A stretch of 64,000 nucleotides of DNA. Source: Betaproteobacteria bacterium (GTDB lineage Bacteria; Pseudomonadota; Gammaproteobacteria; Burkholderiales; SG8-41). The stretch lies in NCBI GenBank assembly GCA_900299145.1, contig OMIN01000100.1, forward strand, positions 1 through 64,000, read 5' to 3'. Positions within the stretch are counted from its first letter, which is position 1; each line of letters starts with the position of its first letter. The position numbers and the translations under genes were made by a program. The notes under the pieces are model-generated. The model saw only the letters and a program-made list of their open reading frames with translations, ran no database searches and was not told where the DNA came from. Shown here piece after piece: positions 1-64,000 of the stretch.

Positions 1-69
1 CACTGGGCTACCGACCACCGGCACCTGCGGCGATCAACCCGCAACCACCCGTCTTGGAACAGGCAGAAG

Positions 70-1035
70 CTATGCAGTAAACTGCGTCAATGAACCTGGC
101 ACAAAAAACCAGTCAGGCCATATCGCCTCACTGGATGGGGTATCAGTGCTGCTCGCTGTTAGCGCCCCACTGGCCTTGTTGAGAGCCGACTCAGTCTGCG
201 TATTGAGTACGATAATTGCAATCCGCCGGTTTATCGGATTGTTGGGATCCGTGTCATCAAACAATACCGCTGACGCCATGCCGACGACTCGTTTGATTTT
301 CCCGTTTTCGATGCCTCCCTCGGTCAACACGCGCCGCGACGCATTGGCGCGGTCTGCTGACAACTCCCAGTTACTGTATCCCTTGTCCCCCGTTGCATAG
401 GACTTGGCATCGGTATGTCCTGTCAGAGTAATGCCGTTGCGAACCTCATTCAGCGGTTTGCAAAGAGCCAACAAGATTTCACGTGCATACGGTTTGATTT
501 GTGCGCTCCCCAGATCAAACATTGGACGGTTTTGCTCATCGACAATCTGTATGCGTAACCCTTCACTCGTAATGTCGATCAGCAATTGATTACGAAACTC
601 ACGCAGAAGCGGGCTGACTTCGATCAGTTGATTAATTTTCCCCTTGAGCGCCTTCAGCCGCTGCACATCGTGGCGTGCAACCTCGTTGTGTGCCTCGCGG
701 ATACCCAGCCGGCGCCGCTGCTCCGGCATCTCGCCACGCCGCATCTGCAAATCATCGCTGCGCGTGAGATCGCGGCCGCCTGCCTTGATTGGACTGGAAC
801 TGTCACCACTGCCGCTGCCACCAGACAGGGAAACCTTCAACGGGGTGCGAAAGTAATCCGCGATTCCCTGTAAATCACCCTTGGTGACTGACCCCAGCAG
901 CCACATCAGTAGAAAGAAAGCCATCATGGCCGTAACGAAATCGGCATAAGCAATCTTCCAGGCGCCGCCATGATGCCCACCGGCACTCTTCTTGATACGT
1001 TTGATGACTATGGGACGCTGGGTATCATCGGCCAT
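70..1035 (-). CDS. motB: Flagellar motor stator protein MotB
   Basis: Inner-membrane stator subunit that pairs with MotA to conduct protons and anchors the stator to peptidoglycan. A single N-terminal membrane helix (about residues 28-50) contains the motif AYADFVTAMMAFFLLMWLL; its aspartate is residue 32, the same number as the proton-carrying Asp32 of E. coli MotB. The C-terminal half (about 165-275) is an OmpA-like peptidoglycan-binding domain with TGHTDAKSY. Length (321 aa) is normal. The ATG has a GAGG eight bases upstream. It lies 39 bases downstream of motA on the same strand, the usual motA-motB operon under FlhDC control. Family assignment is secure. Confidence 0.97.
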   Translation of the reverse strand: MADDTQRPIVIKRIKKSAGGHHGGAWKIAYADFVTAMMAFFLLMWLLGSVTKGDLQGIADYFRTPLKVSLSGGSGSGDSSSPIKAGGRDLTRSDDLQMRRGEMPEQRRRLGIREAHNEVARHDVQRLKALKGKINQLIEVSPLLREFRNQLLIDITSEGLRIQIVDEQNRPMFDLGSAQIKPYAREILLALCKPLNEVRNGITLTGHTDAKSYATGDKGYSNWELSADRANASRRVLTEGGIENGKIKRVVGMASAVLFDDTDPNNPINRRIAIIVLNTQTESALNKASGALTASSTDTPSSEAIWPDWFFVPGSLTQFTA

Positions 1036-1074
1036 ATGCGAACAACCTCATCAAGGCAAATAGGACGTTAGCGG

Positions 1075-1929
1075 CTATTTCTTCTGCTTCACATGGGATT
1101 CGAGTTCTGCAAAAGTCGGCCTCTCAGTGGAATAGAGAACTTTCCGGCCGAATTCGACCGCCAGCGCTGGTGAGTACCCATTGAGACTGGCCAGCAATGT
1201 GACCTTGATGCATTCCAGCATCTTGGTGGATTCATCGAGCTTCTGTTCCAAGGAACTTGCCAGGGGTCCGATAAATCCATAGGCCAGCAGAATGCCCAGA
1301 AACGTACCCACCAGCGCATTCGCGATCAACAAGCCGAGCTCCGCGGGTGGAAGCCCAACGGAAGCCATGGTATGCACCACCCCCATCACAGCGGCCACAA
1401 TGCCAAATGCCGGCATGGCGTCACCCAATTTTGCGATGCAATGAGCGGGAAGCTCGCCCTCATGGTGATGCGTGCCGATTTCATTGTCCATCAGATTTTC
1501 AATCTCGAATGCGTTCAGATTGCCGCCAACCATCAGGCGCAGGTAATCCGTAATGAACTCCAGGACGTGATGATCGTGTAGTATGTGCGGGTAGTTTGCA
1601 AATAGCGGGCTTTTATCAGGATTTTCGACATCATCCTCTATGGTCATCAGGCCTTCCTTGCGCACCTTGGCCAGGATGTCGTACAGCAATGCCATGAGTT
1701 CCATATAGACCGCCTTGGAATAGGCGGAACCCTTGAGTACGGACGGCAATGCTTTGATCGTCGCCTTGATCGCTTTTCCCGTGTTTCCCACGAGAAACGC
1801 ACCTATAGCCGCGCCCCCAATCATTAGTAGCTCTATTGGCTGGACCAAGGCGGATAAGTGCCCTCCAGCCAGTACAAATCCGCCAAACACCGACCCCAAG
1901 ACAACAATATATCCAATAATTACAAGCAC
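1075..1929 (-). CDS. motA: Flagellar motor stator protein MotA
   Basis: Four-helix inner-membrane stator subunit (helices at about 1-22, 33-50, 170-190 and 198-222) with a cytoplasmic loop that contacts the rotor protein FliG. Arg90, Glu98 and Pro173 fall at exactly the residue numbers of the functionally important E. coli MotA residues. The 284-aa length is usual. The start is GTG, chosen because it begins the conserved MLVIIGYIVVLG-type N-terminus and follows a GGAGG. It lies between flhC and motB on the same strand. Confidence 0.97.
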   Translation of the reverse strand: MLVIIGYIVVLGSVFGGFVLAGGHLSALVQPIELLMIGGAAIGAFLVGNTGKAIKATIKALPSVLKGSAYSKAVYMELMALLYDILAKVRKEGLMTIEDDVENPDKSPLFANYPHILHDHHVLEFITDYLRLMVGGNLNAFEIENLMDNEIGTHHHEGELPAHCIAKLGDAMPAFGIVAAVMGVVHTMASVGLPPAELGLLIANALVGTFLGILLAYGFIGPLASSLEQKLDESTKMLECIKVTLLASLNGYSPALAVEFGRKVLYSTERPTFAELESHVKQKK

Positions 1930-2084
1930 TTATGCATCCTCCCCAAGCCAGGCCCTTGCACCTTATCGCACCCTTCCCTTGCAAAACAGGAGCGCGAATA
2001 TATTTGTTAAGCCTAGCAGCCTTGCCGTCGTGCCAGTCGTTGGATAAAGACGTAAATCAGCCCCTGTTTGTGCGCTAAATTGGT

Positions 2085-2696
2085 TTATGCTGCTACCAGC
2101 TCTTTTGTGCGAGGCTTCTCGCGATTTACGCCTCTTGCGATGAACGACAGTTCGATGCAAGCCGCTGATTCAGCCGACACTGGTTTCGTGGTGTGTCCCG
2201 CGCGGGATGGCATATCGCACATTCCGCAGACATATCCACTATGCAGGTCCATCGCATGCACCACAAATGACCCGCTGCATTGCGTACACGGCACCATGGT
2301 TATCATGTTTGCCTTGACAAACCGTACCAGGCTCCACGCACGCGTAAAACTCAGGACGCGTTCCAAGCCCTGTATCTTGACATGTTCAAGATACAACTGA
2401 TAAGCCTTCACAGTGGCTTCGATGCCCTGTAAACCCGCGTGCAATTCGAGATAGTTGTAGGTATCGATAAACAACGAAGAATGAATATTCGGCCGCCAAC
2501 TCATAAACCAGTCGGTGGAATACGGCAGCATGCCTTTCGAAGGTGATTTGCCTGCTATTTCCTTGTATAGCTTTATCAGGCGCTCACGGCTCAAGTCGGT
2601 TTCTGCTTCCAGCACTGCCAAACGGGCGCCCAGACGAATCAAATTCGCGGCGAGGTCGATTTGCCGTCATTCCGACAGAACACTTTTATTACGCAT
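2085..2696 (-). pseudogene. flhC: Flagellar master regulator FlhC with an in-frame TGA at codon 10
   Basis: FlhC is the DNA-binding partner of FlhD in the FlhD4C2 activator of flagellar genes. The expected ATG (2694-2696) sits eight bases after GGAG and reads MRNKSVLSE, then TGA (2667-2669), then RQIDLAANLIRLGARL. Counting the TGA as residue 10, this aligns without gaps to the E. coli start (MSEKSVVQEARDIQLAMEL), where residue 10 is Ala. With the same count the zinc cysteines (CTQC and CGMC) are 137, 140, 157 and 160, the E. coli numbers. Downstream of the TGA the frame is intact and well conserved. A shorter product could start at TTG 2642, losing 18 residues. Without readthrough or reinitiation the gene is inactive. 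A sequencing error is possible but would be a substitution, not a homopolymer slip. Confidence 0.85.
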
Positions 2697-2747
2697 GATG
2701 GTTGCTCCACTCCATTGTGATTCAGTAAGACAGACGGGATGTCAGGT

Positions 2748-3065
2748 TTAAACCACACCAGCGGCAGGCTGCCCGGCCATCAACAAGGCCAGATGCGTCT
2801 GCGCCATCGGCTTACTCTTGCCGTGATCCACCAGCAACCCGCAAATTGCCCGGTCATCAAAGCGGAACCTGCACAGCAACATATTGGAGGCAGCGATTTT
2901 CAATATTTGCCCCGGCGACAATTGCTCAAGTATCCCTGCAACATCGTCGTTGATACCCAACCGGAACAAAGGCGTTGCTCTGTCGAGGCGAATCATTTGC
3001 TGGGCAAGCAGCAAGTAAGAAAGATTTGCTTCCTGAATTTCACTCATCATCTGTTCCGTGTTCAT
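2748..3065 (-). CDS. flhD: Flagellar transcriptional regulator FlhD
   Basis: Partner of FlhC in the class I activator of flagellar operons. The 105-aa protein carries the FlhD signature EANLSYLLLAQQMIRLD, then FRLGINDDVA and CRFRFDDRAICGLL. The open frame extends upstream to 3098, but the ATG at 3065 is preferred because GGGAG lies eight bases upstream and the protein then matches the usual MxT-E-x-M-x-EI start. It is promoter-proximal in flhD-flhC-motA-motB, and about 50 bases separate it from the flhC start. Confidence 0.95.
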   Translation of the reverse strand: MNTEQMMSEIQEANLSYLLLAQQMIRLDRATPLFRLGINDDVAGILEQLSPGQILKIAASNMLLCRFRFDDRAICGLLVDHGKSKPMAQTHLALLMAGQPAAGVV

Positions 3066-3182
3066 ACTTGATACTCCCTTGCAGTTACTGGTTGACATGC
3101 GATGGCGGGATTGTCTGTGACACTGCCCCTACACTTAATCAGACAAGCATCCGCATATCACTAACAATTCCGCTCTACTCAA

Positions 3183-3201
3183 TGTAAGAATTGTTCTTAC
3201 A
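3183..3201. promoter_or_regulatory. Perfect inverted repeat upstream of flhDC
   Basis: Eight-base perfect arms TGTAAGAA and TTCTTACA around a TTG spacer, about 118 bases upstream of the flhD start. Palindromes of this size are typical of dimeric repressor or activator operators. No T tract follows, so it is not a terminator. The binding protein is unknown. Confidence 0.45.
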
Positions 3202-3285
3202 AGCACGAAACTCATTTACACTTCAGAAAGAATTGCCTCCATCAGATAACAAATGCGTGACAATCGTGCCGCGCAAGTCAACAAA

Positions 3286-3304
3286 TTGCCACGAGCTATG
3301 GCAA
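3286..3304. promoter_or_regulatory. Second inverted repeat upstream of flhDC
   Basis: Six-base arms TTGCCA and TGGCAA separated by seven bases, about 85 bases further from flhD than the first palindrome. It could be a second operator or chance; evidence is symmetry and position only. Confidence 0.25.
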
Positions 3305-3854
3305 ACAATCCGCATGACATCGCGACACTATTGCCGCACCCCGTCACACGGATCTTTAGACACATGAATCACTTGGGGCATCGCGTCGACCATCAATTAA
3401 AGTACGCGACAGCATCACCAAAATAACAAATGAGTAAGCCAGACAGCATCTGTTGAGACCGATACGATGACGAGCAATTAGATGGCTGGCATCCTTCGCC
3501 ATTACTATGGCAAGTCAGCGGAGCGGCAAACGAAATAGCAGATTTGGAGCCCGGCAGTCTGTGGGGCATGGATGTGAAGCTGCTTTTCCGCCATCTACCC
3601 ACCCAAGGCAATTTCACCAGAGCAGGCAGAAGCGATAAATAGCTATTAAAATCAGAGGGTTATATTATCACCCCCATGACCGAGAATTTGATTGGGCACG
3701 CGAAACCTGCACCCGGTTCTTGCTCCTTTATCCCAAAAGAACAAGTTTTCGCACGTAGCTCGCGTTCCACGCGCGAGACATTCAGCAAGGCACGCAGCCC
3801 TATCGACTGCTGGTGGCTGACGATGCTACTTTGCAGGCACTTCTTGAGTCTCTT

Positions 3855-5183
3855 TTAGACTCCAGCCACCGAGGCCTGAATTGCATCAAGGAGTTTGTCG
3901 GTAATCTCGGCGGCATGGGCCTCGTTAATGATGTACGGCGGTGCAAGTAGCACGTGGTCGCCATGTTTACCGTCGATAGTGCCGCCCATCGGATAACAGA
4001 TTAAGCCACGTGTAAATGCTTCTCGCTTGATGCGGGCGTGCAGTTTCAGCGCTGGTTCAAACGTGGATTTGGTGGCGCGATCCTTGACCAGTTCCAGGCC
4101 CAGGAACAGCCCGCGTCCGCGCACGTCGCCGACATTCGGGTGTCCAGCAAAACATCCCTGCAAACGCGACAGCAGCGCGTTACCCTGCACGCGCACGTTT
4201 TCGAGCAACCGTTCGCTCTCAATCGTGTGTTGCACTGCCAACGCGGCAGCACAGGCCATCGGGTGGCCAAGATACGTATGGCCATGCTGAAAAAATCCAC
4301 TGCCGCCCTGCACCGTGTTGAAAATCTTTTTTGAAACCAGCGTTGCGCCGATAGGCTGATAGCCTCCGCCGAGCCCCTTGGCAATGACGCATAAATCCGG
4401 CGTGATGCCTTCCTGCTCGTAGGCAAACAGCGTACCCGTGCGCCCCATGCCGCACATCACTTCGTCGAGTATCAGCAAAATGCCGTGACGATCACATATC
4501 TCGCGAATGCGTTTGAAATATCCAGGCACGGCCGGCACGGCACCCAGCGTCGCACCCACCACGGGTTCGGCAATAAACGCGATCACGCGTTGCGGTCCGA
4601 CGCGTTGCAGCGTTTCTTCGAGCTCATTGGCTGCGCGCAATCCGTAATCGGCTTCGGATTCGCCCTCCTTGCAGTCGCGGTAGGCGTAACACGGCGCGAT
4701 GTGTTCAACGTCCATCAGGAGTGGCGCAAATTGTTGTCGCCGCCACATATTGCCGCCCACCGCCAGCGCACCCAGCGTATTGCCGTGATAGCTCTGGCGG
4801 CGGCCGATGAAAAGATTGCGTTGCGGCTCACCTGCTTCCAGAAAATATTGCCGCGCGAGTTTTAACGCCGCTTCGATGCCTTCGGAACCGCCCGATACAA
4901 AATACACTCGCTCAAAAGCGTTGCCGCTGGCTTTAATCAGAAAATCCGCCAGCGCCTCCGCCGGCTCGCTGCTGAAAAACGCCGTGTGGGCATACGCCAG
5001 TTTGTCGGCCTGCGCTTTCATCGCCTCGATCACCGCGCGGTGCCCGTGGCCCAGGCACGACACTGCGGCGCCGCCGGAGGCATCGATATAACGCTTGCCT
5101 TCGCAGTCAATCAGGTACGGACCTTCGCCCGCTACAGCGATAGGCGGTTCGATACGCGCATCACGGTGAAAAACATGCTTCAT
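3855..5183 (-). CDS. Class III pyridoxal-phosphate aminotransferase
   Basis: Fold-type I, omega-type aminotransferase of 442 aa. Seen in order: GEGPYLIDCEGKRYIDASGG near the N-terminus, FVSGGSEGIEAALKLARQY (cofactor phosphate site), LILDEVMCGMGRTGT (the Asp that pairs with the pyridine nitrogen) and VIAKGLGGGYQPIGA with the Schiff-base lysine. The substrate cannot be read from sequence; relatives act on beta-alanine, diamines or other omega-amino acids. The frame is open to 5222, but MKHVFHRD at 5183 is the conserved start; residues before it would be encoded by the terminator hairpin. The ATG lies only five bases beyond the terminator T tract, leaving no room for a normal ribosome-binding site. 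Confidence 0.88.
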   Translation of the reverse strand: MKHVFHRDARIEPPIAVAGEGPYLIDCEGKRYIDASGGAAVSCLGHGHRAVIEAMKAQADKLAYAHTAFFSSEPAEALADFLIKASGNAFERVYFVSGGSEGIEAALKLARQYFLEAGEPQRNLFIGRRQSYHGNTLGALAVGGNMWRRQQFAPLLMDVEHIAPCYAYRDCKEGESEADYGLRAANELEETLQRVGPQRVIAFIAEPVVGATLGAVPAVPGYFKRIREICDRHGILLILDEVMCGMGRTGTLFAYEQEGITPDLCVIAKGLGGGYQPIGATLVSKKIFNTVQGGSGFFQHGHTYLGHPMACAAALAVQHTIESERLLENVRVQGNALLSRLQGCFAGHPNVGDVRGRGLFLGLELVKDRATKSTFEPALKLHARIKREAFTRGLICYPMGGTIDGKHGDHVLLAPPYIINEAHAAEITDKLLDAIQASVAGV

Positions 5184-5188
5184 GACAT

Positions 5189-5214
5189 AAAAAAGCCGAG
5201 GCGTGCGCCTCGGC
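5189..5214 (-). terminator. Intrinsic terminator after merR
   Basis: On the minus strand GCCGAGGCG, a two-base loop, CGCCTCGGC, then six Ts. It should end the thrS-to-merR transcript. Its T tract ends five bases before the aminotransferase start codon. Confidence 0.85.
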
Positions 5215-5260
5215 ATCAACAATCAGTAAGGTAAACGAACGACGAAATCGGTATACGCGA

Positions 5261-5707
5261 TCACGCGCGCAACAATTCAAGCACACCCTGGATTTCTCTG
5301 CGAACCTGCCCGCCCATTGCAAAATGGGTCAACGCTGACGGCATGGGTGCAGGCGTTTCACTCGCAGCCGGCGTTTCCGCAATGGTCACGCGCGATTTAG
5401 CGCCACGCACTCCGTCGCTCGACGATTCATCCAGCTGATTGCGCGCGCCGCTGATGGTGAAGCCTTGATCGTACAGCAACTCGCGGATCCGGCGTATCAG
5501 CAGCACTTCGTGGTGCTGATAATAGCGCCTATTACCGCGGCGTTTGACCGGTTTTAACTGGGTAAACTCCTGCTCCCAGTAGCGCAGTACATGCGGCTTG
5601 ACGCCGCACAACTCGCTGACTTCACCAATAGTGAAGTAACGCTTCGCGGGTATGGGTGGCAACGCGGCGGCGTTGCCAAAGTTGCGACTAGGAGCGGGAC
5701 TTTCCAC
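5261..5707 (-). CDS. MerR-family transcriptional regulator
   Basis: 148-aa protein with a winged helix-turn-helix at about residues 24-95 ([23 protein letters not shown], then RRGNRRYY). The rest is short and variable, with no cysteine-rich metal site, so the effector is unknown. This gene follows ihfA in many betaproteobacteria. It starts with GTG and overlaps the 3' end of ihfA by 20 bases, suggesting translational coupling. An intrinsic terminator follows about 45 bases downstream. Confidence 0.88.
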
Positions 5708-6002
5708 CTGAACCGCCCTGACGCTGTTCCACCATGGCCTTCACCTTCTGCGAAGCGTGGAATGTAACGACACGACGAGCGGTGATCGGGATTTCTTCGC
5801 CCGTTTTAGGATTACGGCCAGGGCGCTGTGGCTTGATACGCAACTGAAAATTGCCAAATCCGGAGAGTTTTACACCTTTACCGGCTTCCAGACCGTGACG
5901 CACTTCTTCAAAGAAGGTTTCCACCATGTCTTTGGCTTCGCGCTTGTTCAGGCCCACTTTCTCGAACAACAAATCGGCGAGTTCAGCCTTCGTTAAAGTC
6001 AT
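5688..6002 (-). CDS. ihfA: Integration host factor subunit alpha
   Basis: Sequence-specific DNA-bending nucleoid protein that works as a heterodimer with IhfB. The 104-aa sequence has the HU/IHF fold and the alpha-subunit signature [22 protein letters not shown], including the proline-tipped beta arm (RPGRNP). It lies ten bases downstream of pheT and overlaps merR, the order also found in E. coli (pheT-ihfA). The C-terminal GGSGGKSRS is a short, variable extension. Confidence 0.97.
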
Positions 6003-6012
6003 GTTTCCCCTC

Positions 6013-8373
6013 TTAGCGAAGCTTGGCGTTAAACTGATTTTGCAGAATTTTTATGATTTCCGAGACTGCGGAATCGACTTCCGCATCGGTAAGTGTTTTA
6101 TGAGTATCCTGTACTAACATCCTGAATGCAAGACTTTTTTTCCCATTTTCGATACCCTGGCCGCGGTAAATGTCAAACACTGAAAACTCCAAAATCGAGG
6201 CAGGTTTTTGCGCATTTACCGCGTCAAGAATAGCCTGATAGGGCGTTTTCTCGTCTACCACGACCGCCAAATCCCTCAAAACCGGGGGGAATTTCGACAG
6301 CCCGTGGAAAGCCGGCAAGGATTGGGCGACAACCGCATCCAATTCCACCTCAAACAGTACCGGCGGGGATGGCAAATCATATTTTTGCTGCCATCTGGGA
6401 TGCAGTTCACCCAGCCAGCCGATGGTGTTGCCGGAAAGCAACAGGCGCGCGCTTTTGCCCGGGTGCAATGCCGGATGCATCGCCGCCTCGAACGTCAATC
6501 CACGGGTTTGCAGCAACGCTTCCACGTCAGCCTTGACATCATAAAAATCCACGGGCCGGGGTGGGCGTATGCCCCATTGATCCTGCGAGGCGTCGCCGCA
6601 GGCCAATGCGCCCACACGCCAAGGCTGTTGGTACACTTGCCCCTGCGTCGCGAAACAGCGGCCGATTTCAAACACACGCACGCGCGACTGCTTATGATGC
6701 AGATTGTAGGCGGCTGTGCTCACCAGCCCGCCAATGAGACTGGAGCGCATCACCGACATCTGGCTGGCGATGGGGTTCGCCAGCGCAATTGGCACGGCGT
6801 TCGCGCAAAAATCCGCTTCCCACGCTTGATCAACAAAGCTGTAGGTCACCACCTCCTGATACTCGCGCGCGGCTAAAGTGCGGCGCACGCTGGCCGGAGA
6901 ACGGCGGCGTTCCGCTTGCGGCAGCCCTCGCGTGGCCACCACGGGTGCCGCTGACGGTATGCGGTTGTAGCCGTGAATACGTGCAATTTCCTCGATCAAA
7001 TCTTCTTCGATGGCGATGTCAAAGCGGTGCGCGGGCGGCGTCACGCGAAAACCGCCTTCGATGGCGGCGTGGGTGAAACCCAGACGCGTAAAAATATCCG
7101 CAACCGTCGCTGCATCGAAGGCAACGCCCAGCACACGCGCGACGCGTGCGAGTCGCACATCCACTGGCTTGCGTTGCGGCAAGTGCGCCGCCGATTCGGC
7201 CACCACCAACGGCCCCGCACTGCCGCCGCAGATATCCAGCACCAATTGCGTGGCGCGCGCCATCGCTTCGCGCGCGCCGGAAAAATCGACACCACGCTCG
7301 AAGCGGTACGACGAATCCGAGCCAAAGCCCAACACGCGCGATTTGCCCGCAATCACGTCGGGGTCGAAGAATGCGGCTTCCAGCAGAATGTCGCGCGTGT
7401 CATCGCCCACCGCGCTTTGCGCGCCGCCCATGATGCCCGCCAGCGCGAGCGCCTTTTTCTCGTCGGCGATCACCAGAAAATCCGGATTCAGTTCGCGCGT
7501 TTCGCCGTTAAGCAACGCCAGCTTTTCACCCGGCACGGCAAACCGCACCTGAATGTTGCCGTCGATTTTCGCCGCGTCGAAGGCGTGCATGGGCTGGCCG
7601 AGTTCGAGCATCACGTAGTTGGTGACATCCACCACCGCGCTGATCGAACGCACGCCACTGCGCGCCAGACGCCGCACCATCCAGTCCGGCGCGGGCGCTT
7701 TGACATTCACGCCACGCAGCAAACGCCCGCAATACAACGGGCAGGCTTTGGGCGATTTGAGCGCAATGGCGAGCTGGGCATTGTGCTCAGCGGGAATCGC
7801 CGGCACGCTCACCGCGTTCAATGTCGCGCCACTCAAAGCGGCAACCTCGCGCGCCAGTCCGCGCAAACTCAAGCAATCCCCACGATTCGGCGTGGGTTTG
7901 CTGTCAAAAATAATATCATTTAAATCAAGCACTTGCCGAACATCAGCGCCAATGGGCGCATCGGCCGCCAGCGCCAGCAAGCCGTCGGCTGCGTCACTGA
8001 TGCCCAGCTCTTTGGCCGAACACAGCATGCCGCTGGATTCCACGCCGCGCACTTTGGCGGCCTTGATTTGCATGGCAGGCAACTTCGCACCAACCAGCGC
8101 TGTGGGCACGCGCATACCCGCACGCACGTTGGGCGCGCCGCAAACAATGGTCAACGGCTCCGCACCTGTGTTCACCTGACACACGTTCAGTCGATCAGCA
8201 TTCGGATGTTTGGTTACCGACAGCACTTCGCCCACGACCACTCGATCAAACGCGGGTGATGCAGGTTCAGTGCCCTCGATCTCAATGCCGCCAAACGTGA
8301 GTAAATCCGCCAGCTCACGTGTGCCAAGTCTCGGATCAACAAAAGTACGCAGCCAGTTCTCGGAAAATTTCAT
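6013..8373 (-). CDS. pheT: Phenylalanyl-tRNA synthetase beta subunit
   Basis: 786-aa large subunit of the alpha2beta2 enzyme that charges tRNA-Phe. Seen in order: an EMAP-like tRNA-binding domain (about 40-150, with [13 protein letters not shown]), the B3/B4 editing domain (with [16 protein letters not shown] at its start), the B5 domain, a catalytic-like core (with [11 protein letters not shown]) and a C-terminal anticodon-binding domain ([18 protein letters not shown]). Length is normal. It begins six bases after pheS ends. Confidence 0.98.
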
Positions 8374-8379
8374 CGGCCG

Positions 8380-9423
<1,044 letters not shown>

Positions 9424-9454
9424 TCAAAACCGCGCCAGTTAAGAAATGATATCG

Positions 9455-9484
9455 AAAAAAAAGAGGCTGGCGAGCCTCTTTTTT
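9455..9484. terminator. Intrinsic terminator between rplT and pheS
   Basis: Arms GAGGCT and AGCCTC around GGCG, flanked by eight As on one side and eight Ts on the other, so it can act on both strands. On the minus strand it separates the ribosomal-protein genes from pheST and may be an attenuator. No clear Phe-rich leader with its own start was found. Confidence 0.8.
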
Positions 9485-9500
9485 CCCTAAGCGGCAAAGG

Positions 9501-9872
9501 TTACGCAGATGCCCCAGCAGCCAGATTGGCTTTGGCGGTTTCCACAAACTTTGCGAATGCGGCCTTGTCGAGTACCGCGATATCGGCCAGCACCTTGCGG
9601 TCGACCTCGACGGCGGCGTTTTTCAGGCCGTGCATGAACTGACTGTAGGTCATTGCATGCTCGCGCACTGCGGCATTGATACGCGCAATCCACAACGAGC
9701 GGAACACGCGCTTTTTATTACGGCGATCGCGATAGGCATACTGCCCGGCACGCATGACCGCTTCGTTGGCGACGCGGAACACATTGTTGCGGCGGCCGCG
9801 GAAGCCTTTGGCTTTTTCGAGAACTTTCTTGTGCGCCGCGCGGGCGATCACACCACGTTTGACTCTGGGCAT
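9501..9872 (-). CDS. rplT: 50S ribosomal protein L20
   Basis: 123-aa large-subunit protein needed early in 50S assembly. The N-terminus [18 protein letters not shown] and the internal [18 protein letters not shown] are typical. It follows rpmI by 12 bases in the infC-rpmI-rplT order; in enterobacteria L20 represses this operon post-transcriptionally. Confidence 0.98.
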
Positions 9873-9884
9873 GGCTCGTCTCCG

Positions 9885-10079
9885 TTAATAGGGCATCATG
9901 GCGCGCACGTGCCCGACATCGGACGCGTGCACGGCGGTTCCACCGCGCAAATGACGCTTGCGCTTGGTGCTTTTCTTGGTGAGTATGTGACGCATATTGG
10001 CCGACCCGCGTTTAATTCCGCCCGCACCCTGCTTACGGAAACGCTTCGCCGCGCCACTCTTGGTCTTGAGTTTCGGCAT
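9885..10079 (-). CDS. rpmI: 50S ribosomal protein L35
   Basis: 64-aa ribosomal protein beginning [15 protein letters not shown] and rich in Lys/Arg. The open frame extends seven codons further to 10100, but the ATG at 10079 gives the universal L35 start. It lies between infC and rplT. About 207 bases separate it from infC, a longer gap than elsewhere in the operon and possible space for an L20 control site. Confidence 0.97.
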
Positions 10080-10286
10080 GACTACCTCTTCTTTTGACAT
10101 AGCGCCGGGTGAACGCGAAATGCTCGCGAAACTTTGGGAACCCGGACAACTACTTGTCGAACTGCAAACTGCTTTTTAACTGCTGTCCAATACCTGTACA
10201 ACCTGAAAAATGCACAACCATCCGGACAACCATCAACAAAACTAACTTCAAACCACCCACTTCAAATTTGCACTGGCCCGATAACG

Positions 10287-10994
10287 CTACTTTCTTGCCA
10301 CATTCACTGGCGCCGCCGGTGTAGCTGCGACCGCCACAACCACGGCAGGCGCTGCCGGCGCAGTTGGCTTGGCAGCAGGTTTCACTGCCGCTGTTGCACC
10401 ACCGGAAGCCGGTGTTGCCGCTACTGCCGGTGCAGGTGTTCCTGCTTTCGGCGCCGATGCTTTTACAGGCGCCTTGCCACCCTTTTTGGGCGACATCACC
10501 ATCACCAACTGCCGCCCTTCCATTTTCGGAAACTGCTCTACGACTGCAAACGGCTCCAACTCCGTGCGGATGCGTTCCAGCAGCCGCACACCAAATTCTT
10601 GATGTGCCATTTCACGTCCGCGATAACGCAGCGTGATTTTGGCTTTATCGCCTTCTTCGAGGAATCGCAACAGGTTGCGGATCTTGATTTTGTAGTCGCC
10701 CTCGTCAGTGCCGGGCCGGAATTTCACTTCCTTGACCACAATCTGCTTTTGCTTCAACTTGGCTTCGTGCTGGCGTTTGCTCTCACGGTATTTGAACTTG
10801 CCAAAATCCATGATGCGGCAGACGGGCGGTACCGCCGTCGGCGCAATTTCCACCAGATCCAGTTCGGCTTCTTCGGCCAGCTTGTTGGCCGCCGCTATGC
10901 TGACAACACCTATCGGTTCACCGTTTACGCCAATTAGACGTACCTCCGGGGCGGTGATCTCGGTGTTGATGCGGGCTTCCTTATCCTGTGCTAT
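10287..10994 (-). CDS. infC: Translation initiation factor IF-3 with ATA start and long Ala/Pro tail
   Basis: IF-3 binds the 30S subunit and checks start codons. The conserved frame runs upstream of the first ATG/GTG (10853) to [25 protein letters not shown], the standard IF-3 N-terminus. The start is therefore ATA (10992-10994), seven bases after AAGGAG. A non-canonical infC start is known in bacteria (ATT in E. coli) and serves autoregulation. The two IF-3 domains are complete and end near [15 protein letters not shown]. About 65 further residues, mostly Ala, Pro, Val and Lys, form a low-complexity tail that makes the protein 235 aa against a usual 175-180. Confidence 0.95.
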
Positions 10995-11030
10995 GCGATA
11001 ACTCCTTGAATTTATTAAATAATTTTACCA

Positions 11031-12950
11031 TCATCGTCCGCGCCGGGCTTCATCCTGCTTCACACGGGAAATGAAGTCCGCCAGAGCCATTTGGCCCAAG
11101 TCCTCACCTTTGCGGGTTCTGACGGCAACCAGTCGGGCTGCCACTTCCTTATCGCCAACCACTAATTGATAAGGTAGCTTTTGGAGACTATGTTCCCGTA
11201 TTTTATAGGAAATCTTCTCATTTCTCAAGTCAGCGATAGCCCTCACACCAGCCGATTTGAGCGCCAATTCAACCTCTTGCGCGTAACCGGCCTGGTGCTC
11301 GGTGATGCTGGATACCACCACCTGCACCGGCGACAACCATACCGGCATCGCCCCGGCGTAGTTTTCGATCAATATTCCGATAAAACGCTCCAGCGAGCCC
11401 AAAATCGCGCGATGCAGCATCACCGGCGTGTTGCGCGCGTTGTCCTCGGTGACATATTCCGCGCCAAGCCGGCCCGGCAGCGCGAAATCCAGTTGTAGCG
11501 TGCCGCATTGCCACACCCGCGCCAACGAATCCTTCAGCGAAAACTCGATTTTTGGGCCATAAAATGCGCCTTCGCCGGGATTCAGTTCCCAGTGGAGGTT
11601 CTTGGCGTCCAGCGACGCCTTCAGTGCGGCCTCGGCGCGATCCCATACCTCGTCTGCGCCGATGCGCTTGGGCGGCCGGGTGGACAGTTTGACCTCGATA
11701 TCGTTAAAGCCAAAATCAGCGTAGACGTTGCGCAGCAGGTCGATAAAGCGCCCCGCTTCGTCCTGAATCTGCGATTCAGTGCAAAAAATATGCGCGTCAT
11801 CTTGCACAAACCCACGCACGCGCATCAGGCCGTGTAACGCGCCGGAAGGCTCATTGCGATGGCATGAACCAAACTCGGCAATGCGCAACGGCAGGTCACG
11901 ATAACTCTTCACGCCCTGGTTGAAAATCTGCACGTGGCCAGGGCAGTTCATCGGCTTCACCGCGTAGTCGCGTTTTTCCGATTCGGTCGTGAACATGTTT
12001 TCGCGATAGTTTTCCCAGTGGCCGGATTTCTCCCACAACACGCGATCCATCACCATCGGCGTGCGCACCTCGCGGTAACCCGCTTCGTTGAGTAACCCAC
12101 GCATGTACTGCTCGATGATTTGCCACACAGTCCAGCCGTGCGGATGCCAGAACACCATGCCCGGCGCGTCGTCCTGCAAGTGAAACAAATCGAGTTGGCG
12201 GCCAAGTTTGCGGTGATCGCGCTTTTCGGCCTCTTCGAGCCGATGCAAATAGGCTTCCTGATCTTCTTTTTTCGCCCACGCCGTACCGTAGACGCGGGTC
12301 AGCATTTCGTTTTTCGAGTCGCCGCGCCAGTACGCGCCCGCCACCTTCATCAGCTTGAACACTTTGAGCTTGCCGGTGGAAGGCACGTGCGGCCCGCGGC
12401 ACAGGTCGATGAAATTATCCTGTTTATACAGGGAGATCGCCTCGTTGGACGGTATCGACGCGATGATTTCCGCCTTGTACTTTTCGCCCAAGCCGGTGAA
12501 AAACTGTACAGCTTCGTCACGCGGCATTTCGGTACGCTCGACTTTCACGTCACGCTTGGCAATCTCCGCCATGCGCTTTTCAATCGCCGTGAGGTCTTCC
12601 GGTGTAAACGGCCGTTTATACGAAAAGTCATAGTAGAACCCGTCGTCGATCACTGGGCCAATGGTCACCTGCGCATCCGGGAACAACTCTTTTACCGCAT
12701 GCGCGAGCAGGTGTGCTGACGAATGCCGCAGAATTTCCACACCGGCCGCGTCCTTGTCAGTAACAATTGCCAGTTCAGCGTCCGCATCAATCGTATACGA
12801 CGTGTCGACCAGTATCCCGTTCACGCGGCCGGCCAACGCTGCTTTTGCCAGACCTGGTCCGATTGACGCGGCGACACCGGCCACCGTGATGGCGTTATCG
12901 AACGATCGCTGCGATCCATCGGGAAGTTTTACGTTGATTGCTCCAGCCAT
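11031..12950 (-). CDS. thrS: Threonyl-tRNA synthetase
   Basis: 639-aa class II synthetase. Domains in order: TGS ([15 protein letters not shown]), editing domain with [16 protein letters not shown], catalytic core with [10 protein letters not shown] (zinc cysteine) and a motif 2 region [14 protein letters not shown], and a C-terminal anticodon-binding domain. The frame is open to 12974, but the ATG at 12950 with GGAG six bases upstream is the better start. It is first in the thrS-infC-rpmI-rplT string. A strong terminator lies only 23 bases upstream of this start, implying a regulated leader. Confidence 0.97.
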
Positions 12951-12972
12951 CTCAAACTCCAATCCTGCAAAC

Positions 12973-12999
12973 AAAAAAAGTGCGGACCAGCCGCACTTT
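12973..12999 (-). terminator. Intrinsic terminator in the thrS leader
   Basis: On the minus strand AAAGTGCGG, a five-base loop, CCGCACTTT, then four more Ts. It ends 23 bases before the thrS start codon, too close to fit a promoter in between. It may be a thrS attenuator, or the terminator of the cytochrome gene read through into thrS. Confidence 0.75.
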
Positions 13000-13200
13000 T
13001 CGAATTTAAACCAATACTACGGAAAATAAGGACGCGACTGACTTAAGGCCTTCCTTCACCCCTAGTTCGCGGTCTCATTGGCACCCCTAAACGCACTATC
13101 GCGTTCCCGATAAAATCAGTGATGTAATGTATTGAATTTTATCACAAATTGGTGCGACTGCAGACCAGCGACGAGCCGCCCCAGATAGTCTTGCGGTCTG

Positions 13201-13689
13201 TCAGCGAGCAAAATTCCTGATGTAACGCACCAACTGCCAGATTTCCTCGTCTGTCAGATTGCGGTAGGCCGGCATGCTCGACCCCGTTTGCGGCGGCATC
13301 GCGGTATCCGGCGAGCCGTTCTGAATGATCCAGAAAAGTTGCCCGTCCGGCAAATCACTCATGATCTCCTTGCAGGTAAAGTTGCGTGGCCGCGGCACAT
13401 ATTGACTGGCCAGATAGCCCTTGCCGTCACCTTTTGCACCGTGACAGAACAGACAAGGTACTGACTTGGACTTGCCGGTATAGCTACGTTCAGCGGCCGC
13501 CAGTACTTCCGGCGATGCAGGCAAAGGGTTGGTGCGAGACAAATAGTCTGCCGGCGCCTTGGCCGTATTGCGTCGCTGCGGGCATTCTCCCGGCGCAGGA
13601 TCCGCTGCGTTCGCCAAACCCGTGCCAACCCATGAACACAAAAATACAAATAAAATCAGATACTTATGAATTGCATCCCATTCCGGCAT
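13201..13689 (-). CDS. Periplasmic c-type cytochrome, class I
   Basis: 162-aa secreted monoheme cytochrome. The N-terminus has a hydrophobic signal segment (HKYLILFVFLCSWVGTGLANA, cleavage near residue 28). The heme motif is CLFCH within VPCLFCHGAKGDGKG; a distal Met is likely in AMPPQTGSSMPAYRNLTDEE, and IWQLVRYIRNF is the usual C-terminal helix. The ATG follows GAGGAGGG. Its electron-transfer partner is unknown. A copy of the AT-rich dispersed repeat encodes most of the signal peptide's hydrophobic core, so that stretch differs sharply in base composition from the rest of the gene. Confidence 0.88.
   Translation of the reverse strand: MPEWDAIHKYLILFVFLCSWVGTGLANAADPAPGECPQRRNTAKAPADYLSRTNPLPASPEVLAAAERSYTGKSKSVPCLFCHGAKGDGKGYLASQYVPRPRNFTCKEIMSDLPDGQLFWIIQNGSPDTAMPPQTGSSMPAYRNLTDEEIWQLVRYIRNFAR
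13641..13666 (-). repeat. AT-rich dispersed repeat, copy 1 (inside cytochrome signal peptide)
   Basis: Reads TAAGTATCTGATTTTATTTG and on into Ts on the minus strand. It is in sense orientation and in frame, encoding KYLILFVF of the cytochrome signal peptide. Confidence 0.8.
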
Positions 13690-14053
13690 TATCCCTCCTC
13701 GTTAGGGGCTTTACCGCCGCTATCCTCCAGGACACGCACGCAAGCCTTCTTGGTCCGATGGTTGTACTGGTTGTTTACTGATTTGCAATTGCCATTGCTT
13801 ATGCCAGCCAAATTTGTCATCGGAGGACTTGTCCGCCAGCCGATTATCGCGTTGCACAACACGCGTGACTGTGAACTATTTCACACTTGCCTGAAGATTT
13901 CCGTAGCAAACCCGCCCACCTCAATCCGGTTTGCCCAAGTAATTTGACTGCATTGCCGCCTGCCCACCGCCGGATTAGTATCCAAGGCAAAACATTGTCA
14001 GAACGTCCCCGTTCTGCGCGCCCGCCATCTCACTTTCCCAACCGGAGCACCCC
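13690..14053. other. Divergent intergenic region
   Basis: About 360 bases between the leftward cytochrome gene and the rightward BKACE gene. It should hold both promoters; no clear operator, RNA or gene was seen. Confidence 0.4.
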
Positions 14054-14988
14054 GTGGCCGAAGCCCGTAAAGTCATTATCACCTGCGCCGTCACTGGCTC
14101 GATACATACGCCGACCATGACGCCCTATCTGCCGATCACGCCAGCGGAAATTGCCGATGGCGCGGTCGGTGCGGCCGAAGCCGGCGCCGCCATTCTGCAT
14201 TTGCACGCGCGCGACCCGGTGGACGGCCGGCCCACGCCTGACCCAAAGGTGTTCATGCAGTTTCTGCCGCAGATCAAAGCCAACTCCGATGCGGTGATCA
14301 ACATCACCACCGGCGGCGGCCACGGCATGACTGTCGAGGAGCGCCTCGCCGGGCCGCTGATGGCCCAACCCGAAGTGTGCTCGCTCAACATGGGCTCGAT
14401 GAACTTTGGGCTGTATCCCAATCTCGATAGACGCCGCGAGTGGAAACACGAATGGGAGCCGCAATACCTCGAAGCCAGCCGCGATTTCATTTTTCGCAAC
14501 ACCTTCAAGGACATCGAGTATTCGTTAAAGCACCTCGGCGAAGGCTGCGGCACACGCTTTGAATTCGAGTGTTACGACGTCGGGCATCTTTACAACCTGG
14601 CGCATTTTCTCGACCGCAAACTGGTAAAGCCGCCGCTCTTCGTGCAGACGATATTCGGCATCCTCGGCGGCATCGGCACGCACCACGAAAATCTGATGCA
14701 CATGGAACCATCGCCGACAAACTGTTCGGCAATCAGTACGTATGGTCGATTCTCGGTGCAGGCCGCCACCAGATGGGGCTTGTGACCATGGGCGCGCTGA
14801 TGGGCGGCAACGTGCGCGTGGGCCTTGAAGACAGTATTTATCTGGGCAAGGGCGAACTGGCCAAAAGTAACGCCGCGCAGGTGGCAAAGATCCGCCGCAT
14901 CCTCGAAGACCTGTCGCTGGACATCGCAACACCCGCCGACGCACGACGCATGCTGGATTTAAAGGGCGCGGCGAACGTCGCTTTCTAA
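14054..14988 (+). pseudogene. Beta-keto acid cleavage enzyme (BKACE, DUF849), frameshifted
   Basis: BKACE enzymes are zinc-dependent TIM barrels that condense a beta-keto acid with acetyl-CoA, giving acetoacetate and a CoA ester. The first frame reads VIITCAVTGSIHTPTM, ILHLHARDPVDGRPTPD and ITTGGGHGMTVEERL to about residue 217 (ENLMHM); the family then continues one frame back from 14704 with GTIADKLFGNQYVWSILGAG to MGGNVRVGLEDSIYLGKGE and the stop at 14988. One base is missing around 14700-14706. Restoring it gives 311 aa, the normal length. The start is GTG after a GGAG. Either a real inactivating mutation or a base lost from a short G run. Confidence 0.85.
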
Positions 14989-14995
14989 CCCTTCC

Positions 14996-15022
14996 TAACT
15001 ATTTGTTTTTATTAAATATTTA
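14996..15022 (+). repeat. AT-rich dispersed repeat, copy 2
   Basis: Begins TAACTATTTGTTTTTATTAA, seven bases after the BKACE stop codon, in the convergent gap before the Bug gene. Confidence 0.85.
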
Positions 15023-15093
15023 GCCGGCGCACGCAGTCACGGTACTACCACTGAACCACCGGGTTGCCGGCGGCTGCCCAATAACGACGCGCG

Positions 15094-16104
15094 CTAATCG
15101 CTTGGCTTGATGTTCGCTGCGCGGATCACTTTCGCCCACTTCAGCTGATCTTGCGCGAGAAACGCACTGAACGATTCGGGCGTACCGCCGATGGGTTCGG
15201 CGCCTTCACGCAGGAACCGTTCACGTACGTCCGCCAGCGTCAGCATGCGCGCCACATCGCTGTTGATTTTTATGACGATCTCGCGCGGCATGCCCGCCGG
15301 GCCGACCAGTCCGTACCAACCCACCACTTCGTAACCTGGCACGCTTTCGCCGATGGAGGGCACCTCGGGTAACAGCGGTGATCGTTTGGCCATGGTAACG
15401 CCTACACCGCGCAACTTGCGGCCCTTGACCAGCGACACCGACGACGAAATCGACGGAAACGACAAATCCACCTGCCCGCCCATGATGTCAACCAGCGCGG
15501 GCGACGATCCTTTGTACGGCACGTGAATGAATTTTACCTGCGCAATCTGCTGCAACAGCTCGCCCGACAGATGGCCGGGAGAACCGGTACCCGCCGTGGC
15601 CTGTGTAAGAGTGCCCGCTTTCGAGCGCGCGATGGCCAGCAACTCCGTGACGTTTTTCGCGGGCACTGAGGGATGCACCACCAGCACATTGGGAATACCA
15701 GCCACCAGCGACACCGCCGTAAAATCCTTGAGCGGATCACGCTGCTGGCGCGTATACAGCATCGGGTTAATGGTGAGTCCCGCCGATGACATGAACAGCG
15801 CGTGCCCATCGGGCGCGGATTTCGCGGTCATATCGCCTGCAATCAGGCCGTTGGCGCCAGCGCGGTTTTCGACTATCACCTGCTGCCCCCAGGCAGCCGT
15901 CAGTTGCTGCGCGACAATGCGGCTGGACGTGTCGGCAAAGCCGCCGGGCAGAAAGCCGGCGATGATGCGCACGGGTTTCGCCGGAAAGGTCTGCCCAGCG
16001 GATTGCACGGGCTGCGCCATCACAGTGTCCTGCAGCAGCAACGCCGATGCCAGCCCCACAAAAGAAACGGCCACAAAGCCCTTGCGGTGAGTCGTGGCCG
16101 GCAT
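15094..16104 (-). CDS. Bug/TctC-family periplasmic substrate-binding protein
   Basis: 336-aa receptor of the tripartite tricarboxylate (TTT) type, which binds carboxylated small molecules in the periplasm. A signal peptide (about 1-30) is followed by FPAKPVRIIAGFLPGGFADTSSRIVAQQL, then VIVENRAGANGLIAGDMTAKSAPDGHALFM and AGTGSPGHLSGELLQ, and ends ANIKPSD. It begins 27 bases after the selenoprotein gene ends and is probably the last gene of that operon. No TctA/TctB membrane partner is nearby, as is common for Bug proteins. The ligand cannot be predicted. Confidence 0.92.
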   Translation of the reverse strand: MPATTHRKGFVAVSFVGLASALLLQDTVMAQPVQSAGQTFPAKPVRIIAGFLPGGFADTSSRIVAQQLTAAWGQQVIVENRAGANGLIAGDMTAKSAPDGHALFMSSAGLTINPMLYTRQQRDPLKDFTAVSLVAGIPNVLVVHPSVPAKNVTELLAIARSKAGTLTQATAGTGSPGHLSGELLQQIAQVKFIHVPYKGSSPALVDIMGGQVDLSFPSISSSVSLVKGRKLRGVGVTMAKRSPLLPEVPSIGESVPGYEVVGWYGLVGPAGMPREIVIKINSDVARMLTLADVRERFLREGAEPIGGTPESFSAFLAQDQLKWAKVIRAANIKPSD

Positions 16105-16131
16105 ACTGCTACGCTAATCAGGAAGGACGGC

Positions 16132-16668
16132 TTAGCCGACCTGCCCTTCCATCAGAAGTTTGACCACTTCCGGCGTGATCTCGCGGGCACGCTGATCAAG
16201 CTGGGCTTCCGTGAGATTGGCGATCGGATGCGGCATTTCCAGAAAACGGAAACCTTCGAGCCCCCACGTGCGCGCCATGGCGTTGCCTGTGGCACGGAAC
16301 ACGTGCGTGATAATCGAAGCGGAGGGGATGCCTTGCTGTTCAAACACGATGCTGTCGAGCACACTGCCCGAGCTGCATGACCCTCAATCCCCGACGCCGG
16401 CAACGATCACATCGACGTTGCCTTTGTACTCCTCGATGATTTCGGAATGCGGCGCGGAGCCGGAGCTTTTTTTCTTGCGGATCACGTGCGATTTCGCGCC
16501 GTGCTCTTTTTCAAGAATATCCGCGATGCGCAGCAGCAACTGGTCAGAGTTGTGCTTGATATTGTCGATAAGCCCCACGCGCAGGCCTTGCAGCGACTTG
16601 GGCCGCGGCGCGTAGTTGATTCGCCGACCCGAGATTTCGGTAGTCGGATCCAGCACTTGCACTGTCAT
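16132..16668 (-). CDS. UGSC-family selenoprotein (TGA decoded as selenocysteine)
   Basis: 178-aa protein in one frame interrupted only by TGA at 16384-16386 (codon 95). The sequence reads VDVIVAGVGD, TGA, GSCSSGSVLDSIVFEQQ, which is the U-G-S-C motif that names the UGSC family of (seleno)proteins; Cys98 is the resolving cysteine. The N-terminus (VLDPTTEISG, then LQGLRVGLIDNIKHNSDQLL) and C-terminus (AREITPEVVKLLMEGQVG) also match the family as remembered. The ATG follows AAAGGAG. The biochemical role is unestablished; a redox or reductive-cleavage activity is plausible from the Sec/Cys pair. It lies between an unknown conserved gene and a Bug receptor. The reading depends on selenocysteine machinery (selA, selB, selC, selD) outside this window. 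Confidence 0.85.
16349..16378 (-). promoter_or_regulatory. Candidate bacterial SECIS hairpin
   Basis: Starting six bases after the TGA, AUGC pairs with GCAU and, inside it, GGGC pairs with GCUC around the loop AGUGU. The apical loop lies about 19-23 bases after the TGA, close to where SelB-dependent SECIS loops lie. Pairing was done by eye and is weak in the lower stem. Confidence 0.35.
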
Positions 16669-16685
16669 GATGCCGATCTCCTTTT

Positions 16686-16712
16686 AAAAACATTAATTAA
16701 AACAGATACTTA
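16686..16712 (-). repeat. AT-rich dispersed repeat, copy 3
   Basis: Reads TAAGTATCTGTTTTAATTAA on the minus strand, between the unknown conserved gene and the selenoprotein. The AT tract runs directly into the selenoprotein ribosome-binding site. Confidence 0.85.
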
Positions 16713-16741
16713 CGATAAACCCCTGAACCCACAAAAGCCGT

Positions 16742-17776
16742 TTATACCTTGATTTCGCGCGTCACGCTTTGCGAACCGTTCTTGCCGCCCCAGCCCGGAA
16801 TGTACGACGACTGCACGCCAGCGATGCCGCCCGCTGCGATCACCAGAAAATCCTGCGGCGTTTCAACCAGATCGACCATCGTTTTTTCATCGCCCGCCGC
16901 CACCGCGCCCGGCATGACGTTGATGCGCTTCAATTCCGCCACGCTGCACTTGGAATTTTCAAAGCAATAATTCTGCACCTGCTCACGCGTCCAGCCCGCT
17001 TTTTTCATAGTCAGTTGATGCTCGCCGGGGAAAACCATCGCGTATTGCGGCTTGCGGTTGGTGCCGGCCGAAATACGCATGTTGGCGCACATGGTCGTCA
17101 AAATACCCTGCGGATCGGCGCTCAACTGATTTGAAATTTGATGCGGCGCCAGCGCGGCAAACACCGTCACTGCGTTTTGCTCGCGGCTGAAACCACGCGT
17201 GGTGTGAAACGGCGGCCACGGACTGGTCTCGGTTTCGTTCTCGGCAATGCAAAAACTGTACTTGCCGCCATGGCCCATGCTGCTGCGATCCAGCTCACCC
17301 GGCATGGTGCCGATGACGTTGCGCATCACCAGACGAATCGCGCGGCCAATGGTCGCATTCGCGCGCCAGCCGGGCCCGAACAGATTGTCGCCGGAATTGA
17401 TATCGAGCTTTTTCGCAATCGGCCCGTTCAGCAGCATGAACACCGCCGAACCGCCGGTGCTCGTCGCCGGGCCGTGATAACCGTATTTCGGATCGGCCAG
17501 CGCTTCCACCGCCGCCGCGATCACCGGCATGTATTCAGATTTGCAGCCCGCCATCACCGCGTTGATCGCAACCTTCTCGGCCGTCACCTTCACCTGGCGA
17601 TTTTCGATAAATGCCAGTTGATGCTGCGGATCCAGCTTCGCCGCCGTAAGCATGGCCTCCACCCGCTCCGCCGTCGGCGGCACCACCGGCAATCCATCCG
17701 TCCAGCCGTTGGTGTAACAAAGATCAATGGCGCTGCCGATATCCTGCGCCGTGTGGCGCCGTGCCTTGAGTTCCAT
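16742..17776 (-). CDS. Conserved protein of unknown function beside the selenoprotein
   Basis: 344-aa soluble protein with no signal peptide or membrane helix. Family not recognised. Notable stretches: IDLCYTNGWTDGLPVVPPT near the N-terminus, VMAGCKSEYMPVIAAAVEAL, GPATSTGGSAVFMLLNGPIA, GRAIRLVMRNVIG and, near the end, VIAAGGIAGVQSSYIPGW. Several cysteines are spread along it (residue 20 and the CENSKC-like region NYCFENSKC). It precedes the UGSC selenoprotein by about 73 bases on the same strand, so the two are probably co-transcribed and may form one enzyme. The ATG follows GGGACAGGAA. Confidence 0.7.
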   Translation of the reverse strand: MELKARRHTAQDIGSAIDLCYTNGWTDGLPVVPPTAERVEAMLTAAKLDPQHQLAFIENRQVKVTAEKVAINAVMAGCKSEYMPVIAAAVEALADPKYGYHGPATSTGGSAVFMLLNGPIAKKLDINSGDNLFGPGWRANATIGRAIRLVMRNVIGTMPGELDRSSMGHGGKYSFCIAENETETSPWPPFHTTRGFSREQNAVTVFAALAPHQISNQLSADPQGILTTMCANMRISAGTNRKPQYAMVFPGEHQLTMKKAGWTREQVQNYCFENSKCSVAELKRINVMPGAVAAGDEKTMVDLVETPQDFLVIAAGGIAGVQSSYIPGWGGKNGSQSVTREIKV

Positions 17777-17896
17777 TTCCTGTCCCTTATGGTTAACAGC
17801 AGTTAACAGTTTTCCCTTTGAAGACGCAGTTTACATCAAGAATTCGCAATACCCGACAAACATATTATTCCAGGCCCCTCCGCCACTCATACTGTA

Positions 17897-18868
17897 TCAA
17901 TTCACCGCCTTAATCCCCGCCTCTTTCAACACTTTGGCAAAGCGCTCGGTTTCCTTTTTCAGGAACGCGCTGAACTCCGCCGGCGTGGAAGGCGCCGGTT
18001 CCACACCCACGCCGAGCATGCGCTCGCGCACTTCAGGCATGGCGAGCAGCTTGGTGAATTCCCGATTGAGCCGCGTGATGACGGCCTGCGGCGTGTTGGG
18101 CGGCGTGAGCAGCCCGTACCAGCCGTTCAGTTCATAGCCCGGCAAGGTTTCGGCGATGGTCGGCTGGCCGGGCGCGAGTGCCGTGGGCGAGCGGGTGGTT
18201 ACACCGAGCACCCGAGCTTTTTGGCCGCCGGCAATCAGCGACAGCGTGGGCACGGCGGTGCAGGTGGCATGCATCTGCCCGCCCATCACTTCGGTCATCG
18301 CCATCGCGCTGGCCTTGTACGGCACGTGTACGAGCTTCAAGCCCGCCATCGATTGAAAGATTTCCATGCACAAATGTGCACTGGTTCCGGTGCCGCCGGT
18401 GCCATACATCACGAAATCCGGTTTTGATTTGGCGAAGGCGATGAACTCCGCGGTGTTTTTCGCCGGGATGGTCGTGCTGGTCACGATGGCGAATGGCGTT
18501 CCGCCGATGTAACCCACCGGCACGTAGCCACGCGCGAGATGAAATTTGTCGTAGAGCGTGGTGCTGATAAGCTGCGTCAGCGTAACCACCCAAATCGTGT
18601 AACCGTCTGGCGCGGCACGCGCTACCAGTTCGGCTGCAATCAAGCCGCTCGCGCCTGGTCGGTTGTCAACGACGACCTGCTGCCCCAGCATTTCGGAAAG
18701 GCGCGGCGACAAGAGCCGCGCCACCACGTCCGAGCCGGAGGCCGCAGCAGTGGACGTCACCCAGCGTATGGGGCGCACGGGATAGTTCGGCGCAGGCTGA
18801 GCCGGTTGCGCAGCAGCCTCGAAACACATTGAAAAAAATACCAATAAATACAGATAGTTACGAAACAT
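17897..18868 (-). CDS. Bug/TctC-family periplasmic receptor (paralogue A)
   Basis: 323-aa periplasmic receptor. The signal peptide ([20 protein letters not shown]) is unusually AT-rich because a dispersed-repeat copy encodes NYLYLLVFF. The mature protein has [50 protein letters not shown] and [19 protein letters not shown]. The HLCMEIF variant is shared with the next two receptors, which marks the three as close paralogues. The frame extends to TTG at 18883; the ATG at 18868 is preferred. It lies about 120 bases upstream of the unknown conserved gene. Confidence 0.9.
18832..18860 (-). repeat. AT-rich dispersed repeat, copy 4 (inside Bug signal peptide)
   Basis: Reads TAACTATCTGTATTTATTGG on the minus strand, in frame within paralogue A, encoding the hydrophobic core of its signal peptide. 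Confidence 0.85.
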
Positions 18869-18912
18869 CGAGAAATCACCCAAAATTCACCCCAAATCCA
18901 CTCACAAAAAAA

Positions 18913-19884
18913 TCACTGCGGCTTGATCCCCGCATCGCGCATCACTTTGCCCCAGCGCTGCATTTCGCTGCGCAAAAAATTACCGAATGCTTCCGGCGTG
19001 GAGGTGACTGCCTCGGCGCCCACCGTAAGCAGACGCTCCTGAATTTCAGATTGGCCGAGCACTTGCGCCAGCGCGCCGTTAAGTTTCGCCACCACTTTGG
19101 GCGGCGTGCCCAACGGCGCGATGATGCCGTACCAGCCATCCATTTCAATGCCGGGTAAGGTGGCCATCACCGTCGGCACGCCGGGCGCGAGTTTGCTGGG
19201 TTCGCGCGACGTAATCGCCAATGCGCGCGCCTTGGCGCTTTGCAGCGTGGCGTGAATGGTTGGCACGGCGGAACACAACAGTTGCACCTGCCCGCCCCCG
19301 AGATCGGTCACGGCGAGGATGCTGCTTTTATACGGCACGTGCGTAAAGTTGACGCCCGCCGCCGTCTGAAACACTTCCATGCATAAATGGCCGATGGAGC
19401 CCTGCCCGCCGCTGGCATAGAGCACCTGCCCGGGTCGCCCCTTGGCGTAGGCGATCAGTTCGGCAATGGTTTTAGCCGGCAGTTTTGGGCTGGCCGCAAT
19501 CACGAATGGCGTGGAACCCACGCGCGACACCGGCGCGAAATCGCGGTCCATCGGAAAGCGCTGATACAGCACTGTGGACAGGAGTTGCGTCAGCGTGACG
19601 ATGCCGATGGTGTGCCCATCGGGCGCGGCCTTCGCAAGAATTTCAGCGGCAATCAAACCGTTCACGCCCGCGCGGTTATCCACCACGACTTGTTTGCCCA
19701 GCACTTCAGTGAGCTTGCCGCCAATGATGCGCGCCACCACGTCAGAGCCAGACCCGGCGGCGGTGGCGGTGAGCAATCGTATCGGGCGATTCGGGAAATC
19801 CTGCCCAAAGGCCGCGTGCTGTGTGCCCACCGTGCTTATACCGGCCATTGCAATATATAGAACTATACATTTGATTCTATTCAC
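18913..19884 (-). CDS. Bug/TctC-family periplasmic receptor (paralogue B)
   Basis: 323-aa receptor with [48 protein letters not shown] and SGGQGSIGHLCMEVFQTAAG. The open frame begins at 19965, inside the preceding gene. The GTG at 19884, four bases after that gene's stop, gives a normal signal peptide (NRIKCIVLYIAMAGISTVG) and normal length; an ATG at VGTQ-upstream MAGIST is an alternative. Third in a run of four tandem Bug genes, similar to its neighbours along its whole length. Confidence 0.88.
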   Translation of the reverse strand: MNRIKCIVLYIAMAGISTVGTQHAAFGQDFPNRPIRLLTATAAGSGSDVVARIIGGKLTEVLGKQVVVDNRAGVNGLIAAEILAKAAPDGHTIGIVTLTQLLSTVLYQRFPMDRDFAPVSRVGSTPFVIAASPKLPAKTIAELIAYAKGRPGQVLYASGGQGSIGHLCMEVFQTAAGVNFTHVPYKSSILAVTDLGGGQVQLLCSAVPTIHATLQSAKARALAITSREPSKLAPGVPTVMATLPGIEMDGWYGIIAPLGTPPKVVAKLNGALAQVLGQSEIQERLLTVGAEAVTSTPEAFGNFLRSEMQRWGKVMRDAGIKPQ

Positions 19885-19888
19885 TTTT

Positions 19889-20875
19889 TTATTGTGCAGG
19901 CTTGATGACTGCGTCCTTAAGCACTTTGCTCCATCGGGCAGTTTCGCGCTGCAGGAACGCACCAAATTCAGCCGGCGAAGTATGCGCCGCTTCCGCGCCC
20001 ACCGCGATCAAACGCTCCTGCAAATCGGACAGCTTTAGCGCCTTCGCGATTTCAAGATTGAGGCGATCAACGATAGTCTTGGGCGTATTGAGCGGCGCCA
20101 ACACGCCATACCAGCCCAACAGCTCATAACCTGGCACGCTGTCGATAATTGGCGCGACACCTGGCGCGAGTCTGGTTGGCGCACGTGTGGTCACCCCGAG
20201 CACGCGCACCTTGCCGCTTTGCACGAACGACGACACCGTCGGCGCTGCAGCGCAAGTGCTGTGCATCAATCCACCCATCATTTCCGTCAATGCGATGGCG
20301 CTGCCTTTGTACGGCACGTGTGAGAGGTCGGCGCCGGTCATGGACTTGAACAACTCCATGCACAAATGCGGTGTGGTGCCCTGCCCGCCAGAGCCATACA
20401 ACACCTGGCCCGGCCGCGCCCTACTGTACGCAATCAATTCATTGATCGACTTTACCGGCAGTGCGCCGCTAACCGCAATCACAAACGGCGTTGAAGCCAC
20501 CTGTCCCACTGGTGCGAATTCCTGCGTCATCCAGAAACGTTGATACAGCGTGGTACTGATCAACTGCGTCATGGTCGCCATCCATAGCGTGTGGCCGTCT
20601 GGCGCGGCGCGCGCCACCAGCTCCGCACCGATCAGGCCTGAAGCGCCGGCACGATTGTCAACGACGATTTGCTGGCCCAGTGATTCCGTTAATCGGTTGG
20701 CCAGCAGGCGTGCAATCACGTCAGGGCCGGAACCAACCGTGGTAGCAGCAATCATGCGGATGGGGCGGCTGGGAAAGTTTTGCGCAAGGGCCGTAGTTGC
20801 CGGAACGACGGCTATCGCCATTGTCAGCAATTTGACATTGCCCAACATCACTGCGCCAAGGGTTCTTGGCGCCAT
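19889..20875 (-). CDS. Bug/TctC-family periplasmic receptor (paralogue C)
   Basis: 328-aa receptor with [47 protein letters not shown] and SGGQGTTPHLCMELFKSMTG. The frame is open to 20959, but the ATG at 20875 gives a standard signal peptide (LGNVKLLTMAIAVVPATTALAQ), normal length and no long overlap with the upstream gene. Product length and motifs match paralogues A and B. Confidence 0.9.
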   Translation of the reverse strand: MAPRTLGAVMLGNVKLLTMAIAVVPATTALAQNFPSRPIRMIAATTVGSGPDVIARLLANRLTESLGQQIVVDNRAGASGLIGAELVARAAPDGHTLWMATMTQLISTTLYQRFWMTQEFAPVGQVASTPFVIAVSGALPVKSINELIAYSRARPGQVLYGSGGQGTTPHLCMELFKSMTGADLSHVPYKGSAIALTEMMGGLMHSTCAAAPTVSSFVQSGKVRVLGVTTRAPTRLAPGVAPIIDSVPGYELLGWYGVLAPLNTPKTIVDRLNLEIAKALKLSDLQERLIAVGAEAAHTSPAEFGAFLQRETARWSKVLKDAVIKPAQ

Positions 20876-20936
20876 CGCCGCCACTCGCAACGGGAGGGCA
20901 AAGGTTCTCGATTTCGATGGTGTCGCAGCCAGAAAA

Positions 20937-21944
20937 TCAATCACGCTTGATGTTCGCATCCTTGATTAGCCGCGCCCACTTGTTCATTTCATTGTCAATT
21001 TGCCTGCGCAGTACATCCGGAGTGCTGCCGTTAAGGTCAACGCCTTCACGAGCACCGCGCTCGCGCGCGTCTTTATCACGCAAGGCGTCCACCGTGCCGC
21101 GCGAGACGAGCTTTAACGCCGCATCGGGCGTGCGCAACGGCGCGAGCAAACCAAACAAGCCGCTGGATTCCAGTTGCGGCATGCCAAGCTCTGCCGTGGT
21201 CGGCACGTACTGCAGCACCGCCACGCGTTTCGGAGAAGTCACCGCCACCACCTTCAACCGCCCGGAGTTCACCATCGGCACGTACACTGGTACGTTATCA
21301 AACGCGAGCGCCACTCGCCCGGACACCAGATCAGGCAGGAACAGCGTCGAGCCTTTGTACGCCACGTGCAGCACGTCCACCCCCGCTACGCGTTTGAACA
21401 ACTCGCACGTCAGGTGCAGCAGCCCGCCTGTGCCCGAAGACGCGCAGGCGTATTGCCCCGGCTTCGTTTTCAGTTCACGCACCAGCGCGGGCAGCGAATC
21501 CGGCGCGATTGCGGTGGTCACGAACAGGCCATTCGCGATGGACGCCACAGTGGACACTGGCATCAGATCCTGTGTCAAGCTGTAATTCACGCTTTGTGCG
21601 TTATAGACCATCTGAATCGCCAGCGAAGCAGTCGAACTGAACAATAGCGTGTAGCCATCGGGCAGTGCTTTCACCACATACATCGCGGCTATGTTACCGC
21701 CGTCCCCGGTACGGTTTTCCACAAGAACGTTTTGTTTGATTTGTGCGCTGAGCTGTTCGGCAAAGTTGCGCGCCAGCCGATCACCCGATGAACCAGGGGC
21801 AAGCGACGACACAAGGCGCACAGGCTTGCCGGGATACAGTTCGCCCTGCTGCGCCGCTACGCTGAACGCCGCGGAGAACAGAGCGGTGACTACAATCCCA
21901 CGGGCGCCTGCTGCTACGCACGTCGCTTCAAAGCTCCATTGCAT
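20937..21944 (-). CDS. Bug/TctC-family periplasmic receptor, divergent member
   Basis: 335-aa receptor with an N-terminal signal peptide (to about AQQGELYPGKP), VRLVSSLAPGSSGDRLARNFAEQL, VLVENRTGDGGNIAAMYVVKALPDG and SSGTGGLLHLTCELFKRVAG. It keeps the fold but is clearly more distant from the three following paralogues. The ATG has GGAG five bases upstream; that site follows the AT tract of a repeat copy. It lies 39 bases after the monooxygenase gene. Confidence 0.9.
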   Translation of the reverse strand: MQWSFEATCVAAGARGIVVTALFSAAFSVAAQQGELYPGKPVRLVSSLAPGSSGDRLARNFAEQLSAQIKQNVLVENRTGDGGNIAAMYVVKALPDGYTLLFSSTASLAIQMVYNAQSVNYSLTQDLMPVSTVASIANGLFVTTAIAPDSLPALVRELKTKPGQYACASSGTGGLLHLTCELFKRVAGVDVLHVAYKGSTLFLPDLVSGRVALAFDNVPVYVPMVNSGRLKVVAVTSPKRVAVLQYVPTTAELGMPQLESSGLFGLLAPLRTPDAALKLVSRGTVDALRDKDARERGAREGVDLNGSTPDVLRRQIDNEMNKWARLIKDANIKRD

Positions 21945-21952
21945 ATCTTCTC

Positions 21953-21980
21953 CAAATAATTATTTTAAATCAGATACTTA
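21953..21980 (-). repeat. AT-rich dispersed repeat, copy 5
   Basis: Reads TAAGTATCTGATTTAAAATA on the minus strand, filling the gap between the monooxygenase stop codon and the ribosome-binding site of the next Bug gene. Confidence 0.85.
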
Positions 21981-21983
21981 CAG

Positions 21984-23114
21984 CTAGGCCGCTTGATCCA
22001 CAGCCTTGGCTGTTCCTTCCCGGGCAATTGCCGCATTGACACGCGGCATCACCTCGGTCGCCATCAATTCCATCGATCGCTTGGTGAGTCTTTCATCGAC
22101 CCAATCCATGCCGGCGTAAACCAGTTCACCGAAATCACCGACCTGTACGCGCAGCTTCAGAATCTGATCGACGACACTGTTGACGGTGCCGTAGATCACA
22201 AGATTGTCGAGCACGCGGTCCTCGGTAATCGCGCTGTCCGGTTCGTTCTGATCGAATTTGAAAATGACGTGGCGCCTGGCTTTCATCATTTTGTAGGTGA
22301 GTTGCTTCCAGTAAAAGCGATACGGGCTGCGCGGGTCGTCACGGCCGTAGCGTTTTGCCGTGGCTTCGTCGTCGGCAACAAAAATCGTGCGCGCGATGCG
22401 CCAGTCGGCAGGGTCGGCCACCTGCCCCGCCTGCTTTTTCCCTTCACAATAATTCGCCCAGTGGCTGGGCAACCATTTCGAGAACAAAAAGTTCGCCGAC
22501 AGGGGATGAAAATCTCGCTTGCCCATCTGGATCACGCCCTTGGAAAACGGCGCGACGACAGTGCCAACGATTTCCGGCCTTGGCTTTTGATACGGCTTGT
22601 AAAGGTGCCCGCGACCGATGGCGGCATCGCGCATTTTCTCCACCGTCACCTTGTAGCGATTGTCCGGCAGGTCGATGTTGTACGGCGGATCACGTTTCCA
22701 GATTTCCAGGATCACGTCAATACATTCGGCGAACATTTTTTGCCGGTCCTGATCCAGATTGCCCAGCGCCTCGGCGTCGCAAGGCAATGCGCCGGCGCTG
22801 ATGCCCAGAATAAAACGCCCCTTGGCGATGTGGTCGAACATGGCCGAGTTGGAAGCAATAATCACCGGGTGTTGTTGCGAAAGGTTCGTCGTGCCTGTGC
22901 CGAGCTTGATGGTTTTGGTGTCGCTGATCAGCGTCGCCAGAAACAGCAGGCTATTGGTAACGTTTTCGGTTTTTTCGGTGAGATGCTCGCCGACGAACGC
23001 GTCGTAAAAGCCCAGCTTGTCGGCCAGAATAATCGCCTCGCGGTCTTCGGCGAGGGTATCCGTGCAGCTCCGGTCCTCCGGGTGCATGGGCATGGTGAAA
23101 TAGCCCAGACGCAT
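21984..23114 (-). CDS. LLM-class flavin-dependent monooxygenase
   Basis: 376-aa TIM-barrel protein of the bacterial luciferase-like family, which oxidises substrates with reduced FMN or F420-type flavin. The start MRLGYFTMPMHPEDRSCTDT, the EHLTEK stretch, IKLGTGTTNLSQQHPVIIAS and GRFILGISAGALPCDAEALG are typical. The ATG follows a strong AGGAGG. It sits between the LysR gene and four Bug genes, all on the minus strand, so it probably acts on, or after, the imported compound. A separate flavin reductase is not seen nearby. Confidence 0.88.
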   Translation of the reverse strand: MRLGYFTMPMHPEDRSCTDTLAEDREAIILADKLGFYDAFVGEHLTEKTENVTNSLLFLATLISDTKTIKLGTGTTNLSQQHPVIIASNSAMFDHIAKGRFILGISAGALPCDAEALGNLDQDRQKMFAECIDVILEIWKRDPPYNIDLPDNRYKVTVEKMRDAAIGRGHLYKPYQKPRPEIVGTVVAPFSKGVIQMGKRDFHPLSANFLFSKWLPSHWANYCEGKKQAGQVADPADWRIARTIFVADDEATAKRYGRDDPRSPYRFYWKQLTYKMMKARRHVIFKFDQNEPDSAITEDRVLDNLVIYGTVNSVVDQILKLRVQVGDFGELVYAGMDWVDERLTKRSMELMATEVMPRVNAAIAREGTAKAVDQAA

Positions 23115-23125
23115 GGTTTCCTCCT

Positions 23126-23145
23126 GGAAATTGAGTCAATATTTA
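23126..23145 (-). repeat. AT-rich dispersed repeat, degenerate candidate
   Basis: Reads TAAATATTGACTCAATTT on the minus strand; its TAA is the LysR stop codon. It matches the core less well than the other copies. Confidence 0.35.
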
Positions 23146-24045
23146 CGACGATTTTTTGCCCGCGCCGTCGGGAATGCGCGTGATTTCAACCAGAAAGTCT
23201 ATCATCACGCGCAACTTGCGCGGCACATGGCGCGCATGCGGGTACACCACGCTGATCGGCTGGCCTTGCACCGCAAAGGGCTTAAGCACCTCGATCAGTT
23301 TGCCTTCGGCCAGATCATGACGCACCGTCCACCAATTTGATTGCGCGATGCCCAAGCCGAGCAGCGCCGCCTCGCGCACCGCGTCACCGCCGGTCAGCAC
23401 CAGCGGCCCGCGCACCGCGACCTCTACGCGCCGGCCTTTGACGTTGTACGGCCAAACCGGAAACAGCGCGCTGGCGATGCAGCGATGCTGCGCCAAATCA
23501 TCCGGCATGTCGGGCTTGCCGTGCGCAGCAAAGTACGCGGGCGAGGCACACGTCACCCGCTGCCCGCGATTCAATTCCCGCGCCACATAGCGCGGATTGC
23601 TGATTTCGCCCACCTGCACCGCAAGATCGAGCCCGCGTTCGATCAAATCCACCTGCCGGTCGTCGACGCTGATATTAAGTACGATGTCGGGATAGCGCCG
23701 GTAAAATTCCTCCGCGCGCGGCAAAAACGATAACCGTCCGAACAATGCTGGCAAGGACAGTTTGAGCAACCCTTTAGGCGCCTCGCCTGCGCTTTTCAAA
23801 GACGCCTCAGCGTCTTCAATGTCATTCAAAATCTGTAAACAACGCGCGTAGTAGTCACGCCCGTCGTCATTCAGCGCCAGCCGCCGCGTGGAGCGCACCA
23901 GCAACTGAATGCCAAGGTCCTCCTCAAGCCGGGCCACTGCCTTGGCCACCGCTGACACCGAGACATCCAGTTGACGCGCTGCTGCGGTAAAGCTGCCGCT
24001 TTCCGCAACTTTGACGAAGGCCAGCATGCCCAGAAGCTTATTCAC
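23143..24045 (-). CDS. LysR-family transcriptional regulator
   Basis: 300-aa regulator with an N-terminal winged helix-turn-helix (about 1-60: LGMLAFVKVAESGSFTAAARQL, then SVSAVAKAVARLEEDLGIQLL) and a periplasmic-binding-like effector domain. It is the first gene of the minus-strand array running to the Bug gene at 15094, with only 28 bases to the monooxygenase, so it is likely to control that array. The inducer is unknown. Confidence 0.9.
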   Translation of the reverse strand: MNKLLGMLAFVKVAESGSFTAAARQLDVSVSAVAKAVARLEEDLGIQLLVRSTRRLALNDDGRDYYARCLQILNDIEDAEASLKSAGEAPKGLLKLSLPALFGRLSFLPRAEEFYRRYPDIVLNISVDDRQVDLIERGLDLAVQVGEISNPRYVARELNRGQRVTCASPAYFAAHGKPDMPDDLAQHRCIASALFPVWPYNVKGRRVEVAVRGPLVLTGGDAVREAALLGLGIAQSNWWTVRHDLAEGKLIEVLKPFAVQGQPISVVYPHARHVPRKLRVMIDFLVEITRIPDGAGKKSS

Positions 24046-24446
24046 GGTGCGATCTTGATTGGTTTCGGAATGGCCATTTTATTTGTAATGAACTTTGGAA
24101 AGAGCACAATTTTCGATTAGGGGGAAGAAAACCCCTCAATAACCATACAACAATTAGTGCCATTTCTCGCAATTTTTCGACTTGTTATTGTCATGCCATG
24201 CTGTTTTACCTTGCCAAATTGATCCGGTTTCCACTAAGCCCTGAAAGCTCTACGTAAGCCCACATACCTATCTAATCGAAGTAATCGCCTGTACTTTTTC
24301 CTTTTATCGCAAAAAGCAGGCACAGCGCGCAAATGTATGCGCGTAGTTTTCTGGGTGCGTGTTTGGCATGCTGGTGTAAATCTGATCGATGGCCTTGGCA
24401 AAGTAATACTGAGATATGGATCAATAAGTTAACAAGACGTTCGCCA
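24046..24446. other. Divergent intergenic region before wecB
   Basis: About 400 bases, AT-richer than the flanks. It holds a long imperfect hairpin (GCCTG, TA, CTTTTT at 24287-24299 pairing with AAAAAG, CAGGC at 24311-24321) without a T tract. No gene was supported; both divergent promoters should lie here. Confidence 0.4.
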
Positions 24447-25547
24447 ATGCCTCGAAAAAAAGTACTATGTATCATTGGAACTCGGCCAGAAGTCATCAAA
24501 ATGGCGCCCGTGGTTCGTACACTTCGCGAATCCCCCGGCCTCGACGTAAGCGTCTTGAGTTCTGGACAGCACCGCGAACTGCTTGTCCCATTGTTCAAAT
24601 GGTTTGAAATCAACGTTGATGCAGGCCTCAACGTCATGACGGCCAATCAAACCTTGGCCGAACTGACAGCTCGAATCATGTGCAGGCTTGAGCAGAACTT
24701 CTCCGGGTCAACCCCGGACCTGGTGCTGGCGCAAGGCGATACTACGACTGTTTTTTGTACAGCACTGAGTTGCTTTTACAAAAACATTCCGTTTGCGCAC
24801 GTAGAAGCTGGTCTGCGTACCTTTGACGTCCAGAATCCATTTCCGGAAGAATTTAATCGCGTCGCGGTAGGACGGCTTGCACAACTGCATTTTTGTCCGA
24901 CAGTACGCTCCAGGGAAAACGTTTTGGCCGAGCACGCGCAACCGCAATCGGTGCACCTCACGGGCAATACGGTCATCGACGCCCTGCGATTTACCACTGA
25001 AAAACTCAAAAGCCAGCCATCGCGGGAATTTGATCACGACATTTTGTTGACGGCTCACCGGCGCGAAAACTTCGGACAACCATTGCTCGAAATATTCGAC
25101 GCAATACTGGATTTGTGCCGCGAATTTCCGGCAATCAAGTTACTTTATCCAGTGCACCCCAATCCCAATGTGCGCGGCGTGGCGATGCAAAAGCTGGGGA
25201 ATCATGCCCAGATCAAAATTGTCGATCCGTTGGATTACCCGGATCTGGTGGCCGCCATGCAGCGGGCGTCAATTATTCTGACCGATTCCGGCGGCATTCA
25301 GGAAGAAGCACCCGCGCTCGCCACACCGGTGTTGGTTCTGCGTACCGCTACTGAACGGCCTGAAGCTGTCGAACTGGGTGTCGCCAAAATTGTCGGCCCA
25401 ATTCGCAATGAAATCGTGTTGCAGACTCGCCGCCTGCTGCTCGATAATGCACATTACGAGCAAATGGCACGGGGCGGCTCGCCCTACGGCGACGGCCACG
25501 CCGCAGAAAGCATTCGTGGCATAGTAAGAGAATATTTGAACCTTTGA
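24447..25547 (+). CDS. wecB: UDP-N-acetylglucosamine 2-epimerase, non-hydrolysing
   Basis: 366-aa GT-B-fold enzyme that interconverts UDP-GlcNAc and UDP-ManNAc for surface polysaccharide. Motifs: VLCIIGTRPEVIKMAPVVRTL, LVLAQGDTTTVFCTAL, FAHVEAGLRTFDVQNPFPEE (catalytic region), LLTAHRRENFG and ILTDSGGIQEEAPAL. The frame opens at 24333, but the conserved protein starts at MPRKKVLC (24447). It begins a three-gene polysaccharide string with the next two genes. Confidence 0.95.
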   Translation: MPRKKVLCIIGTRPEVIKMAPVVRTLRESPGLDVSVLSSGQHRELLVPLFKWFEINVDAGLNVMTANQTLAELTARIMCRLEQNFSGSTPDLVLAQGDTTTVFCTALSCFYKNIPFAHVEAGLRTFDVQNPFPEEFNRVAVGRLAQLHFCPTVRSRENVLAEHAQPQSVHLTGNTVIDALRFTTEKLKSQPSREFDHDILLTAHRRENFGQPLLEIFDAILDLCREFPAIKLLYPVHPNPNVRGVAMQKLGNHAQIKIVDPLDYPDLVAAMQRASIILTDSGGIQEEAPALATPVLVLRTATERPEAVELGVAKIVGPIRNEIVLQTRRLLLDNAHYEQMARGGSPYGDGHAAESIRGIVREYLNL

Positions 25548-25575
25548 TGCGCGTTTAATGCACGTTAAAAAATAA

Positions 25576-25597
25576 AGCGGCGCCATTTAACGCCGCT
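25576..25597. other. Short GC-rich hairpin after wecB
   Basis: Arms AGCGGCG and CGCCGCT around eight bases. The A-rich run lies on the wecB side, so it resembles a terminator only for the minus strand, where no gene ends. Its function is unclear. Confidence 0.3.
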
Positions 25598-25609
25598 ACA
25601 GGTAGAGGA

Positions 25610-26734
25610 ATGGCGTTGGCAGGAACCTATTTCACCTTTGCGCGCTTGGCCGCGCGCGATCTGATGGGCAACCTCCCGGCACCGGCATCGCACACGGATC
25701 ATCTACGAGCGGCGGAAGACTGGCTCAAGCGTGCGCACGATCACGGAGAGGATGACGGCGTCAGTTACGGCTATACCCTTCGCGGCGGCTGGCGGGAATC
25801 CTATCGGGAAACGTCCGGATATATCGCCACGACGTTTTTTGATCTTGCACGGGACCGCAACGACGCGGATTATCACGGACGCGCGCTACGAATTTGCCGG
25901 TGGCTCCTAACGGCGCAAAACCGGGACGGGTCGTTCGCCAATCCCCGTTACGGCGATGACGGCATAGTCTTTGACACCGGACAGGATCTGTTCGGACTGG
26001 TGCGCGCCGCTGAAGTAACCGGGGATGCCAGTTTCAGGCTGGGCGCCCAGCGTGCCGCGGACTGGCTGGTCAATATTGCCGATGCGCAAGGGCGCTGGAC
26101 GCGCAATGAGCACCTGAATACCCCGCATGTGTATAACACCCGTTCAGCGTGGGCATTGTTGCGCATGAACCAGATTGAATACAACGCTGATCGGGAACGC
26201 GTCGCGCGCGCCAATCTCGATTGGGCCGTCGCGGAGCAACAAACCAGCGGTTTTTTTGATTCGTGCGCTTTTGTGCGGGGGCATTCGCCGTTTACCCACA
26301 CCATTGCTTACGCTACGCGCGGCCTGCTGGAATCCGGTGTACTACTCACTGATCAACGCTATATCACCGCGGCGCAGCGCTGTGCCGATGCCGCCGCCGC
26401 CCACGTGGCAGCAGATGGATTTCTTCCCGGTCAAATCACAATAGACGGAAAATCAGACGCCAGTTATTGCTGCCTGACTGGAAACTGCCAATTCTCCATC
26501 GTCTGGGCCAAGCTGTTTGATCGCACCGCCAATGAACAATATCGTGACACGGCGATACGCGCCATGGATTACGTCATGCGGCGCCAGGACATTCATACGG
26601 ATGATTTGAATGTCCGGGGCGCGATCAAGGGTTCCTTTCCGATTTGGGGCCGATATGCGCCCATGAGCTTTCCCAATTGGCCCGTCAAGTTTTTTATCGA
26701 CGCCCTGACCTTGCGCATGCGGTGGTCGCAATGA
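25610..26734 (+). CDS. Six-hairpin (alpha/alpha toroid) protein of a polysaccharide cluster
   Basis: 374-aa protein without a clear signal peptide. Repeated helical stretches, each with an aromatic- and glycine-rich loop (AEDWLKRAHDHGEDDGVSYGY, ICRWLLTAQNRDGSFANPRYG, AADWLVNIADAQGRW, AYATRGLLESGVLL), indicate an alpha/alpha toroid as in glycoside hydrolases, lyases and terpene cyclase-like proteins. The catalytic residues cannot be assigned. It lies between wecB and wecG and overlaps wecG by four bases, so a role in trimming or modifying the exported polysaccharide is inferred from context. Confidence 0.7.
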   Translation: MALAGTYFTFARLAARDLMGNLPAPASHTDHLRAAEDWLKRAHDHGEDDGVSYGYTLRGGWRESYRETSGYIATTFFDLARDRNDADYHGRALRICRWLLTAQNRDGSFANPRYGDDGIVFDTGQDLFGLVRAAEVTGDASFRLGAQRAADWLVNIADAQGRWTRNEHLNTPHVYNTRSAWALLRMNQIEYNADRERVARANLDWAVAEQQTSGFFDSCAFVRGHSPFTHTIAYATRGLLESGVLLTDQRYITAAQRCADAAAAHVAADGFLPGQITIDGKSDASYCCLTGNCQFSIVWAKLFDRTANEQYRDTAIRAMDYVMRRQDIHTDDLNVRGAIKGSFPIWGRYAPMSFPNWPVKFFIDALTLRMRWSQ

Positions 26735-27465
26735 ACCGCGTGCCGCTGCTCAATGGCCAATTCGATCCGCTGACCCTGCCGCAAACTGTCGATGAGGTTT
26801 TCCGTTTTCTGGATTCCGGAAAACACGGGTGGTTGTGCACGGTCAACGTGGCCATTTTGATGATGATGCGTTCGAACCCGCGCTTGCAAAGATTCGTGGA
26901 CAACGCGGCCCTGATTGTTGCCGACGGGCAACCCCTCGTCTGGTGCTCTCCCTGGCTTGGGGAACGGATCCCGGTTCGCGTCACGGGCGTGGATCTGGTG
27001 GACGCCATTTGCGATCGTGCTGCTCTGCTGGGCAAACGCGTCTATCTCTTGGGCGCCACGCAATCGGTGGTTTCAACCCTGGCGCAGCGCCTGCGGGAAC
27101 GCCACAAGGGATTGCAAATCGCATTTTCCGACGGTTACTTCAGCCCTCAGGAATCGCGGGCGCGTGCCGAAATGATTCGTAGCAGCGGCGCGGATATCCT
27201 TTTGGTAGGCATGGGCGTGCCGCGGCAGGAAATATTCTTGGAAGAAGAACTGGAACACTCGGGCGCCAGCATCGGCATAGGTGTAGGCGGCAGCTTCGAC
27301 GTATTGGCGGGTCTGCGCAAACGGGCGCCGCTTTGGGTTCAAAACCTGGGTTTTGAATGGCTGTATCGATTGGTGCAGGAGCCTCGCCGGCTGTTTGCGC
27401 GCTATTTTGTCACCAACTGCCAGTTTATCTGGCTGCTTTTATTTGCGTTGATGGCTCGTCGATAG
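26731..27465 (+). CDS. wecG: WecG/TagA/CpsF-family glycosyltransferase
   Basis: 244-aa GT26-family enzyme; relatives transfer N-acetylmannosamine-type sugars to lipid-linked intermediates. Motifs: TVNVAILMMMRSNPRLQRFV, ALIVADGQPLVW, RVTGVDLVDAIC, RVYLLGATQSVV, ILLVGMGVPRQEIFLEE, GIGVGGSFDVLAGLRKRAP and GFEWLYRLVQEPRRLFARY. The start ATG overlaps the previous stop (ATGA). Its likely donor, UDP-ManNAc, is the product of WecB two genes upstream, so the assignment fits the context. Confidence 0.9.
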   Translation: MNRVPLLNGQFDPLTLPQTVDEVFRFLDSGKHGWLCTVNVAILMMMRSNPRLQRFVDNAALIVADGQPLVWCSPWLGERIPVRVTGVDLVDAICDRAALLGKRVYLLGATQSVVSTLAQRLRERHKGLQIAFSDGYFSPQESRARAEMIRSSGADILLVGMGVPRQEIFLEEELEHSGASIGIGVGGSFDVLAGLRKRAPLWVQNLGFEWLYRLVQEPRRLFARYFVTNCQFIWLLLFALMARR

Positions 27466-27480
27466 AAGTATTTTTCTTGC

Positions 27481-27501
27481 AAAAGCAAGAGCCTGCTTTT
27501 T
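27481..27501 (+). terminator. Weak intrinsic terminator after wecG
   Basis: AAAAGCA, a six-base loop, TGCTTTT, then another T, starting 16 bases after the wecG stop. The stem is AT-rich and short. Confidence 0.5.
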
Positions 27502-27800
27502 GGCGAAAAAAAGCGTCCGCACTTGATACGCGGTTAATGCCAAGCCGTAGGCATGACGCCCATGCCTATCACCATGGCGCCGAATCTGCCTCCAATCAAC
27601 ACGAAGTATCCTGATTAGCGGTGTGGGCCAGCAGTTTCGAATATGTTATACCCAAATCTCGAAAGTACCGGGCATTGGAAAGCCGCACAGGTGGCCGGCG
27701 CGGAATCCATCAGATTGCCACGCAGCGTTCGAGCTCGTTGACGCAGCGACAAGCCCATCACAGCGTCATCGGTTCTTGGAAAATATTCTGACCATGTAAT

Positions 27801-27827
27801 AATTTATTATTTAAAATCAAATACTTA
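27801..27827 (-). repeat. AT-rich dispersed repeat, copy 6
   Basis: Reads TAAGTATTTGATTTTAAATA on the minus strand, just upstream of the grpE promoter and opposite in orientation to grpE. Confidence 0.8.
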
Positions 27828-27845
27828 TAATTTTATCAGCTAGCA

Positions 27846-27874
27846 CTTGAAATTATTTCCTACGTCCCCAATGT
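27846..27874 (+). promoter_or_regulatory. Sigma-32 heat-shock promoter of grpE
   Basis: CTTGAAA (27846-27852), 13 bases, then CCCCAATGT (27866-27874), close to the sigma-32 consensus CTTGAA / CCCCATNT. Transcription would start near 27880, about 20 bases before the grpE ATG. Confidence 0.75.
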
Positions 27875-27900
27875 GTTAACAGTTAATCGGAGACCCAAGC

Positions 27901-28485
27901 ATGACCGAAGCAAGCCCCAACGAGCCGGTGGCGCAAACGCCGCCTCCTGAGCAGCCGGACGCGAACACCACTACCGCCAAACCCGCGACTGGCGTCGCCG
28001 CTGAACCGCCTCAGCCCTCGCTCGAAGAAAAACTACAAATCGCCGAAGCCACGATTCAGGAGCATCGCGACGCATTCCTGCGTGCCAAAGCCGAAACCGA
28101 CAACGTTCGCAAGCGCGCACAGGCCGATGTCGCCGCCGCGCACAAGTATGCGGTGGAAAATTTCGCCACCGAGTTGCTGGCGGTCAAGGACAGTCTGGAA
28201 GCGGCTTTGAATGCTTCTGCTACGGAAAATGCCACTACTGAAAACCTCAAAAGCGGCGTAGAACTGACATTGAAGCAGTTGAAATCTGCGTTCGATAAAT
28301 TCCATCTTGCCGAAGAAGATCCATTGGCGCAGAAGTTTGACCCGCACAAACATCAAGCGATCAGCATGGTTGAATCCGACGCCGAGCCAAACACTGTTGT
28401 CACTGTCCTGCAGAAGGGTTACAAATTGAACGACCGTGTGATTCGCCCAGCGCTGGTGACCGTGGCCAAGGGGAAGGACGCGTGA
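27901..28485 (+). CDS. grpE: Nucleotide exchange factor GrpE
   Basis: 194-aa cochaperone that releases ADP from DnaK. An acidic, Pro/Ala-rich disordered N-terminus (about 1-40) is followed by the long dimerisation helix ([33 protein letters not shown]) and a beta domain with [36 protein letters not shown]. First gene of grpE-dnaK-dnaJ, directly after a sigma-32-type promoter. Confidence 0.97.
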
Positions 28486-28606
28486 GGACGACACGCCGCC
28501 TCCACCCTTTCCCATTTCACTATTCCCCTATTGTTGGCGCTGGATTGAATTGTTGCGGCGCATCCCCAAATACTGAACATCGAAACTTTTGCATTGAGGC
28601 AATCAA

Positions 28607-30556
<1,950 letters not shown>

Positions 30557-30662
30557 CTGAGCGAGAAGTTGGGCGCGAGGGGTGAGGCGCTGGTGCGCTT
30601 CGCTCCGGTTGCGCTTTTTGGCTTCATGCCTGACGCTTAACGCCTCATGCCCTTAAAACACC

Positions 30663-31781
30663 ATGGCCCAGAAAAAAGACTACTACGAAGTACTCGGCGT
30701 CAATCGCGACGCTTCGGATGACGACCTGAAGCGGTCGTACCGCAAGCTTGCGATGAAATGGCATCCGGATCGCAATCCGGATAATCCCAAGGCCGAGGAT
30801 TACTTCAAAGAGGCCAAGGAAGCCTACGAGATTCTGTCAGACGCGAACAAGCGCGCGGCTTACGATCAATACGGCCACGCGGGTGTTGATCCTTCCGCCG
30901 CGACTGGGGGTAACACCGGCTTCACCAACTTCTCCGATGCATTCGGCGATATTTTCGGTGACATTTTCGGTGGCGGCCGTTCTCGCTCCAGCGTATATCG
31001 CGGGGCGGATTTGCGTTACAACCTCGAAGTCACGCTCGAAGAAGCCGCACGCGGCACGGAAACCCGCATACGCATTCCAGCGCTCGAAGAGTGCAGCTTT
31101 TGCCACGGCAGCGGCGCCAAGGCGGGCACTGCGCCTACGACTTGCACCACTTGCAAGGGTCAGGGGCAGGTGCGTATTCAGCAGGGTTTTTTCTCGATAC
31201 AGCAGACCTGCGCCAAGTGTCATGGCTCCGGCAAAATGATCGTTACCCCCTGCAACGCGTGTAACGGCAGCGGTCGCGTCAAACAGCACAAAACGCTCGC
31301 GGTCAAAATCCCCGCCGGCGTGGACGAAGGCGACCGCATTCGTTTGTCCGGTGAGGGTGAACCGGGCAGCAACGGGGGGCCGCAGGGCGATTTATATGTG
31401 GTAATCCACATCAAGCCACATTCGGTATTTCAGCGCGAACAAAATGACCTGCACTGCGAAATGCCAGTGAGCTTCACCACAGCCGCGCTGGGCGGAGACA
31501 TCGAAATCCCCACGCTCGACGGCTACGCAAAGATCAAGATTCCGGCCGAAACGCAGTCCGGCAAAATATTCAGGTTGCGCGGTAAGGGTATCAAGGGCGT
31601 GTGCTCCGCTACCCACGGTGATCTGATGTGTCACGTGGTCGTTGAAACTCCGGTCAACCTCACCGCGCGCCAGCGCGAGTTGTTGCAGGAACTCGAAGCT
31701 ATCGATCAGAGCAGCGCGGGCCGCCACAACCCGCGCGCCAAGGGGTGGATGGACAAAGTAAAGGCGTTTTTTGGCACGTGA
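30663..31781 (+). CDS. dnaJ: Molecular chaperone DnaJ (Hsp40)
   Basis: 372-aa cochaperone that delivers substrates to DnaK and stimulates its ATPase. The J domain has HPD at residues 34-36 ([10 protein letters not shown]). A Gly/Phe linker ([18 protein letters not shown]) follows, then four zinc repeats ([32 protein letters not shown]) and the C-terminal substrate-binding domains. Length is normal. Last gene of the heat-shock string. Confidence 0.98.
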
Positions 31782-31838
31782 CAATGCCACCGGAGCGTGG
31801 CGCCGTTTGCTCGGGGCAGTTAACCCTTTGATTTAACG

Positions 31839-31844
31839 TATAAT
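31839..31844 (+). promoter_or_regulatory. Candidate -10 box upstream of the ZIP transporter
   Basis: A perfect TATAAT about 65 bases before the ATG. No convincing -35 hexamer lies at the right distance, so the promoter is only partly supported. Confidence 0.4.
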
Positions 31845-31909
31845 CCGCGCTCCTCAAAAGCGCCCATCGCCGGCTCGCGTTTCCCGCCGGCATAAGTAAC
31901 GTAACACCC

Positions 31910-32797
31910 ATGACCACCCTAACCTGGATACTGGCGGCCACGGTCGCCGGCGGCATTATTTCCGTGCTCGGCGCGTGGCTGATCGCAGCACGCGCGAGCG
32001 CAGCGCAAGTGCCGGTTCTCATCAGCTACGCCGTGGGCGCACTGCTCGGTGCAGTGTTTCTGGAGCTACTGCCGCACGCGTTTAACCGTTCCGACAATCT
32101 GCAAGCCACAGCCGCCACGCTACTTGGCGGACTGCTGCTCTTTTTCATACTCGAAAAACTCGTGCTGTGGCGCCACTGCCATATCGAGGAATGTGAAGCG
32201 CACGACCCTCACGACACGCCTGCCTCTGCTGCCGCATCGCCATTGGCGCACCATCACAGCCCTCTGCATGGACATTCGCACGCCCACGCGCATGCGCCCT
32301 GGGCAGCAAATGGTAACGGCAGCAACGGAGCGGCCCATGACCACGGCCGCAGCGGCATGATGATTTTGATTGGCGACACCTTTCACAATTTCGTCGATGG
32401 CGTGCTGATTGCTGCAGCGTTCTTGGCAGATACGCAACTGGGTATCGTCACGGCGGTGGCCATCGTGGCGCACGAAGTGCCGCAGGAAGTCGGCGATTTT
32501 CTGATCCTGCTGCACTCGGGCTATTCAAAATCCCATGCATTCACACTCAATCTGCTATCGAGCGCCGCCATGGTCGTGGGCGGCGTGCTTGGCTATTATG
32601 CGCTGCACGCGATGGAGCAATGGATCGGCACCCTAATCAGCCTTGCGGCCGCCAGCATGCTCTACGTAGCGGTGGCAGACCTGATCCCCGGCCTGCACCG
32701 CCGGCCGGAAATCCGCGCCACAGTGATGCAGGTATCGCTAATCGCACTGGGTATTGCCACGATCTGGCTGGTGGGAGAAGCGGCGCACGGCGGATAG
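31910..32797 (+). CDS. ZIP-family divalent metal transporter
   Basis: 295-aa inner-membrane protein with about eight hydrophobic segments. Between the third and fourth is a long histidine-rich loop (AHHHSPLHGHSHAHAHA) typical of zinc transporters. The metal-site helices are GDTFHNFVDGVLIAAAFL and IVAHEVPQEVGDFLILLHSG. It should import zinc or a similar cation into the cytoplasm. It is probably transcribed alone; phaC starts about 70 bases downstream but belongs to a separate function. Confidence 0.9.
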   Translation: MTTLTWILAATVAGGIISVLGAWLIAARASAAQVPVLISYAVGALLGAVFLELLPHAFNRSDNLQATAATLLGGLLLFFILEKLVLWRHCHIEECEAHDPHDTPASAAASPLAHHHSPLHGHSHAHAHAPWAANGNGSNGAAHDHGRSGMMILIGDTFHNFVDGVLIAAAFLADTQLGIVTAVAIVAHEVPQEVGDFLILLHSGYSKSHAFTLNLLSSAAMVVGGVLGYYALHAMEQWIGTLISLAAASMLYVAVADLIPGLHRRPEIRATVMQVSLIALGIATIWLVGEAAHGG

Positions 32798-32870
32798 ACG
32801 CCTATGACGACCGTGGTGATGCGCTCCGCCAGCCCATGTAAAATCGCTCCATTCCCATCCGGCAACCGCA

Positions 32871-34663
32871 ATGTCCGAATCCAACGAAGCCGCCGCGCAA
32901 GCCCAACTGGCCGAAAAAGTCGCCGAGGCGCTGGCCGATATCCAGCAGCATGTACTGGCTAACGCCGCGAAGCCCTTCACCCAGGGTGCGGGGCAGATCG
33001 ACGCCAATACGGTGTTGCAGCAACTGGCGCAGGATTTCGTGCGCAATCCGCAGCGTTGGCATTTCTTGCAGCAGGAGTGGTATCAGCGACAGCTGGCGCT
33101 GTGGATGTCGGCCGCCAGCAATGCGGGGGAGGCATCCCCTGGCCAAGCCGAACAAAAAGCCGCGCCGATACTCGACCGGCGCTTTCGCGGCCCAGAGTGG
33201 CACGCGCCGTTCTTCCGCTGGCTGTCTCAATCGTATCTGATCACGTCGCAGTGGATGGAAGGCATCGCCAGCGGCGTTGAGCTGATGCCGCATGACAAAA
33301 AGCGCGCGGCTTTTCAGATTCGCCAGTGGATTGACGCAGCTTCGCCCGCGAATTACCTGTGGAGCAATCCGGAGGCGTTGAAGCTCGCGGCGGATACCAA
33401 GGGTGCAAGCCTTGCGCAGGGTTTGCAAAACCTGCGCGCTGATCTGCCCAAGGGCATGGTATCGATGACGGACGAAAGCGCATTCGAGATCGGCAAGAAC
33501 ATCGCCACCACGCCAGGCGACGTGGTGTTTGAAAATGACGTGCTGCAGCTTATCCAGTACCGGCCGCTGACTGACGAGGTCTATTCGCGGCCGCTCTTGA
33601 TGGTGCCTCCGTGCATCAACAAGTTTTATATTCTCGATTTACAGGCGGAAAACTCGCTGGCGCGATTTTGCGTCGAGCAGGGCCACACGACCTTCATGGT
33701 GTCGTGGCGCAATGTGCCGCCGGAGTGCGGCAAGCTGACGTGGGACGATTATGTTTCAGCGCTCATCGACGCCATCGAAGCCATGCGCGATATCTGCGGT
33801 GTCCAGCAATCAACGGGCTGGCGTTTTGCGTAGGCGGCACGCTGCTGGCCTGTGCGCTTGCAGTGCTGAAAAAAAGCCGCAAGCATCCGGTCGCCAGTGT
33901 TGCGCTGCTCGCCACCATGCTCGATTTTTGTGACACCGGCGAATTGTCAGTATTTATCGACGAAGCCTACGTCGAGCGCCGGGAGCGCGAATTCGCTTTG
34001 GAAAGAGGCGGCGGCATTCTGCCCGGCCGCGAACTGGCGGTGACCTTTGCCACGTTGCGCGCGAACGATCTCATCTGGAATTACGTCGTCAACAATTACC
34101 TCAAGGGTAAAACGCCGCCGGCGTTCGATCTGCTCTACTGGAATTGCGACAGCACCAACCTGCCCGGCCCGATGTATGCGTGGTACATCCGCCACACCTA
34201 CCTCGAAAACAATCTGCGCACTCCGGACAAACTCACAGTGTGCGGCAAACCGCTCGATTTATCCGCGCTGGATTTGCCCACGTATCTGCTCGCCACGCGC
34301 GAGGATCATATTGTGCCGTGGAAAACAGCATACGCGAGCACCAAGCTGCTGAAGGGCGACCTTACGTTTGTGTTGTCGGCCAGCGGCCACATTGCCGGCA
34401 TCGTCAATCCAGCGCGCGCCAACAAGCGCAACTACTGGGTGAACGAAGATCTTTCCACCGATGCGGATACCTGGCTGGGCGCTTCAAAGCCGGTACCCGG
34501 CAGTTGGTGGAATCACTGGGCAGCGTGGGCGGCGCCCCATGGCGGCGGCAAAGTGCCGGCACGCAAAATCTCCGGTAGCAAAAAGTACCCGGTGATCGAA
34601 CCCGGGCCGGGCCGCTACGTGCATGCCAAAGCCGAGCCGCCCACCACTGAGGAAAAATCGTAA
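32871..34663 (+). pseudogene. phaC: Class I polyhydroxyalkanoate synthase PhaC, frameshifted
   Basis: PhaC polymerises 3-hydroxybutyryl-CoA into PHB granules. The first frame (NPQRWHFLQQEWYQRQLALWM, MVPPCINKFYILDLQ, LTWDDYVSALIDAIEAMRDICGVQQ) ends wrongly at 33833. The family continues one frame back from 33809 with INGLAFCVGGTLLACALAVL, where the catalytic Cys is residue 320 (Cys319 in Cupriavidus), then TREDHIVPW (Asp) and SASGHIAGIVNP (His). One base is missing at 33808-33810, where CAATC replaces an expected CAAATC. The corrected product is 597 aa, normal for class I. As written the protein stops just before its active site. It heads phaC-phaB-phaR. The stop TAA is supplied by a repeat copy. 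Confidence 0.9.
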
Positions 34664-34687
34664 CCATCTGTTTTTATTAAATATTTT
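34661..34687 (+). repeat. AT-rich dispersed repeat, copy 7
   Basis: Begins TAACCATCTGTTTTTATTAA. Its first three bases are the phaC stop codon, and its AT tract leads to the phaB ribosome-binding site. Confidence 0.9.
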
Positions 34688-34706
34688 ATCCAGCGAGGAG
34701 ACGGAA

Positions 34707-35450
34707 ATGACACAACGCATGGCAGTGGTAACCGGCGGCATGGGCGGCTTGGGCGAGGCGATTTGTATCAAACTCGCACGTATGGGCTACAAGGTCGTCA
34801 CTACCTGTTCGCCCGGCAACACCAAGCGCGAAGCGTGGCTCACCGACATGAAAAAACAGGGCTTCGACTTCAAGGCCTATGAAATTGACGTCGCCGATTT
34901 CGATTCATGCCAGAATGGTGTTGCCAAGATTCAATCTGAATGCGGGCCTATCGACGTGCTGGTCAACAACGCCGGCATCACCCGCGACACCACCTTTCGC
35001 AAAATGGACAAGGCATCGTGGGACGCCGTCATGAACACCAATCTCGACTCGGTGTTCAACATGACCAAGCCGATCATCGACGCCATGGCCGAGCGGGGCT
35101 GGGGCCGTGTCATCAACGTGTCTTCAGTCAACGGGCAAAAAGGCGCATTCGGCCAGACCAACTACTCCGCCGCCAAGGCCGGCATGCACGGCTTCACCAA
35201 GGCCGCCGCACTCGAGTATGCGCGCAAGGGGGTGACCGTCAACACCATTTCGCCGGGCTACATCGGCACGAAAATGGTGATGGCGATTCCGAAGGACGTG
35301 CTCGATTCCAAAATCATTCCGCAGATACCGATCGGGCGGCTGGGCAAGCCGGAAGAAGTCGCAGGCCTCGTGGCCTACCTATGCTCGGAAGAAGCCGCGT
35401 TCGTCACCGGGGCGAATATTGCCATTAACGGCGGGCAACATATGCAGTAA
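34707..35450 (+). CDS. phaB: Acetoacetyl-CoA reductase PhaB
   Basis: 247-aa short-chain dehydrogenase that reduces acetoacetyl-CoA to (R)-3-hydroxybutyryl-CoA with NADPH, supplying PhaC. Motifs: AVVTGGMGGLGEAICIKLA (cofactor), LVNNAGITRDTTFRKMD, the catalytic NVSSVNGQKG and YSAAKAGMHGFTKAAALE, and VTVNTISPGYIGT. The open frame extends to 34623; ATG 34707 after GAGGAG is the true start. No phaA thiolase is present in the window. Confidence 0.95.
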   Translation: MTQRMAVVTGGMGGLGEAICIKLARMGYKVVTTCSPGNTKREAWLTDMKKQGFDFKAYEIDVADFDSCQNGVAKIQSECGPIDVLVNNAGITRDTTFRKMDKASWDAVMNTNLDSVFNMTKPIIDAMAERGWGRVINVSSVNGQKGAFGQTNYSAAKAGMHGFTKAAALEYARKGVTVNTISPGYIGTKMVMAIPKDVLDSKIIPQIPIGRLGKPEEVAGLVAYLCSEEAAFVTGANIAINGGQHMQ

Positions 35451-35456
35451 AGGGTT

Positions 35457-35550
35457 GTGAACAGTTAACGGTGAACTGCAAACAGGAACCCCGATCGCTG
35501 GCATGCCGCGACCTGCCGTTACGGTTCACTGTTCACAGCTTACCGTTCAC
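35457..35550. repeat. Cluster of GTGAAC / GTTCAC motifs between phaB and phaR
   Basis: GTGAAC occurs at about 35457 and 35471, and its complement GTTCAC at about 35524, 35531 and 35545, so the region can fold back on itself. It resembles low-complexity intergenic repeats of Burkholderiales. A regulatory role for phaR is possible but unsupported. Confidence 0.5.
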
Positions 35551-35586
35551 TCACTCCTCATACTTCGCCTGCACCCGCACACAACG

Positions 35587-35610
35587 TAACTATCTGTTTT
35601 TAAAGAATTT
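35587..35610 (+). repeat. AT-rich dispersed repeat, copy 8
   Basis: Begins TAACTATCTGTTTTTAAAGA, upstream of phaR in sense orientation. The AT tract is shorter than in most copies. Confidence 0.8.
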
Positions 35611-35693
35611 GCTGCGCAACACCCGTTGCGATGCAGCATCTTTTCTGGAATAATCCGCCGACACTTCAGCAAGGGCTCGAGCAAAGGTTCGCA

Positions 35694-36329
35694 ATGGCAC
35701 AACCATCGTCACAGCAATCGGCACAGGGTTCGGCGCAAGGGTCATCCCAGTCGGCGCATAAGCCACGACTGATCAAGAAGTATCCGAATCGCCGTCTTTA
35801 CGACACGGAGACCAGCACCTACATCACGCTGACTGATGTCAAAAAGCTGGTGCTCGAAAATGTCGAGTTTCGCGTCGAGGACGCCAAGACGCGCGAAGAT
35901 TTGACGCGCAGCATTCTGCTCCAAATCATTCTCGAAGAAGAAACTGCGGGTGCGCCGATGTTTTCCAGCGACATGCTGTCGCAGATCATCCGCTTTTACG
36001 GCAACGCCATGCAAGGCATGATGGGCAACTTCCTCGAGAAGAACGTGCAAACCTTCATGGACATCCAGAAGCGCATGCAGGAGCAATCCAGCCAGCTTTA
36101 CGGCGCCAACCCCATGCTCAACACCGATGCGTGGAACGAATTCATCAAGATGCAGGGTCCGGCAATTCAGGGGCTGATGGGGCGCTATCTCGAACAAAGC
36201 GCCAATGCTTTTGTCGACATGCAAAAGCAGATGCAAACCCAAACGCGCAACATGTTCGGTGGCTTTCCGTTTGCGGGGTTTGGGGGGGCAGGCACGCCGC
36301 CCAAGGACGGCGGCGAGAACAAGAGCTAG
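35694..36329 (+). CDS. phaR: Polyhydroxyalkanoate synthesis repressor PhaR
   Basis: 211-aa regulator that binds DNA and PHB granules and controls phasin and PHB genes. After a Gln/Ser-rich N-terminus comes RLIKKYPNRRLYDTETSTYITLTDVKKLV, the conserved PHB/PHA accumulation regulator DNA-binding domain, then the accumulation domains (LTRSILLQIILEEE, MLSQIIRFYGNAMQGMM). The tail is rich in Met, Gln and Phe, suited to granule contact. ATG 35694 is preferred over 35631 because it gives the usual MAQ start. Confidence 0.95.
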   Translation: MAQPSSQQSAQGSAQGSSQSAHKPRLIKKYPNRRLYDTETSTYITLTDVKKLVLENVEFRVEDAKTREDLTRSILLQIILEEETAGAPMFSSDMLSQIIRFYGNAMQGMMGNFLEKNVQTFMDIQKRMQEQSSQLYGANPMLNTDAWNEFIKMQGPAIQGLMGRYLEQSANAFVDMQKQMQTQTRNMFGGFPFAGFGGAGTPPKDGGENKS

Positions 36330-36353
36330 TTAAGCACTCCCGAAGATTCATCC

Positions 36354-37691
36354 ATGCCGGCGAAAAAAGTCGGATTTGTTTCGCTCGGCTGCCCCAAGGC
36401 GCTGGTCGATTCCGAGCGCATCCTCACTCAGTTGCGCGCCGAAGGCTACGCGATATCGCCCTCGTACAACGATGCTGATCTGGTCGTCGTCAATACCTGC
36501 GGCTTCATCGACTCCGCGGTGGAAGAATCGCTGGACGCGATCGGCGAAGCGCTCGCAGAAAACGGCAAGGTTATTGTCACCGGCTGTCTCGGCGCCAAGG
36601 GCGATATCGTCAAGCAAACGCACCCCAAAGTGCTGGCCGTCACTGGCCCACACTCCGCCGATGAGGTCATGAAGGCGGTGCACAAGCACTTGCCGCACAA
36701 ACACAACCCGCACGTCGATCTGGTGCCACCCCAGCGTGATATCGGTATCAAACTCACGCCCAAACACTACGCCTATCTGAAAATCGCCGAAGGCTGCAAT
36801 CACCGCTGCACGTTTTGCATCATCCCGTCGATGCGCGGCGATCTGGTGAGCCGCCCTATCGGTGACGTAATGCAGGAAGCGCAAAATCTGGTGAAAGCCG
36901 GCGTGAAAGAGTTGCTGGTGATTTCGCAGGACACCAGCGCCTACGGCGTCGATGTCAAGTACCGCACAGGCTTCTGGGGCGGGCGGCCGATCCGCACGCG
37001 CATGCTCGAACTGGCGCGCGCGCTGGGCGATTTGGGTGTCTGGATAAGGCTTCATTACGTTTACCCATACCCGCACGTGGACGAAGTGATTCCACTGATG
37101 GCGCAGAACACCACTGAGGGCAAAATCCTGCCGTACCTCGACGTGCCGTTTCAGCACGCCAGCCCTCGCATTCTCAAGCTGATGAAGCGCCCTGCCAATG
37201 CCGAAAACACGCTAGCGCGCATCAAGGCCTGGCGTGCGATTTGTCCGGAGCTGACCATCCGCAGCACCTTCATCGCAGGCTTCCCCGGCGAAACCGAAGC
37301 CGAGTTTCAGCAATTGCTGGATTTTCTCGAAGAAGCGCAGCTCGACCGCGTCGGCTGTTTTGCCTATTCGCCGGTGGAAGGCGCAGCCGCCAACGCGCTG
37401 CCGAATCCCGTGCCGGAAGACGTGCGCGAGGAACGCCGCGCGCGCTTCATGCAGACGCAGGAAAAAATTTCCAAAGCACGCCTCAAACAGAAAGTCGGCA
37501 AGACACTGACCGTGCTTGTCGACAGCATCGACAATGACAAGGCTGTCGCGCGTTCCGCAGCCGATGCGCCGGAAATCGACGGCACGGTGATCATTACCGG
37601 CAGCGCTGCGGCCAAGCTCAAGCCCGGCGATTTCGCCACGGTGAAAATCACGCGTGCTGGCGCGCACGATCTTCATGGAATAATTGTTTAA
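36354..37691 (+). CDS. rimO: Ribosomal protein S12 methylthiotransferase RimO
   Basis: 445-aa radical-SAM enzyme that adds a methylthio group to an aspartate of ribosomal protein S12. The N-terminal domain ([39 protein letters not shown]) holds the first iron-sulfur cluster; the radical-SAM motif is [15 protein letters not shown] (C-x3-C-x2-C); a C-terminal TRAM domain ends the protein. The [10 protein letters not shown] and FIDSAVEES signatures separate it from MiaB. The stop codon lies within a dispersed-repeat copy. Confidence 0.96.
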
Positions 37692-37704
37692 AAACAGATA
37701 CTTA
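37682..37704 (-). repeat. AT-rich dispersed repeat, copy 9
   Basis: Reads TAAGTATCTGTTTTTAAACA on the minus strand. On the plus strand it spans the rimO stop codon and ends on the A of the next gene's ATG. Confidence 0.85.
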
Positions 37705-38096
37705 TGATAGAAAAGCTGCGGCAGTGGGCCAAGCGTCTGAAGCGCGAAGCTGTCACCCTGTGGTTTTGCTACCGCGATCCGCGCACGCCACTCATTGCGC
37801 GCCTGCTGGCTATCGGCGTGGTGGCCTACGCCTTCAGCCCGATCGATCTCATTCCGGATTTCATCCCGGTGCTGGGCTTTCTCGACGACGCGCTACTGCT
37901 GCCCATTGGCATTTGGCTCACACTGAAATTTATCCCGAAACCCGTGCTGGCGGATTGCCGCGAAAAGGCTGAGCAATGGATGGCGCAATCCCACGGCAAA
38001 CCGCGCAACTGGTTTGGCGCCGCTATCATCTTCGCGCTGTGGCTCGCCGCCGCATGGCTTACATGGGTGCTGTGCCGAGACTGGCTTTTCGCCTAA
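37704..38096 (+). CDS. DUF1232 (YkvA-like) membrane protein
   Basis: 130-aa small membrane protein with the DUF1232 core PLIARLLAIGVVAYAFSPIDLIPDFIPVLGFLDDALLLPIGIWL and a second hydrophobic segment at the C-terminus (FGAAIIFALWLAAAWLTWVL). Function unknown. The start codon is 13 bases after the rimO stop and has no ribosome-binding site, because the gap is filled by the AT-rich repeat; translational coupling to rimO is possible. Confidence 0.85.
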   Translation: MIEKLRQWAKRLKREAVTLWFCYRDPRTPLIARLLAIGVVAYAFSPIDLIPDFIPVLGFLDDALLLPIGIWLTLKFIPKPVLADCREKAEQWMAQSHGKPRNWFGAAIIFALWLAAAWLTWVLCRDWLFA

Positions 38097-38142
38097 CCCA
38101 CACGCCTGCGGCAATCATCACGGCGGCTATAATTCCCTCACC

Positions 38143-39517
38143 ATGGAACTGAAACGCCCCCGCTTTAGACGCCCCCCGCTCGAGCGCGCCGCATGGCGCG
38201 AGTGGCTGATTATCGTGGCGCCAGCGCTACTACTGGTTGTCGCGGCGTTCTACATCACGTCACGCTTCGTGCAGCCCGCACCGCCCAAAAGTATCGTCAT
38301 CACCACCGGCGGCGAAAGTGGTGCGTATTACAAATTCGCACAGCGCTACCGCACAGCACTTAAACGTGACGGTATTGATCTCATTATCAAACCGTCCGCC
38401 GGGTCGCTGCAGAATCTGCAACGCCTGCGCGGCGCGGGAAATGCAACGCCTGCGCGGCGCGGGAAATGCAACGCCTGAAGCCAGCATCGCGTTCGTGCAA
38501 GGCGGTACCACCGAACCGGAAGACTCCAACAACATGCTCTCGCTCGGCCGCATGTTCTACGAGCCGCTATGGGTGTTTCACCGTCTGCCGGCGGATATTG
38601 ACCGCCTCACCGCGCTTGCCGGTAAACGCATCGGCGTAGGCCCCGCCGGCAGCGGCACGCGCCATGTGGCCCTGCAACTACTGGGCGCCAGCGAAGTCAG
38701 TGCCAGCAACGCCACACTGGTGGAATCCGCTGGCAAGGCCGCCGCGCAAGCACTGGTTGCAGGCGAACTGGACGCGGCGTTTTTCGTTGCCGCGCCCGAC
38801 GCCGAGCTGGTCCAGCAAATGCTGCGTGCCCCAGGCATCAAACTGATGAATTTTTCGCAGGCCGAAGCCTATGCGCGGCGCTTTCCCTGGCTGGCGCGCA
38901 TCGTACTGCACAAGGGCGTGATCGACTTTGCGCACAATATTCCCGCGCGTGACGTTGAACTGGTGGCGGCAGTGGCGTTGCTCGCGGTGCGAGACGATGT
39001 GCACACGGCGCTGCAATTTGCACTGGCGCAGGCGGCCGCCGAAGTGCACCGCGCGCCAGGCATTTTCAATGGCGACAATCACTTTCCGCAGTCGCAGGGC
39101 ACCGAGCTTCCGATGAGTCCCGTGGCCGAGCGCTTCCACAAATCCGGCCCGCCCTTCTTCCAGCGCTATCTGCCCTTCTGGCTCGCGGTGTGGATGGATC
39201 GTCTGGTCGTGCTGCTGATACCGGTTGTCACGATTCTCGTCCCCGTATTCAAGTTCGCGCCCATGCTCTACGGTTGGCGCGTACGCAAACGCCTGTGGCA
39301 CTGGTACGACGAGCTGAAGAAGCTCGAGATCGCGATGGCCAACGCACCGCAGGACCACGAAAAGCACGTGGCGGAAATCGAGCGCATCGAAGACGCCGTA
39401 TCGGGCATCCCGATTCCGCTGCAATATTCAGAGCAGTATTACAACTTGCGCTCCCACGTGGAATTCGTGCAGCGGCGCCTGTCGGCGCAAATGCCCACCG
39501 CGCCGCAGGAAGGCTGA
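38143..39517 (+). pseudogene. TAXI-family TRAP solute receptor broken by a 25-bp duplication
   Basis: Membrane-anchored receptor of the TAXI type: an N-terminal membrane segment (WLIIVAPALLLVVAAFYITS), a binding domain (SIVITTGGESGAYYKFAQRY, SIAFVQGGTTEPEDSNNMLSLG, RIGVGPAGSGTRHVALQLL) and a C-terminal membrane segment (MDRLVVLLIPVVTILVPVFKF) with a coiled tail. The first frame stops at 38478 because 25 bases (38419-38443) are repeated at 38444-38468. Removing one copy gives a continuous 449-aa protein reading LQNLQRLRGAGNATPEASIAF. No TRAP permease gene is adjacent. The ligand is unknown. Confidence 0.85.
38419..38468 (+). repeat. Tandem 25-bp direct duplication in the TAXI gene
   Basis: Two identical, adjacent 25-base units beginning CAACGCCTGCGCGGCGCGGG. 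As 25 is not a multiple of three, it shifts the frame; loss of one unit by replication slippage would restore it. Confidence 0.95.
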
Positions 39518-39537
39518 GGCCGAGCCAGACCCGGCCG

Positions 39538-40512
39538 TTACGGAATGAATACGCCCCAAGGCGTATCCCCCACCTTGATATCGGTGATCTTCTCCAGCTT
39601 TTCCGTATCGATCACCGACACGCTGTTGGAGCGGCCGTTGGCGACATAGAGTTTTTTGCCATCGGGCGAAATCGCCATGTTCCAGGGGCGCTGCCCAACC
39701 GCGATGGTCTTGCTGATTTTTTGCGAGGCCACATCGATTACGCTCACGCTGCCGTCAGCGCCGTTGGTGATAAACACCAGCTTGCCGGCAGGGTGCACTG
39801 CCACGCCGTTGGAACGCACGCCGGCGGGTATCACGGCCACGACCTTGCGCGCTGCCGTGTCAATGACATGCACTTGATTCGCCAGTTCGCACGCCACGTA
39901 GGCGAGTTTGCCATCGGGTGTAAAGCCAATGCCGCGCGGGCGTTTACCCACCTTGACTGCAGCGACCTGCTTGCGTGCGGCGACATCGATGATGTCTACA
40001 TCCTCGGCCTCCTCCGCACTCACGTAAACCCACTTGCTGTCGGGGCTGAACACCGCATGTTCCGGATTCGTGCCCTGGGTTTTCACCTGAAACTCGCGTT
40101 TGCCCGTCGCGGTGCTTATAAAGTGCACGGAATTGTCTTCTTCAACAGCCACGGTCACCCACCGTCCGTCAGGCGAACGGTAAACGCCTTCCGGCGATTC
40201 ACCAAGCACAATGGTGTCCGTCACCTTGCGCGCCGCCACGTCGACCACCTGAACCGCATTCGCTGGCTGGTCACTCACGTAAAGCGTCTTGCCGTCCGTG
40301 GAAGCCGCTGTGCCACGCGGGCGTTTGCCGACGGCTGCTTCACCGACCACCGTGTCGGTGGCCACGTCAATAATGCTCATCGTACCCGACTTTTCGTTGG
40401 GCACCCAGGCGAATGGCGCAGCCGACACTCCAAACGTAACCAGAGCGCCCAGCCCCACACCCAAAGCCGCAGCCGCGGCGCCCAGCGCAATTGTCAAGAA
40501 TTGAGATTTCAT
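39538..40512 (-). CDS. Secreted YVTN/cytochrome cd1-like beta-propeller protein
   Basis: 324-aa periplasmic protein with a signal peptide (about 1-30, ending FGVSAAPF) and repeated blades of the type VWPNEKSGTMSIIDVATDTVVGEA, SPDGKTLYVSD, VDVAARKVTDTIVLG. It is a seven-bladed YVTN-type propeller. The ATG at 40512 after GAGGAG is preferred to the longer frame. It is divergent from a di-heme peroxidase gene, with about 63 bases between starts, so a shared role in periplasmic oxidation is likely. Its partner molecule is unknown. Confidence 0.88.
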   Translation of the reverse strand: MKSQFLTIALGAAAAALGVGLGALVTFGVSAAPFAWVPNEKSGTMSIIDVATDTVVGEAAVGKRPRGTAASTDGKTLYVSDQPANAVQVVDVAARKVTDTIVLGESPEGVYRSPDGRWVTVAVEEDNSVHFISTATGKREFQVKTQGTNPEHAVFSPDSKWVYVSAEEAEDVDIIDVAARKQVAAVKVGKRPRGIGFTPDGKLAYVACELANQVHVIDTAARKVVAVIPAGVRSNGVAVHPAGKLVFITNGADGSVSVIDVASQKISKTIAVGQRPWNMAISPDGKKLYVANGRSNSVSVIDTEKLEKITDIKVGDTPWGVFIP

Positions 40513-40575
40513 ATATTTTTCTCCTCGAATCATTCAAACCGCGTGACAACAGTATAACGCGCTGACCTGACTTCG

Positions 40576-41787
40576 ATGAAACCAAACTACCGATGCTACC
40601 TCCTCTGCGGCCTGTTGAGCGCGCTAATCACACTGGGGCCGCAAACTGCCGCACAGCAGGCGACTCCATCACCCGCCGGCATCGATGAAAAATCGCTGTC
40701 GCTACAAGAGCGGCTGGGGCTCAAGCTGTTTTTCGATACCCGCCTGTCGGAGCCGGCGGGCCAATCCTGCGCCTCGTGTCACGACCCCGCGAAAGCCTTT
40801 ACCGGCAACAATGGCACGGCCATCGGCGTAGCGCTCGGCAGCCGCCCTGGCACGTTTGGCACGCGCGACACACCCACGGCGATGTATCTCGCCACCGCGC
40901 CACGCTTTGGCAGCACAGTCAAGGACGGCAAGACCGTGCCCGCGGGGGGCCTGTTCTGGGACGGGCGCGCGGACACGCTGGAAGATCAGGCCAAGGGGCC
41001 GTTTTTCAATCCGCTGGAAATGAACAACCCCAGCGTGCCGGCATTGATCACCAAGGTCCTGCAAGGCCCCTACGCCGCCGAGTTTCGGCAGCTATGGGGC
41101 GCAAAGATTTTCGATCAACCCGATGCCGCGCTTGACGCCGTCGCCGCTTCCATTGCCGCGTTTGAGCGCACGCGCGTGTTTCAGCCCTTCACCTCGAAGT
41201 TCGACTACGTCATGCGCGGAAAGGCAAAGTTTACCGAGCAGGAACAGCGCGGCTTGAGCCTTTTCACGATCCGCCAAAAGGGCAATTGCGCACACTGCCA
41301 TACCGTCGATGAAGCCTCGCGCGACCCGGCCAAATCCCTGTTCACCGACTTTGGCTACCACGCGCTGGGCGCGCCGCGCAGCCAGCGCATTCCGCGCAAC
41401 GCCGCCGACACCACGTTCATGGATATGGGACTGTGCGAACGCGCGCCGATGTCGGGCAAACAGGCGGTGAAGGACGAAAACCACTGCGGCCTGTTCAAGA
41501 CGCCAACACTGCGCAACATCGCCCTCACCGCTCCGTACATGCACAATGGCGTGTTCGACAATTTGCGCGACGTGGTGGCGTTCTACGCCACGCGCGACAC
41601 CGACCCGCTCAAGTGGTACCCCGATGGCAAAAAGTTCAATGACCTGCCGTCAATCTTTCACGGCAACGTCGACGTCGATACGCCACCCTACCAGCGCCGC
41701 CCCAAACAGCGGCCGCAGCTCAACGACGAGGAAATCGACGACATTGTCGCGTTTTTAAAAACGCTGACAGATGGCCACAAACCGTAA
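40576..41787 (+). CDS. Di-heme cytochrome c peroxidase / MauG-family protein
   Basis: 403-aa secreted protein with a signal peptide (about 1-27) and two heme c motifs: CASCH at 65-69 (GQSCASCHDPAKAF) and CAHCH at 238-242 (GNCAHCHTVDE). FKTPTLRNIALTAPYMHNG is the conserved region of bacterial cytochrome c peroxidases and MauG. It could remove peroxide or oxidise a protein or cofactor; sequence alone does not decide. It is divergent from the beta-propeller gene. Its TAA stop is the first three bases of a repeat copy. Confidence 0.92.
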   Translation: MKPNYRCYLLCGLLSALITLGPQTAAQQATPSPAGIDEKSLSLQERLGLKLFFDTRLSEPAGQSCASCHDPAKAFTGNNGTAIGVALGSRPGTFGTRDTPTAMYLATAPRFGSTVKDGKTVPAGGLFWDGRADTLEDQAKGPFFNPLEMNNPSVPALITKVLQGPYAAEFRQLWGAKIFDQPDAALDAVAASIAAFERTRVFQPFTSKFDYVMRGKAKFTEQEQRGLSLFTIRQKGNCAHCHTVDEASRDPAKSLFTDFGYHALGAPRSQRIPRNAADTTFMDMGLCERAPMSGKQAVKDENHCGLFKTPTLRNIALTAPYMHNGVFDNLRDVVAFYATRDTDPLKWYPDGKKFNDLPSIFHGNVDVDTPPYQRRPKQRPQLNDEEIDDIVAFLKTLTDGHKP

Positions 41788-41812
41788 CTATTTGTTTTTA
41801 TTTAATAATTTC
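41785..41812 (+). repeat. AT-rich dispersed repeat, copy 10
   Basis: Begins TAACTATTTGTTTTTATTTA. Its TAA is the stop codon of the di-heme peroxidase gene. Confidence 0.88.
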
Positions 41813-41836
41813 TTGGTAATTCATTAGCGTGGCAAC

Positions 41837-41867
41837 AAAAAAGCCGTGGCATGCCACGGCTTTTTTT
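41837..41867. terminator. Bidirectional intrinsic terminator
   Basis: Perfect palindrome GCCGTGGCA / TGCCACGGC flanked by As and Ts on both sides. It serves the plus-strand peroxidase and the minus-strand pckG. Confidence 0.92.
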
Positions 41868-41886
41868 GCGTCTGCAAGCCACCGTT

Positions 41887-43698
41887 TTACAGCGCCTGCT
41901 CCAACTGTTTACGCTGCGCCACCATCTCGGCTGGCATGCGAGCGGACAGTTCACCGAACAGCCGCTCGTGGTCTTTCACCTCGGCCTGCCACAGGCCCTT
42001 GTCGATGCGCGTGAGTTCGTCGAAGGCTTTTTTCGAGAAGCCGCTGATGCCTTTCAACTCGATGTCTTCAAAGCGCGGCATGCGGCCGATGGGTGTTTCA
42101 GCGGCTTGCGCCTTGCCCTCGCAGCGTTCGACGATCCATTTCAACACGCGCATGTTGTCGCCGAAACCCGGCCAGATGAACTTGCCGTGCTCGTCCTTGC
42201 GGAACCAGTTCACCGCGAAAATCTTAGGCGCCTGAGCGATCGACTTGCCCACTTTCAGCCAGTGGCCGAAGTAGTCGCCAAAGTGATACCCACAAAACGG
42301 CAGCATGGCGAATGGGTCGCGGCGAACCACGCCCATTTTGCCCACGCTGGCAGCGGTGGTTTCCGAGGCCATGGTCGCGGCCATATAAACGCCGTGTGTC
42401 CAGTCGTTGGCTTCCGTCACCAGCGGCACGGTGGTGGTGCGGCGGCCGCCGAACAGGAAAGCGCTGATCGGAACGCCAGCCGGGTCTTCCCACTGCGGAT
42501 CAATACACGGAATCTGCGACGCGGCTACGGTAAAGCGCGCGTTGGGGTGCGCTGCGGGCTTGTCACCATCGGGATCCCACGGCTTGCCCTGCCAGTCAGT
42601 CAGATTCATCGGAGGCGTTTGCGACAAACCTTCCCACCACACATCGCCGTCTGGCGTCATCGCCACGTTGGTGAAAATGGTGTTCTTGTTAAGCGCGGCC
42701 AGACAATTCGGATTGGTCAATTCGGAAGTACCCGGCGCCACGCCAAACGCACCGGCTTCCGGGTTGATCGCGTAGAGGCGGCCATCCTTGCCCGGCTTGA
42801 TCCACGCAATATCTTCACCGATGGTGGTGACCTTCCAGCCCTGCAATTCCTTTGGCGGAATCAGCATGGCGAGATTGGTTTTTCCGCAGGCGCTGGGGAA
42901 GGCCGCAGCGATGTAATGTTTCTTACCACCCGGCGGCTGGATGCCCAGAATCAGCATGTGTTCGGCGAGCCAGCCCTGCTCGCGCGCCATGATGCTGGCG
43001 ATGCGCAGCGCGAAACATTTTTTTCCGAGCAGCGCGTTGCCGCCGTAGCCAGAGCCAAACGACCAGATGAGTTTTTCGTCGGGGAAGTGGCAGATGAATT
43101 TATATTGCTTGTTGCTCGGCCACACCACATCTTTTTCGCCCGGCGCCAGCGGCGCACCCACGCTGTGCAGGCACGGCACGAAAAAGCCGTCGCTGCCCAG
43201 CAAATCCAGCACCGCGCGCCCGATGCGCGTCATCACGCGCATGCTCACCACCACGTAGGGCGAATCAGTCAGCTCCACGCCAATATGTGAAATGTGAGAA
43301 CCAAGCGGCCCCATGCTGAACGGAATCACATACATCGTGCGGCCGCGCATGCAGCCATCGCTTATTTTCGTCAGCGTCGCACGCATTTCTTCCGGCGCCA
43401 CCCAGTTGTTGTTGGGGCCGGCATCTTCCTTGTTTTTGCTGCAGACGAAGGTGCGGTCTTCCATGCGCGCCACGTCGTCGGGGTCGGAGCGGGCGAGGAA
43501 ACAGCCAGGACGCTTTTGTTCGTTCAGCTTGATCAACATGCCGCTGGCGACCATTTCGGCGCACAAGCGGTCATATTCGGCCTGCGAGCCATCGCACCAA
43601 ACGATGCGCTCGGGCTTGGTCAGTTGAGCCACTTCGGCCACCCACGCGGCCAGTTTCTTGTTCTTGACGTAATCGGGCGCAGTCGTTGCCGCAGTCAT
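41887..43698 (-). CDS. pckG: Phosphoenolpyruvate carboxykinase (GTP)
   Basis: 603-aa GTP-dependent PEPCK, converting oxaloacetate and GTP to phosphoenolpyruvate for gluconeogenesis. Motifs: [33 protein letters not shown], the P-loop [18 protein letters not shown] with its reactive Cys, [20 protein letters not shown] and [19 protein letters not shown]. It fits growth on organic acids, as the Bug and BKACE genes suggest. A strong terminator follows. Confidence 0.98.
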
Positions 43699-43909
43699 GG
43701 TGATTCCCTGTTTTAAAACCTTAAAAAACCCTTAAAAAACAAAGGCATAGAGAACTCTGTGAGTACGCCATGCCAGCAGAAGGCGGATTCTACCCGATTT
43801 GGGGTATCGCGGGCTAGGCACTAGTTCACGCTCACAGCCGCCCGTGAACACGGCAGAACCGATAACGCATCGTCAGAACGCCTTCCGCCTTGCTTGTGAA
43901 GGGGTTGCC

Positions 43910-45554
43910 TTACCGCCGGTCAGCCGGGGGCAAGTGTTTCGCGCGCGCTGGCCGGGGACCCGACTTGGGCGCTGGTGCCGCTGATCGCGTTACTCCGTCC
44001 GGCGAGACGGGTGCACGCCCGTCCAGTTGGAACACGCTAACCGATTGATGCAATTGCCTTGCACTGTCTGCCATGGCTTCGGCGGCAGCGGAAGTCTGCT
44101 CCACCAAGGCCGCGTTTTGCTGCACCCCGCTATCCATCTGGCTGACTGCGCGGGTGACCTGCTCAATGCCGTCGGCCTGCTCACGCGAGGCCCGGCTGAT
44201 CTGCTCGATGATGACGTCGACTTTTTCCACAGCCGCAACAATTTCAGCCATGGTTTTACCGGCGTCCTTGACCTGCCGCGTGCCGCTTTCAACCTTTTCC
44301 ACCGATGCGCCAATCAACGCTTTGATTTCTCGCGCAGCATCCGCCGAGCGTTGCGCGAGCGCGCGCACTTCCGCGGCCACCACCGCGAAACCGCGCCCCT
44401 GCTCACCGGCGCGCGCCGCTTCCACTGCAGCGTTCAGGGCTAGGATGTTGGTTTGGAACGCGATACTGTCGATAACACCGATAATATCGCCGATCCGGCG
44501 CGAGCTTTCCTCCATGCCGGACATGGTGGCAACCACCGCACCAACCACCGCGCCGCCTTGTTCCGCGATGCGATCAGCCTCTCGCGCCAGGGCGCTGGCG
44601 TTGGCCGCGCCTTCGGTGTTCTGGCGCACAGCCGTGGTCAATTGCTCCATGCTCGAGGCAGTTTCCTCCAGCGACGCGGCTTGTGACTCCGTACGCGTAG
44701 ACAGATTGTTTGTACCGGCAGCCACTTCTTGTGCCGCACCTTGGATGACTTCCGTGCCGCTTCGAATATCGCGCACGATGCGGCCCAAGCCCTCGCTCAT
44801 GACCTGTAACGCGTGCAGCAGGCTGCTGTTGTCGCCCGGCCGCAATTCGACCCGCTGAGACAAATCGCCATGCGCGATGCGTTGCGTTGCGAGCACGGCA
44901 TAGGACAAATCCCCCCCCCAAGCCGCGCCTCAGACGACGCAGAATGACTACGTTAAGCACGATAAACAACATCAAGGCTGCAGCCAGCATGCCGCCTATC
45001 AACCAGTATGCACGTTGCGTGCGGCGCGCCACAGATTGGACAATGGCCTGATCGATCACCGCGAAATGGGCCTCGAAAGTTTCTGCATCGCCGAGCAACC
45101 TGCCGTAGAACGCCATCACACTGGCGTCGCCCGCGTTGATACCGCGTTGGGCCGCAAATGGCGCCAGCGCCTTGCGCATGGCTTCCCACGAGGGCGCAAT
45201 TTTTCCTTTGAATAGAGCTTCGGCGGCCTCGCCTGGCAACCGGCTGGCAAGCTCATCAAGCGCGGCATCGCCTGCTTTCAAGCTCGCCTGCAACGCCTTG
45301 ACCTGCGCGCTGGCGCCTTCCGCCAGTATCAGCTCGCCCACGCCGCGCAGCGTGGCCTGCACGTAGCGGCTGGCGTGATCAAGCGACTCCTGCGCGTCAC
45401 GCGCTTCGTTGATTTGCCGCAATCCAGCGATAAATATCGCAAACGTCGCCGCAATCAGCAGGAAGCCGATCACCGCGCCCGCGATCATGTCTCGCCGCAG
45501 CGGATCCATGCCCATTGCCTTCGTCATGCCGTCCGCCCCGGTGTCAAGCGGCAT
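43910..45554 (-). pseudogene. Methyl-accepting chemotaxis protein, frameshifted in a G8 tract
   Basis: Inner-membrane chemoreceptor. N-terminal part: first membrane helix (IAGAVIGFLLIAATFAIFIAG), a periplasmic four-helix domain and a second helix (WLIGGMLAAALMLFIVLNVVIL), then RRLRRGLGG. The frame then breaks in a run of eight Gs (44911-44918, Cs on the plus strand). With seven Gs it continues DLSYAVLATQRIAHGDLSQRV into the HAMP-like segment and signalling domain with the hairpin EAARAGEQGRGFAVVAAEVRALAQRSA. The corrected product is 547 aa. The C-terminus lacks an obvious CheR tether. A G8 tract can be phase-variable or mis-sequenced. It begins seven bases after the rhodanese gene. Confidence 0.85.
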
Positions 45555-45560
45555 GCGCGG

Positions 45561-46034
45561 CTACTTTGCCAGTGGCAAGCCGGCCTTCACCCAGTCATCG
45601 GTCCCGGCGCGGTAGTAATGCACGTTGGTATAACCGGCCTTGATCGCGAGCACGGATGCCTTGTAGGACTTCCATCCAGTTGGGCCGTCGCTATAAAAAA
45701 CCAGCTTGGCCCCCTTGTCAGCCGGCAGTGCCTTGAGATCGAACTGATCCTTTGCGGGGTCAAAATCCGCCTTAAAATCACTGTTCTCGCGGTATGGCAA
45801 CGACTTCGCGCCAGGCAGATGGCCTTTGCCAAAATTGACCGGGCTGCGCATATCGAAGAACAGTACGCCTTTGGCATCAACCAATTGTTTTGCGATCTTG
45901 GTATCAATCACCTGCCCGCCCTTGAGCATACCGGGAGTTGGCGGCTTGGGCACATCCGTTTGCGCGTAAGCTTCCCGGAAGGGTAGTAACGAAGCAAAGG
46001 CTAACAGGCAGGCAATCAGGGTTCTAATCATCAT
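45561..46034 (-). CDS. Periplasmic rhodanese-domain protein
   Basis: 157-aa secreted protein. The start MMIRTLIACLLAFASLLPFREAYAQ is a signal peptide and follows AAGGA; the longer open frame to 46367 has no conserved sequence. One rhodanese domain follows: VLFFDMRSPVNFGKGHLPGAKSLPY, then KLVFYSDGPTGWKSYKASVLAIKAGYTNVHYYRAGTDDW. The usual active-site Cys is replaced (FYSDGPTGWKS), so it is probably not a sulfurtransferase but a binding or sensor domain. Directly upstream of the chemoreceptor on the same strand. Confidence 0.85.
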   Translation of the reverse strand: MMIRTLIACLLAFASLLPFREAYAQTDVPKPPTPGMLKGGQVIDTKIAKQLVDAKGVLFFDMRSPVNFGKGHLPGAKSLPYRENSDFKADFDPAKDQFDLKALPADKGAKLVFYSDGPTGWKSYKASVLAIKAGYTNVHYYRAGTDDWVKAGLPLAK

Positions 46035-46417
46035 GTAGTCCTTTTTCAGCACACGAGAAACCATCCATACTGCTAAGGCTTTGAAAGCGGAAAACTTTAC
46101 ACATTCGCGCTGCAGTGTAACGCTGATTGACCTCGGTAAACCCCGCCCTTTGACAATTTGCAAATACTTTACAAGAGTGCGCCCAATGCACAGCAACTCG
46201 CGGATTCGCGGAACATACCAGAAATGATAATGGAATGTTGGATTATGCCGTATGGGAGGCGCCAACCGGCTGGCGTCCTGCGGCACTGGTAAACGGGAAC
46301 GAATAGCACCACGCGGCCTACCGCCAGACCCGAACTGCCCCATCTTCAAATAATCCATATGAAACAAATACTTACGAGAAATATTCGTTTAAGAGCATTT
46401 CTGCTACGCTCCGGTCG
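46035..46417. other. Divergent intergenic region
   Basis: About 380 bases between rhodanese and MFS genes, holding one dispersed-repeat copy and a TTGACA (46150-46155) without a matched -10. No gene was supported. Confidence 0.4.
46347..46374 (-). repeat. AT-rich dispersed repeat, copy 11
   Basis: Reads TAAGTATTTGTTTCATATGG on the minus strand, about 44 bases before the MFS start codon. Confidence 0.75.
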
Positions 46418-47668
46418 ATGCTTGGATTCAGTTTGTTGCCAAAAGGCACCCTGCCCGACGCCCAACGCCTGCTGGCTGCACGTGCGTTGCGCGGCTTTAC
46501 CGATGGCTATGTCGCGCTGCTGCTGCCGTATTACCTGACGCTTTGCGGCTACAGCCCGCCGCAAATCGGCGTCATCATCACCGCCACGTTGCTCGGCTCC
46601 GGCGTAATGACGCTGGGTGCAGGCCTGATCGCGTACCGCTTTCACAACCGCACGCTGCTGTCGGCGGCGGCGCTGCTGATGATGCTCACCGGCATTGGCA
46701 TGGCGGCGGTGACGGATTTCTGGCCGCTGCTTATCGTGGCTTTTGTGGGCACCATCAATCCGTCGAATGGCGACGTCAGCGTGTTCCTCCCGCTGGAACA
46801 ATCACTGCTCACCACTACCACGCCCGCGCCCTCGCGCACGGCACTGTTCGCGCGCTACAGCCTCATTGCCGGGCTGGCTGCCGCCGCCGGCGCGCAAGCC
46901 GCGGCGCTGCCCGCGCTCGCCGCGCCCTGGCTGGGGCTGACAGATAAAGGGGCAATACAGGCAATGTTCCTCCTGTACGCTGCCACGGCAATCGCGGTGC
47001 TGGCGATATACCGCAGCGTGTCGCCCGCGCTCGGCGTGGACAAGGCATCTTCGCAACCGCCACGCACGCCGCTGGGCCCGTCCAAGCGCCGTGTCTACCG
47101 GTTGGCGGCGGTGTTCAGCATCGACGCGCTCGGCGGTGGCTTCGGCGTACAGTCGCTGCTGGCACTGTGGCTGTACCAGCGTTTTGGCATGACAGTGGCG
47201 GAGGCCGGGACGCTCTTTTTGTGCACCAGCCTGCTGGGGGCGTTTTCGCAACTTGCGGCAAGCCGCATCGCCGCGCGCTTTGGACTTATCAACACCATGG
47301 CATTTACTCACCTGCCGGCCAACCTGCTGTGCATCCTGGTGCCGTTCATGCCCAGTCTGCCGCTGGCAGTGGCCTGCCTGCTGGGGCGCGCGGCGCTTGG
47401 GTCGATGGATATCCCGGCGCGCGTGTCTTATGTCATGGCGGTGGTATCCCCGCCCGAGCGCCCCGCCGCCGCCAGCGTCACCAATGTGCCGCGCAGTCTG
47501 GCGTCCGCCTTGAGTCCTGCGCTGGCTGGATATATGCTAACTATTTCCAGTTTCGGCTGGCCGCTGGTAGTATGCGGGATGCTCAAGGTTGTCTATGATC
47601 TGACGTTGCTTGCGATGTTCCGGTCGGTGAAACCGCCCGAAGAGGTTACTGAAAAGGGGAAGACATGA
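46418..47668 (+). CDS. Major facilitator superfamily transporter
   Basis: 416-aa inner-membrane protein with about twelve hydrophobic segments, beginning RALRGFTDGYVALLLPYYLTLCGYSPPQIGVI. The loop between helices 6 and 7 is hydrophilic (PALGVDKASSQPPRTPLGPSKRR). The substrate is unknown. It overlaps the following hydrolase by four bases (ATGA), so the two are co-translated and the transporter may handle the hydrolase's substrate. Confidence 0.88.
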   Translation: MLGFSLLPKGTLPDAQRLLAARALRGFTDGYVALLLPYYLTLCGYSPPQIGVIITATLLGSGVMTLGAGLIAYRFHNRTLLSAAALLMMLTGIGMAAVTDFWPLLIVAFVGTINPSNGDVSVFLPLEQSLLTTTTPAPSRTALFARYSLIAGLAAAAGAQAAALPALAAPWLGLTDKGAIQAMFLLYAATAIAVLAIYRSVSPALGVDKASSQPPRTPLGPSKRRVYRLAAVFSIDALGGGFGVQSLLALWLYQRFGMTVAEAGTLFLCTSLLGAFSQLAASRIAARFGLINTMAFTHLPANLLCILVPFMPSLPLAVACLLGRAALGSMDIPARVSYVMAVVSPPERPAAASVTNVPRSLASALSPALAGYMLTISSFGWPLVVCGMLKVVYDLTLLAMFRSVKPPEEVTEKGKT

Positions 47669-48582
47669 AGCTACTCAGTTTCCGTCCACCACGTGCCCGG
47701 GTTGATCATTTCGGCGTGTTGCTGTCCAACGGTCAGGCACTCGACATCACCGAGGCCAAAATCGGCCGCGGCTTGCCCGACAACCTGCTCGACTGCATCC
47801 GCGGCGGCGCCGACGCTCTGGCCCGCGTGCGCGACGTGCAGGCGCAAGCCGAGCAGCGCCTCAAGGCCGGCAGCAGCGAACACATCCTTTGGCTCAAGGA
47901 TGTCGCCGCACGGCCGCCGCTGTTCCCCGGCAAGATCATGGCCATCGGCAAGAATTATTCCGACCACGCCGCCGAAACCGGCAGCGCGGCCTATTCTCGC
48001 CCGGCGGGCTTCATCAAGCACGTCGACACACTTATCGCCGACGGCGACACCATTCGCAAGCCGGCGTGGACGGACAAACTGGATTACGAAACTGAACTCG
48101 CGGTGGTGATTGGCGATGAATGTGCAGACGTCCCGCCCGAAGAAGCCTACGAGCATATTTTCGGCTACACCATCATGAACGACGTTTCCGCGCGCGACAT
48201 CCAGATGTCCGAGCGCAAGGAAGGTAACATATTGATTGGAAAGAACTTTCCGACCGCCGCCCCGCTGGGCCCCTGGGTCGTCACGAAAGACGAAGTCGCC
48301 AATCCCCACAACCTGCTGCTGACCACCAAAGTCAACGGCGAATTGCGGCAAAGCGCCAACACCGGCACACAGATTTTCCATATCCCCGCGCAAGTGGCGT
48401 GGTACTCGCACGCGGGCCTCTACCCCGGCGACATCATTTCTACCGGCACGCCTGCGGGAGTCGCCATGGGCTACAAGGGCGAAGGCTCGTGGTATCTCAA
48501 GAACGGCGACATCATCGAAAGCGAAATTGAGAAAATCGGGGTGCTACGCAATCCGGTATCAACGCGCAAGCGGCGATCGTAG
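47665..48582 (+). CDS. Fumarylacetoacetate hydrolase-family protein
   Basis: 305-aa enzyme of the FAH superfamily, metal-dependent hydrolases or isomerases/decarboxylases of ring-cleavage products. Motifs: GKIMAIGKNYSDHAAETG, DKLDYETELAVVIGDEC (metal ligands), GYTIMNDVSARDIQ, GPWVVTKDEV and LYPGDIISTGTPAGVAMGY. The exact substrate is unclear; 2-hydroxyhepta-2,4-diene-1,7-dioate isomerase and acylpyruvase are relatives. The last residues (STRKRRS) are encoded by the first unit of a degenerate tandem repeat. Confidence 0.9.
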   Translation: MKLLSFRPPRARVDHFGVLLSNGQALDITEAKIGRGLPDNLLDCIRGGADALARVRDVQAQAEQRLKAGSSEHILWLKDVAARPPLFPGKIMAIGKNYSDHAAETGSAAYSRPAGFIKHVDTLIADGDTIRKPAWTDKLDYETELAVVIGDECADVPPEEAYEHIFGYTIMNDVSARDIQMSERKEGNILIGKNFPTAAPLGPWVVTKDEVANPHNLLLTTKVNGELRQSANTGTQIFHIPAQVAWYSHAGLYPGDIISTGTPAGVAMGYKGEGSWYLKNGDIIESEIEKIGVLRNPVSTRKRRS

Positions 48583-48665
48583 GACTCACGCGCAAGCGTC
48601 GGTCGTGAGTTTCACACGCAGGCGGCAATCGTAAGTTTCAAGCGTGCGCGGCAATAGTAAGTCTT
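48561..48665 (+). repeat. Four degenerate 26-bp tandem repeats over the FAH-family stop codon
   Basis: Units at 48561-48587, 48588-48613, 48614-48639 and 48640-48665 share ACGCGCAAGCG, then GATCGT or close variants, then GAGTTTC. They are imperfect copies that start inside the coding end and continue into the convergent gap. Confidence 0.75.
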
Positions 48666-48697
48666 ACACCCGTGGCCCCACTCACGAACCCTGTTGG

Positions 48698-49759
48698 CTA
48701 CGTATTCCCGCGCCCCGCGCGAGACGGAATACGTGCAGCCTTCAAAACCGGCCCCCAGCGCTCGCCCTCGGCGTAAATGCGCGAGGCAAAATCCGACAGC
48801 GTGCCACGCACCGGCTCCAACCCGAGCAGCAGCAACGCATCGCGCGTGGCAGTGTCGTTCACCGACGCTGAGATGTGCTCGTTGAGCCAGCGTATGGTGT
48901 TCGGCGATACGCCGTTGGGCACGAAAATTCCGAACCATGCCGCCACGTCCGCGCCGGCGATGCCCGCCTCTGACAAAGTAGGCAGGTGGGGCAGCATTTC
49001 CGCCCGGCGCGTCCCTGCCACCGCCAGCGCGCGCAGGTGTTCGTTATTCAGGTACGGCAACGCCAACGGCAGCGCGGCAAACATTAGCGAGGTCTGCCCG
49101 GTAGCCAGGCCATTCAGTGCCGACAAGCCGCCATTGTAGGACACATGCACCATATCCAGCCCCGCCGCGCGGCGCAGCAGTTCGCCGGCAAGATGCCCAG
49201 TACTGCCTTCGCCTGACGAGCCGTAGTTCACTTCACCAGGCCGCACTTTGATATGGCTGATCAAACGGTCCAGTGTTTTGAACGGCAACCCGGTATTTGT
49301 CATCAGCACAAACGGCATGTTGACCAGCGGTGCGGCCAGTTCAAACTGGCGCGTGGGGTCGTAACCCACCTCGGTCGCATAGTTTGGCGTAAGCACCATG
49401 GTTTCATTGCTTGCCAGTAGTAGCGTGTGGCCATCGGCGGCCGCGCGCGCCACGTGCTGCGCACCCCGCGTGGTGGCGCCGCCAGGTTGGCGTTCCAGCA
49501 GCACCGGGTGTCTGGATTCGTAGCGGATCGCCTGCTGCACGATACGGCTTAAAGTATCGGATATTGCCGGCGGCGCATTGGCGGCCATCAGCTTGTAGGT
49601 TTTGGTCATGCGCGACGCACCGCGAATATCCGTCGGGCCAGACAACGGATACGGCACCACCAGCGTCACTGCGCGTGCGGGGTACTCGGCGGCGAACACA
49701 GTATCCGCCAGCGGCAACATAATCGCCATCAGGAGCCGCGGCAGCATCTGCTTACGCAT
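48698..49759 (-). CDS. Bug/TctC-family periplasmic receptor
   Basis: 353-aa receptor, sixth Bug protein of the window. Signal peptide KQMLPRLLMAIMLPLADTVFAA, then YPARAVTLVVPYPLSGPTDIRG, ERQPGGATTRGAQHVARAAADG and YGSSGEGSTGHLAGELLRRAAG. Compared with typical members it has an insertion of about 25 residues after PTDIRG (SRMTKTYKLMAANAPPAISD). ATG 49759 is chosen over 49843 for its signal peptide. It is convergent with the FAH-family gene and divergent from the FAD oxidase gene. Confidence 0.9.
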   Translation of the reverse strand: MRKQMLPRLLMAIMLPLADTVFAAEYPARAVTLVVPYPLSGPTDIRGASRMTKTYKLMAANAPPAISDTLSRIVQQAIRYESRHPVLLERQPGGATTRGAQHVARAAADGHTLLLASNETMVLTPNYATEVGYDPTRQFELAAPLVNMPFVLMTNTGLPFKTLDRLISHIKVRPGEVNYGSSGEGSTGHLAGELLRRAAGLDMVHVSYNGGLSALNGLATGQTSLMFAALPLALPYLNNEHLRALAVAGTRRAEMLPHLPTLSEAGIAGADVAAWFGIFVPNGVSPNTIRWLNEHISASVNDTATRDALLLLGLEPVRGTLSDFASRIYAEGERWGPVLKAARIPSRAGRGNT

Positions 49760-49943
49760 GGTAGTGTTCCTGCCTTGAATGTGGGTGACAGCGCTATAGT
49801 CGTTCACGATGCGCGGCAGCTTACAACAATCTTCCGGCAGCACAACCCGCTTTTCGTCCCGCGTGGGTAGCGTGCCGGCTTTTGAAGCTCGGGTGGTAAA
49901 ATCACTCGTATTACGCCTACCACCCTATCCGGCAACTGACACA

Positions 49944-51371
49944 ATGCCCACCGCATCCCGTACAGACACCCTCAATCGCCTCAGCGCAGCCGTCGGCCCA
50001 CAAGGCATTTTCACCGCGCCCGCCGAACTCGAGCCGTATGTCAACGACTGGCGCGGCATTTACCAGGGCGGCGCAGCGGCAGTGGTGCGCCCGGCTAACG
50101 CCGAACAAGTTGCAGCCATTGTCAAGATCTGCGCGGAAACCCGCACGCCCATCGTGCCGCAGGGCGGCAACACCGGCATGTGCGGCGCGACGGTACCCGA
50201 CCCGAAACAGAATCCGGTGGTGGTGGCTTTGGGCCGCATGAACCGCATCCGCGACGTTGATGGGCTGAACAACACCATGACCGTCGAAGCCGGGTGCGTA
50301 CTGGCCAATTTGCAGCAGGCTGCGGCGGATGTGAATCGCCTGTTTCCACTGTCGCTGGGCGCAGAAGGCAGCTGCCAAATTGGCGGCAACCTGTCGACCA
50401 ACGCGGGCGGCGTCAATGTGCTGCGCTATGGCAACACGCGGGATCTGGTGCTCGGCATCGAAGCCGTGCTGCCCGATGGGCGCCTCTGGAACGGCCTGCG
50501 TTCTCTTAGGAAGGACAACACAGGCTACGACCTCAAGCATCTGTTCATTGGCGCAGAAGGCACGCTGGGCATTATCACCAGCGCCGTGCTGACGCTGTTT
50601 CCGCGTCCGGCCGCCAATGCGGTGGCATGGCTGGCCGTGCCCTCGCCCGAGGCCGCGCTGGAACTCTTTTCGATGATGCGTGAATGTTTCGGCGACCGCA
50701 TCACCGGCTTTGAATTGATCTCGCGCGTGTGTCTGGATCTGGTCTTGAAACACATCCCCGGTACGCGCGACCCGCTGGCCCAGCCGCACGGCTGGTATGT
50801 GCTGACCGAAGTCGGCGACAGCACCACCGATGCCTCGATCCGTGCCGAACTCGAAAGCGTGCTCGAAAAAGCCATGGAAAAATCACTGGTGATCGACGCC
50901 ACCATTGCCGAGAGCCAGGCGCGCGCGCAAGCGCTGTGGAAAATCCGCGAAACCATCCCTGAGGCCTGCCGTGACGAGCCGGGCATGCTGTACCGTCACG
51001 ATATCGCCGTGGCGGTGGGCAAGGTGCCGCAATTCATCAAAGACGGCGAGGCTGCGCTGATCAAGCACTTCAAGAAGCCCAACATTATCTGCTTCGGCCA
51101 TCTGGGCGACGGGAACCTGCACTACAACAGCTTTGTCGAAGGCCGCATGCGCAGCGACCCCGCCGCGCGCGAGGCGCATGATGTCACCACTGTGATCTAC
51201 GATATCGTCAAACAATACAAAGGCAGCTTCAGCGCCGAGCATGGGGTGGGCATCGCCAAGCTGGAAGAAATGAAGCGCTACAAAGACCCGGTGGAAATTG
51301 ATCTCATGCGCACGGTCAAGCGTGCGCTCGACCCGCTTAATATCATGAACCCCGGCAAGGTGCTGGCGTAA
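49944..51371 (+). CDS. FAD-linked oxidase (D-lactate / D-2-hydroxyglutarate dehydrogenase-like)
   Basis: 475-aa flavoenzyme of the GlcD/D2HGDH group. The N-terminal FAD domain has [36 protein letters not shown] and [21 protein letters not shown]; the C-terminal domain has [13 protein letters not shown] (metal and substrate site) and [20 protein letters not shown]. It oxidises a D-2-hydroxy acid; the exact acid is unknown. The longer frame from 49809 is unconserved; MPTASRTD at 49944 is preferred. Confidence 0.9.
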
Positions 51372-51423
51372 GGAGCATGTCGCAAGTGCGACCAACGCAG
51401 GCAACCCCAACACGGAGAAAAAC

Positions 51424-51819
51424 ATGACCGCCAAAATCAGCAAACCCGACTCCGAATGGAAAAAGCAGCTCACGCCCGAACAATTCCAGGTGACCCGCAA
51501 GAAAGGCACGGAACGCGCCTTTACCGGCGCTTACTGGGATAACCACGAAAAAGGCGTCTACACCTGCATCTGCTGCGGCACGGAATTGTTTAAATCCGAC
51601 CACAAGTTTGAATCCGGCACCGGTTGGCCGAGCTTCTGGCAGCCGTCAGTAGCGGAAAACGTCGCGTCAGAATCGGACAACAGTTTTTTCATGCGCCGCA
51701 CCGAAGTACTGTGCAGCAAATGCGACGCGCACTTGGGCCACGTCTTCGAGGACGGGCCGCAACCGACGGGGCTGCGCTATTGCATCAACTCGGCTTCGTT
51801 GAAGTTTGAGAAGTCATAA
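51424..51819 (+). CDS. msrB: Peptide-methionine (R)-S-oxide reductase
   Basis: 131-aa enzyme that repairs the R form of methionine sulfoxide in proteins. Zinc cysteines at 48/51 and 97/100, the [10 protein letters not shown] motif and the catalytic Cys120 in [12 protein letters not shown] are all present. Length is typical. It lies about 50 bases after the FAD oxidase on the same strand. Confidence 0.97.
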
Positions 51820-51855
51820 CCTTCCTCTACCGCCGTCGCATTGTTAACCACCCCG

Positions 51856-51881
51856 GTCATTCCCGCGAAAGCGGGAATGAC
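51856..51881. repeat. REP-like palindrome (dRS3-type)
   Basis: Perfect arms GTCATTCCCGC and GCGGGAATGAC around GAAA, in the gap between msrB and yciB. It matches the widespread palindrome family of beta- and gammaproteobacteria, including Neisseria dRS3 elements. No T tract follows. Confidence 0.8.
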
Positions 51882-51918
51882 GTGTTGCCAAATTCCGTTT
51901 TCCACTAAGGTTTAGGCC

Positions 51919-52494
51919 ATGAAGTTCCTGTTCGACATGTTTCCGGTGATCCTGTTCTTCGTAGCCTTCAAGCTCTATGGCATTTACGAAGCGACTGCAG
52001 TTGCCATCGTTGCCTCATTTGCGCAAATCGGCTGGGTATGGTTCAAGCACCGCAAGATCGAACCGATGCTGTGGGTGAGCCTTGCCGTGATAACCGTGTT
52101 CGGTGGCGCTACGCTGTTGTTGCAAAACGAAACCTTCATCAAATGGAAACCCACAGTACTGTATTGGCTTTTCGCTGCGTCGCTGGCAATTGCGTCTCTG
52201 TTTTTCAAGAAAAACCTGATTCGCGCCATGATGGAAAAAACCGTGTCTTTGCCTGAGCCTGTGTGGGGCAACCTGCTGCTAAGCTGGATCGGCTTTTTCG
52301 CCTTCATGGGTGTGTTGAACCTGTATGTGGCCTACACCTACTCGACCGATACCTGGGTCAATTTCAAGCTCTTCGGCGGCATGGGACTGATGATCGTGTT
52401 CATGCTCGGCCAGGCGCTGATGCTGAGCAAACACATTCAGGACGACAAACCGGGCGACGGACACAAGGGCGAAAACACGGGCGGGAACCCGTAA
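51919..52494 (+). CDS. yciB: YciB / septation protein A family inner-membrane protein
   Basis: 191-aa protein with five hydrophobic segments, starting [30 protein letters not shown], with [29 protein letters not shown] typical of the IspZ/YciB family. It is linked to envelope maintenance and cell division in enterobacteria; the precise role is unsettled. The C-terminus is a short hydrophilic tail. It precedes bolA and a parvulin gene, a common betaproteobacterial order. Confidence 0.94.
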
Positions 52495-52520
52495 GCCTCG
52501 CTGTGGTCTACCCACGCACC

Positions 52521-52793
52521 ATGCCTGCCGCAGACACAATTGAACAAATACGCCAACGCCTCGCCGTACTGACGCCTGAATCGATTGAAATCCTCGATGA
52601 TTCCGGCAATCACATTGGCCACGAAGGCGCCAAGGGTGGTGGCGGACATTACCAACTGCGGCTGGTATCGGCACAATTTCACGGATTGTCGTTGCCTGCC
52701 CGGCACCGGCTGGTTTACGATGCGCTCCGCCCGATGATGCACACTCAAATTCACGCCCTGTCGATCAAGGCCCTTGCACCGCAAGAGGTATGA
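52521..52793 (+). CDS. BolA-family protein
   Basis: 90-aa protein with the BolA fold: IEILDDSGNHIGHEGAKGGGGHYQLRLVS, then LPARHRLVYDALRPMMHTQIHALSIKALAP. BolA proteins bind monothiol glutaredoxins and iron-sulfur clusters. The conserved protein starts at the ATG at 52521, well inside a longer open frame. It sits between yciB and a parvulin gene. Confidence 0.92.
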   Translation: MPAADTIEQIRQRLAVLTPESIEILDDSGNHIGHEGAKGGGGHYQLRLVSAQFHGLSLPARHRLVYDALRPMMHTQIHALSIKALAPQEV

Positions 52794-52863
52794 ACTCCTC
52801 AAAAGGTTTAGTACCGAAAGCAGGTTCACGACTTACGAAATTTAACCACCAAGGAAATCTTGC

Positions 52864-53658
52864 ATGTACACCCGTCACTCACTCACCCCGCTCGCCGCCG
52901 CACTCGCCATGGCCGCAACGGTTTTATTCACGCCGGCTGCGCACGCACAAGTCGCCAAGGTCAACGGTGTGGAAATTCCGCAGGCCCGGCTCGACATGAT
53001 TCTGAAAGTGCGCGCTGCAAATAAGCAGCCCGATTCGCCCGAGGTGCGCAACGCCCTGCGCGACACGCTGATCAATCAGGAAGTTGTCGTGCAGGAAGCC
53101 ATGAAAAAGGGCCTGCAAAAAAATCCGGAAGTCGCCGCTCAGCTTGATCTTCAACGGCAGGAAATCCTGGTCAATGCCTTCGTGCAGGATTACATGAAAG
53201 CCAACCCGATTACCGAAGACGCCATCAAGAAGGAATATGAGCGCGTCAAACCCACCATCCCCGCTAAGGAATTCAAGGCCCGCCACATTCTGGTGGACAA
53301 AGAAGAAGACGCCAAGGACGTTATCGCCCAGATCAAAAAAGGTGCCAGCTTCGAGAAACTCGCCGCGGACAAATCGAAAGACACCGGCTCCAAAACGCGC
53401 GGCGGTGATCTCGATTGGGCGCCCGCAACCCGCTACGTCAAACCTTTCGGCGAAGCGCTCGGCAAACTAAAAAAAGGCCAGCTGACCGACGCACCGGTGC
53501 AAACTGAATTCGGCTTTCATGTAATCCGTCTGGACGACGAACGCGCCGTGAAAGTTCCCACGATAGAAGAAGCCAAACCGCAGATTACGCAGATGCTTCA
53601 GGGGCAAGCCGTGCAAAAAATGCTGGCGGATTTGCGGGCAAAGGCAAAAGTAGATTAA
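52864..53658 (+). CDS. Periplasmic parvulin-type peptidyl-prolyl isomerase
   Basis: 264-aa secreted foldase. Signal peptide MYTRHSLTPLAAALAMAATVLFTPAAHAQ, an N-terminal SurA-like helical region (about 30-130) and a parvulin domain (FKARHILVDKEEDAKDVIAQI, GGDLDWAPATRYVKPFGEAL, TEFGFHVIRLDDER). It should assist folding of exported proteins. Its stop TAA is the first three bases of a degenerate repeat copy. Confidence 0.94.
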   Translation: MYTRHSLTPLAAALAMAATVLFTPAAHAQVAKVNGVEIPQARLDMILKVRAANKQPDSPEVRNALRDTLINQEVVVQEAMKKGLQKNPEVAAQLDLQRQEILVNAFVQDYMKANPITEDAIKKEYERVKPTIPAKEFKARHILVDKEEDAKDVIAQIKKGASFEKLAADKSKDTGSKTRGGDLDWAPATRYVKPFGEALGKLKKGQLTDAPVQTEFGFHVIRLDDERAVKVPTIEEAKPQITQMLQGQAVQKMLADLRAKAKVD

Positions 53659-53682
53659 ATATCTGCTTTATATGACATTTTT
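53656..53682 (+). repeat. AT-rich dispersed repeat, degenerate copy 12
   Basis: Begins TAAATATCTGCTTTATATGA. Its TAA is the parvulin stop codon; it differs from the core at two positions. Confidence 0.6.
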
Positions 53683-53830
53683 AAAAATGGCCATTGATTT
53701 TTCGTTAAAAAGTATTTGCAAATAATTGTGCAGAAATACCGCAAATTAGTCCAAACGGGCTATTGTCTAGCAGTATTGAGTATCGTATGTTTCAGACTGT
53801 AGTCACTTTCTATTCCTAAGGAGATAGTTC

Positions 53831-54361
53831 ATGAACATACGTTCATTCTTGGCTGTAACGCTACTAAGCTTGTCCGCATGGGCAACATCGGCGAATGCGC
53901 AAGTCTTTGTAGGAAGCTGGACAGTAGATCAAGGTCCGAGTTGGTCTGGAAGTCCACCGAATGGTCCGCTCGCCTATACCGGCCAGGAAGCAGCCGCACT
54001 GTTATTTGGCGGAAACGCAAGCGATTACTATATTTCGACAATTGACAATAATCCACTTAATATCAACCATATGGCTTGGTATGACGTCATCGGGGTTGGT
54101 GAAAATTTGTTTGCGGAGAACTATTTCAACAAGTATCTTGGCCAATATTATGGCCCGACCAGTGGCTACAATTGCTGTGGCCAGGATTTTGCTAACATTA
54201 ACGCGGCATCCGCGTATGTAAGTGACAATACCTCCGGTCTCACCAACTATGCGTTTCGTGTGACGGCCGTTCCCGAACCCGAAACCTACGCCATGATGCT
54301 CGCAGGTCTCGGACTGCTGGGCTTCGCGGCGCGTCGCCGCAAGGCCAAGGCAGCAGTCTAG
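53831..54361 (+). CDS. PEP-CTERM sorting-signal protein
   Basis: 176-aa secreted protein. Signal peptide IRSFLAVTLLSLSAWATSANAQ; a central domain rich in Gly, Asn, Tyr and aromatic residues with no recognised family; and a C-terminal PEP-CTERM signal: VPEPETYAMMLAGLGLLGFAARRRK (PEP motif, membrane helix, basic end). Such proteins are processed by exosortase in bacteria that make exopolysaccharide. No exosortase is in the window. It is followed by a strong terminator. Confidence 0.93.
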   Translation: MNIRSFLAVTLLSLSAWATSANAQVFVGSWTVDQGPSWSGSPPNGPLAYTGQEAAALLFGGNASDYYISTIDNNPLNINHMAWYDVIGVGENLFAENYFNKYLGQYYGPTSGYNCCGQDFANINAASAYVSDNTSGLTNYAFRVTAVPEPETYAMMLAGLGLLGFAARRRKAKAAV

Positions 54362-54409
54362 TTAGTGTGATGGAGTAGTAGCTGAATACCCGCATTTGGC
54401 AGCCACGCA

Positions 54410-54437
54410 AAAAACCCCGCTTCGGCGGGGTTTTTTA
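54410..54437. terminator. Bidirectional intrinsic terminator
   Basis: CCCCGC, TTCG loop, GCGGGG, with flanking A and T runs. It ends the PEP-CTERM gene (plus) and purL (minus). Confidence 0.95.
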
Positions 54438-54451
54438 TTGTCCGTTGCAGG

Positions 54452-57400
54452 TCAGTGCACCCACTGCCGTGCATTCCGAAACATTCGCAGCCAAGGCCCA
54501 TCCTCTCCCCAAGCCTTGTCACCCGCCGGATGCCACGAATTCTGCGCCGTACGAAACACCCGCTCCGGGTGCGGCATCAAAATCGTAAACCGGCCATCGG
54601 GCGTGGTGAGACCGGTGATGCCTTGCGGCGAGCCATTGGGGTTTAGCGGGTAACGTTCTGTCACCTGCCCGGCGTTGTCGACGAAACGCAGCGCCACCAG
54701 CGGCTGCGCAGCCTTCAAAGCGGTCGCATCGGCAAACTCGGCATAACCCTCACCGTGCGCCCCCGCCACCGGCAGCCGGCTGCCCGCCATTCCCGTAAAA
54801 AACAGCGAGGGCGACGGCTGGATTTCCAGTGTAGCCACACGCGCCTCAAATTGCTCGGATTTGTTCTTGACGAAATGGGGCCACGCAGTAGCCCCCGGTA
54901 TCAGCGTGCTCAGGTTACTCATCATCTGGCAGCCATTGCACACGCCCAGCGCGAAAGTGCCGTCACGGTGGAAAAACGCCTCGAACTCGTCCCGCGCGCG
55001 CGCGTTGAACAGAATCGATTTCGCCCAGCCCTCGCCCGCACCCAGCACGTCGCCATACGAAAACCCGCCGCACGCGGCGAAGCCCTTGAAATCCGCGAGG
55101 CTCACGCGCCCGGCGATGATGTCGCTCATGTGCACGTCAATTGCGGCAAATCCCGCGCGGTCAAATGCCGCCGCCATTTCGATCTGACCGTTCACGCCCT
55201 GCTCGCGCAGAATCGCCATGCGGGGGCGCACGCCGGTGGCTATCAAGGGCGCGCTGATGTTCTGTGACGGATGGTAGGTCAGCACCGGCGTGATGCCGGG
55301 ATCGGCTGCATCAAGGATCCGATCATATTCCTCAAACGCGCACTGTGGGTTGTCACGCAGGCTTTGCATTCGATACGTCGTTTCCGACCATGCGCGATGC
55401 AAATCAATGCGCTTTTCGCACAGCACGTCACGTCCGCCCACGCGCACGCGCAGCACGGCTTCAAAGTCAACCTTGCCTACTAGACCGATACGCAGACATG
55501 GAACGCCCGCCTGCGTGAATGCCTCGCACACGTGTGCCTCATTCGCCGCGCCCACCTGCACCACCGCGCCCAGCTCTTCGTTAAATAGTGTGTCGAGGGC
55601 TTGCGAGCCGGCGGGAAAATCCAATGTCACGCCGCAGCGTGCGGCAAACATCATCTCGCACACTGTAGCCAGCAGCCCACCGTCGGAACGGTCATGATAC
55701 GCCAGCAACTTATCTGTAAGTATTTGTTTTAATTTAATAAATTTGACAAGGCTGGCAGGATTATCCAGATCAGGCGCAACCGTGCCAGTAACGCCCCAAG
55801 CCTGCGCCAACGCCGATCCGCCCAGCCGCTGTTTGCCATGTGCCAGATCGATGAGCAACAACACCGTATCACCGCAATCCGTACGCAATTGCGGCGTGAG
55901 CGTTTGCCGCACGTCCGCCACCGGCGCGAATGCAGAGACGATCAGTGACAGTGGCGCGACAACCTCTTTTTTCTGGCTCCCATCCATCCAGGTTGTCTTC
56001 ATCGACAACGAATCCTTGCCCACCGGAATGCTGACGCCCAACTGCGGGCACAATTCCATTGCCACGGCTTGCACGGTGTCATACAACGCAGCATCTTCGC
56101 CGCCGTGCCCCGCAGACGCCATCCAGTTGGCCGAGAGCTTGATGTCGCCAATTTTAGCGATGGGCGCTGCGGCAATATTGGTAATCGCCTCGCCCACTGC
56201 CATGCGGCCCGAGGCTGCGGCGTTGATCACCGCCAACGGCGTGCGCTCGCCCATGGCGAAGGCTTCGCCGCGATAGGTGTTGAAACCCATCAGCGTCACC
56301 GCCACGTCCGCCACCGGCACTTGCCACGGGCCGACCATTTGATCGCGCGCCGTCATGCCACCCACGCTGCGGTCGCCGATACTGATCAAAAAAGTTTTAT
56401 CCGCCACCGACGGCATGCGCAGCACACGATAAACCGCTTCACGCAAATCGATTTGGGAAAAATCCAATTCGGGCAAAGTCTTCGCCACATGCGAAACGCG
56501 CCGCGTCATTTTCGGCGGCTTGCCCAGCAGCACCGACAACGCCATGTCCACGGCGTTGTTCTTGAACACTGGGTCGCGCACGGTCAGGCGCCCGTCAACG
56601 GTACCTTCGCCCACCACCGCGTACGGGCAACGCTCGCGAGCGCATATTGCGTCGAACGTGGCCAACGAAGCAGGCGCAATCGCCAGCACATAACGCTCTT
56701 GCGCCTCATTGCACCAGATTTGCATCGGCGACATGCCGGGCTCTTCGCTCGGCACCTTGCGCAGATCGAAGCGGCCGCCCAAGCCCGCCTGATGCACCAT
56801 TTCCGGCAACGCATTCGAAATGCCACCTGCCCCGACATCGTGTATCGACAGAATCGGATTGGCATCGCCCAGAGCGCAGCAGCGGTCGATGACTTCCTGT
56901 GCACGGCGCTGAATTTCCGCGTTGCCGCGCTGCACCGAATCAAAATCCAGATCAGCCTGATTGGCGCCGGTGTCCATGCTCGACGCCGCGCCACCGCCCA
57001 AGCCGATCAACATGCCCGGCCCGCCGAGTTGAATCAGCAGCGCACCCGCGCCCGGCTCAGCCTTGAACGCGCGCCGCGCGGCAATATTGCCGACGCCACC
57101 CGCGATCATGATCGGCTTGTGATAACCGCGCACTTCGCCCGCGACGTTTTGTTCAAAGGTACGGAAGTAGCCCGCCAGATTCGGCCGGCCGAATTCATTA
57201 TTGAAAGCCGCGCCACCGATGGGCCCTTCCAGCATGATTTGCAACGCCGAGGCGATGCGCGCGGGCTTGCCATAGGCGTCACGCTCCCACGGTTGTATCG
57301 CATCCGGCAAACACAAATTGGAAACACTAAATCCCGTCAATCCCGCCTTCGGTTTGGAGCCCCGCCCCGTCGCCCCTTCGTCACGAATTTCACCGCCAGA

Positions 57401-58348
57401 ACCGGTGGCTGCGCCCGGATACGGCGCTATCGCCGTCGGATGATTATGCGTTTCCACCTTCATCAAAATATGCGTATCGTCTTCGACAAAGCGATACTCA
57501 TTGGCGAGCGATGCATCCGCGCCCGGATAAAAGCGTTCCACGCGAGCGCCTTCAATAATCGACGAATTATCCGAGTAGGCCACCACCGTGCCCTGCGGAT
57601 GCTTGGCGTGCGTGGTGCGGATCATGCCGAACAGGGAAATATCCTTCGCCACGCCGTCGATCACCCAATCGGCGTTGAAAATCTTGTGGCGGCAGTGTTC
57701 CGAATTGGCCTGCGCGAACATCATCAATTCGACGTCCGTCGGGTTGCGGCCCATGCGCGTGAAATTCTCGACGAGGTAAGAGATTTCGTCGTCGGACAAC
57801 GCCAACCCCAAGTCACGGTTCGCGCGCGCCAGCGCACCCGCGCCGCCGCCGAGTATGTCCACCGTGGTCAGTGGCTTCGGTTCAAAGCGCTGGAACAACT
57901 TGTCCGCGTCGTCCATCGACGTGAATACGGCTTCAGTCATGCGGTCGTGAATCAACGGCAGCAACGCCGCGCACGCTGCATCGCTAGTGACGCCATCCAG
58001 CCAAAACGCCGTGCCGCGCTCGATACGGCGCACCGCAGGCAAGCCGCAGTGCTTGGCAATATCGGTCGCCTTGGATGACCACGGCGAAATCGTGCCGGGG
58101 CGTGGCGTTACCAACAACAACCGCCGCGCGCGCGAGTCTTGCCCCGCATCAACAGCGGAAACCGGGCCGTAGGTCAGTATGCGTTCGAGCCGCGTCTGCT
58201 CCGCGTCATCCAGCGCACGTTCGGCCTCGACAAAATGCCAGAACTCCGCGTGGATTTTGACGCCAGCCAAGGCAGCCGGCAGCGATTGTAAAAGTTTTGC
58301 GAGGCGGAAATCAGAAAGGGCGCGCCGCCCCCGAAGACGCAGAATCAT
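54452..58348 (-). CDS. purL: Phosphoribosylformylglycinamidine synthase (FGAM synthase)
   Basis: 1298-aa single-chain PurL of the purine pathway, converting FGAR, glutamine and ATP to FGAM. Domains in order: N-terminal PurS-like ([16 protein letters not shown]), linker ([23 protein letters not shown]), two AIRS-like halves ([33 protein letters not shown]) and a C-terminal glutaminase ([26 protein letters not shown] with the catalytic Cys; MPHPERVFR). At about residues 870-880 the stretch [20 protein letters not shown] is encoded by an AT-rich repeat copy, and is about two residues shorter than usual there. The frame stays open. Confidence 0.98.
55717..55744 (+). repeat. AT-rich dispersed repeat, copy 13 (inside purL)
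   Basis: Begins TAAGTATTTGTTTTAATTTA on the plus strand, antisense to purL, and is preceded by a partial duplicate TTATCTG. It encodes [10 protein letters not shown] of PurL in frame, in a conserved enzyme of otherwise high GC. Confidence 0.9.
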
Positions 58349-58446
58349 TGCTGTGCAGACTCTGTAAAGCCTTATTTTACCATCGCTCCTTGCGCTGCCA
58401 TGGGCGACGTCGGCTGCGCCGCTTTTCCGCTAGACTAATACCCATC

Positions 58447-60024
58447 ATGCCAGCTCGTCTTACACACGGCAGTCCGCTCTATTTGACGAGCGATATCCGC
58501 CGCATTGAAGCGCGCCACGGGCACCTGCCGTTGATGGAGCGCGCGGGCCATGCTGCCGCAAAGCTCGCGCGCGCACTCGCTGGCGATGGTGGTCAACCCG
58601 TACTGATTTTCGCCGGGCCGGGCAACAACGGCGGTGATGCCTTCGTCGCCGCGCGTTACCTCAAGCAATGGTTTTTTGCAGTGACTGTGGTATTCGCCGG
58701 CGAAGTGCACAAGCTGCCCGCGGATGCCGCCGCGGCCCATCGCGCGTGGCTCGCGGCCGGCGGAGCCACCATCGACACGCCACTGCGCGCGAGCACGTGG
58801 AGTCTGGTGATTGATGGCCTGTTCGGCATCGGCGGCGGCGGCATTGCCCGGCCGATTGAGGGCCGCTACGCGGACTGGATCGCACTCATTAACGCGCATC
58901 AATCCAGCGGCGCGCCGGTGCTCGCTCTCGACATTCCCAGCGGTCTGAATGCCGACACCGGCGCGGTGCACGGCAGCTGCGTACGCGCCACGCATACCCT
59001 CACCTTCATCGCCGCCAAGCCCGGCCTGCTGACGCTGGATGGCCCCGATCACGCCGGTGAAATTTTCGTCGAAGACCTTGCGCTGGATACACGCGAAGAC
59101 ACAGCACCCGGTGACGTGCGCGGCTACGTGCTAGGCGCCACCAGCGGACTCGCGCCACGCCGCCGTAATACGCACAAAGGCAGCCACGGCAGTGTTGGCA
59201 TCATCGGCGGCGCACATGGCATGGTGGGCGCGGCGCTGCTCGCAGGGCGTGCAGCGTTAAAACTCGGTGCGGGCCGTGTCTATGTGGGCCTTCTCGCTCG
59301 CGATGCGCCGTTGCTGGATGCGCAGCAGCCCGAACTCATGCTGCGCGATGCAGGCGATGTTTTGAAACTCGATCACTTGAGTTGCCTCGCCGTTGGCCCC
59401 GGCCTGGGTCAATCGCCGGAAGCGGCTTTTTATGTGCGATGCGCGCTGGAATGTGCGCAGGCGCGTGGCTTGCCGCTCATCATCGACGCCGACGGACTGA
59501 ATCTTATCGCTCGCAGCGCCGAACTGAAAAATCAATTAAAACAGATAGTTACAGAAATTCTTTTGACGCCGCATCCCGCCGAAGCCGCGCGCCTGCTTGC
59601 CTGTTCCACCGCGCAGGTGCAGGCGGATCGCATCGCGGCCGCAACCAAACTGTCCGTTCAGTTCAACTGTCACGTGGTGCTCAAGGGCGCGGGCAGCGTG
59701 TGCGCGTCACCCGGCAGGCCGTGGCGGGTCAACCTTAGTGGCAATCCGGGTATGGCCGCTGCCGGCATGGGCGACGTGCTGACTGGCATCATCGCCGCGC
59801 TGCTGGCGCAAGGTATGCCCGCGCAAAGTGCACAGCTTACACAGTGCGCGCTCGACAACGCCGTGTGGCTGCACGGCGCGGCGGCGGATGCGTGCGTGGC
59901 TAGTGGCTTGGGGCCGGTGGGCCTCACGGCTGGCGAAACCATTGATGCCGCACGGCGCTTGTATCGGGCCAGCACCGATGCAACCGTGCTGCATTCCCCT
60001 ACCGCAGGCGCGCAACACCCGTGA
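58447..60024 (+). CDS. nnr: Bifunctional NAD(P)H-hydrate epimerase / dehydratase
   Basis: 525-aa metabolite-repair enzyme. The N-terminal epimerase half (IRRIEARHGHLPLMERAGHAAA, VLIFAGPGNNGGDAFVAARYL, IDGLFGIGG) joins a C-terminal ADP/ATP-dependent dehydratase (RRRNTHKGSHGSVGIIGGAHGMVGAALLAGRAAL, LTPHPAEAARLL, NLSGNPGMAAAGMGDVLTGIIAALLAQG). The start is ATG 58447; the longer frame overlaps purL. A repeat copy encodes KNQLKQIVTEI just before LTPHP, with no length change relative to remembered homologues. It overlaps the next gene by four bases. Confidence 0.95.
   Translation: MPARLTHGSPLYLTSDIRRIEARHGHLPLMERAGHAAAKLARALAGDGGQPVLIFAGPGNNGGDAFVAARYLKQWFFAVTVVFAGEVHKLPADAAAAHRAWLAAGGATIDTPLRASTWSLVIDGLFGIGGGGIARPIEGRYADWIALINAHQSSGAPVLALDIPSGLNADTGAVHGSCVRATHTLTFIAAKPGLLTLDGPDHAGEIFVEDLALDTREDTAPGDVRGYVLGATSGLAPRRRNTHKGSHGSVGIIGGAHGMVGAALLAGRAALKLGAGRVYVGLLARDAPLLDAQQPELMLRDAGDVLKLDHLSCLAVGPGLGQSPEAAFYVRCALECAQARGLPLIIDADGLNLIARSAELKNQLKQIVTEILLTPHPAEAARLLACSTAQVQADRIAAATKLSVQFNCHVVLKGAGSVCASPGRPWRVNLSGNPGMAAAGMGDVLTGIIAALLAQGMPAQSAQLTQCALDNAVWLHGAAADACVASGLGPVGLTAGETIDAARRLYRASTDATVLHSPTAGAQHP
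59526..59551 (-). repeat. AT-rich dispersed repeat, copy 14 (inside nnr)
   Basis: Reads TAACTATCTGTTTTAATTGA on the minus strand, antisense to nnr, in frame and between two conserved motifs of the dehydratase domain. Confidence 0.9.
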
Positions 60025-61265
60025 GCCAACCCGCCCGCGTCAGCATTTTCAAGGGCGGCGGATTGATCGCGTTAAAGGTGCGTGATTTCCGCCTTTACTG
60101 GAGCGGCCTCGTCGCACAGGTGATGGGCCAGCACATGTATCAATTCTCGCTCGGCTGGCTGTCGTTCGAGATCACCGGCTCGCAGGCGCAACTGGGCTTG
60201 ATCCACCTGTGCGCGTTCGTACCACAGTTTTCACTGACGCTGATCGGTGGGGTGCTGGCTGACCGCATAGATCCGCGCCGGCTGATACAGGGCGCGCAAA
60301 CGCTTTCGGCGATTTCCGTCATTAGCATCGGTCTGCTGGCGCTGTCCGGCCGCGTGGAAATCTGGCATCTCGCCGTGGGCGCATTCATGTTTGGGCTGGT
60401 CAACGCCGTCGACGAACCAGGCCGTGCGTCGTTTTTTCCACGCCTGCTGCCGAAATCGCATCTGAGTTCCGGCATTCCGCTGATCTCGATGGCCTTCGGC
60501 ACCTCGCGCATGATCGCACCTTCCATTGCGGGCTTTGTCATTGCGTCCGTGGGCGCGCCTCCGGTGTTTTTGCTGTGCGCGCTCGGCATGAGCGTGATGA
60601 TCTCCATGCTGTTTCTGGTACGGCCCGCCGCCAGCAGCGCGGGCAAGCACGGCAGCCTGCTCGGCAACCTTGCCGACAGCCTGCGCTACATCCGCGCCAA
60701 TGAAGTGTTCTCGCGCGTGATCGTGGCCGCGCTGCTGAATGCCACGTTTCTGATGGGCTACATCCACCAACTGCCGGTGTTCGCCAAGGTGGTGCTGGAC
60801 GTTGACGCGCGCGGACTCGGCTTGCTCGCGTCGGCAGCCGGGCTGGGCGCGCTGTGCGGCTTGTTTACGTATCCGTGGTTGCAGGCGCACACCACCCGCC
60901 GCAACGCGATAGTCTACGCGCTAAGTGCTTTCAGCAGCGCGCTGATCGGCGTGGCGGTGAGCCCGTGGTTCGCGTTGTCATGCACGCTGCTGTTCGTGGT
61001 CGGGCTCAGCCAGGCTTATTTCATGACAAGCTGCCAGGTCATTCTGCAAACGCTGGTAGATGACCAGTATCGCGGCCGCGTGATGGCGGTGTTCACACTG
61101 GTATGGGGGCTGGTGTATCTGAGCGGATTTGTACTGAACCTCACCGGCTCCGTCACTGGCCCGCGCGCCGCCCTGGCGGGCAGCGGCGTCCTTGTGCTGA
61201 GTTTCGTGTGGCTTTCGCTGGCCCGTTGCGATGCGCTGCGCCGACTGGTGCTGCCCGCAAAATAA
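60021..61265 (+). CDS. Major facilitator superfamily transporter (EntS-like group)
   Basis: 414-aa inner-membrane protein with about twelve hydrophobic segments. The start KVRDFRLYWSGLVAQVMGQHMYQFSLGWL and LTLIGGVLADRIDPRRL resemble the enterobactin exporter (EntS-type) branch, though the substrate is not predictable. It starts with GTG overlapping the nnr stop, so it is translationally coupled to nnr. Confidence 0.88.
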   Translation: MSQPARVSIFKGGGLIALKVRDFRLYWSGLVAQVMGQHMYQFSLGWLSFEITGSQAQLGLIHLCAFVPQFSLTLIGGVLADRIDPRRLIQGAQTLSAISVISIGLLALSGRVEIWHLAVGAFMFGLVNAVDEPGRASFFPRLLPKSHLSSGIPLISMAFGTSRMIAPSIAGFVIASVGAPPVFLLCALGMSVMISMLFLVRPAASSAGKHGSLLGNLADSLRYIRANEVFSRVIVAALLNATFLMGYIHQLPVFAKVVLDVDARGLGLLASAAGLGALCGLFTYPWLQAHTTRRNAIVYALSAFSSALIGVAVSPWFALSCTLLFVVGLSQAYFMTSCQVILQTLVDDQYRGRVMAVFTLVWGLVYLSGFVLNLTGSVTGPRAALAGSGVLVLSFVWLSLARCDALRRLVLPAK

Positions 61266-61271
61266 CCACCA

Positions 61272-61297
61272 TAACTATCTGTTTTTATTGAATATTT
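61272..61297 (+). repeat. AT-rich dispersed repeat, copy 15
   Basis: Begins TAACTATCTGTTTTTATTGA, six bases after the MFS stop codon, in the short convergent gap. Confidence 0.9.
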
Positions 61298-61326
61298 CAA
61301 CTTCTCGCTGCGCCGCCAGATACGCG

Positions 61327-62160
61327 CTAAAGCCCATCCACACGCCGCATCGCGCGCAGGCCCAGCGTTGCGGACACCATGCCACTCATCGGCACCACAC
61401 AGCAAATCGCCTCCAGCACTTGCCGCCGCGTCATGCCATAATCATACGCGCGGCGTATCTCGATGGCAGCAAGATCTACCTCGCCACGCATGCATAAAGC
61501 GGCAATCGCAATCAGCGCGCGCGGGCCGGGGCCGAGGATGTGCTCTGATGAATCATCGGCCCCGGTACAGTGGTCAATAAATGCCGAAGCGCGTTTGACA
61601 AGTTCTGCATCAATCATCGCGGCGTAACGCCAGTCTTCGGAGTCAGCGAGACTGTCTGATGCAGCACCGTCAACGCGAGCGCGGCCCAACACCATTTCAG
61701 GGAACGGTTTGAGCGTTTTCGGCTCACCCCCCGGCGGCAGTTTGCCGAACGGATAGTCGGCGCTGTTCGCCTGCTCAATCGCCAGCGACACAACCGTCAA
61801 ACTCGCCCAGCCCACCACAGATGCAAACGCCGCCGCGCCCTCGAACAGCGCCTTGTTGGTCAAGCCCTCGCTGTACATGCGGCGAATGTGGTTAGGCGCA
61901 TGACGCAAATCGCCCTTGCTGCACAAGGCAGGGATGGCGATCAGCTCGCGCATTTGCACCGAGAGTTGCCCGGCCCCGGCTTGCTGCCCGTGGTACTGGT
62001 GCAGGTAACTTACCGTTTGGTTGATGAGGTGATAGGTTTTCGGCGAGGCGTACACCAGCGTTTTCCACTCGGGGAAAATATCGCCGCGCGCGGCGGTGGC
62101 GCGCGCCAGCACGGCCTCGGGGCTTAAATCCGGTTCAGCGTAGTTTTGCGGGTTGGGCAC
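61327..62160 (-). CDS. Two-domain carboxymuconolactone decarboxylase / AhpD-like protein
   Basis: 277-aa cytoplasmic protein with two helical CMD-type domains. The first has MRELIAIPALCSKGDLRHAPNHIRRM, the second PRALIAIAALCMRGEVDLAAIEIRRAYDYGMTRRQVLEAICC. The usual AhpD CxxC pair is absent (single Cys in ALCSKGD and ALCMRGE), so peroxidase activity is doubtful. The GTG at 62160, five bases after AGGAG, is preferred to an open frame that runs to 62274 into rdgC. Possible role in aromatic ring-cleavage metabolism. Confidence 0.85.
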   Translation of the reverse strand: MPNPQNYAEPDLSPEAVLARATAARGDIFPEWKTLVYASPKTYHLINQTVSYLHQYHGQQAGAGQLSVQMRELIAIPALCSKGDLRHAPNHIRRMYSEGLTNKALFEGAAAFASVVGWASLTVVSLAIEQANSADYPFGKLPPGGEPKTLKPFPEMVLGRARVDGAASDSLADSEDWRYAAMIDAELVKRASAFIDHCTGADDSSEHILGPGPRALIAIAALCMRGEVDLAAIEIRRAYDYGMTRRQVLEAICCVVPMSGMVSATLGLRAMRRVDGL

Positions 62161-62263
62161 AGCGGCTCCTGGCTTCGGCAAAGCACAAAGATTACTGCAT
62201 TCATGGCAGCGCGGGCCGTTATAATCGCCGCTTTTTTGCCGCTCGCCATTCGCGCACACCATC

Positions 62264-63163
62264 ATGTGGTTCAAAAACCTGCTTGTTTATCGCCTGAATG
62301 AAACAAAAATCAAGGCGGACGATCTCGAAGCAGCTCTGCGCGACAACGCGCTGCAGCCCTGCGGCGGCTTCGAAATGGAAACGCGCGGCTGGCTTGCGCC
62401 GCGCGGTGGCGACCAGTTCTTACATGCGCTGCAGCGGCAGTGGCTGATTACCTTTGGCGCCAACCAAAAACTGCTGCCCGGCTCCATTGTCACTCAGGAG
62501 GCAAAGGAGCGCGCCGAAAAACTCGCGGAAAAACAGGAACATCCGGTGGGCCGCAAACAAATGCGCGACATCCGCGAACGCGTGCTCGAAGAACTGATGC
62601 CCAAGGCGTTGAGCCGCCGCCGTTCGCTGAACACGTGGATTGATCCGGTAAACCACTGGCTGGTGATCGACACTGCCGCCGACAAAAAAGCCGACGAACT
62701 GCTGGAATCGCTGCTCGGCCTTGATCTCGAACTCGCACCCAAACGCCTCGAATGCCAACAATCGCCGTCGGCGCAAATGACACTGTGGCTGAACTCGGGC
62801 ACGGTGCCCGCGCCGTTTACCATCGATCAGGATCTGGAGCTCAAGGCGGCCGGCGACAGCCGCGCGGTGGTGCGCTACGTCAACCACCCGCTGGAAGGCC
62901 GCGAAATCCGCGAACACATCGCCGGCGGCAAAACCGCCACGCGCCTGGGCATGACGTGGAAAAACCGCGTGTCGTTTGTGCTGACCGACCAATTTCAAAT
63001 CAAGCGCGTGGCGTTTCTCGATATTCTGAAAGGCGAAACCGAAAGCCAGGCCGAGGATGCGGATGAGCAGTTCGACATCGACTTCGCGCTGATGACTGGC
63101 GAGCTGGCGGCCCTGCTCGACGATCTGGTCAAAGCGTTGGGCGGTGAGAAGAAAACCGGCTGA
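62264..63163 (+). CDS. rdgC: Recombination-associated protein RdgC
   Basis: 299-aa nucleoid-associated DNA-binding ring protein that modulates RecA. Typical start MWFKNLLVYRLNETKIKADDLEAAL, then GWLAPRGG, ALSRRRSLNTWIDPVNHWLVIDTAADKKADELLESL, and a C-terminal region with TDQFQIKRVAFLDIL. Length matches the family. Single gene, divergent from the CMD-family gene. Confidence 0.96.
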   Translation: MWFKNLLVYRLNETKIKADDLEAALRDNALQPCGGFEMETRGWLAPRGGDQFLHALQRQWLITFGANQKLLPGSIVTQEAKERAEKLAEKQEHPVGRKQMRDIRERVLEELMPKALSRRRSLNTWIDPVNHWLVIDTAADKKADELLESLLGLDLELAPKRLECQQSPSAQMTLWLNSGTVPAPFTIDQDLELKAAGDSRAVVRYVNHPLEGREIREHIAGGKTATRLGMTWKNRVSFVLTDQFQIKRVAFLDILKGETESQAEDADEQFDIDFALMTGELAALLDDLVKALGGEKKTG

Positions 63164-63200
63164 TTCCGGCAACCGGCGCACTGCCGGGAGCGCACCGGTC

Positions 63201-63280
63201 TATTGTCTGTTGGTTGTCTATTGTCTGTTGGTTGTCTATTGTCTGTTGGTTGTCTATTGTCTGTTGGTTGTCTATTGTCT
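63201..63280 (+). repeat. 18-bp tandem repeat array
   Basis: Four exact units of TATTGTCTGTTGGTTGTC (63201, 63219, 63237, 63255) and a partial fifth, in the convergent gap after rdgC. The unit length, a multiple of three, explains several spurious open frames here. Confidence 0.97.
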
Positions 63281-63325
63281 ATCGGCGCCCGCCGGAATCC
63301 TCTTTGCATCACCCCGGCATCAGCA

Positions 63326-64000
63326 TCAGCTTTGCTGGGGCCGCTCCTGCCGGCCGCTACCATGGTTGCCCCGGCGCTGATTGGGGTGGTGACGTTGCTG
63401 CTGACCTTGCTGGCCCTGCCCCCCTTGCCCTTGTCGACCGAATCGCTGAGGCTGGCCCTGACGCTGCTGTTGCCCCGGCTGCTGCCCGCCCGGTTGGCCC
63501 TGCTGCTGGCCGCGTTGCTGGCCGCGCCGCCGCTTGTTGTTACCGCGATTGCGTCCGTTGCCGTTACCGTTACCGTTACGATCAGCGCCATTTAACCCTT
63601 GGCCATTGCCATGGAGATGCATTATGCCGCTGCCGTCGTGATTGACGCTGCGATTGGCATTGACATTGGGACCGGGGTTGCCGCTCCCATTACCATTGCC
63701 ATTGCGGTTGTTCGCGCCGCGATTGCCACGATTCCCGCGATTGCCGCGTTTGGGCCGGGCGACTGCCATAAAGCCCGCCGATGAAGGAAACATCTGTCCG
63801 GCATTGGAATCCGGTTGGCGTTCGTCATCCTCGTCCGACAGGATTTGCGGTTCGGGCAGCGCCACGTTGTAGTTGATTTCCTCTTCGCTGTCGAAATTGC
63901 GCTGATGTTTCGGCGGCGGCGGCATGCGATTGCCGATGTTATCGAGTTCCTCATCGATATCGCCGGCAGCAATGCGCGCCCTTATGCCGCGTGGTTGTTT
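63326..64000 (-). CDS. Gly/Asn/Gln/Arg-rich C-terminus of an unidentified protein (partial)
   Basis: The frame is open from the right window edge to the stop at 63326, so only the last 224 residues are seen. It begins KQPRGIRARIAAGDIDEELD, then an acidic stretch (FDSEEEINYNVALPEPQ, LSDEDDERQ), RPKRGNRGNRGNRG, NGNGNGSGNPGPN, and long Gln/Gly/Arg runs. Such tails occur in RNA-binding proteins such as DEAD-box helicases or RluB-type pseudouridine synthases; the catalytic part lies outside the window, so no name is given. The ATG at 63925 is internal. Confidence 0.7.
   Translation of the reverse strand, partial: KQPRGIRARIAAGDIDEELDNIGNRMPPPPKHQRNFDSEEEINYNVALPEPQILSDEDDERQPDSNAGQMFPSSAGFMAVARPKRGNRGNRGNRGANNRNGNGNGSGNPGPNVNANRSVNHDGSGIMHLHGNGQGLNGADRNGNGNGNGRNRGNNKRRRGQQRGQQQGQPGGQQPGQQQRQGQPQRFGRQGQGGQGQQGQQQRHHPNQRRGNHGSGRQERPQQS

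What the first reader, a model, noticed from the sequence alone, without database searches (positions are those of the whole stretch)
13641..61297. A short AT-rich dispersed repeat family with a 14-bp core, about 15 copies in 48 kb
Copies share TAASTATYTGWTTT followed by about 14 bp of A/T. They lie in both orientations at 13641, 14996, 16686, 18832, 21953, 27801, 34661, 35587, 37682, 41785, 46347, 53656 (degenerate), 55717, 59526 and 61272, plus a weak one at 23126. In a GC-rich genome this cannot be chance. None was found from 1 to 13.6 kb. They have no terminal inverted repeats or coding capacity, and the intragenic copies replace sequence instead of adding a 28-bp insert. Possible explanations: a DNA uptake-like sequence (conserved core plus AT tract, as in Haemophilus USS), a binding site for a nucleoid or segregation protein, an RNA-level signal, or a very small mobile element.
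Basis: partly seen in the sequence, partly recalled or inferred. Interest (0 to 1): 0.88.

Follow-up and report, generated by a model that had tools for sequence, protein, structure and literature searches.

The report
Likely DNA-uptake signal in uncultured Burkholderiales
A 40-base AT-rich signal is scattered evenly, hundreds of times, through the genomes of a group of little-known bacteria and looks like a tag that marks their own DNA for uptake, a trick so far known only from the relatives of Neisseria and Haemophilus.

Summary
The repeat is real and genome-wide: the core TAASTATYTGWTTT occurs 885 times exactly in the window's 5.5-Mb genome, 0 times reversed. It centres a ~40-bp motif: weak left AT flank, core, then two AT tracts about one helical turn apart. 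Copies lie in both orientations, avoid gene interiors and are over-evenly spaced. Two coding copies were compared and are written into existing codons, not inserted. Four genera of one family carry it, with slight dialects; so does a Gallionellales genome. Of 14 genomes of the genus, only G066 lacks it, and G066 alone lacks both ComEC and DprA while keeping PilQ. Best explanation: a DNA-uptake signal laid out like the Pasteurellaceae USS with another core. Uptake is untested; the receptor is unknown (a ComP-like pilin is a candidate). Against it: one loss only, and in the Gallionellales genome the copies point along the leading strand (29 of 34), unlike the window's genome. A 2025 paper names Neisseriaceae and Pasteurellaceae as the only families known to have such signals (PMC12616744).

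The parts
13636..13675 (-). motif copy, core 13653-13666; lies in a signal-peptide-like start of an ORF (HKYLILFVF)
   Evidence: (42.5 bits)
14987..15026 (+). motif copy, core 14996-15009
   Evidence: 41.3 bits
16682..16721 (-). motif copy, core 16699-16712
   Evidence: 50.3 bits
18830..18869 (-). motif copy, core 18847-18860; codes the signal-peptide-like start of a TctC-family receptor ([10 protein letters not shown])
   Evidence: (45.4 bits)
21950..21989 (-). motif copy, core 21967-21980
   Evidence: 37.3 bits
27797..27836 (-). motif copy, core 27814-27827, between predicted genes
   Evidence: 46.3 bits
34652..34691 (+). motif copy, core 34661-34674; its TAA is the stop codon of ORF 33611..34663
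   Evidence: 49.2 bits
35578..35617 (+). motif copy, core 35587-35600
   Evidence: 30.8 bits
37674..37713 (-). motif copy, core 37691-37704; overlaps the end of ORF 36354..37691 and the start of ORF 37704..38096
   Evidence: 40.1 bits
41776..41815 (+). motif copy, core 41785-41798; its TAA is the stop codon of ORF 40576..41787
   Evidence: 47.0 bits
46344..46383 (-). motif copy, core 46361-46374
   Evidence: 38.1 bits
53647..53686 (+). degenerate motif copy, core 53656-53669; its TAA is the stop codon of ORF 52864..53658
   Evidence: 28.4 bits
55708..55747 (+). motif copy inside purL (54452..58348, minus); same codons carry it in relatives
   Evidence: 46.7 bits
59521..59560 (-). motif copy inside the nnrD-like gene (58297..60024, plus); same codons carry it in relatives
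   Evidence: 46.6 bits
61263..61302 (+). motif copy, core 61272-61285
   Evidence: 45.6 bits
   Evidence: 21.7 bits
   Evidence: 28.8 bits
   Evidence: 28.4 bits
   Evidence: 26.6 bits
19855..19894 (+). weak degenerate copy
   Evidence: 20.4 bits
43719..43758 (-). weak degenerate copy
   Evidence: 19.3 bits

Best explanation
In the window's lineage the repeat is a DNA-uptake signal. Cells take up DNA by type IV pili and ComEC/DprA; a pilus-tip protein binds the ~40-bp motif on free DNA, so fragments of their own kind are imported preferentially and recombined into the chromosome. Alleles that happen to carry a better copy are taken up more often and spread, so copies build up by point substitution at evenly spread places where they cost least (between genes, over stop codons, in signal-peptide codons). 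Shown: the motif, its spread, spacing, dialects, substitution in place at two sites, and the joint absence of motif, ComEC and DprA in one relative. Inferred: that the motif raises uptake, that a minor pilin is the receptor, and the drive that builds the copies up.
For: Genome-wide excess, both orientations equal: 435/450 exact copies, control 0/0. USS-like anatomy: core, then AT tracts at about +11..+17 and +21..+26, plus a weak left AT flank; the USS is described as a core with two discontinuous AT-rich regions downstream, up to 32 nt (PMC12616744 Introduction). Spacing more even than chance: CV 0.60 for 152 spacings; 0 of 2000 placements among gene gaps and 0 of 2000 uniform placements were as even; the same in the g3 and g5 samples, CV 0.62 and 0.61, 14 and 15 of 2000 as even. 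No strand polarity in the window's genome: 63 leading and 66 lagging among 129 copies on contigs with clear GC skew; 83 and 90 of 173 by local skew, 89 and 84 by local gene direction. In-place substitution and conservation inside purL and nnrD. Lineage dialects. Link to transformation: in the genus 13 of 14 genomes have the motif (79 to 885 exact copies), ComEC (13 of 14) and DprA (13 of 14); the one without the motif, G066 (1 copy, reversed control 2; 97% complete), is the one without ComEC and without DprA, and keeps PilQ (14 of 14). The PurL tree puts G066 next to g1+g3, while the separate g5+g2 clade also bears the motif, so absence in G066 reads as loss.
Against: No uptake was measured; the organism is known here only from an unnamed draft assembly. 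The competence link rests on one loss, on a long branch with shifted base composition (PurL 68% identity; GC 0.49 in the sample). In the Gallionellales genome G452 the exact copies are strand-polar: 29 of 34 on the six contigs whose GC skew was sampled point along the G-rich strand, which an uptake signal does not need and which uptake sequences are reported not to show (passage in PMC1939737). In the window's genome, too, orientation runs locally more than chance (89 of 152 neighbours alike, p 0.04; per-contig heterogeneity p 0.006), though not with skew or gene direction. ComEC without motif is common elsewhere in the family; one motif-bearing g5 genome (G010, 43 copies, 91% complete) and G472 (10 copies, 85% complete) show no ComEC. 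The ComP_DUS match is found in 63 of 74 family genomes with or without motif, so no receptor is singled out. Even spacing would also suit a chromosome-compaction site.
Confidence: 0.72

Rival explanations
1. Binding site of a nucleoid or chromosome-organising protein: an intracellular protein binds the AT-rich motif every few kb and structures the chromosome.
For: Genome-wide, evenly spaced, mostly outside gene interiors, AT-rich.
Against: Motif near zero in other genera of the same family and 79 to 885 exact copies within the genus; kept at purL and nnrD codons with altered protein sequence; near absent in the genome without ComEC and DprA.
Confidence: 0.12
2. Strand-polar replication, segregation or recombination signal (Chi-, KOPS- or matS-like) acting inside the cell, at least in the Gallionellales lineage.
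For: In G452 29 of 34 exact copies on six skew-sampled contigs point along the G-rich strand; joint absence with DprA could fit a recombination role; local orientation runs in G000.
Against: No leading/lagging bias in the window's genome, 63 versus 66 of 129; in the g5 sample 9 plus and 19 minus on a contig of positive skew, the opposite direction to G452; copies on all 21 contigs or contig pieces sampled, not one region.
Confidence: 0.1
3. Very small mobile element (MITE- or REP-like).
For: Dispersed, many copies.
Against: Homology stops at the ~40-bp motif and flanks are unrelated; at the two coding sites compared, motif-free relatives have the same codons in register with other bases.
Confidence: 0.01
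4. RNA-level or transcription signal (terminator, promoter, riboswitch).
For: Many copies sit at gene ends and in gaps.
Against: No Rfam family in the window; no close pairs (0 of 152 spacings under 500 bp); both orientations to genes, also inside genes.
Confidence: 0.03

Closest known systems
Uptake Signal Sequence (USS) of Pasteurellaceae (Haemophilus type AAGTGCGGT, Actinobacillus type ACAAGCGGT)
   Same: Short core followed by two less conserved AT-rich tracts; hundreds of copies; lineage dialects (USS description: PMC12616744 Introduction).
   Different: Core TAASTATYTGWTTT has no GCGG; extra weak AT flank on the left; betaproteobacterial host; 20 of 173 copies wholly inside predicted genes against 65% in open reading frames reported for H. 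influenzae (passage in PMC1939737); no close pairs among copies with at most one mismatch.
DNA Uptake Sequence (DUS) of Neisseriaceae with receptor ComP
   Same: Also betaproteobacteria; core contains Y-T-G where DUS dialects share CTG; a pilin matching the ComP_DUS Pfam family sits in the window genome's minor-pilin cluster.
   Different: DUS are continuous and up to about 13 nt; this motif is ~40 bp and discontinuous. ComP_DUS matches occur in motif-free genomes as well.

Membership tests
DNA-uptake signals (functional class) | Strong genome-wide over-representation, both orientations | tested here: met
   435 + 450 exact copies, control 0; in the Gallionellales G452 30 + 21 but oriented by strand
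DNA-uptake signals (functional class) | Tied to natural transformation | tested here: met
   By genes only: ComEC and DprA in 13 of 14 genus members, both absent only in the motif-free G066; one loss event; G010 and G472, both incomplete, bear the motif and show no ComEC
DNA-uptake signals (functional class) | Dialects that follow phylogeny | tested here: met
   small samples for g3, g5 and G452
DNA-uptake signals (functional class) | Motif raises DNA uptake or transformation | not testable with these tools
   needs an experiment
DNA-uptake signals (functional class) | Specific surface receptor | tested here: inconclusive
   ComP_DUS and GspH-type minor pilins present but ComP_DUS is not specific to motif-bearing genomes
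Pasteurellaceae USS | Inner core GCGG | tested here: not met
   consensus TAASTATYTGWTTT
Pasteurellaceae USS | Two AT-rich tracts downstream of the core | tested here: met
   position-wise information content
Neisseriaceae DUS | Continuous motif of up to about 13 nt with constant CTG | tested here: not met
   ~40 bp, discontinuous; core position 7 is C in 34% and T in 61% of 171 copies
Mobile element (MITE/REP) | Insertion adds length, empty sites exist | tested here: not met
   substitution in place at the two coding sites compared
Chi/KOPS-type polar motif | Bias to one replication strand | tested here: not met
   window genome: 63 leading, 66 lagging of 129. In G452 it is met: 29 of 34

The most novel reading that the evidence does not exclude
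A third, independently evolved DNA-uptake code exists outside Neisseriaceae and Pasteurellaceae, and nearly the same code is used by two families of one order with many motif-free lineages between them (the window's family and a Gallionellales genus). If so, the receptor, or the code with it, has moved between families, making them members of one DNA-exchange community.
Probability: 0.28. Interest if true: 0.92.

Novelty: new variant of a known kind. Interest (0 to 1): 0.82.

Why it matters
Uptake signals are the classic example of bacteria recognising their own DNA, yet only two families are said to have them (PMC12616744 Introduction). A third lineage, with motif-rich, motif-poor and motif-free relatives side by side and one natural absence of ComEC and DprA, would give a comparative test of how such signals arise, drift into dialects and decay, and which pilin reads them.

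Tried and rejected
Wrong Pfam accession recalled for ComP (PF16744, a RING finger): one search was wasted; the right one, PF16732, came. Presence of ComP_DUS as a predictor of the motif: rejected (63 of 74 genomes). Charge of the minor pilins by motif status (28 of 30 loci gave a parsed pilin, L387 and L410 none): no clear split by eye, not pursued. Foreign DNA free of the motif: in two long gaps (C15, C149), of which I looked only at protein starts, I saw no obvious mobile genes, so no support from there. De novo k-mers in motif-free samples showed no comparable dispersed motif; in g7 and g9 the top ones are tandem-type repeats. Dialect matrices: one search crashed and its g5 matrix drifted into plain AT-rich DNA; the third g5 iteration drifted too, so I use first-iteration counts. 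One search crashed and was rerun.
Full report
OBSERVATION. The core TAASTATYTGWTTT matches the window 17 times with up to two mismatches, against 0.77 expected, and the whole genome G000 (5,508,723 bases, 158 contigs) 885 times exactly, 435 forward and 450 reverse, with none for the reversed control. I then read 725,876 bases of this genome (window plus 40 stretches). A scan found 111 exact, 60 one-mismatch and 38 two-mismatch copies, against 0, 0 and 10 in an order-2 simulation. A second scan that joined neighbouring stretches gave 173 copies with at most one mismatch.

ANATOMY. From the 171 copies with at most one mismatch, information above background runs from about -9 to +30: a weak AT flank (-9 to -2), a purine at -1, the core TAAsTATyTGwTTT, an A/T stretch to +17, a weaker gap at +18 to +20, and a second A/T stretch at +21 to +26. 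The two tracts are about ten bases apart. Outside this the flanks are unrelated.

PLACEMENT. Of 173 copies 81 lie wholly between predicted genes, 72 straddle a predicted gene edge and 20 lie wholly inside a gene, although 87.7% of the sample is predicted coding (my own gene caller, whose starts are rough). Three window copies use the core's TAA as a stop codon (34661, 41785, 53656). Spacing is over-regular: CV 0.60 for 152 spacings against means of 0.90 for placement among gene gaps and 0.98 for uniform placement, 0 of 2000 as even in either; 9 spacings under 1 kb against 24 and 34 expected; none under 500 bp. With weaker sites counted too, 13 of 198 spacings are under 1 kb against 53.9 expected, the smallest 112 bp. 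The same holds in g5 (28 sites, CV 0.61, 15 of 2000 as even) and g3 (37 sites, CV 0.62, 14 of 2000).

ORIENTATION. In G000 there is no bias to a replication strand: 63 and 66 of the 129 copies on contigs with absolute GC skew over 0.02, 83 and 90 of 173 by local skew, 89 and 84 by local gene direction. There are local runs all the same: 89 of 152 neighbours alike (p 0.04), per-contig heterogeneity p 0.006, for example 8:0 on C11 and 0:7 on C105. In G452 the picture differs: its exact copies are oriented by contig (50 of 51 places listed; p 0.0003), and on the six contigs whose skew I sampled 29 of 34 point along the G-rich strand (C6 8 of 8, C7 8 of 8, C15 5 of 5, C13 7 of 10, C4 1 of 2, C2 0 of 1; the skew of sampled stretches is taken for the whole contig). 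In the g5 sample it is 9 plus and 19 minus on a contig of positive skew, the other way round and weaker.

HOW COPIES ARISE. The copies in purL (window 55717) and in the nnrD-like gene (59538) were compared with relatives (regions). In purL nine other genomes (G069, G073, G071, G067, G068, G070, G063, G072 of g1 and G004 of g3) carry the motif or a close variant at the same codons and orientation, G061 a decayed one; eight rows (G003, G012, G055, G011, G002 and its duplicate L151, G014, G066) do not, and there the codons read mostly FFxxxQxLN-like rather than FIxxKQILT. The motif segment aligns without a gap; next to it G000, G069 and G073 are two codons shorter than both motif-bearing and motif-free relatives. 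At the nnrD site eight g1 rows besides G000 have the motif or a variant of it, G003 (g2) has an exact core, G002/L151 and three g5 genomes have decayed ones, and G004, G055 and G066 have none. So at these sites the motif was made by substitution and changed the protein.

DISTRIBUTION. In the family (74 genomes including G000): g1, 13 of 14 with 79-885 copies and G066 with 1; g3, 241 in its one genome; g5, 8-190 in all 21; g2, 7-23 in all 3; g4 and g6 none in 5 and 1; g7, g8 and g9 0-2 each, except G050 with 6. In an order-wide draw of 399 genomes only this family and G452 (family f25, 51 copies) rise well above background; elsewhere counts are 0-5, and the reversed control reaches 3. In G452's family (80 genomes) G452 has 51, its genus mate G472 10, G497 6, G507 5, the others 0-2. 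G452 is the genome of Gallionellales bacterium 39-52-133 (its C13 has the length of NCJL01000008.1, and the motif at 368871 is the one in L156). Its copies have the whole anatomy, with A at core position 10 in 91%. Dialects are mild: G000 mostly GTATT, GTATC, CTATT, CTATC at positions 3-7; g3 and g5 add GTTAT and GTAAT. Samples of G066 (206 kb), g7 (200 kb), g8 (200 kb), g9 (157 kb) and g4 (56 kb) hold 2, 0, 4, 1 and 0 sites above 15 bits.

LINK TO TRANSFORMATION. ComEC (PF03772) is in 68 of 74 family genomes and 13 of 14 of the genus; DprA (TIGR00732) in 13 of 14; PilQ (TIGR02515) in 14 of 14, over the cut-off in 13. The one genome without ComEC and without DprA is G066, the one without the motif; ComEC was sought there again at E up to 10 and not found. 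G066 is 97% complete, and the two genes lie on different contigs in G000 (C149 and C139), so a double miss by incompleteness is unlikely. In the PurL tree (39 rows, one gene, quick method, SH-aLRT 97) G066, on a long branch, joins g1+g3; the separate g5+g2 clade also bears the motif, so G066 most likely lost it. Against a simple rule: ComEC is present in most genomes of the motif-free genera; G010 (43 copies) and G472 (10 copies) show no ComEC, both in incomplete assemblies (91% and 85%). Competence without an uptake signal is ordinary (general knowledge); the two reverse cases may be missing sequence.

RECEPTOR. The genome has a minor-pilin cluster on C69 (L366): a PilE-like pilin matching ComP_DUS (PF16732, 60.7 bits, cut-off 27.3), a GspH-type pilin, a PilV-like one, PilW, a PilX-like one below the cut-off, and ORFs that look like PilY1 (the names PilE, PilV and PilY1 are recalled). 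PF16732 is found in 63 of 74 family genomes, motif or not, so it names a candidate only. By sequence the candidate resembles solved type IV pilins, best a PilA.

READING. Most of what sequence can test fits a DNA-uptake signal with the layout of the Pasteurellaceae USS and another core; the polarity in G452 does not. It is not a USS (no GCGG) nor a DUS (too long, discontinuous). The Introduction of PMC12616744 (that section, abstract and outline read; [quoted passage not shown] Six searches of the paper library listed no title or abstract start that reports one in other Burkholderiales; I saw listings only, apart from PMC12616744 and five passages of PMC1939737.

Noticed in passing
window 13653 and 18847; G000 C15:3353, C15:49054, C15:50761, C15:64042, C26:20923, C108:16443; L366:12845-13894; L367:1515-2189: Read in one frame the motif encodes K/N-Y-L-F-L-L, and a set of copies forms the hydrophobic part of signal-peptide-like N-termini, some of them of TctC-type receptors (20 copies open in that frame of 173; ORFs).
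   Followed up: partly
G452 (Gallionellales bacterium 39-52-133), C6, C7, C13, C15: Same motif, but sparse and oriented along the G-rich strand (29 of 34 on six contigs); patchy in its genus: G452 51 copies, G472 10, G478 2, G466 1, G484 0. Unexplained.
   Followed up: partly
G035 (g7) and G055 (g9) samples, L325-L334 and L294, L345-L351: Strongly enriched tandem-type repeats (GTGTTGAGTG; GATGAGGGATG; TGACTCGTGAC), unrelated to the motif.
   Followed up: no
G066: Long-branch member of the genus, lower GC (0.49 in the sample), about 4.0 Mb, without ComEC, DprA and the motif but with PilQ: a natural loss worth its own study.
   Followed up: partly
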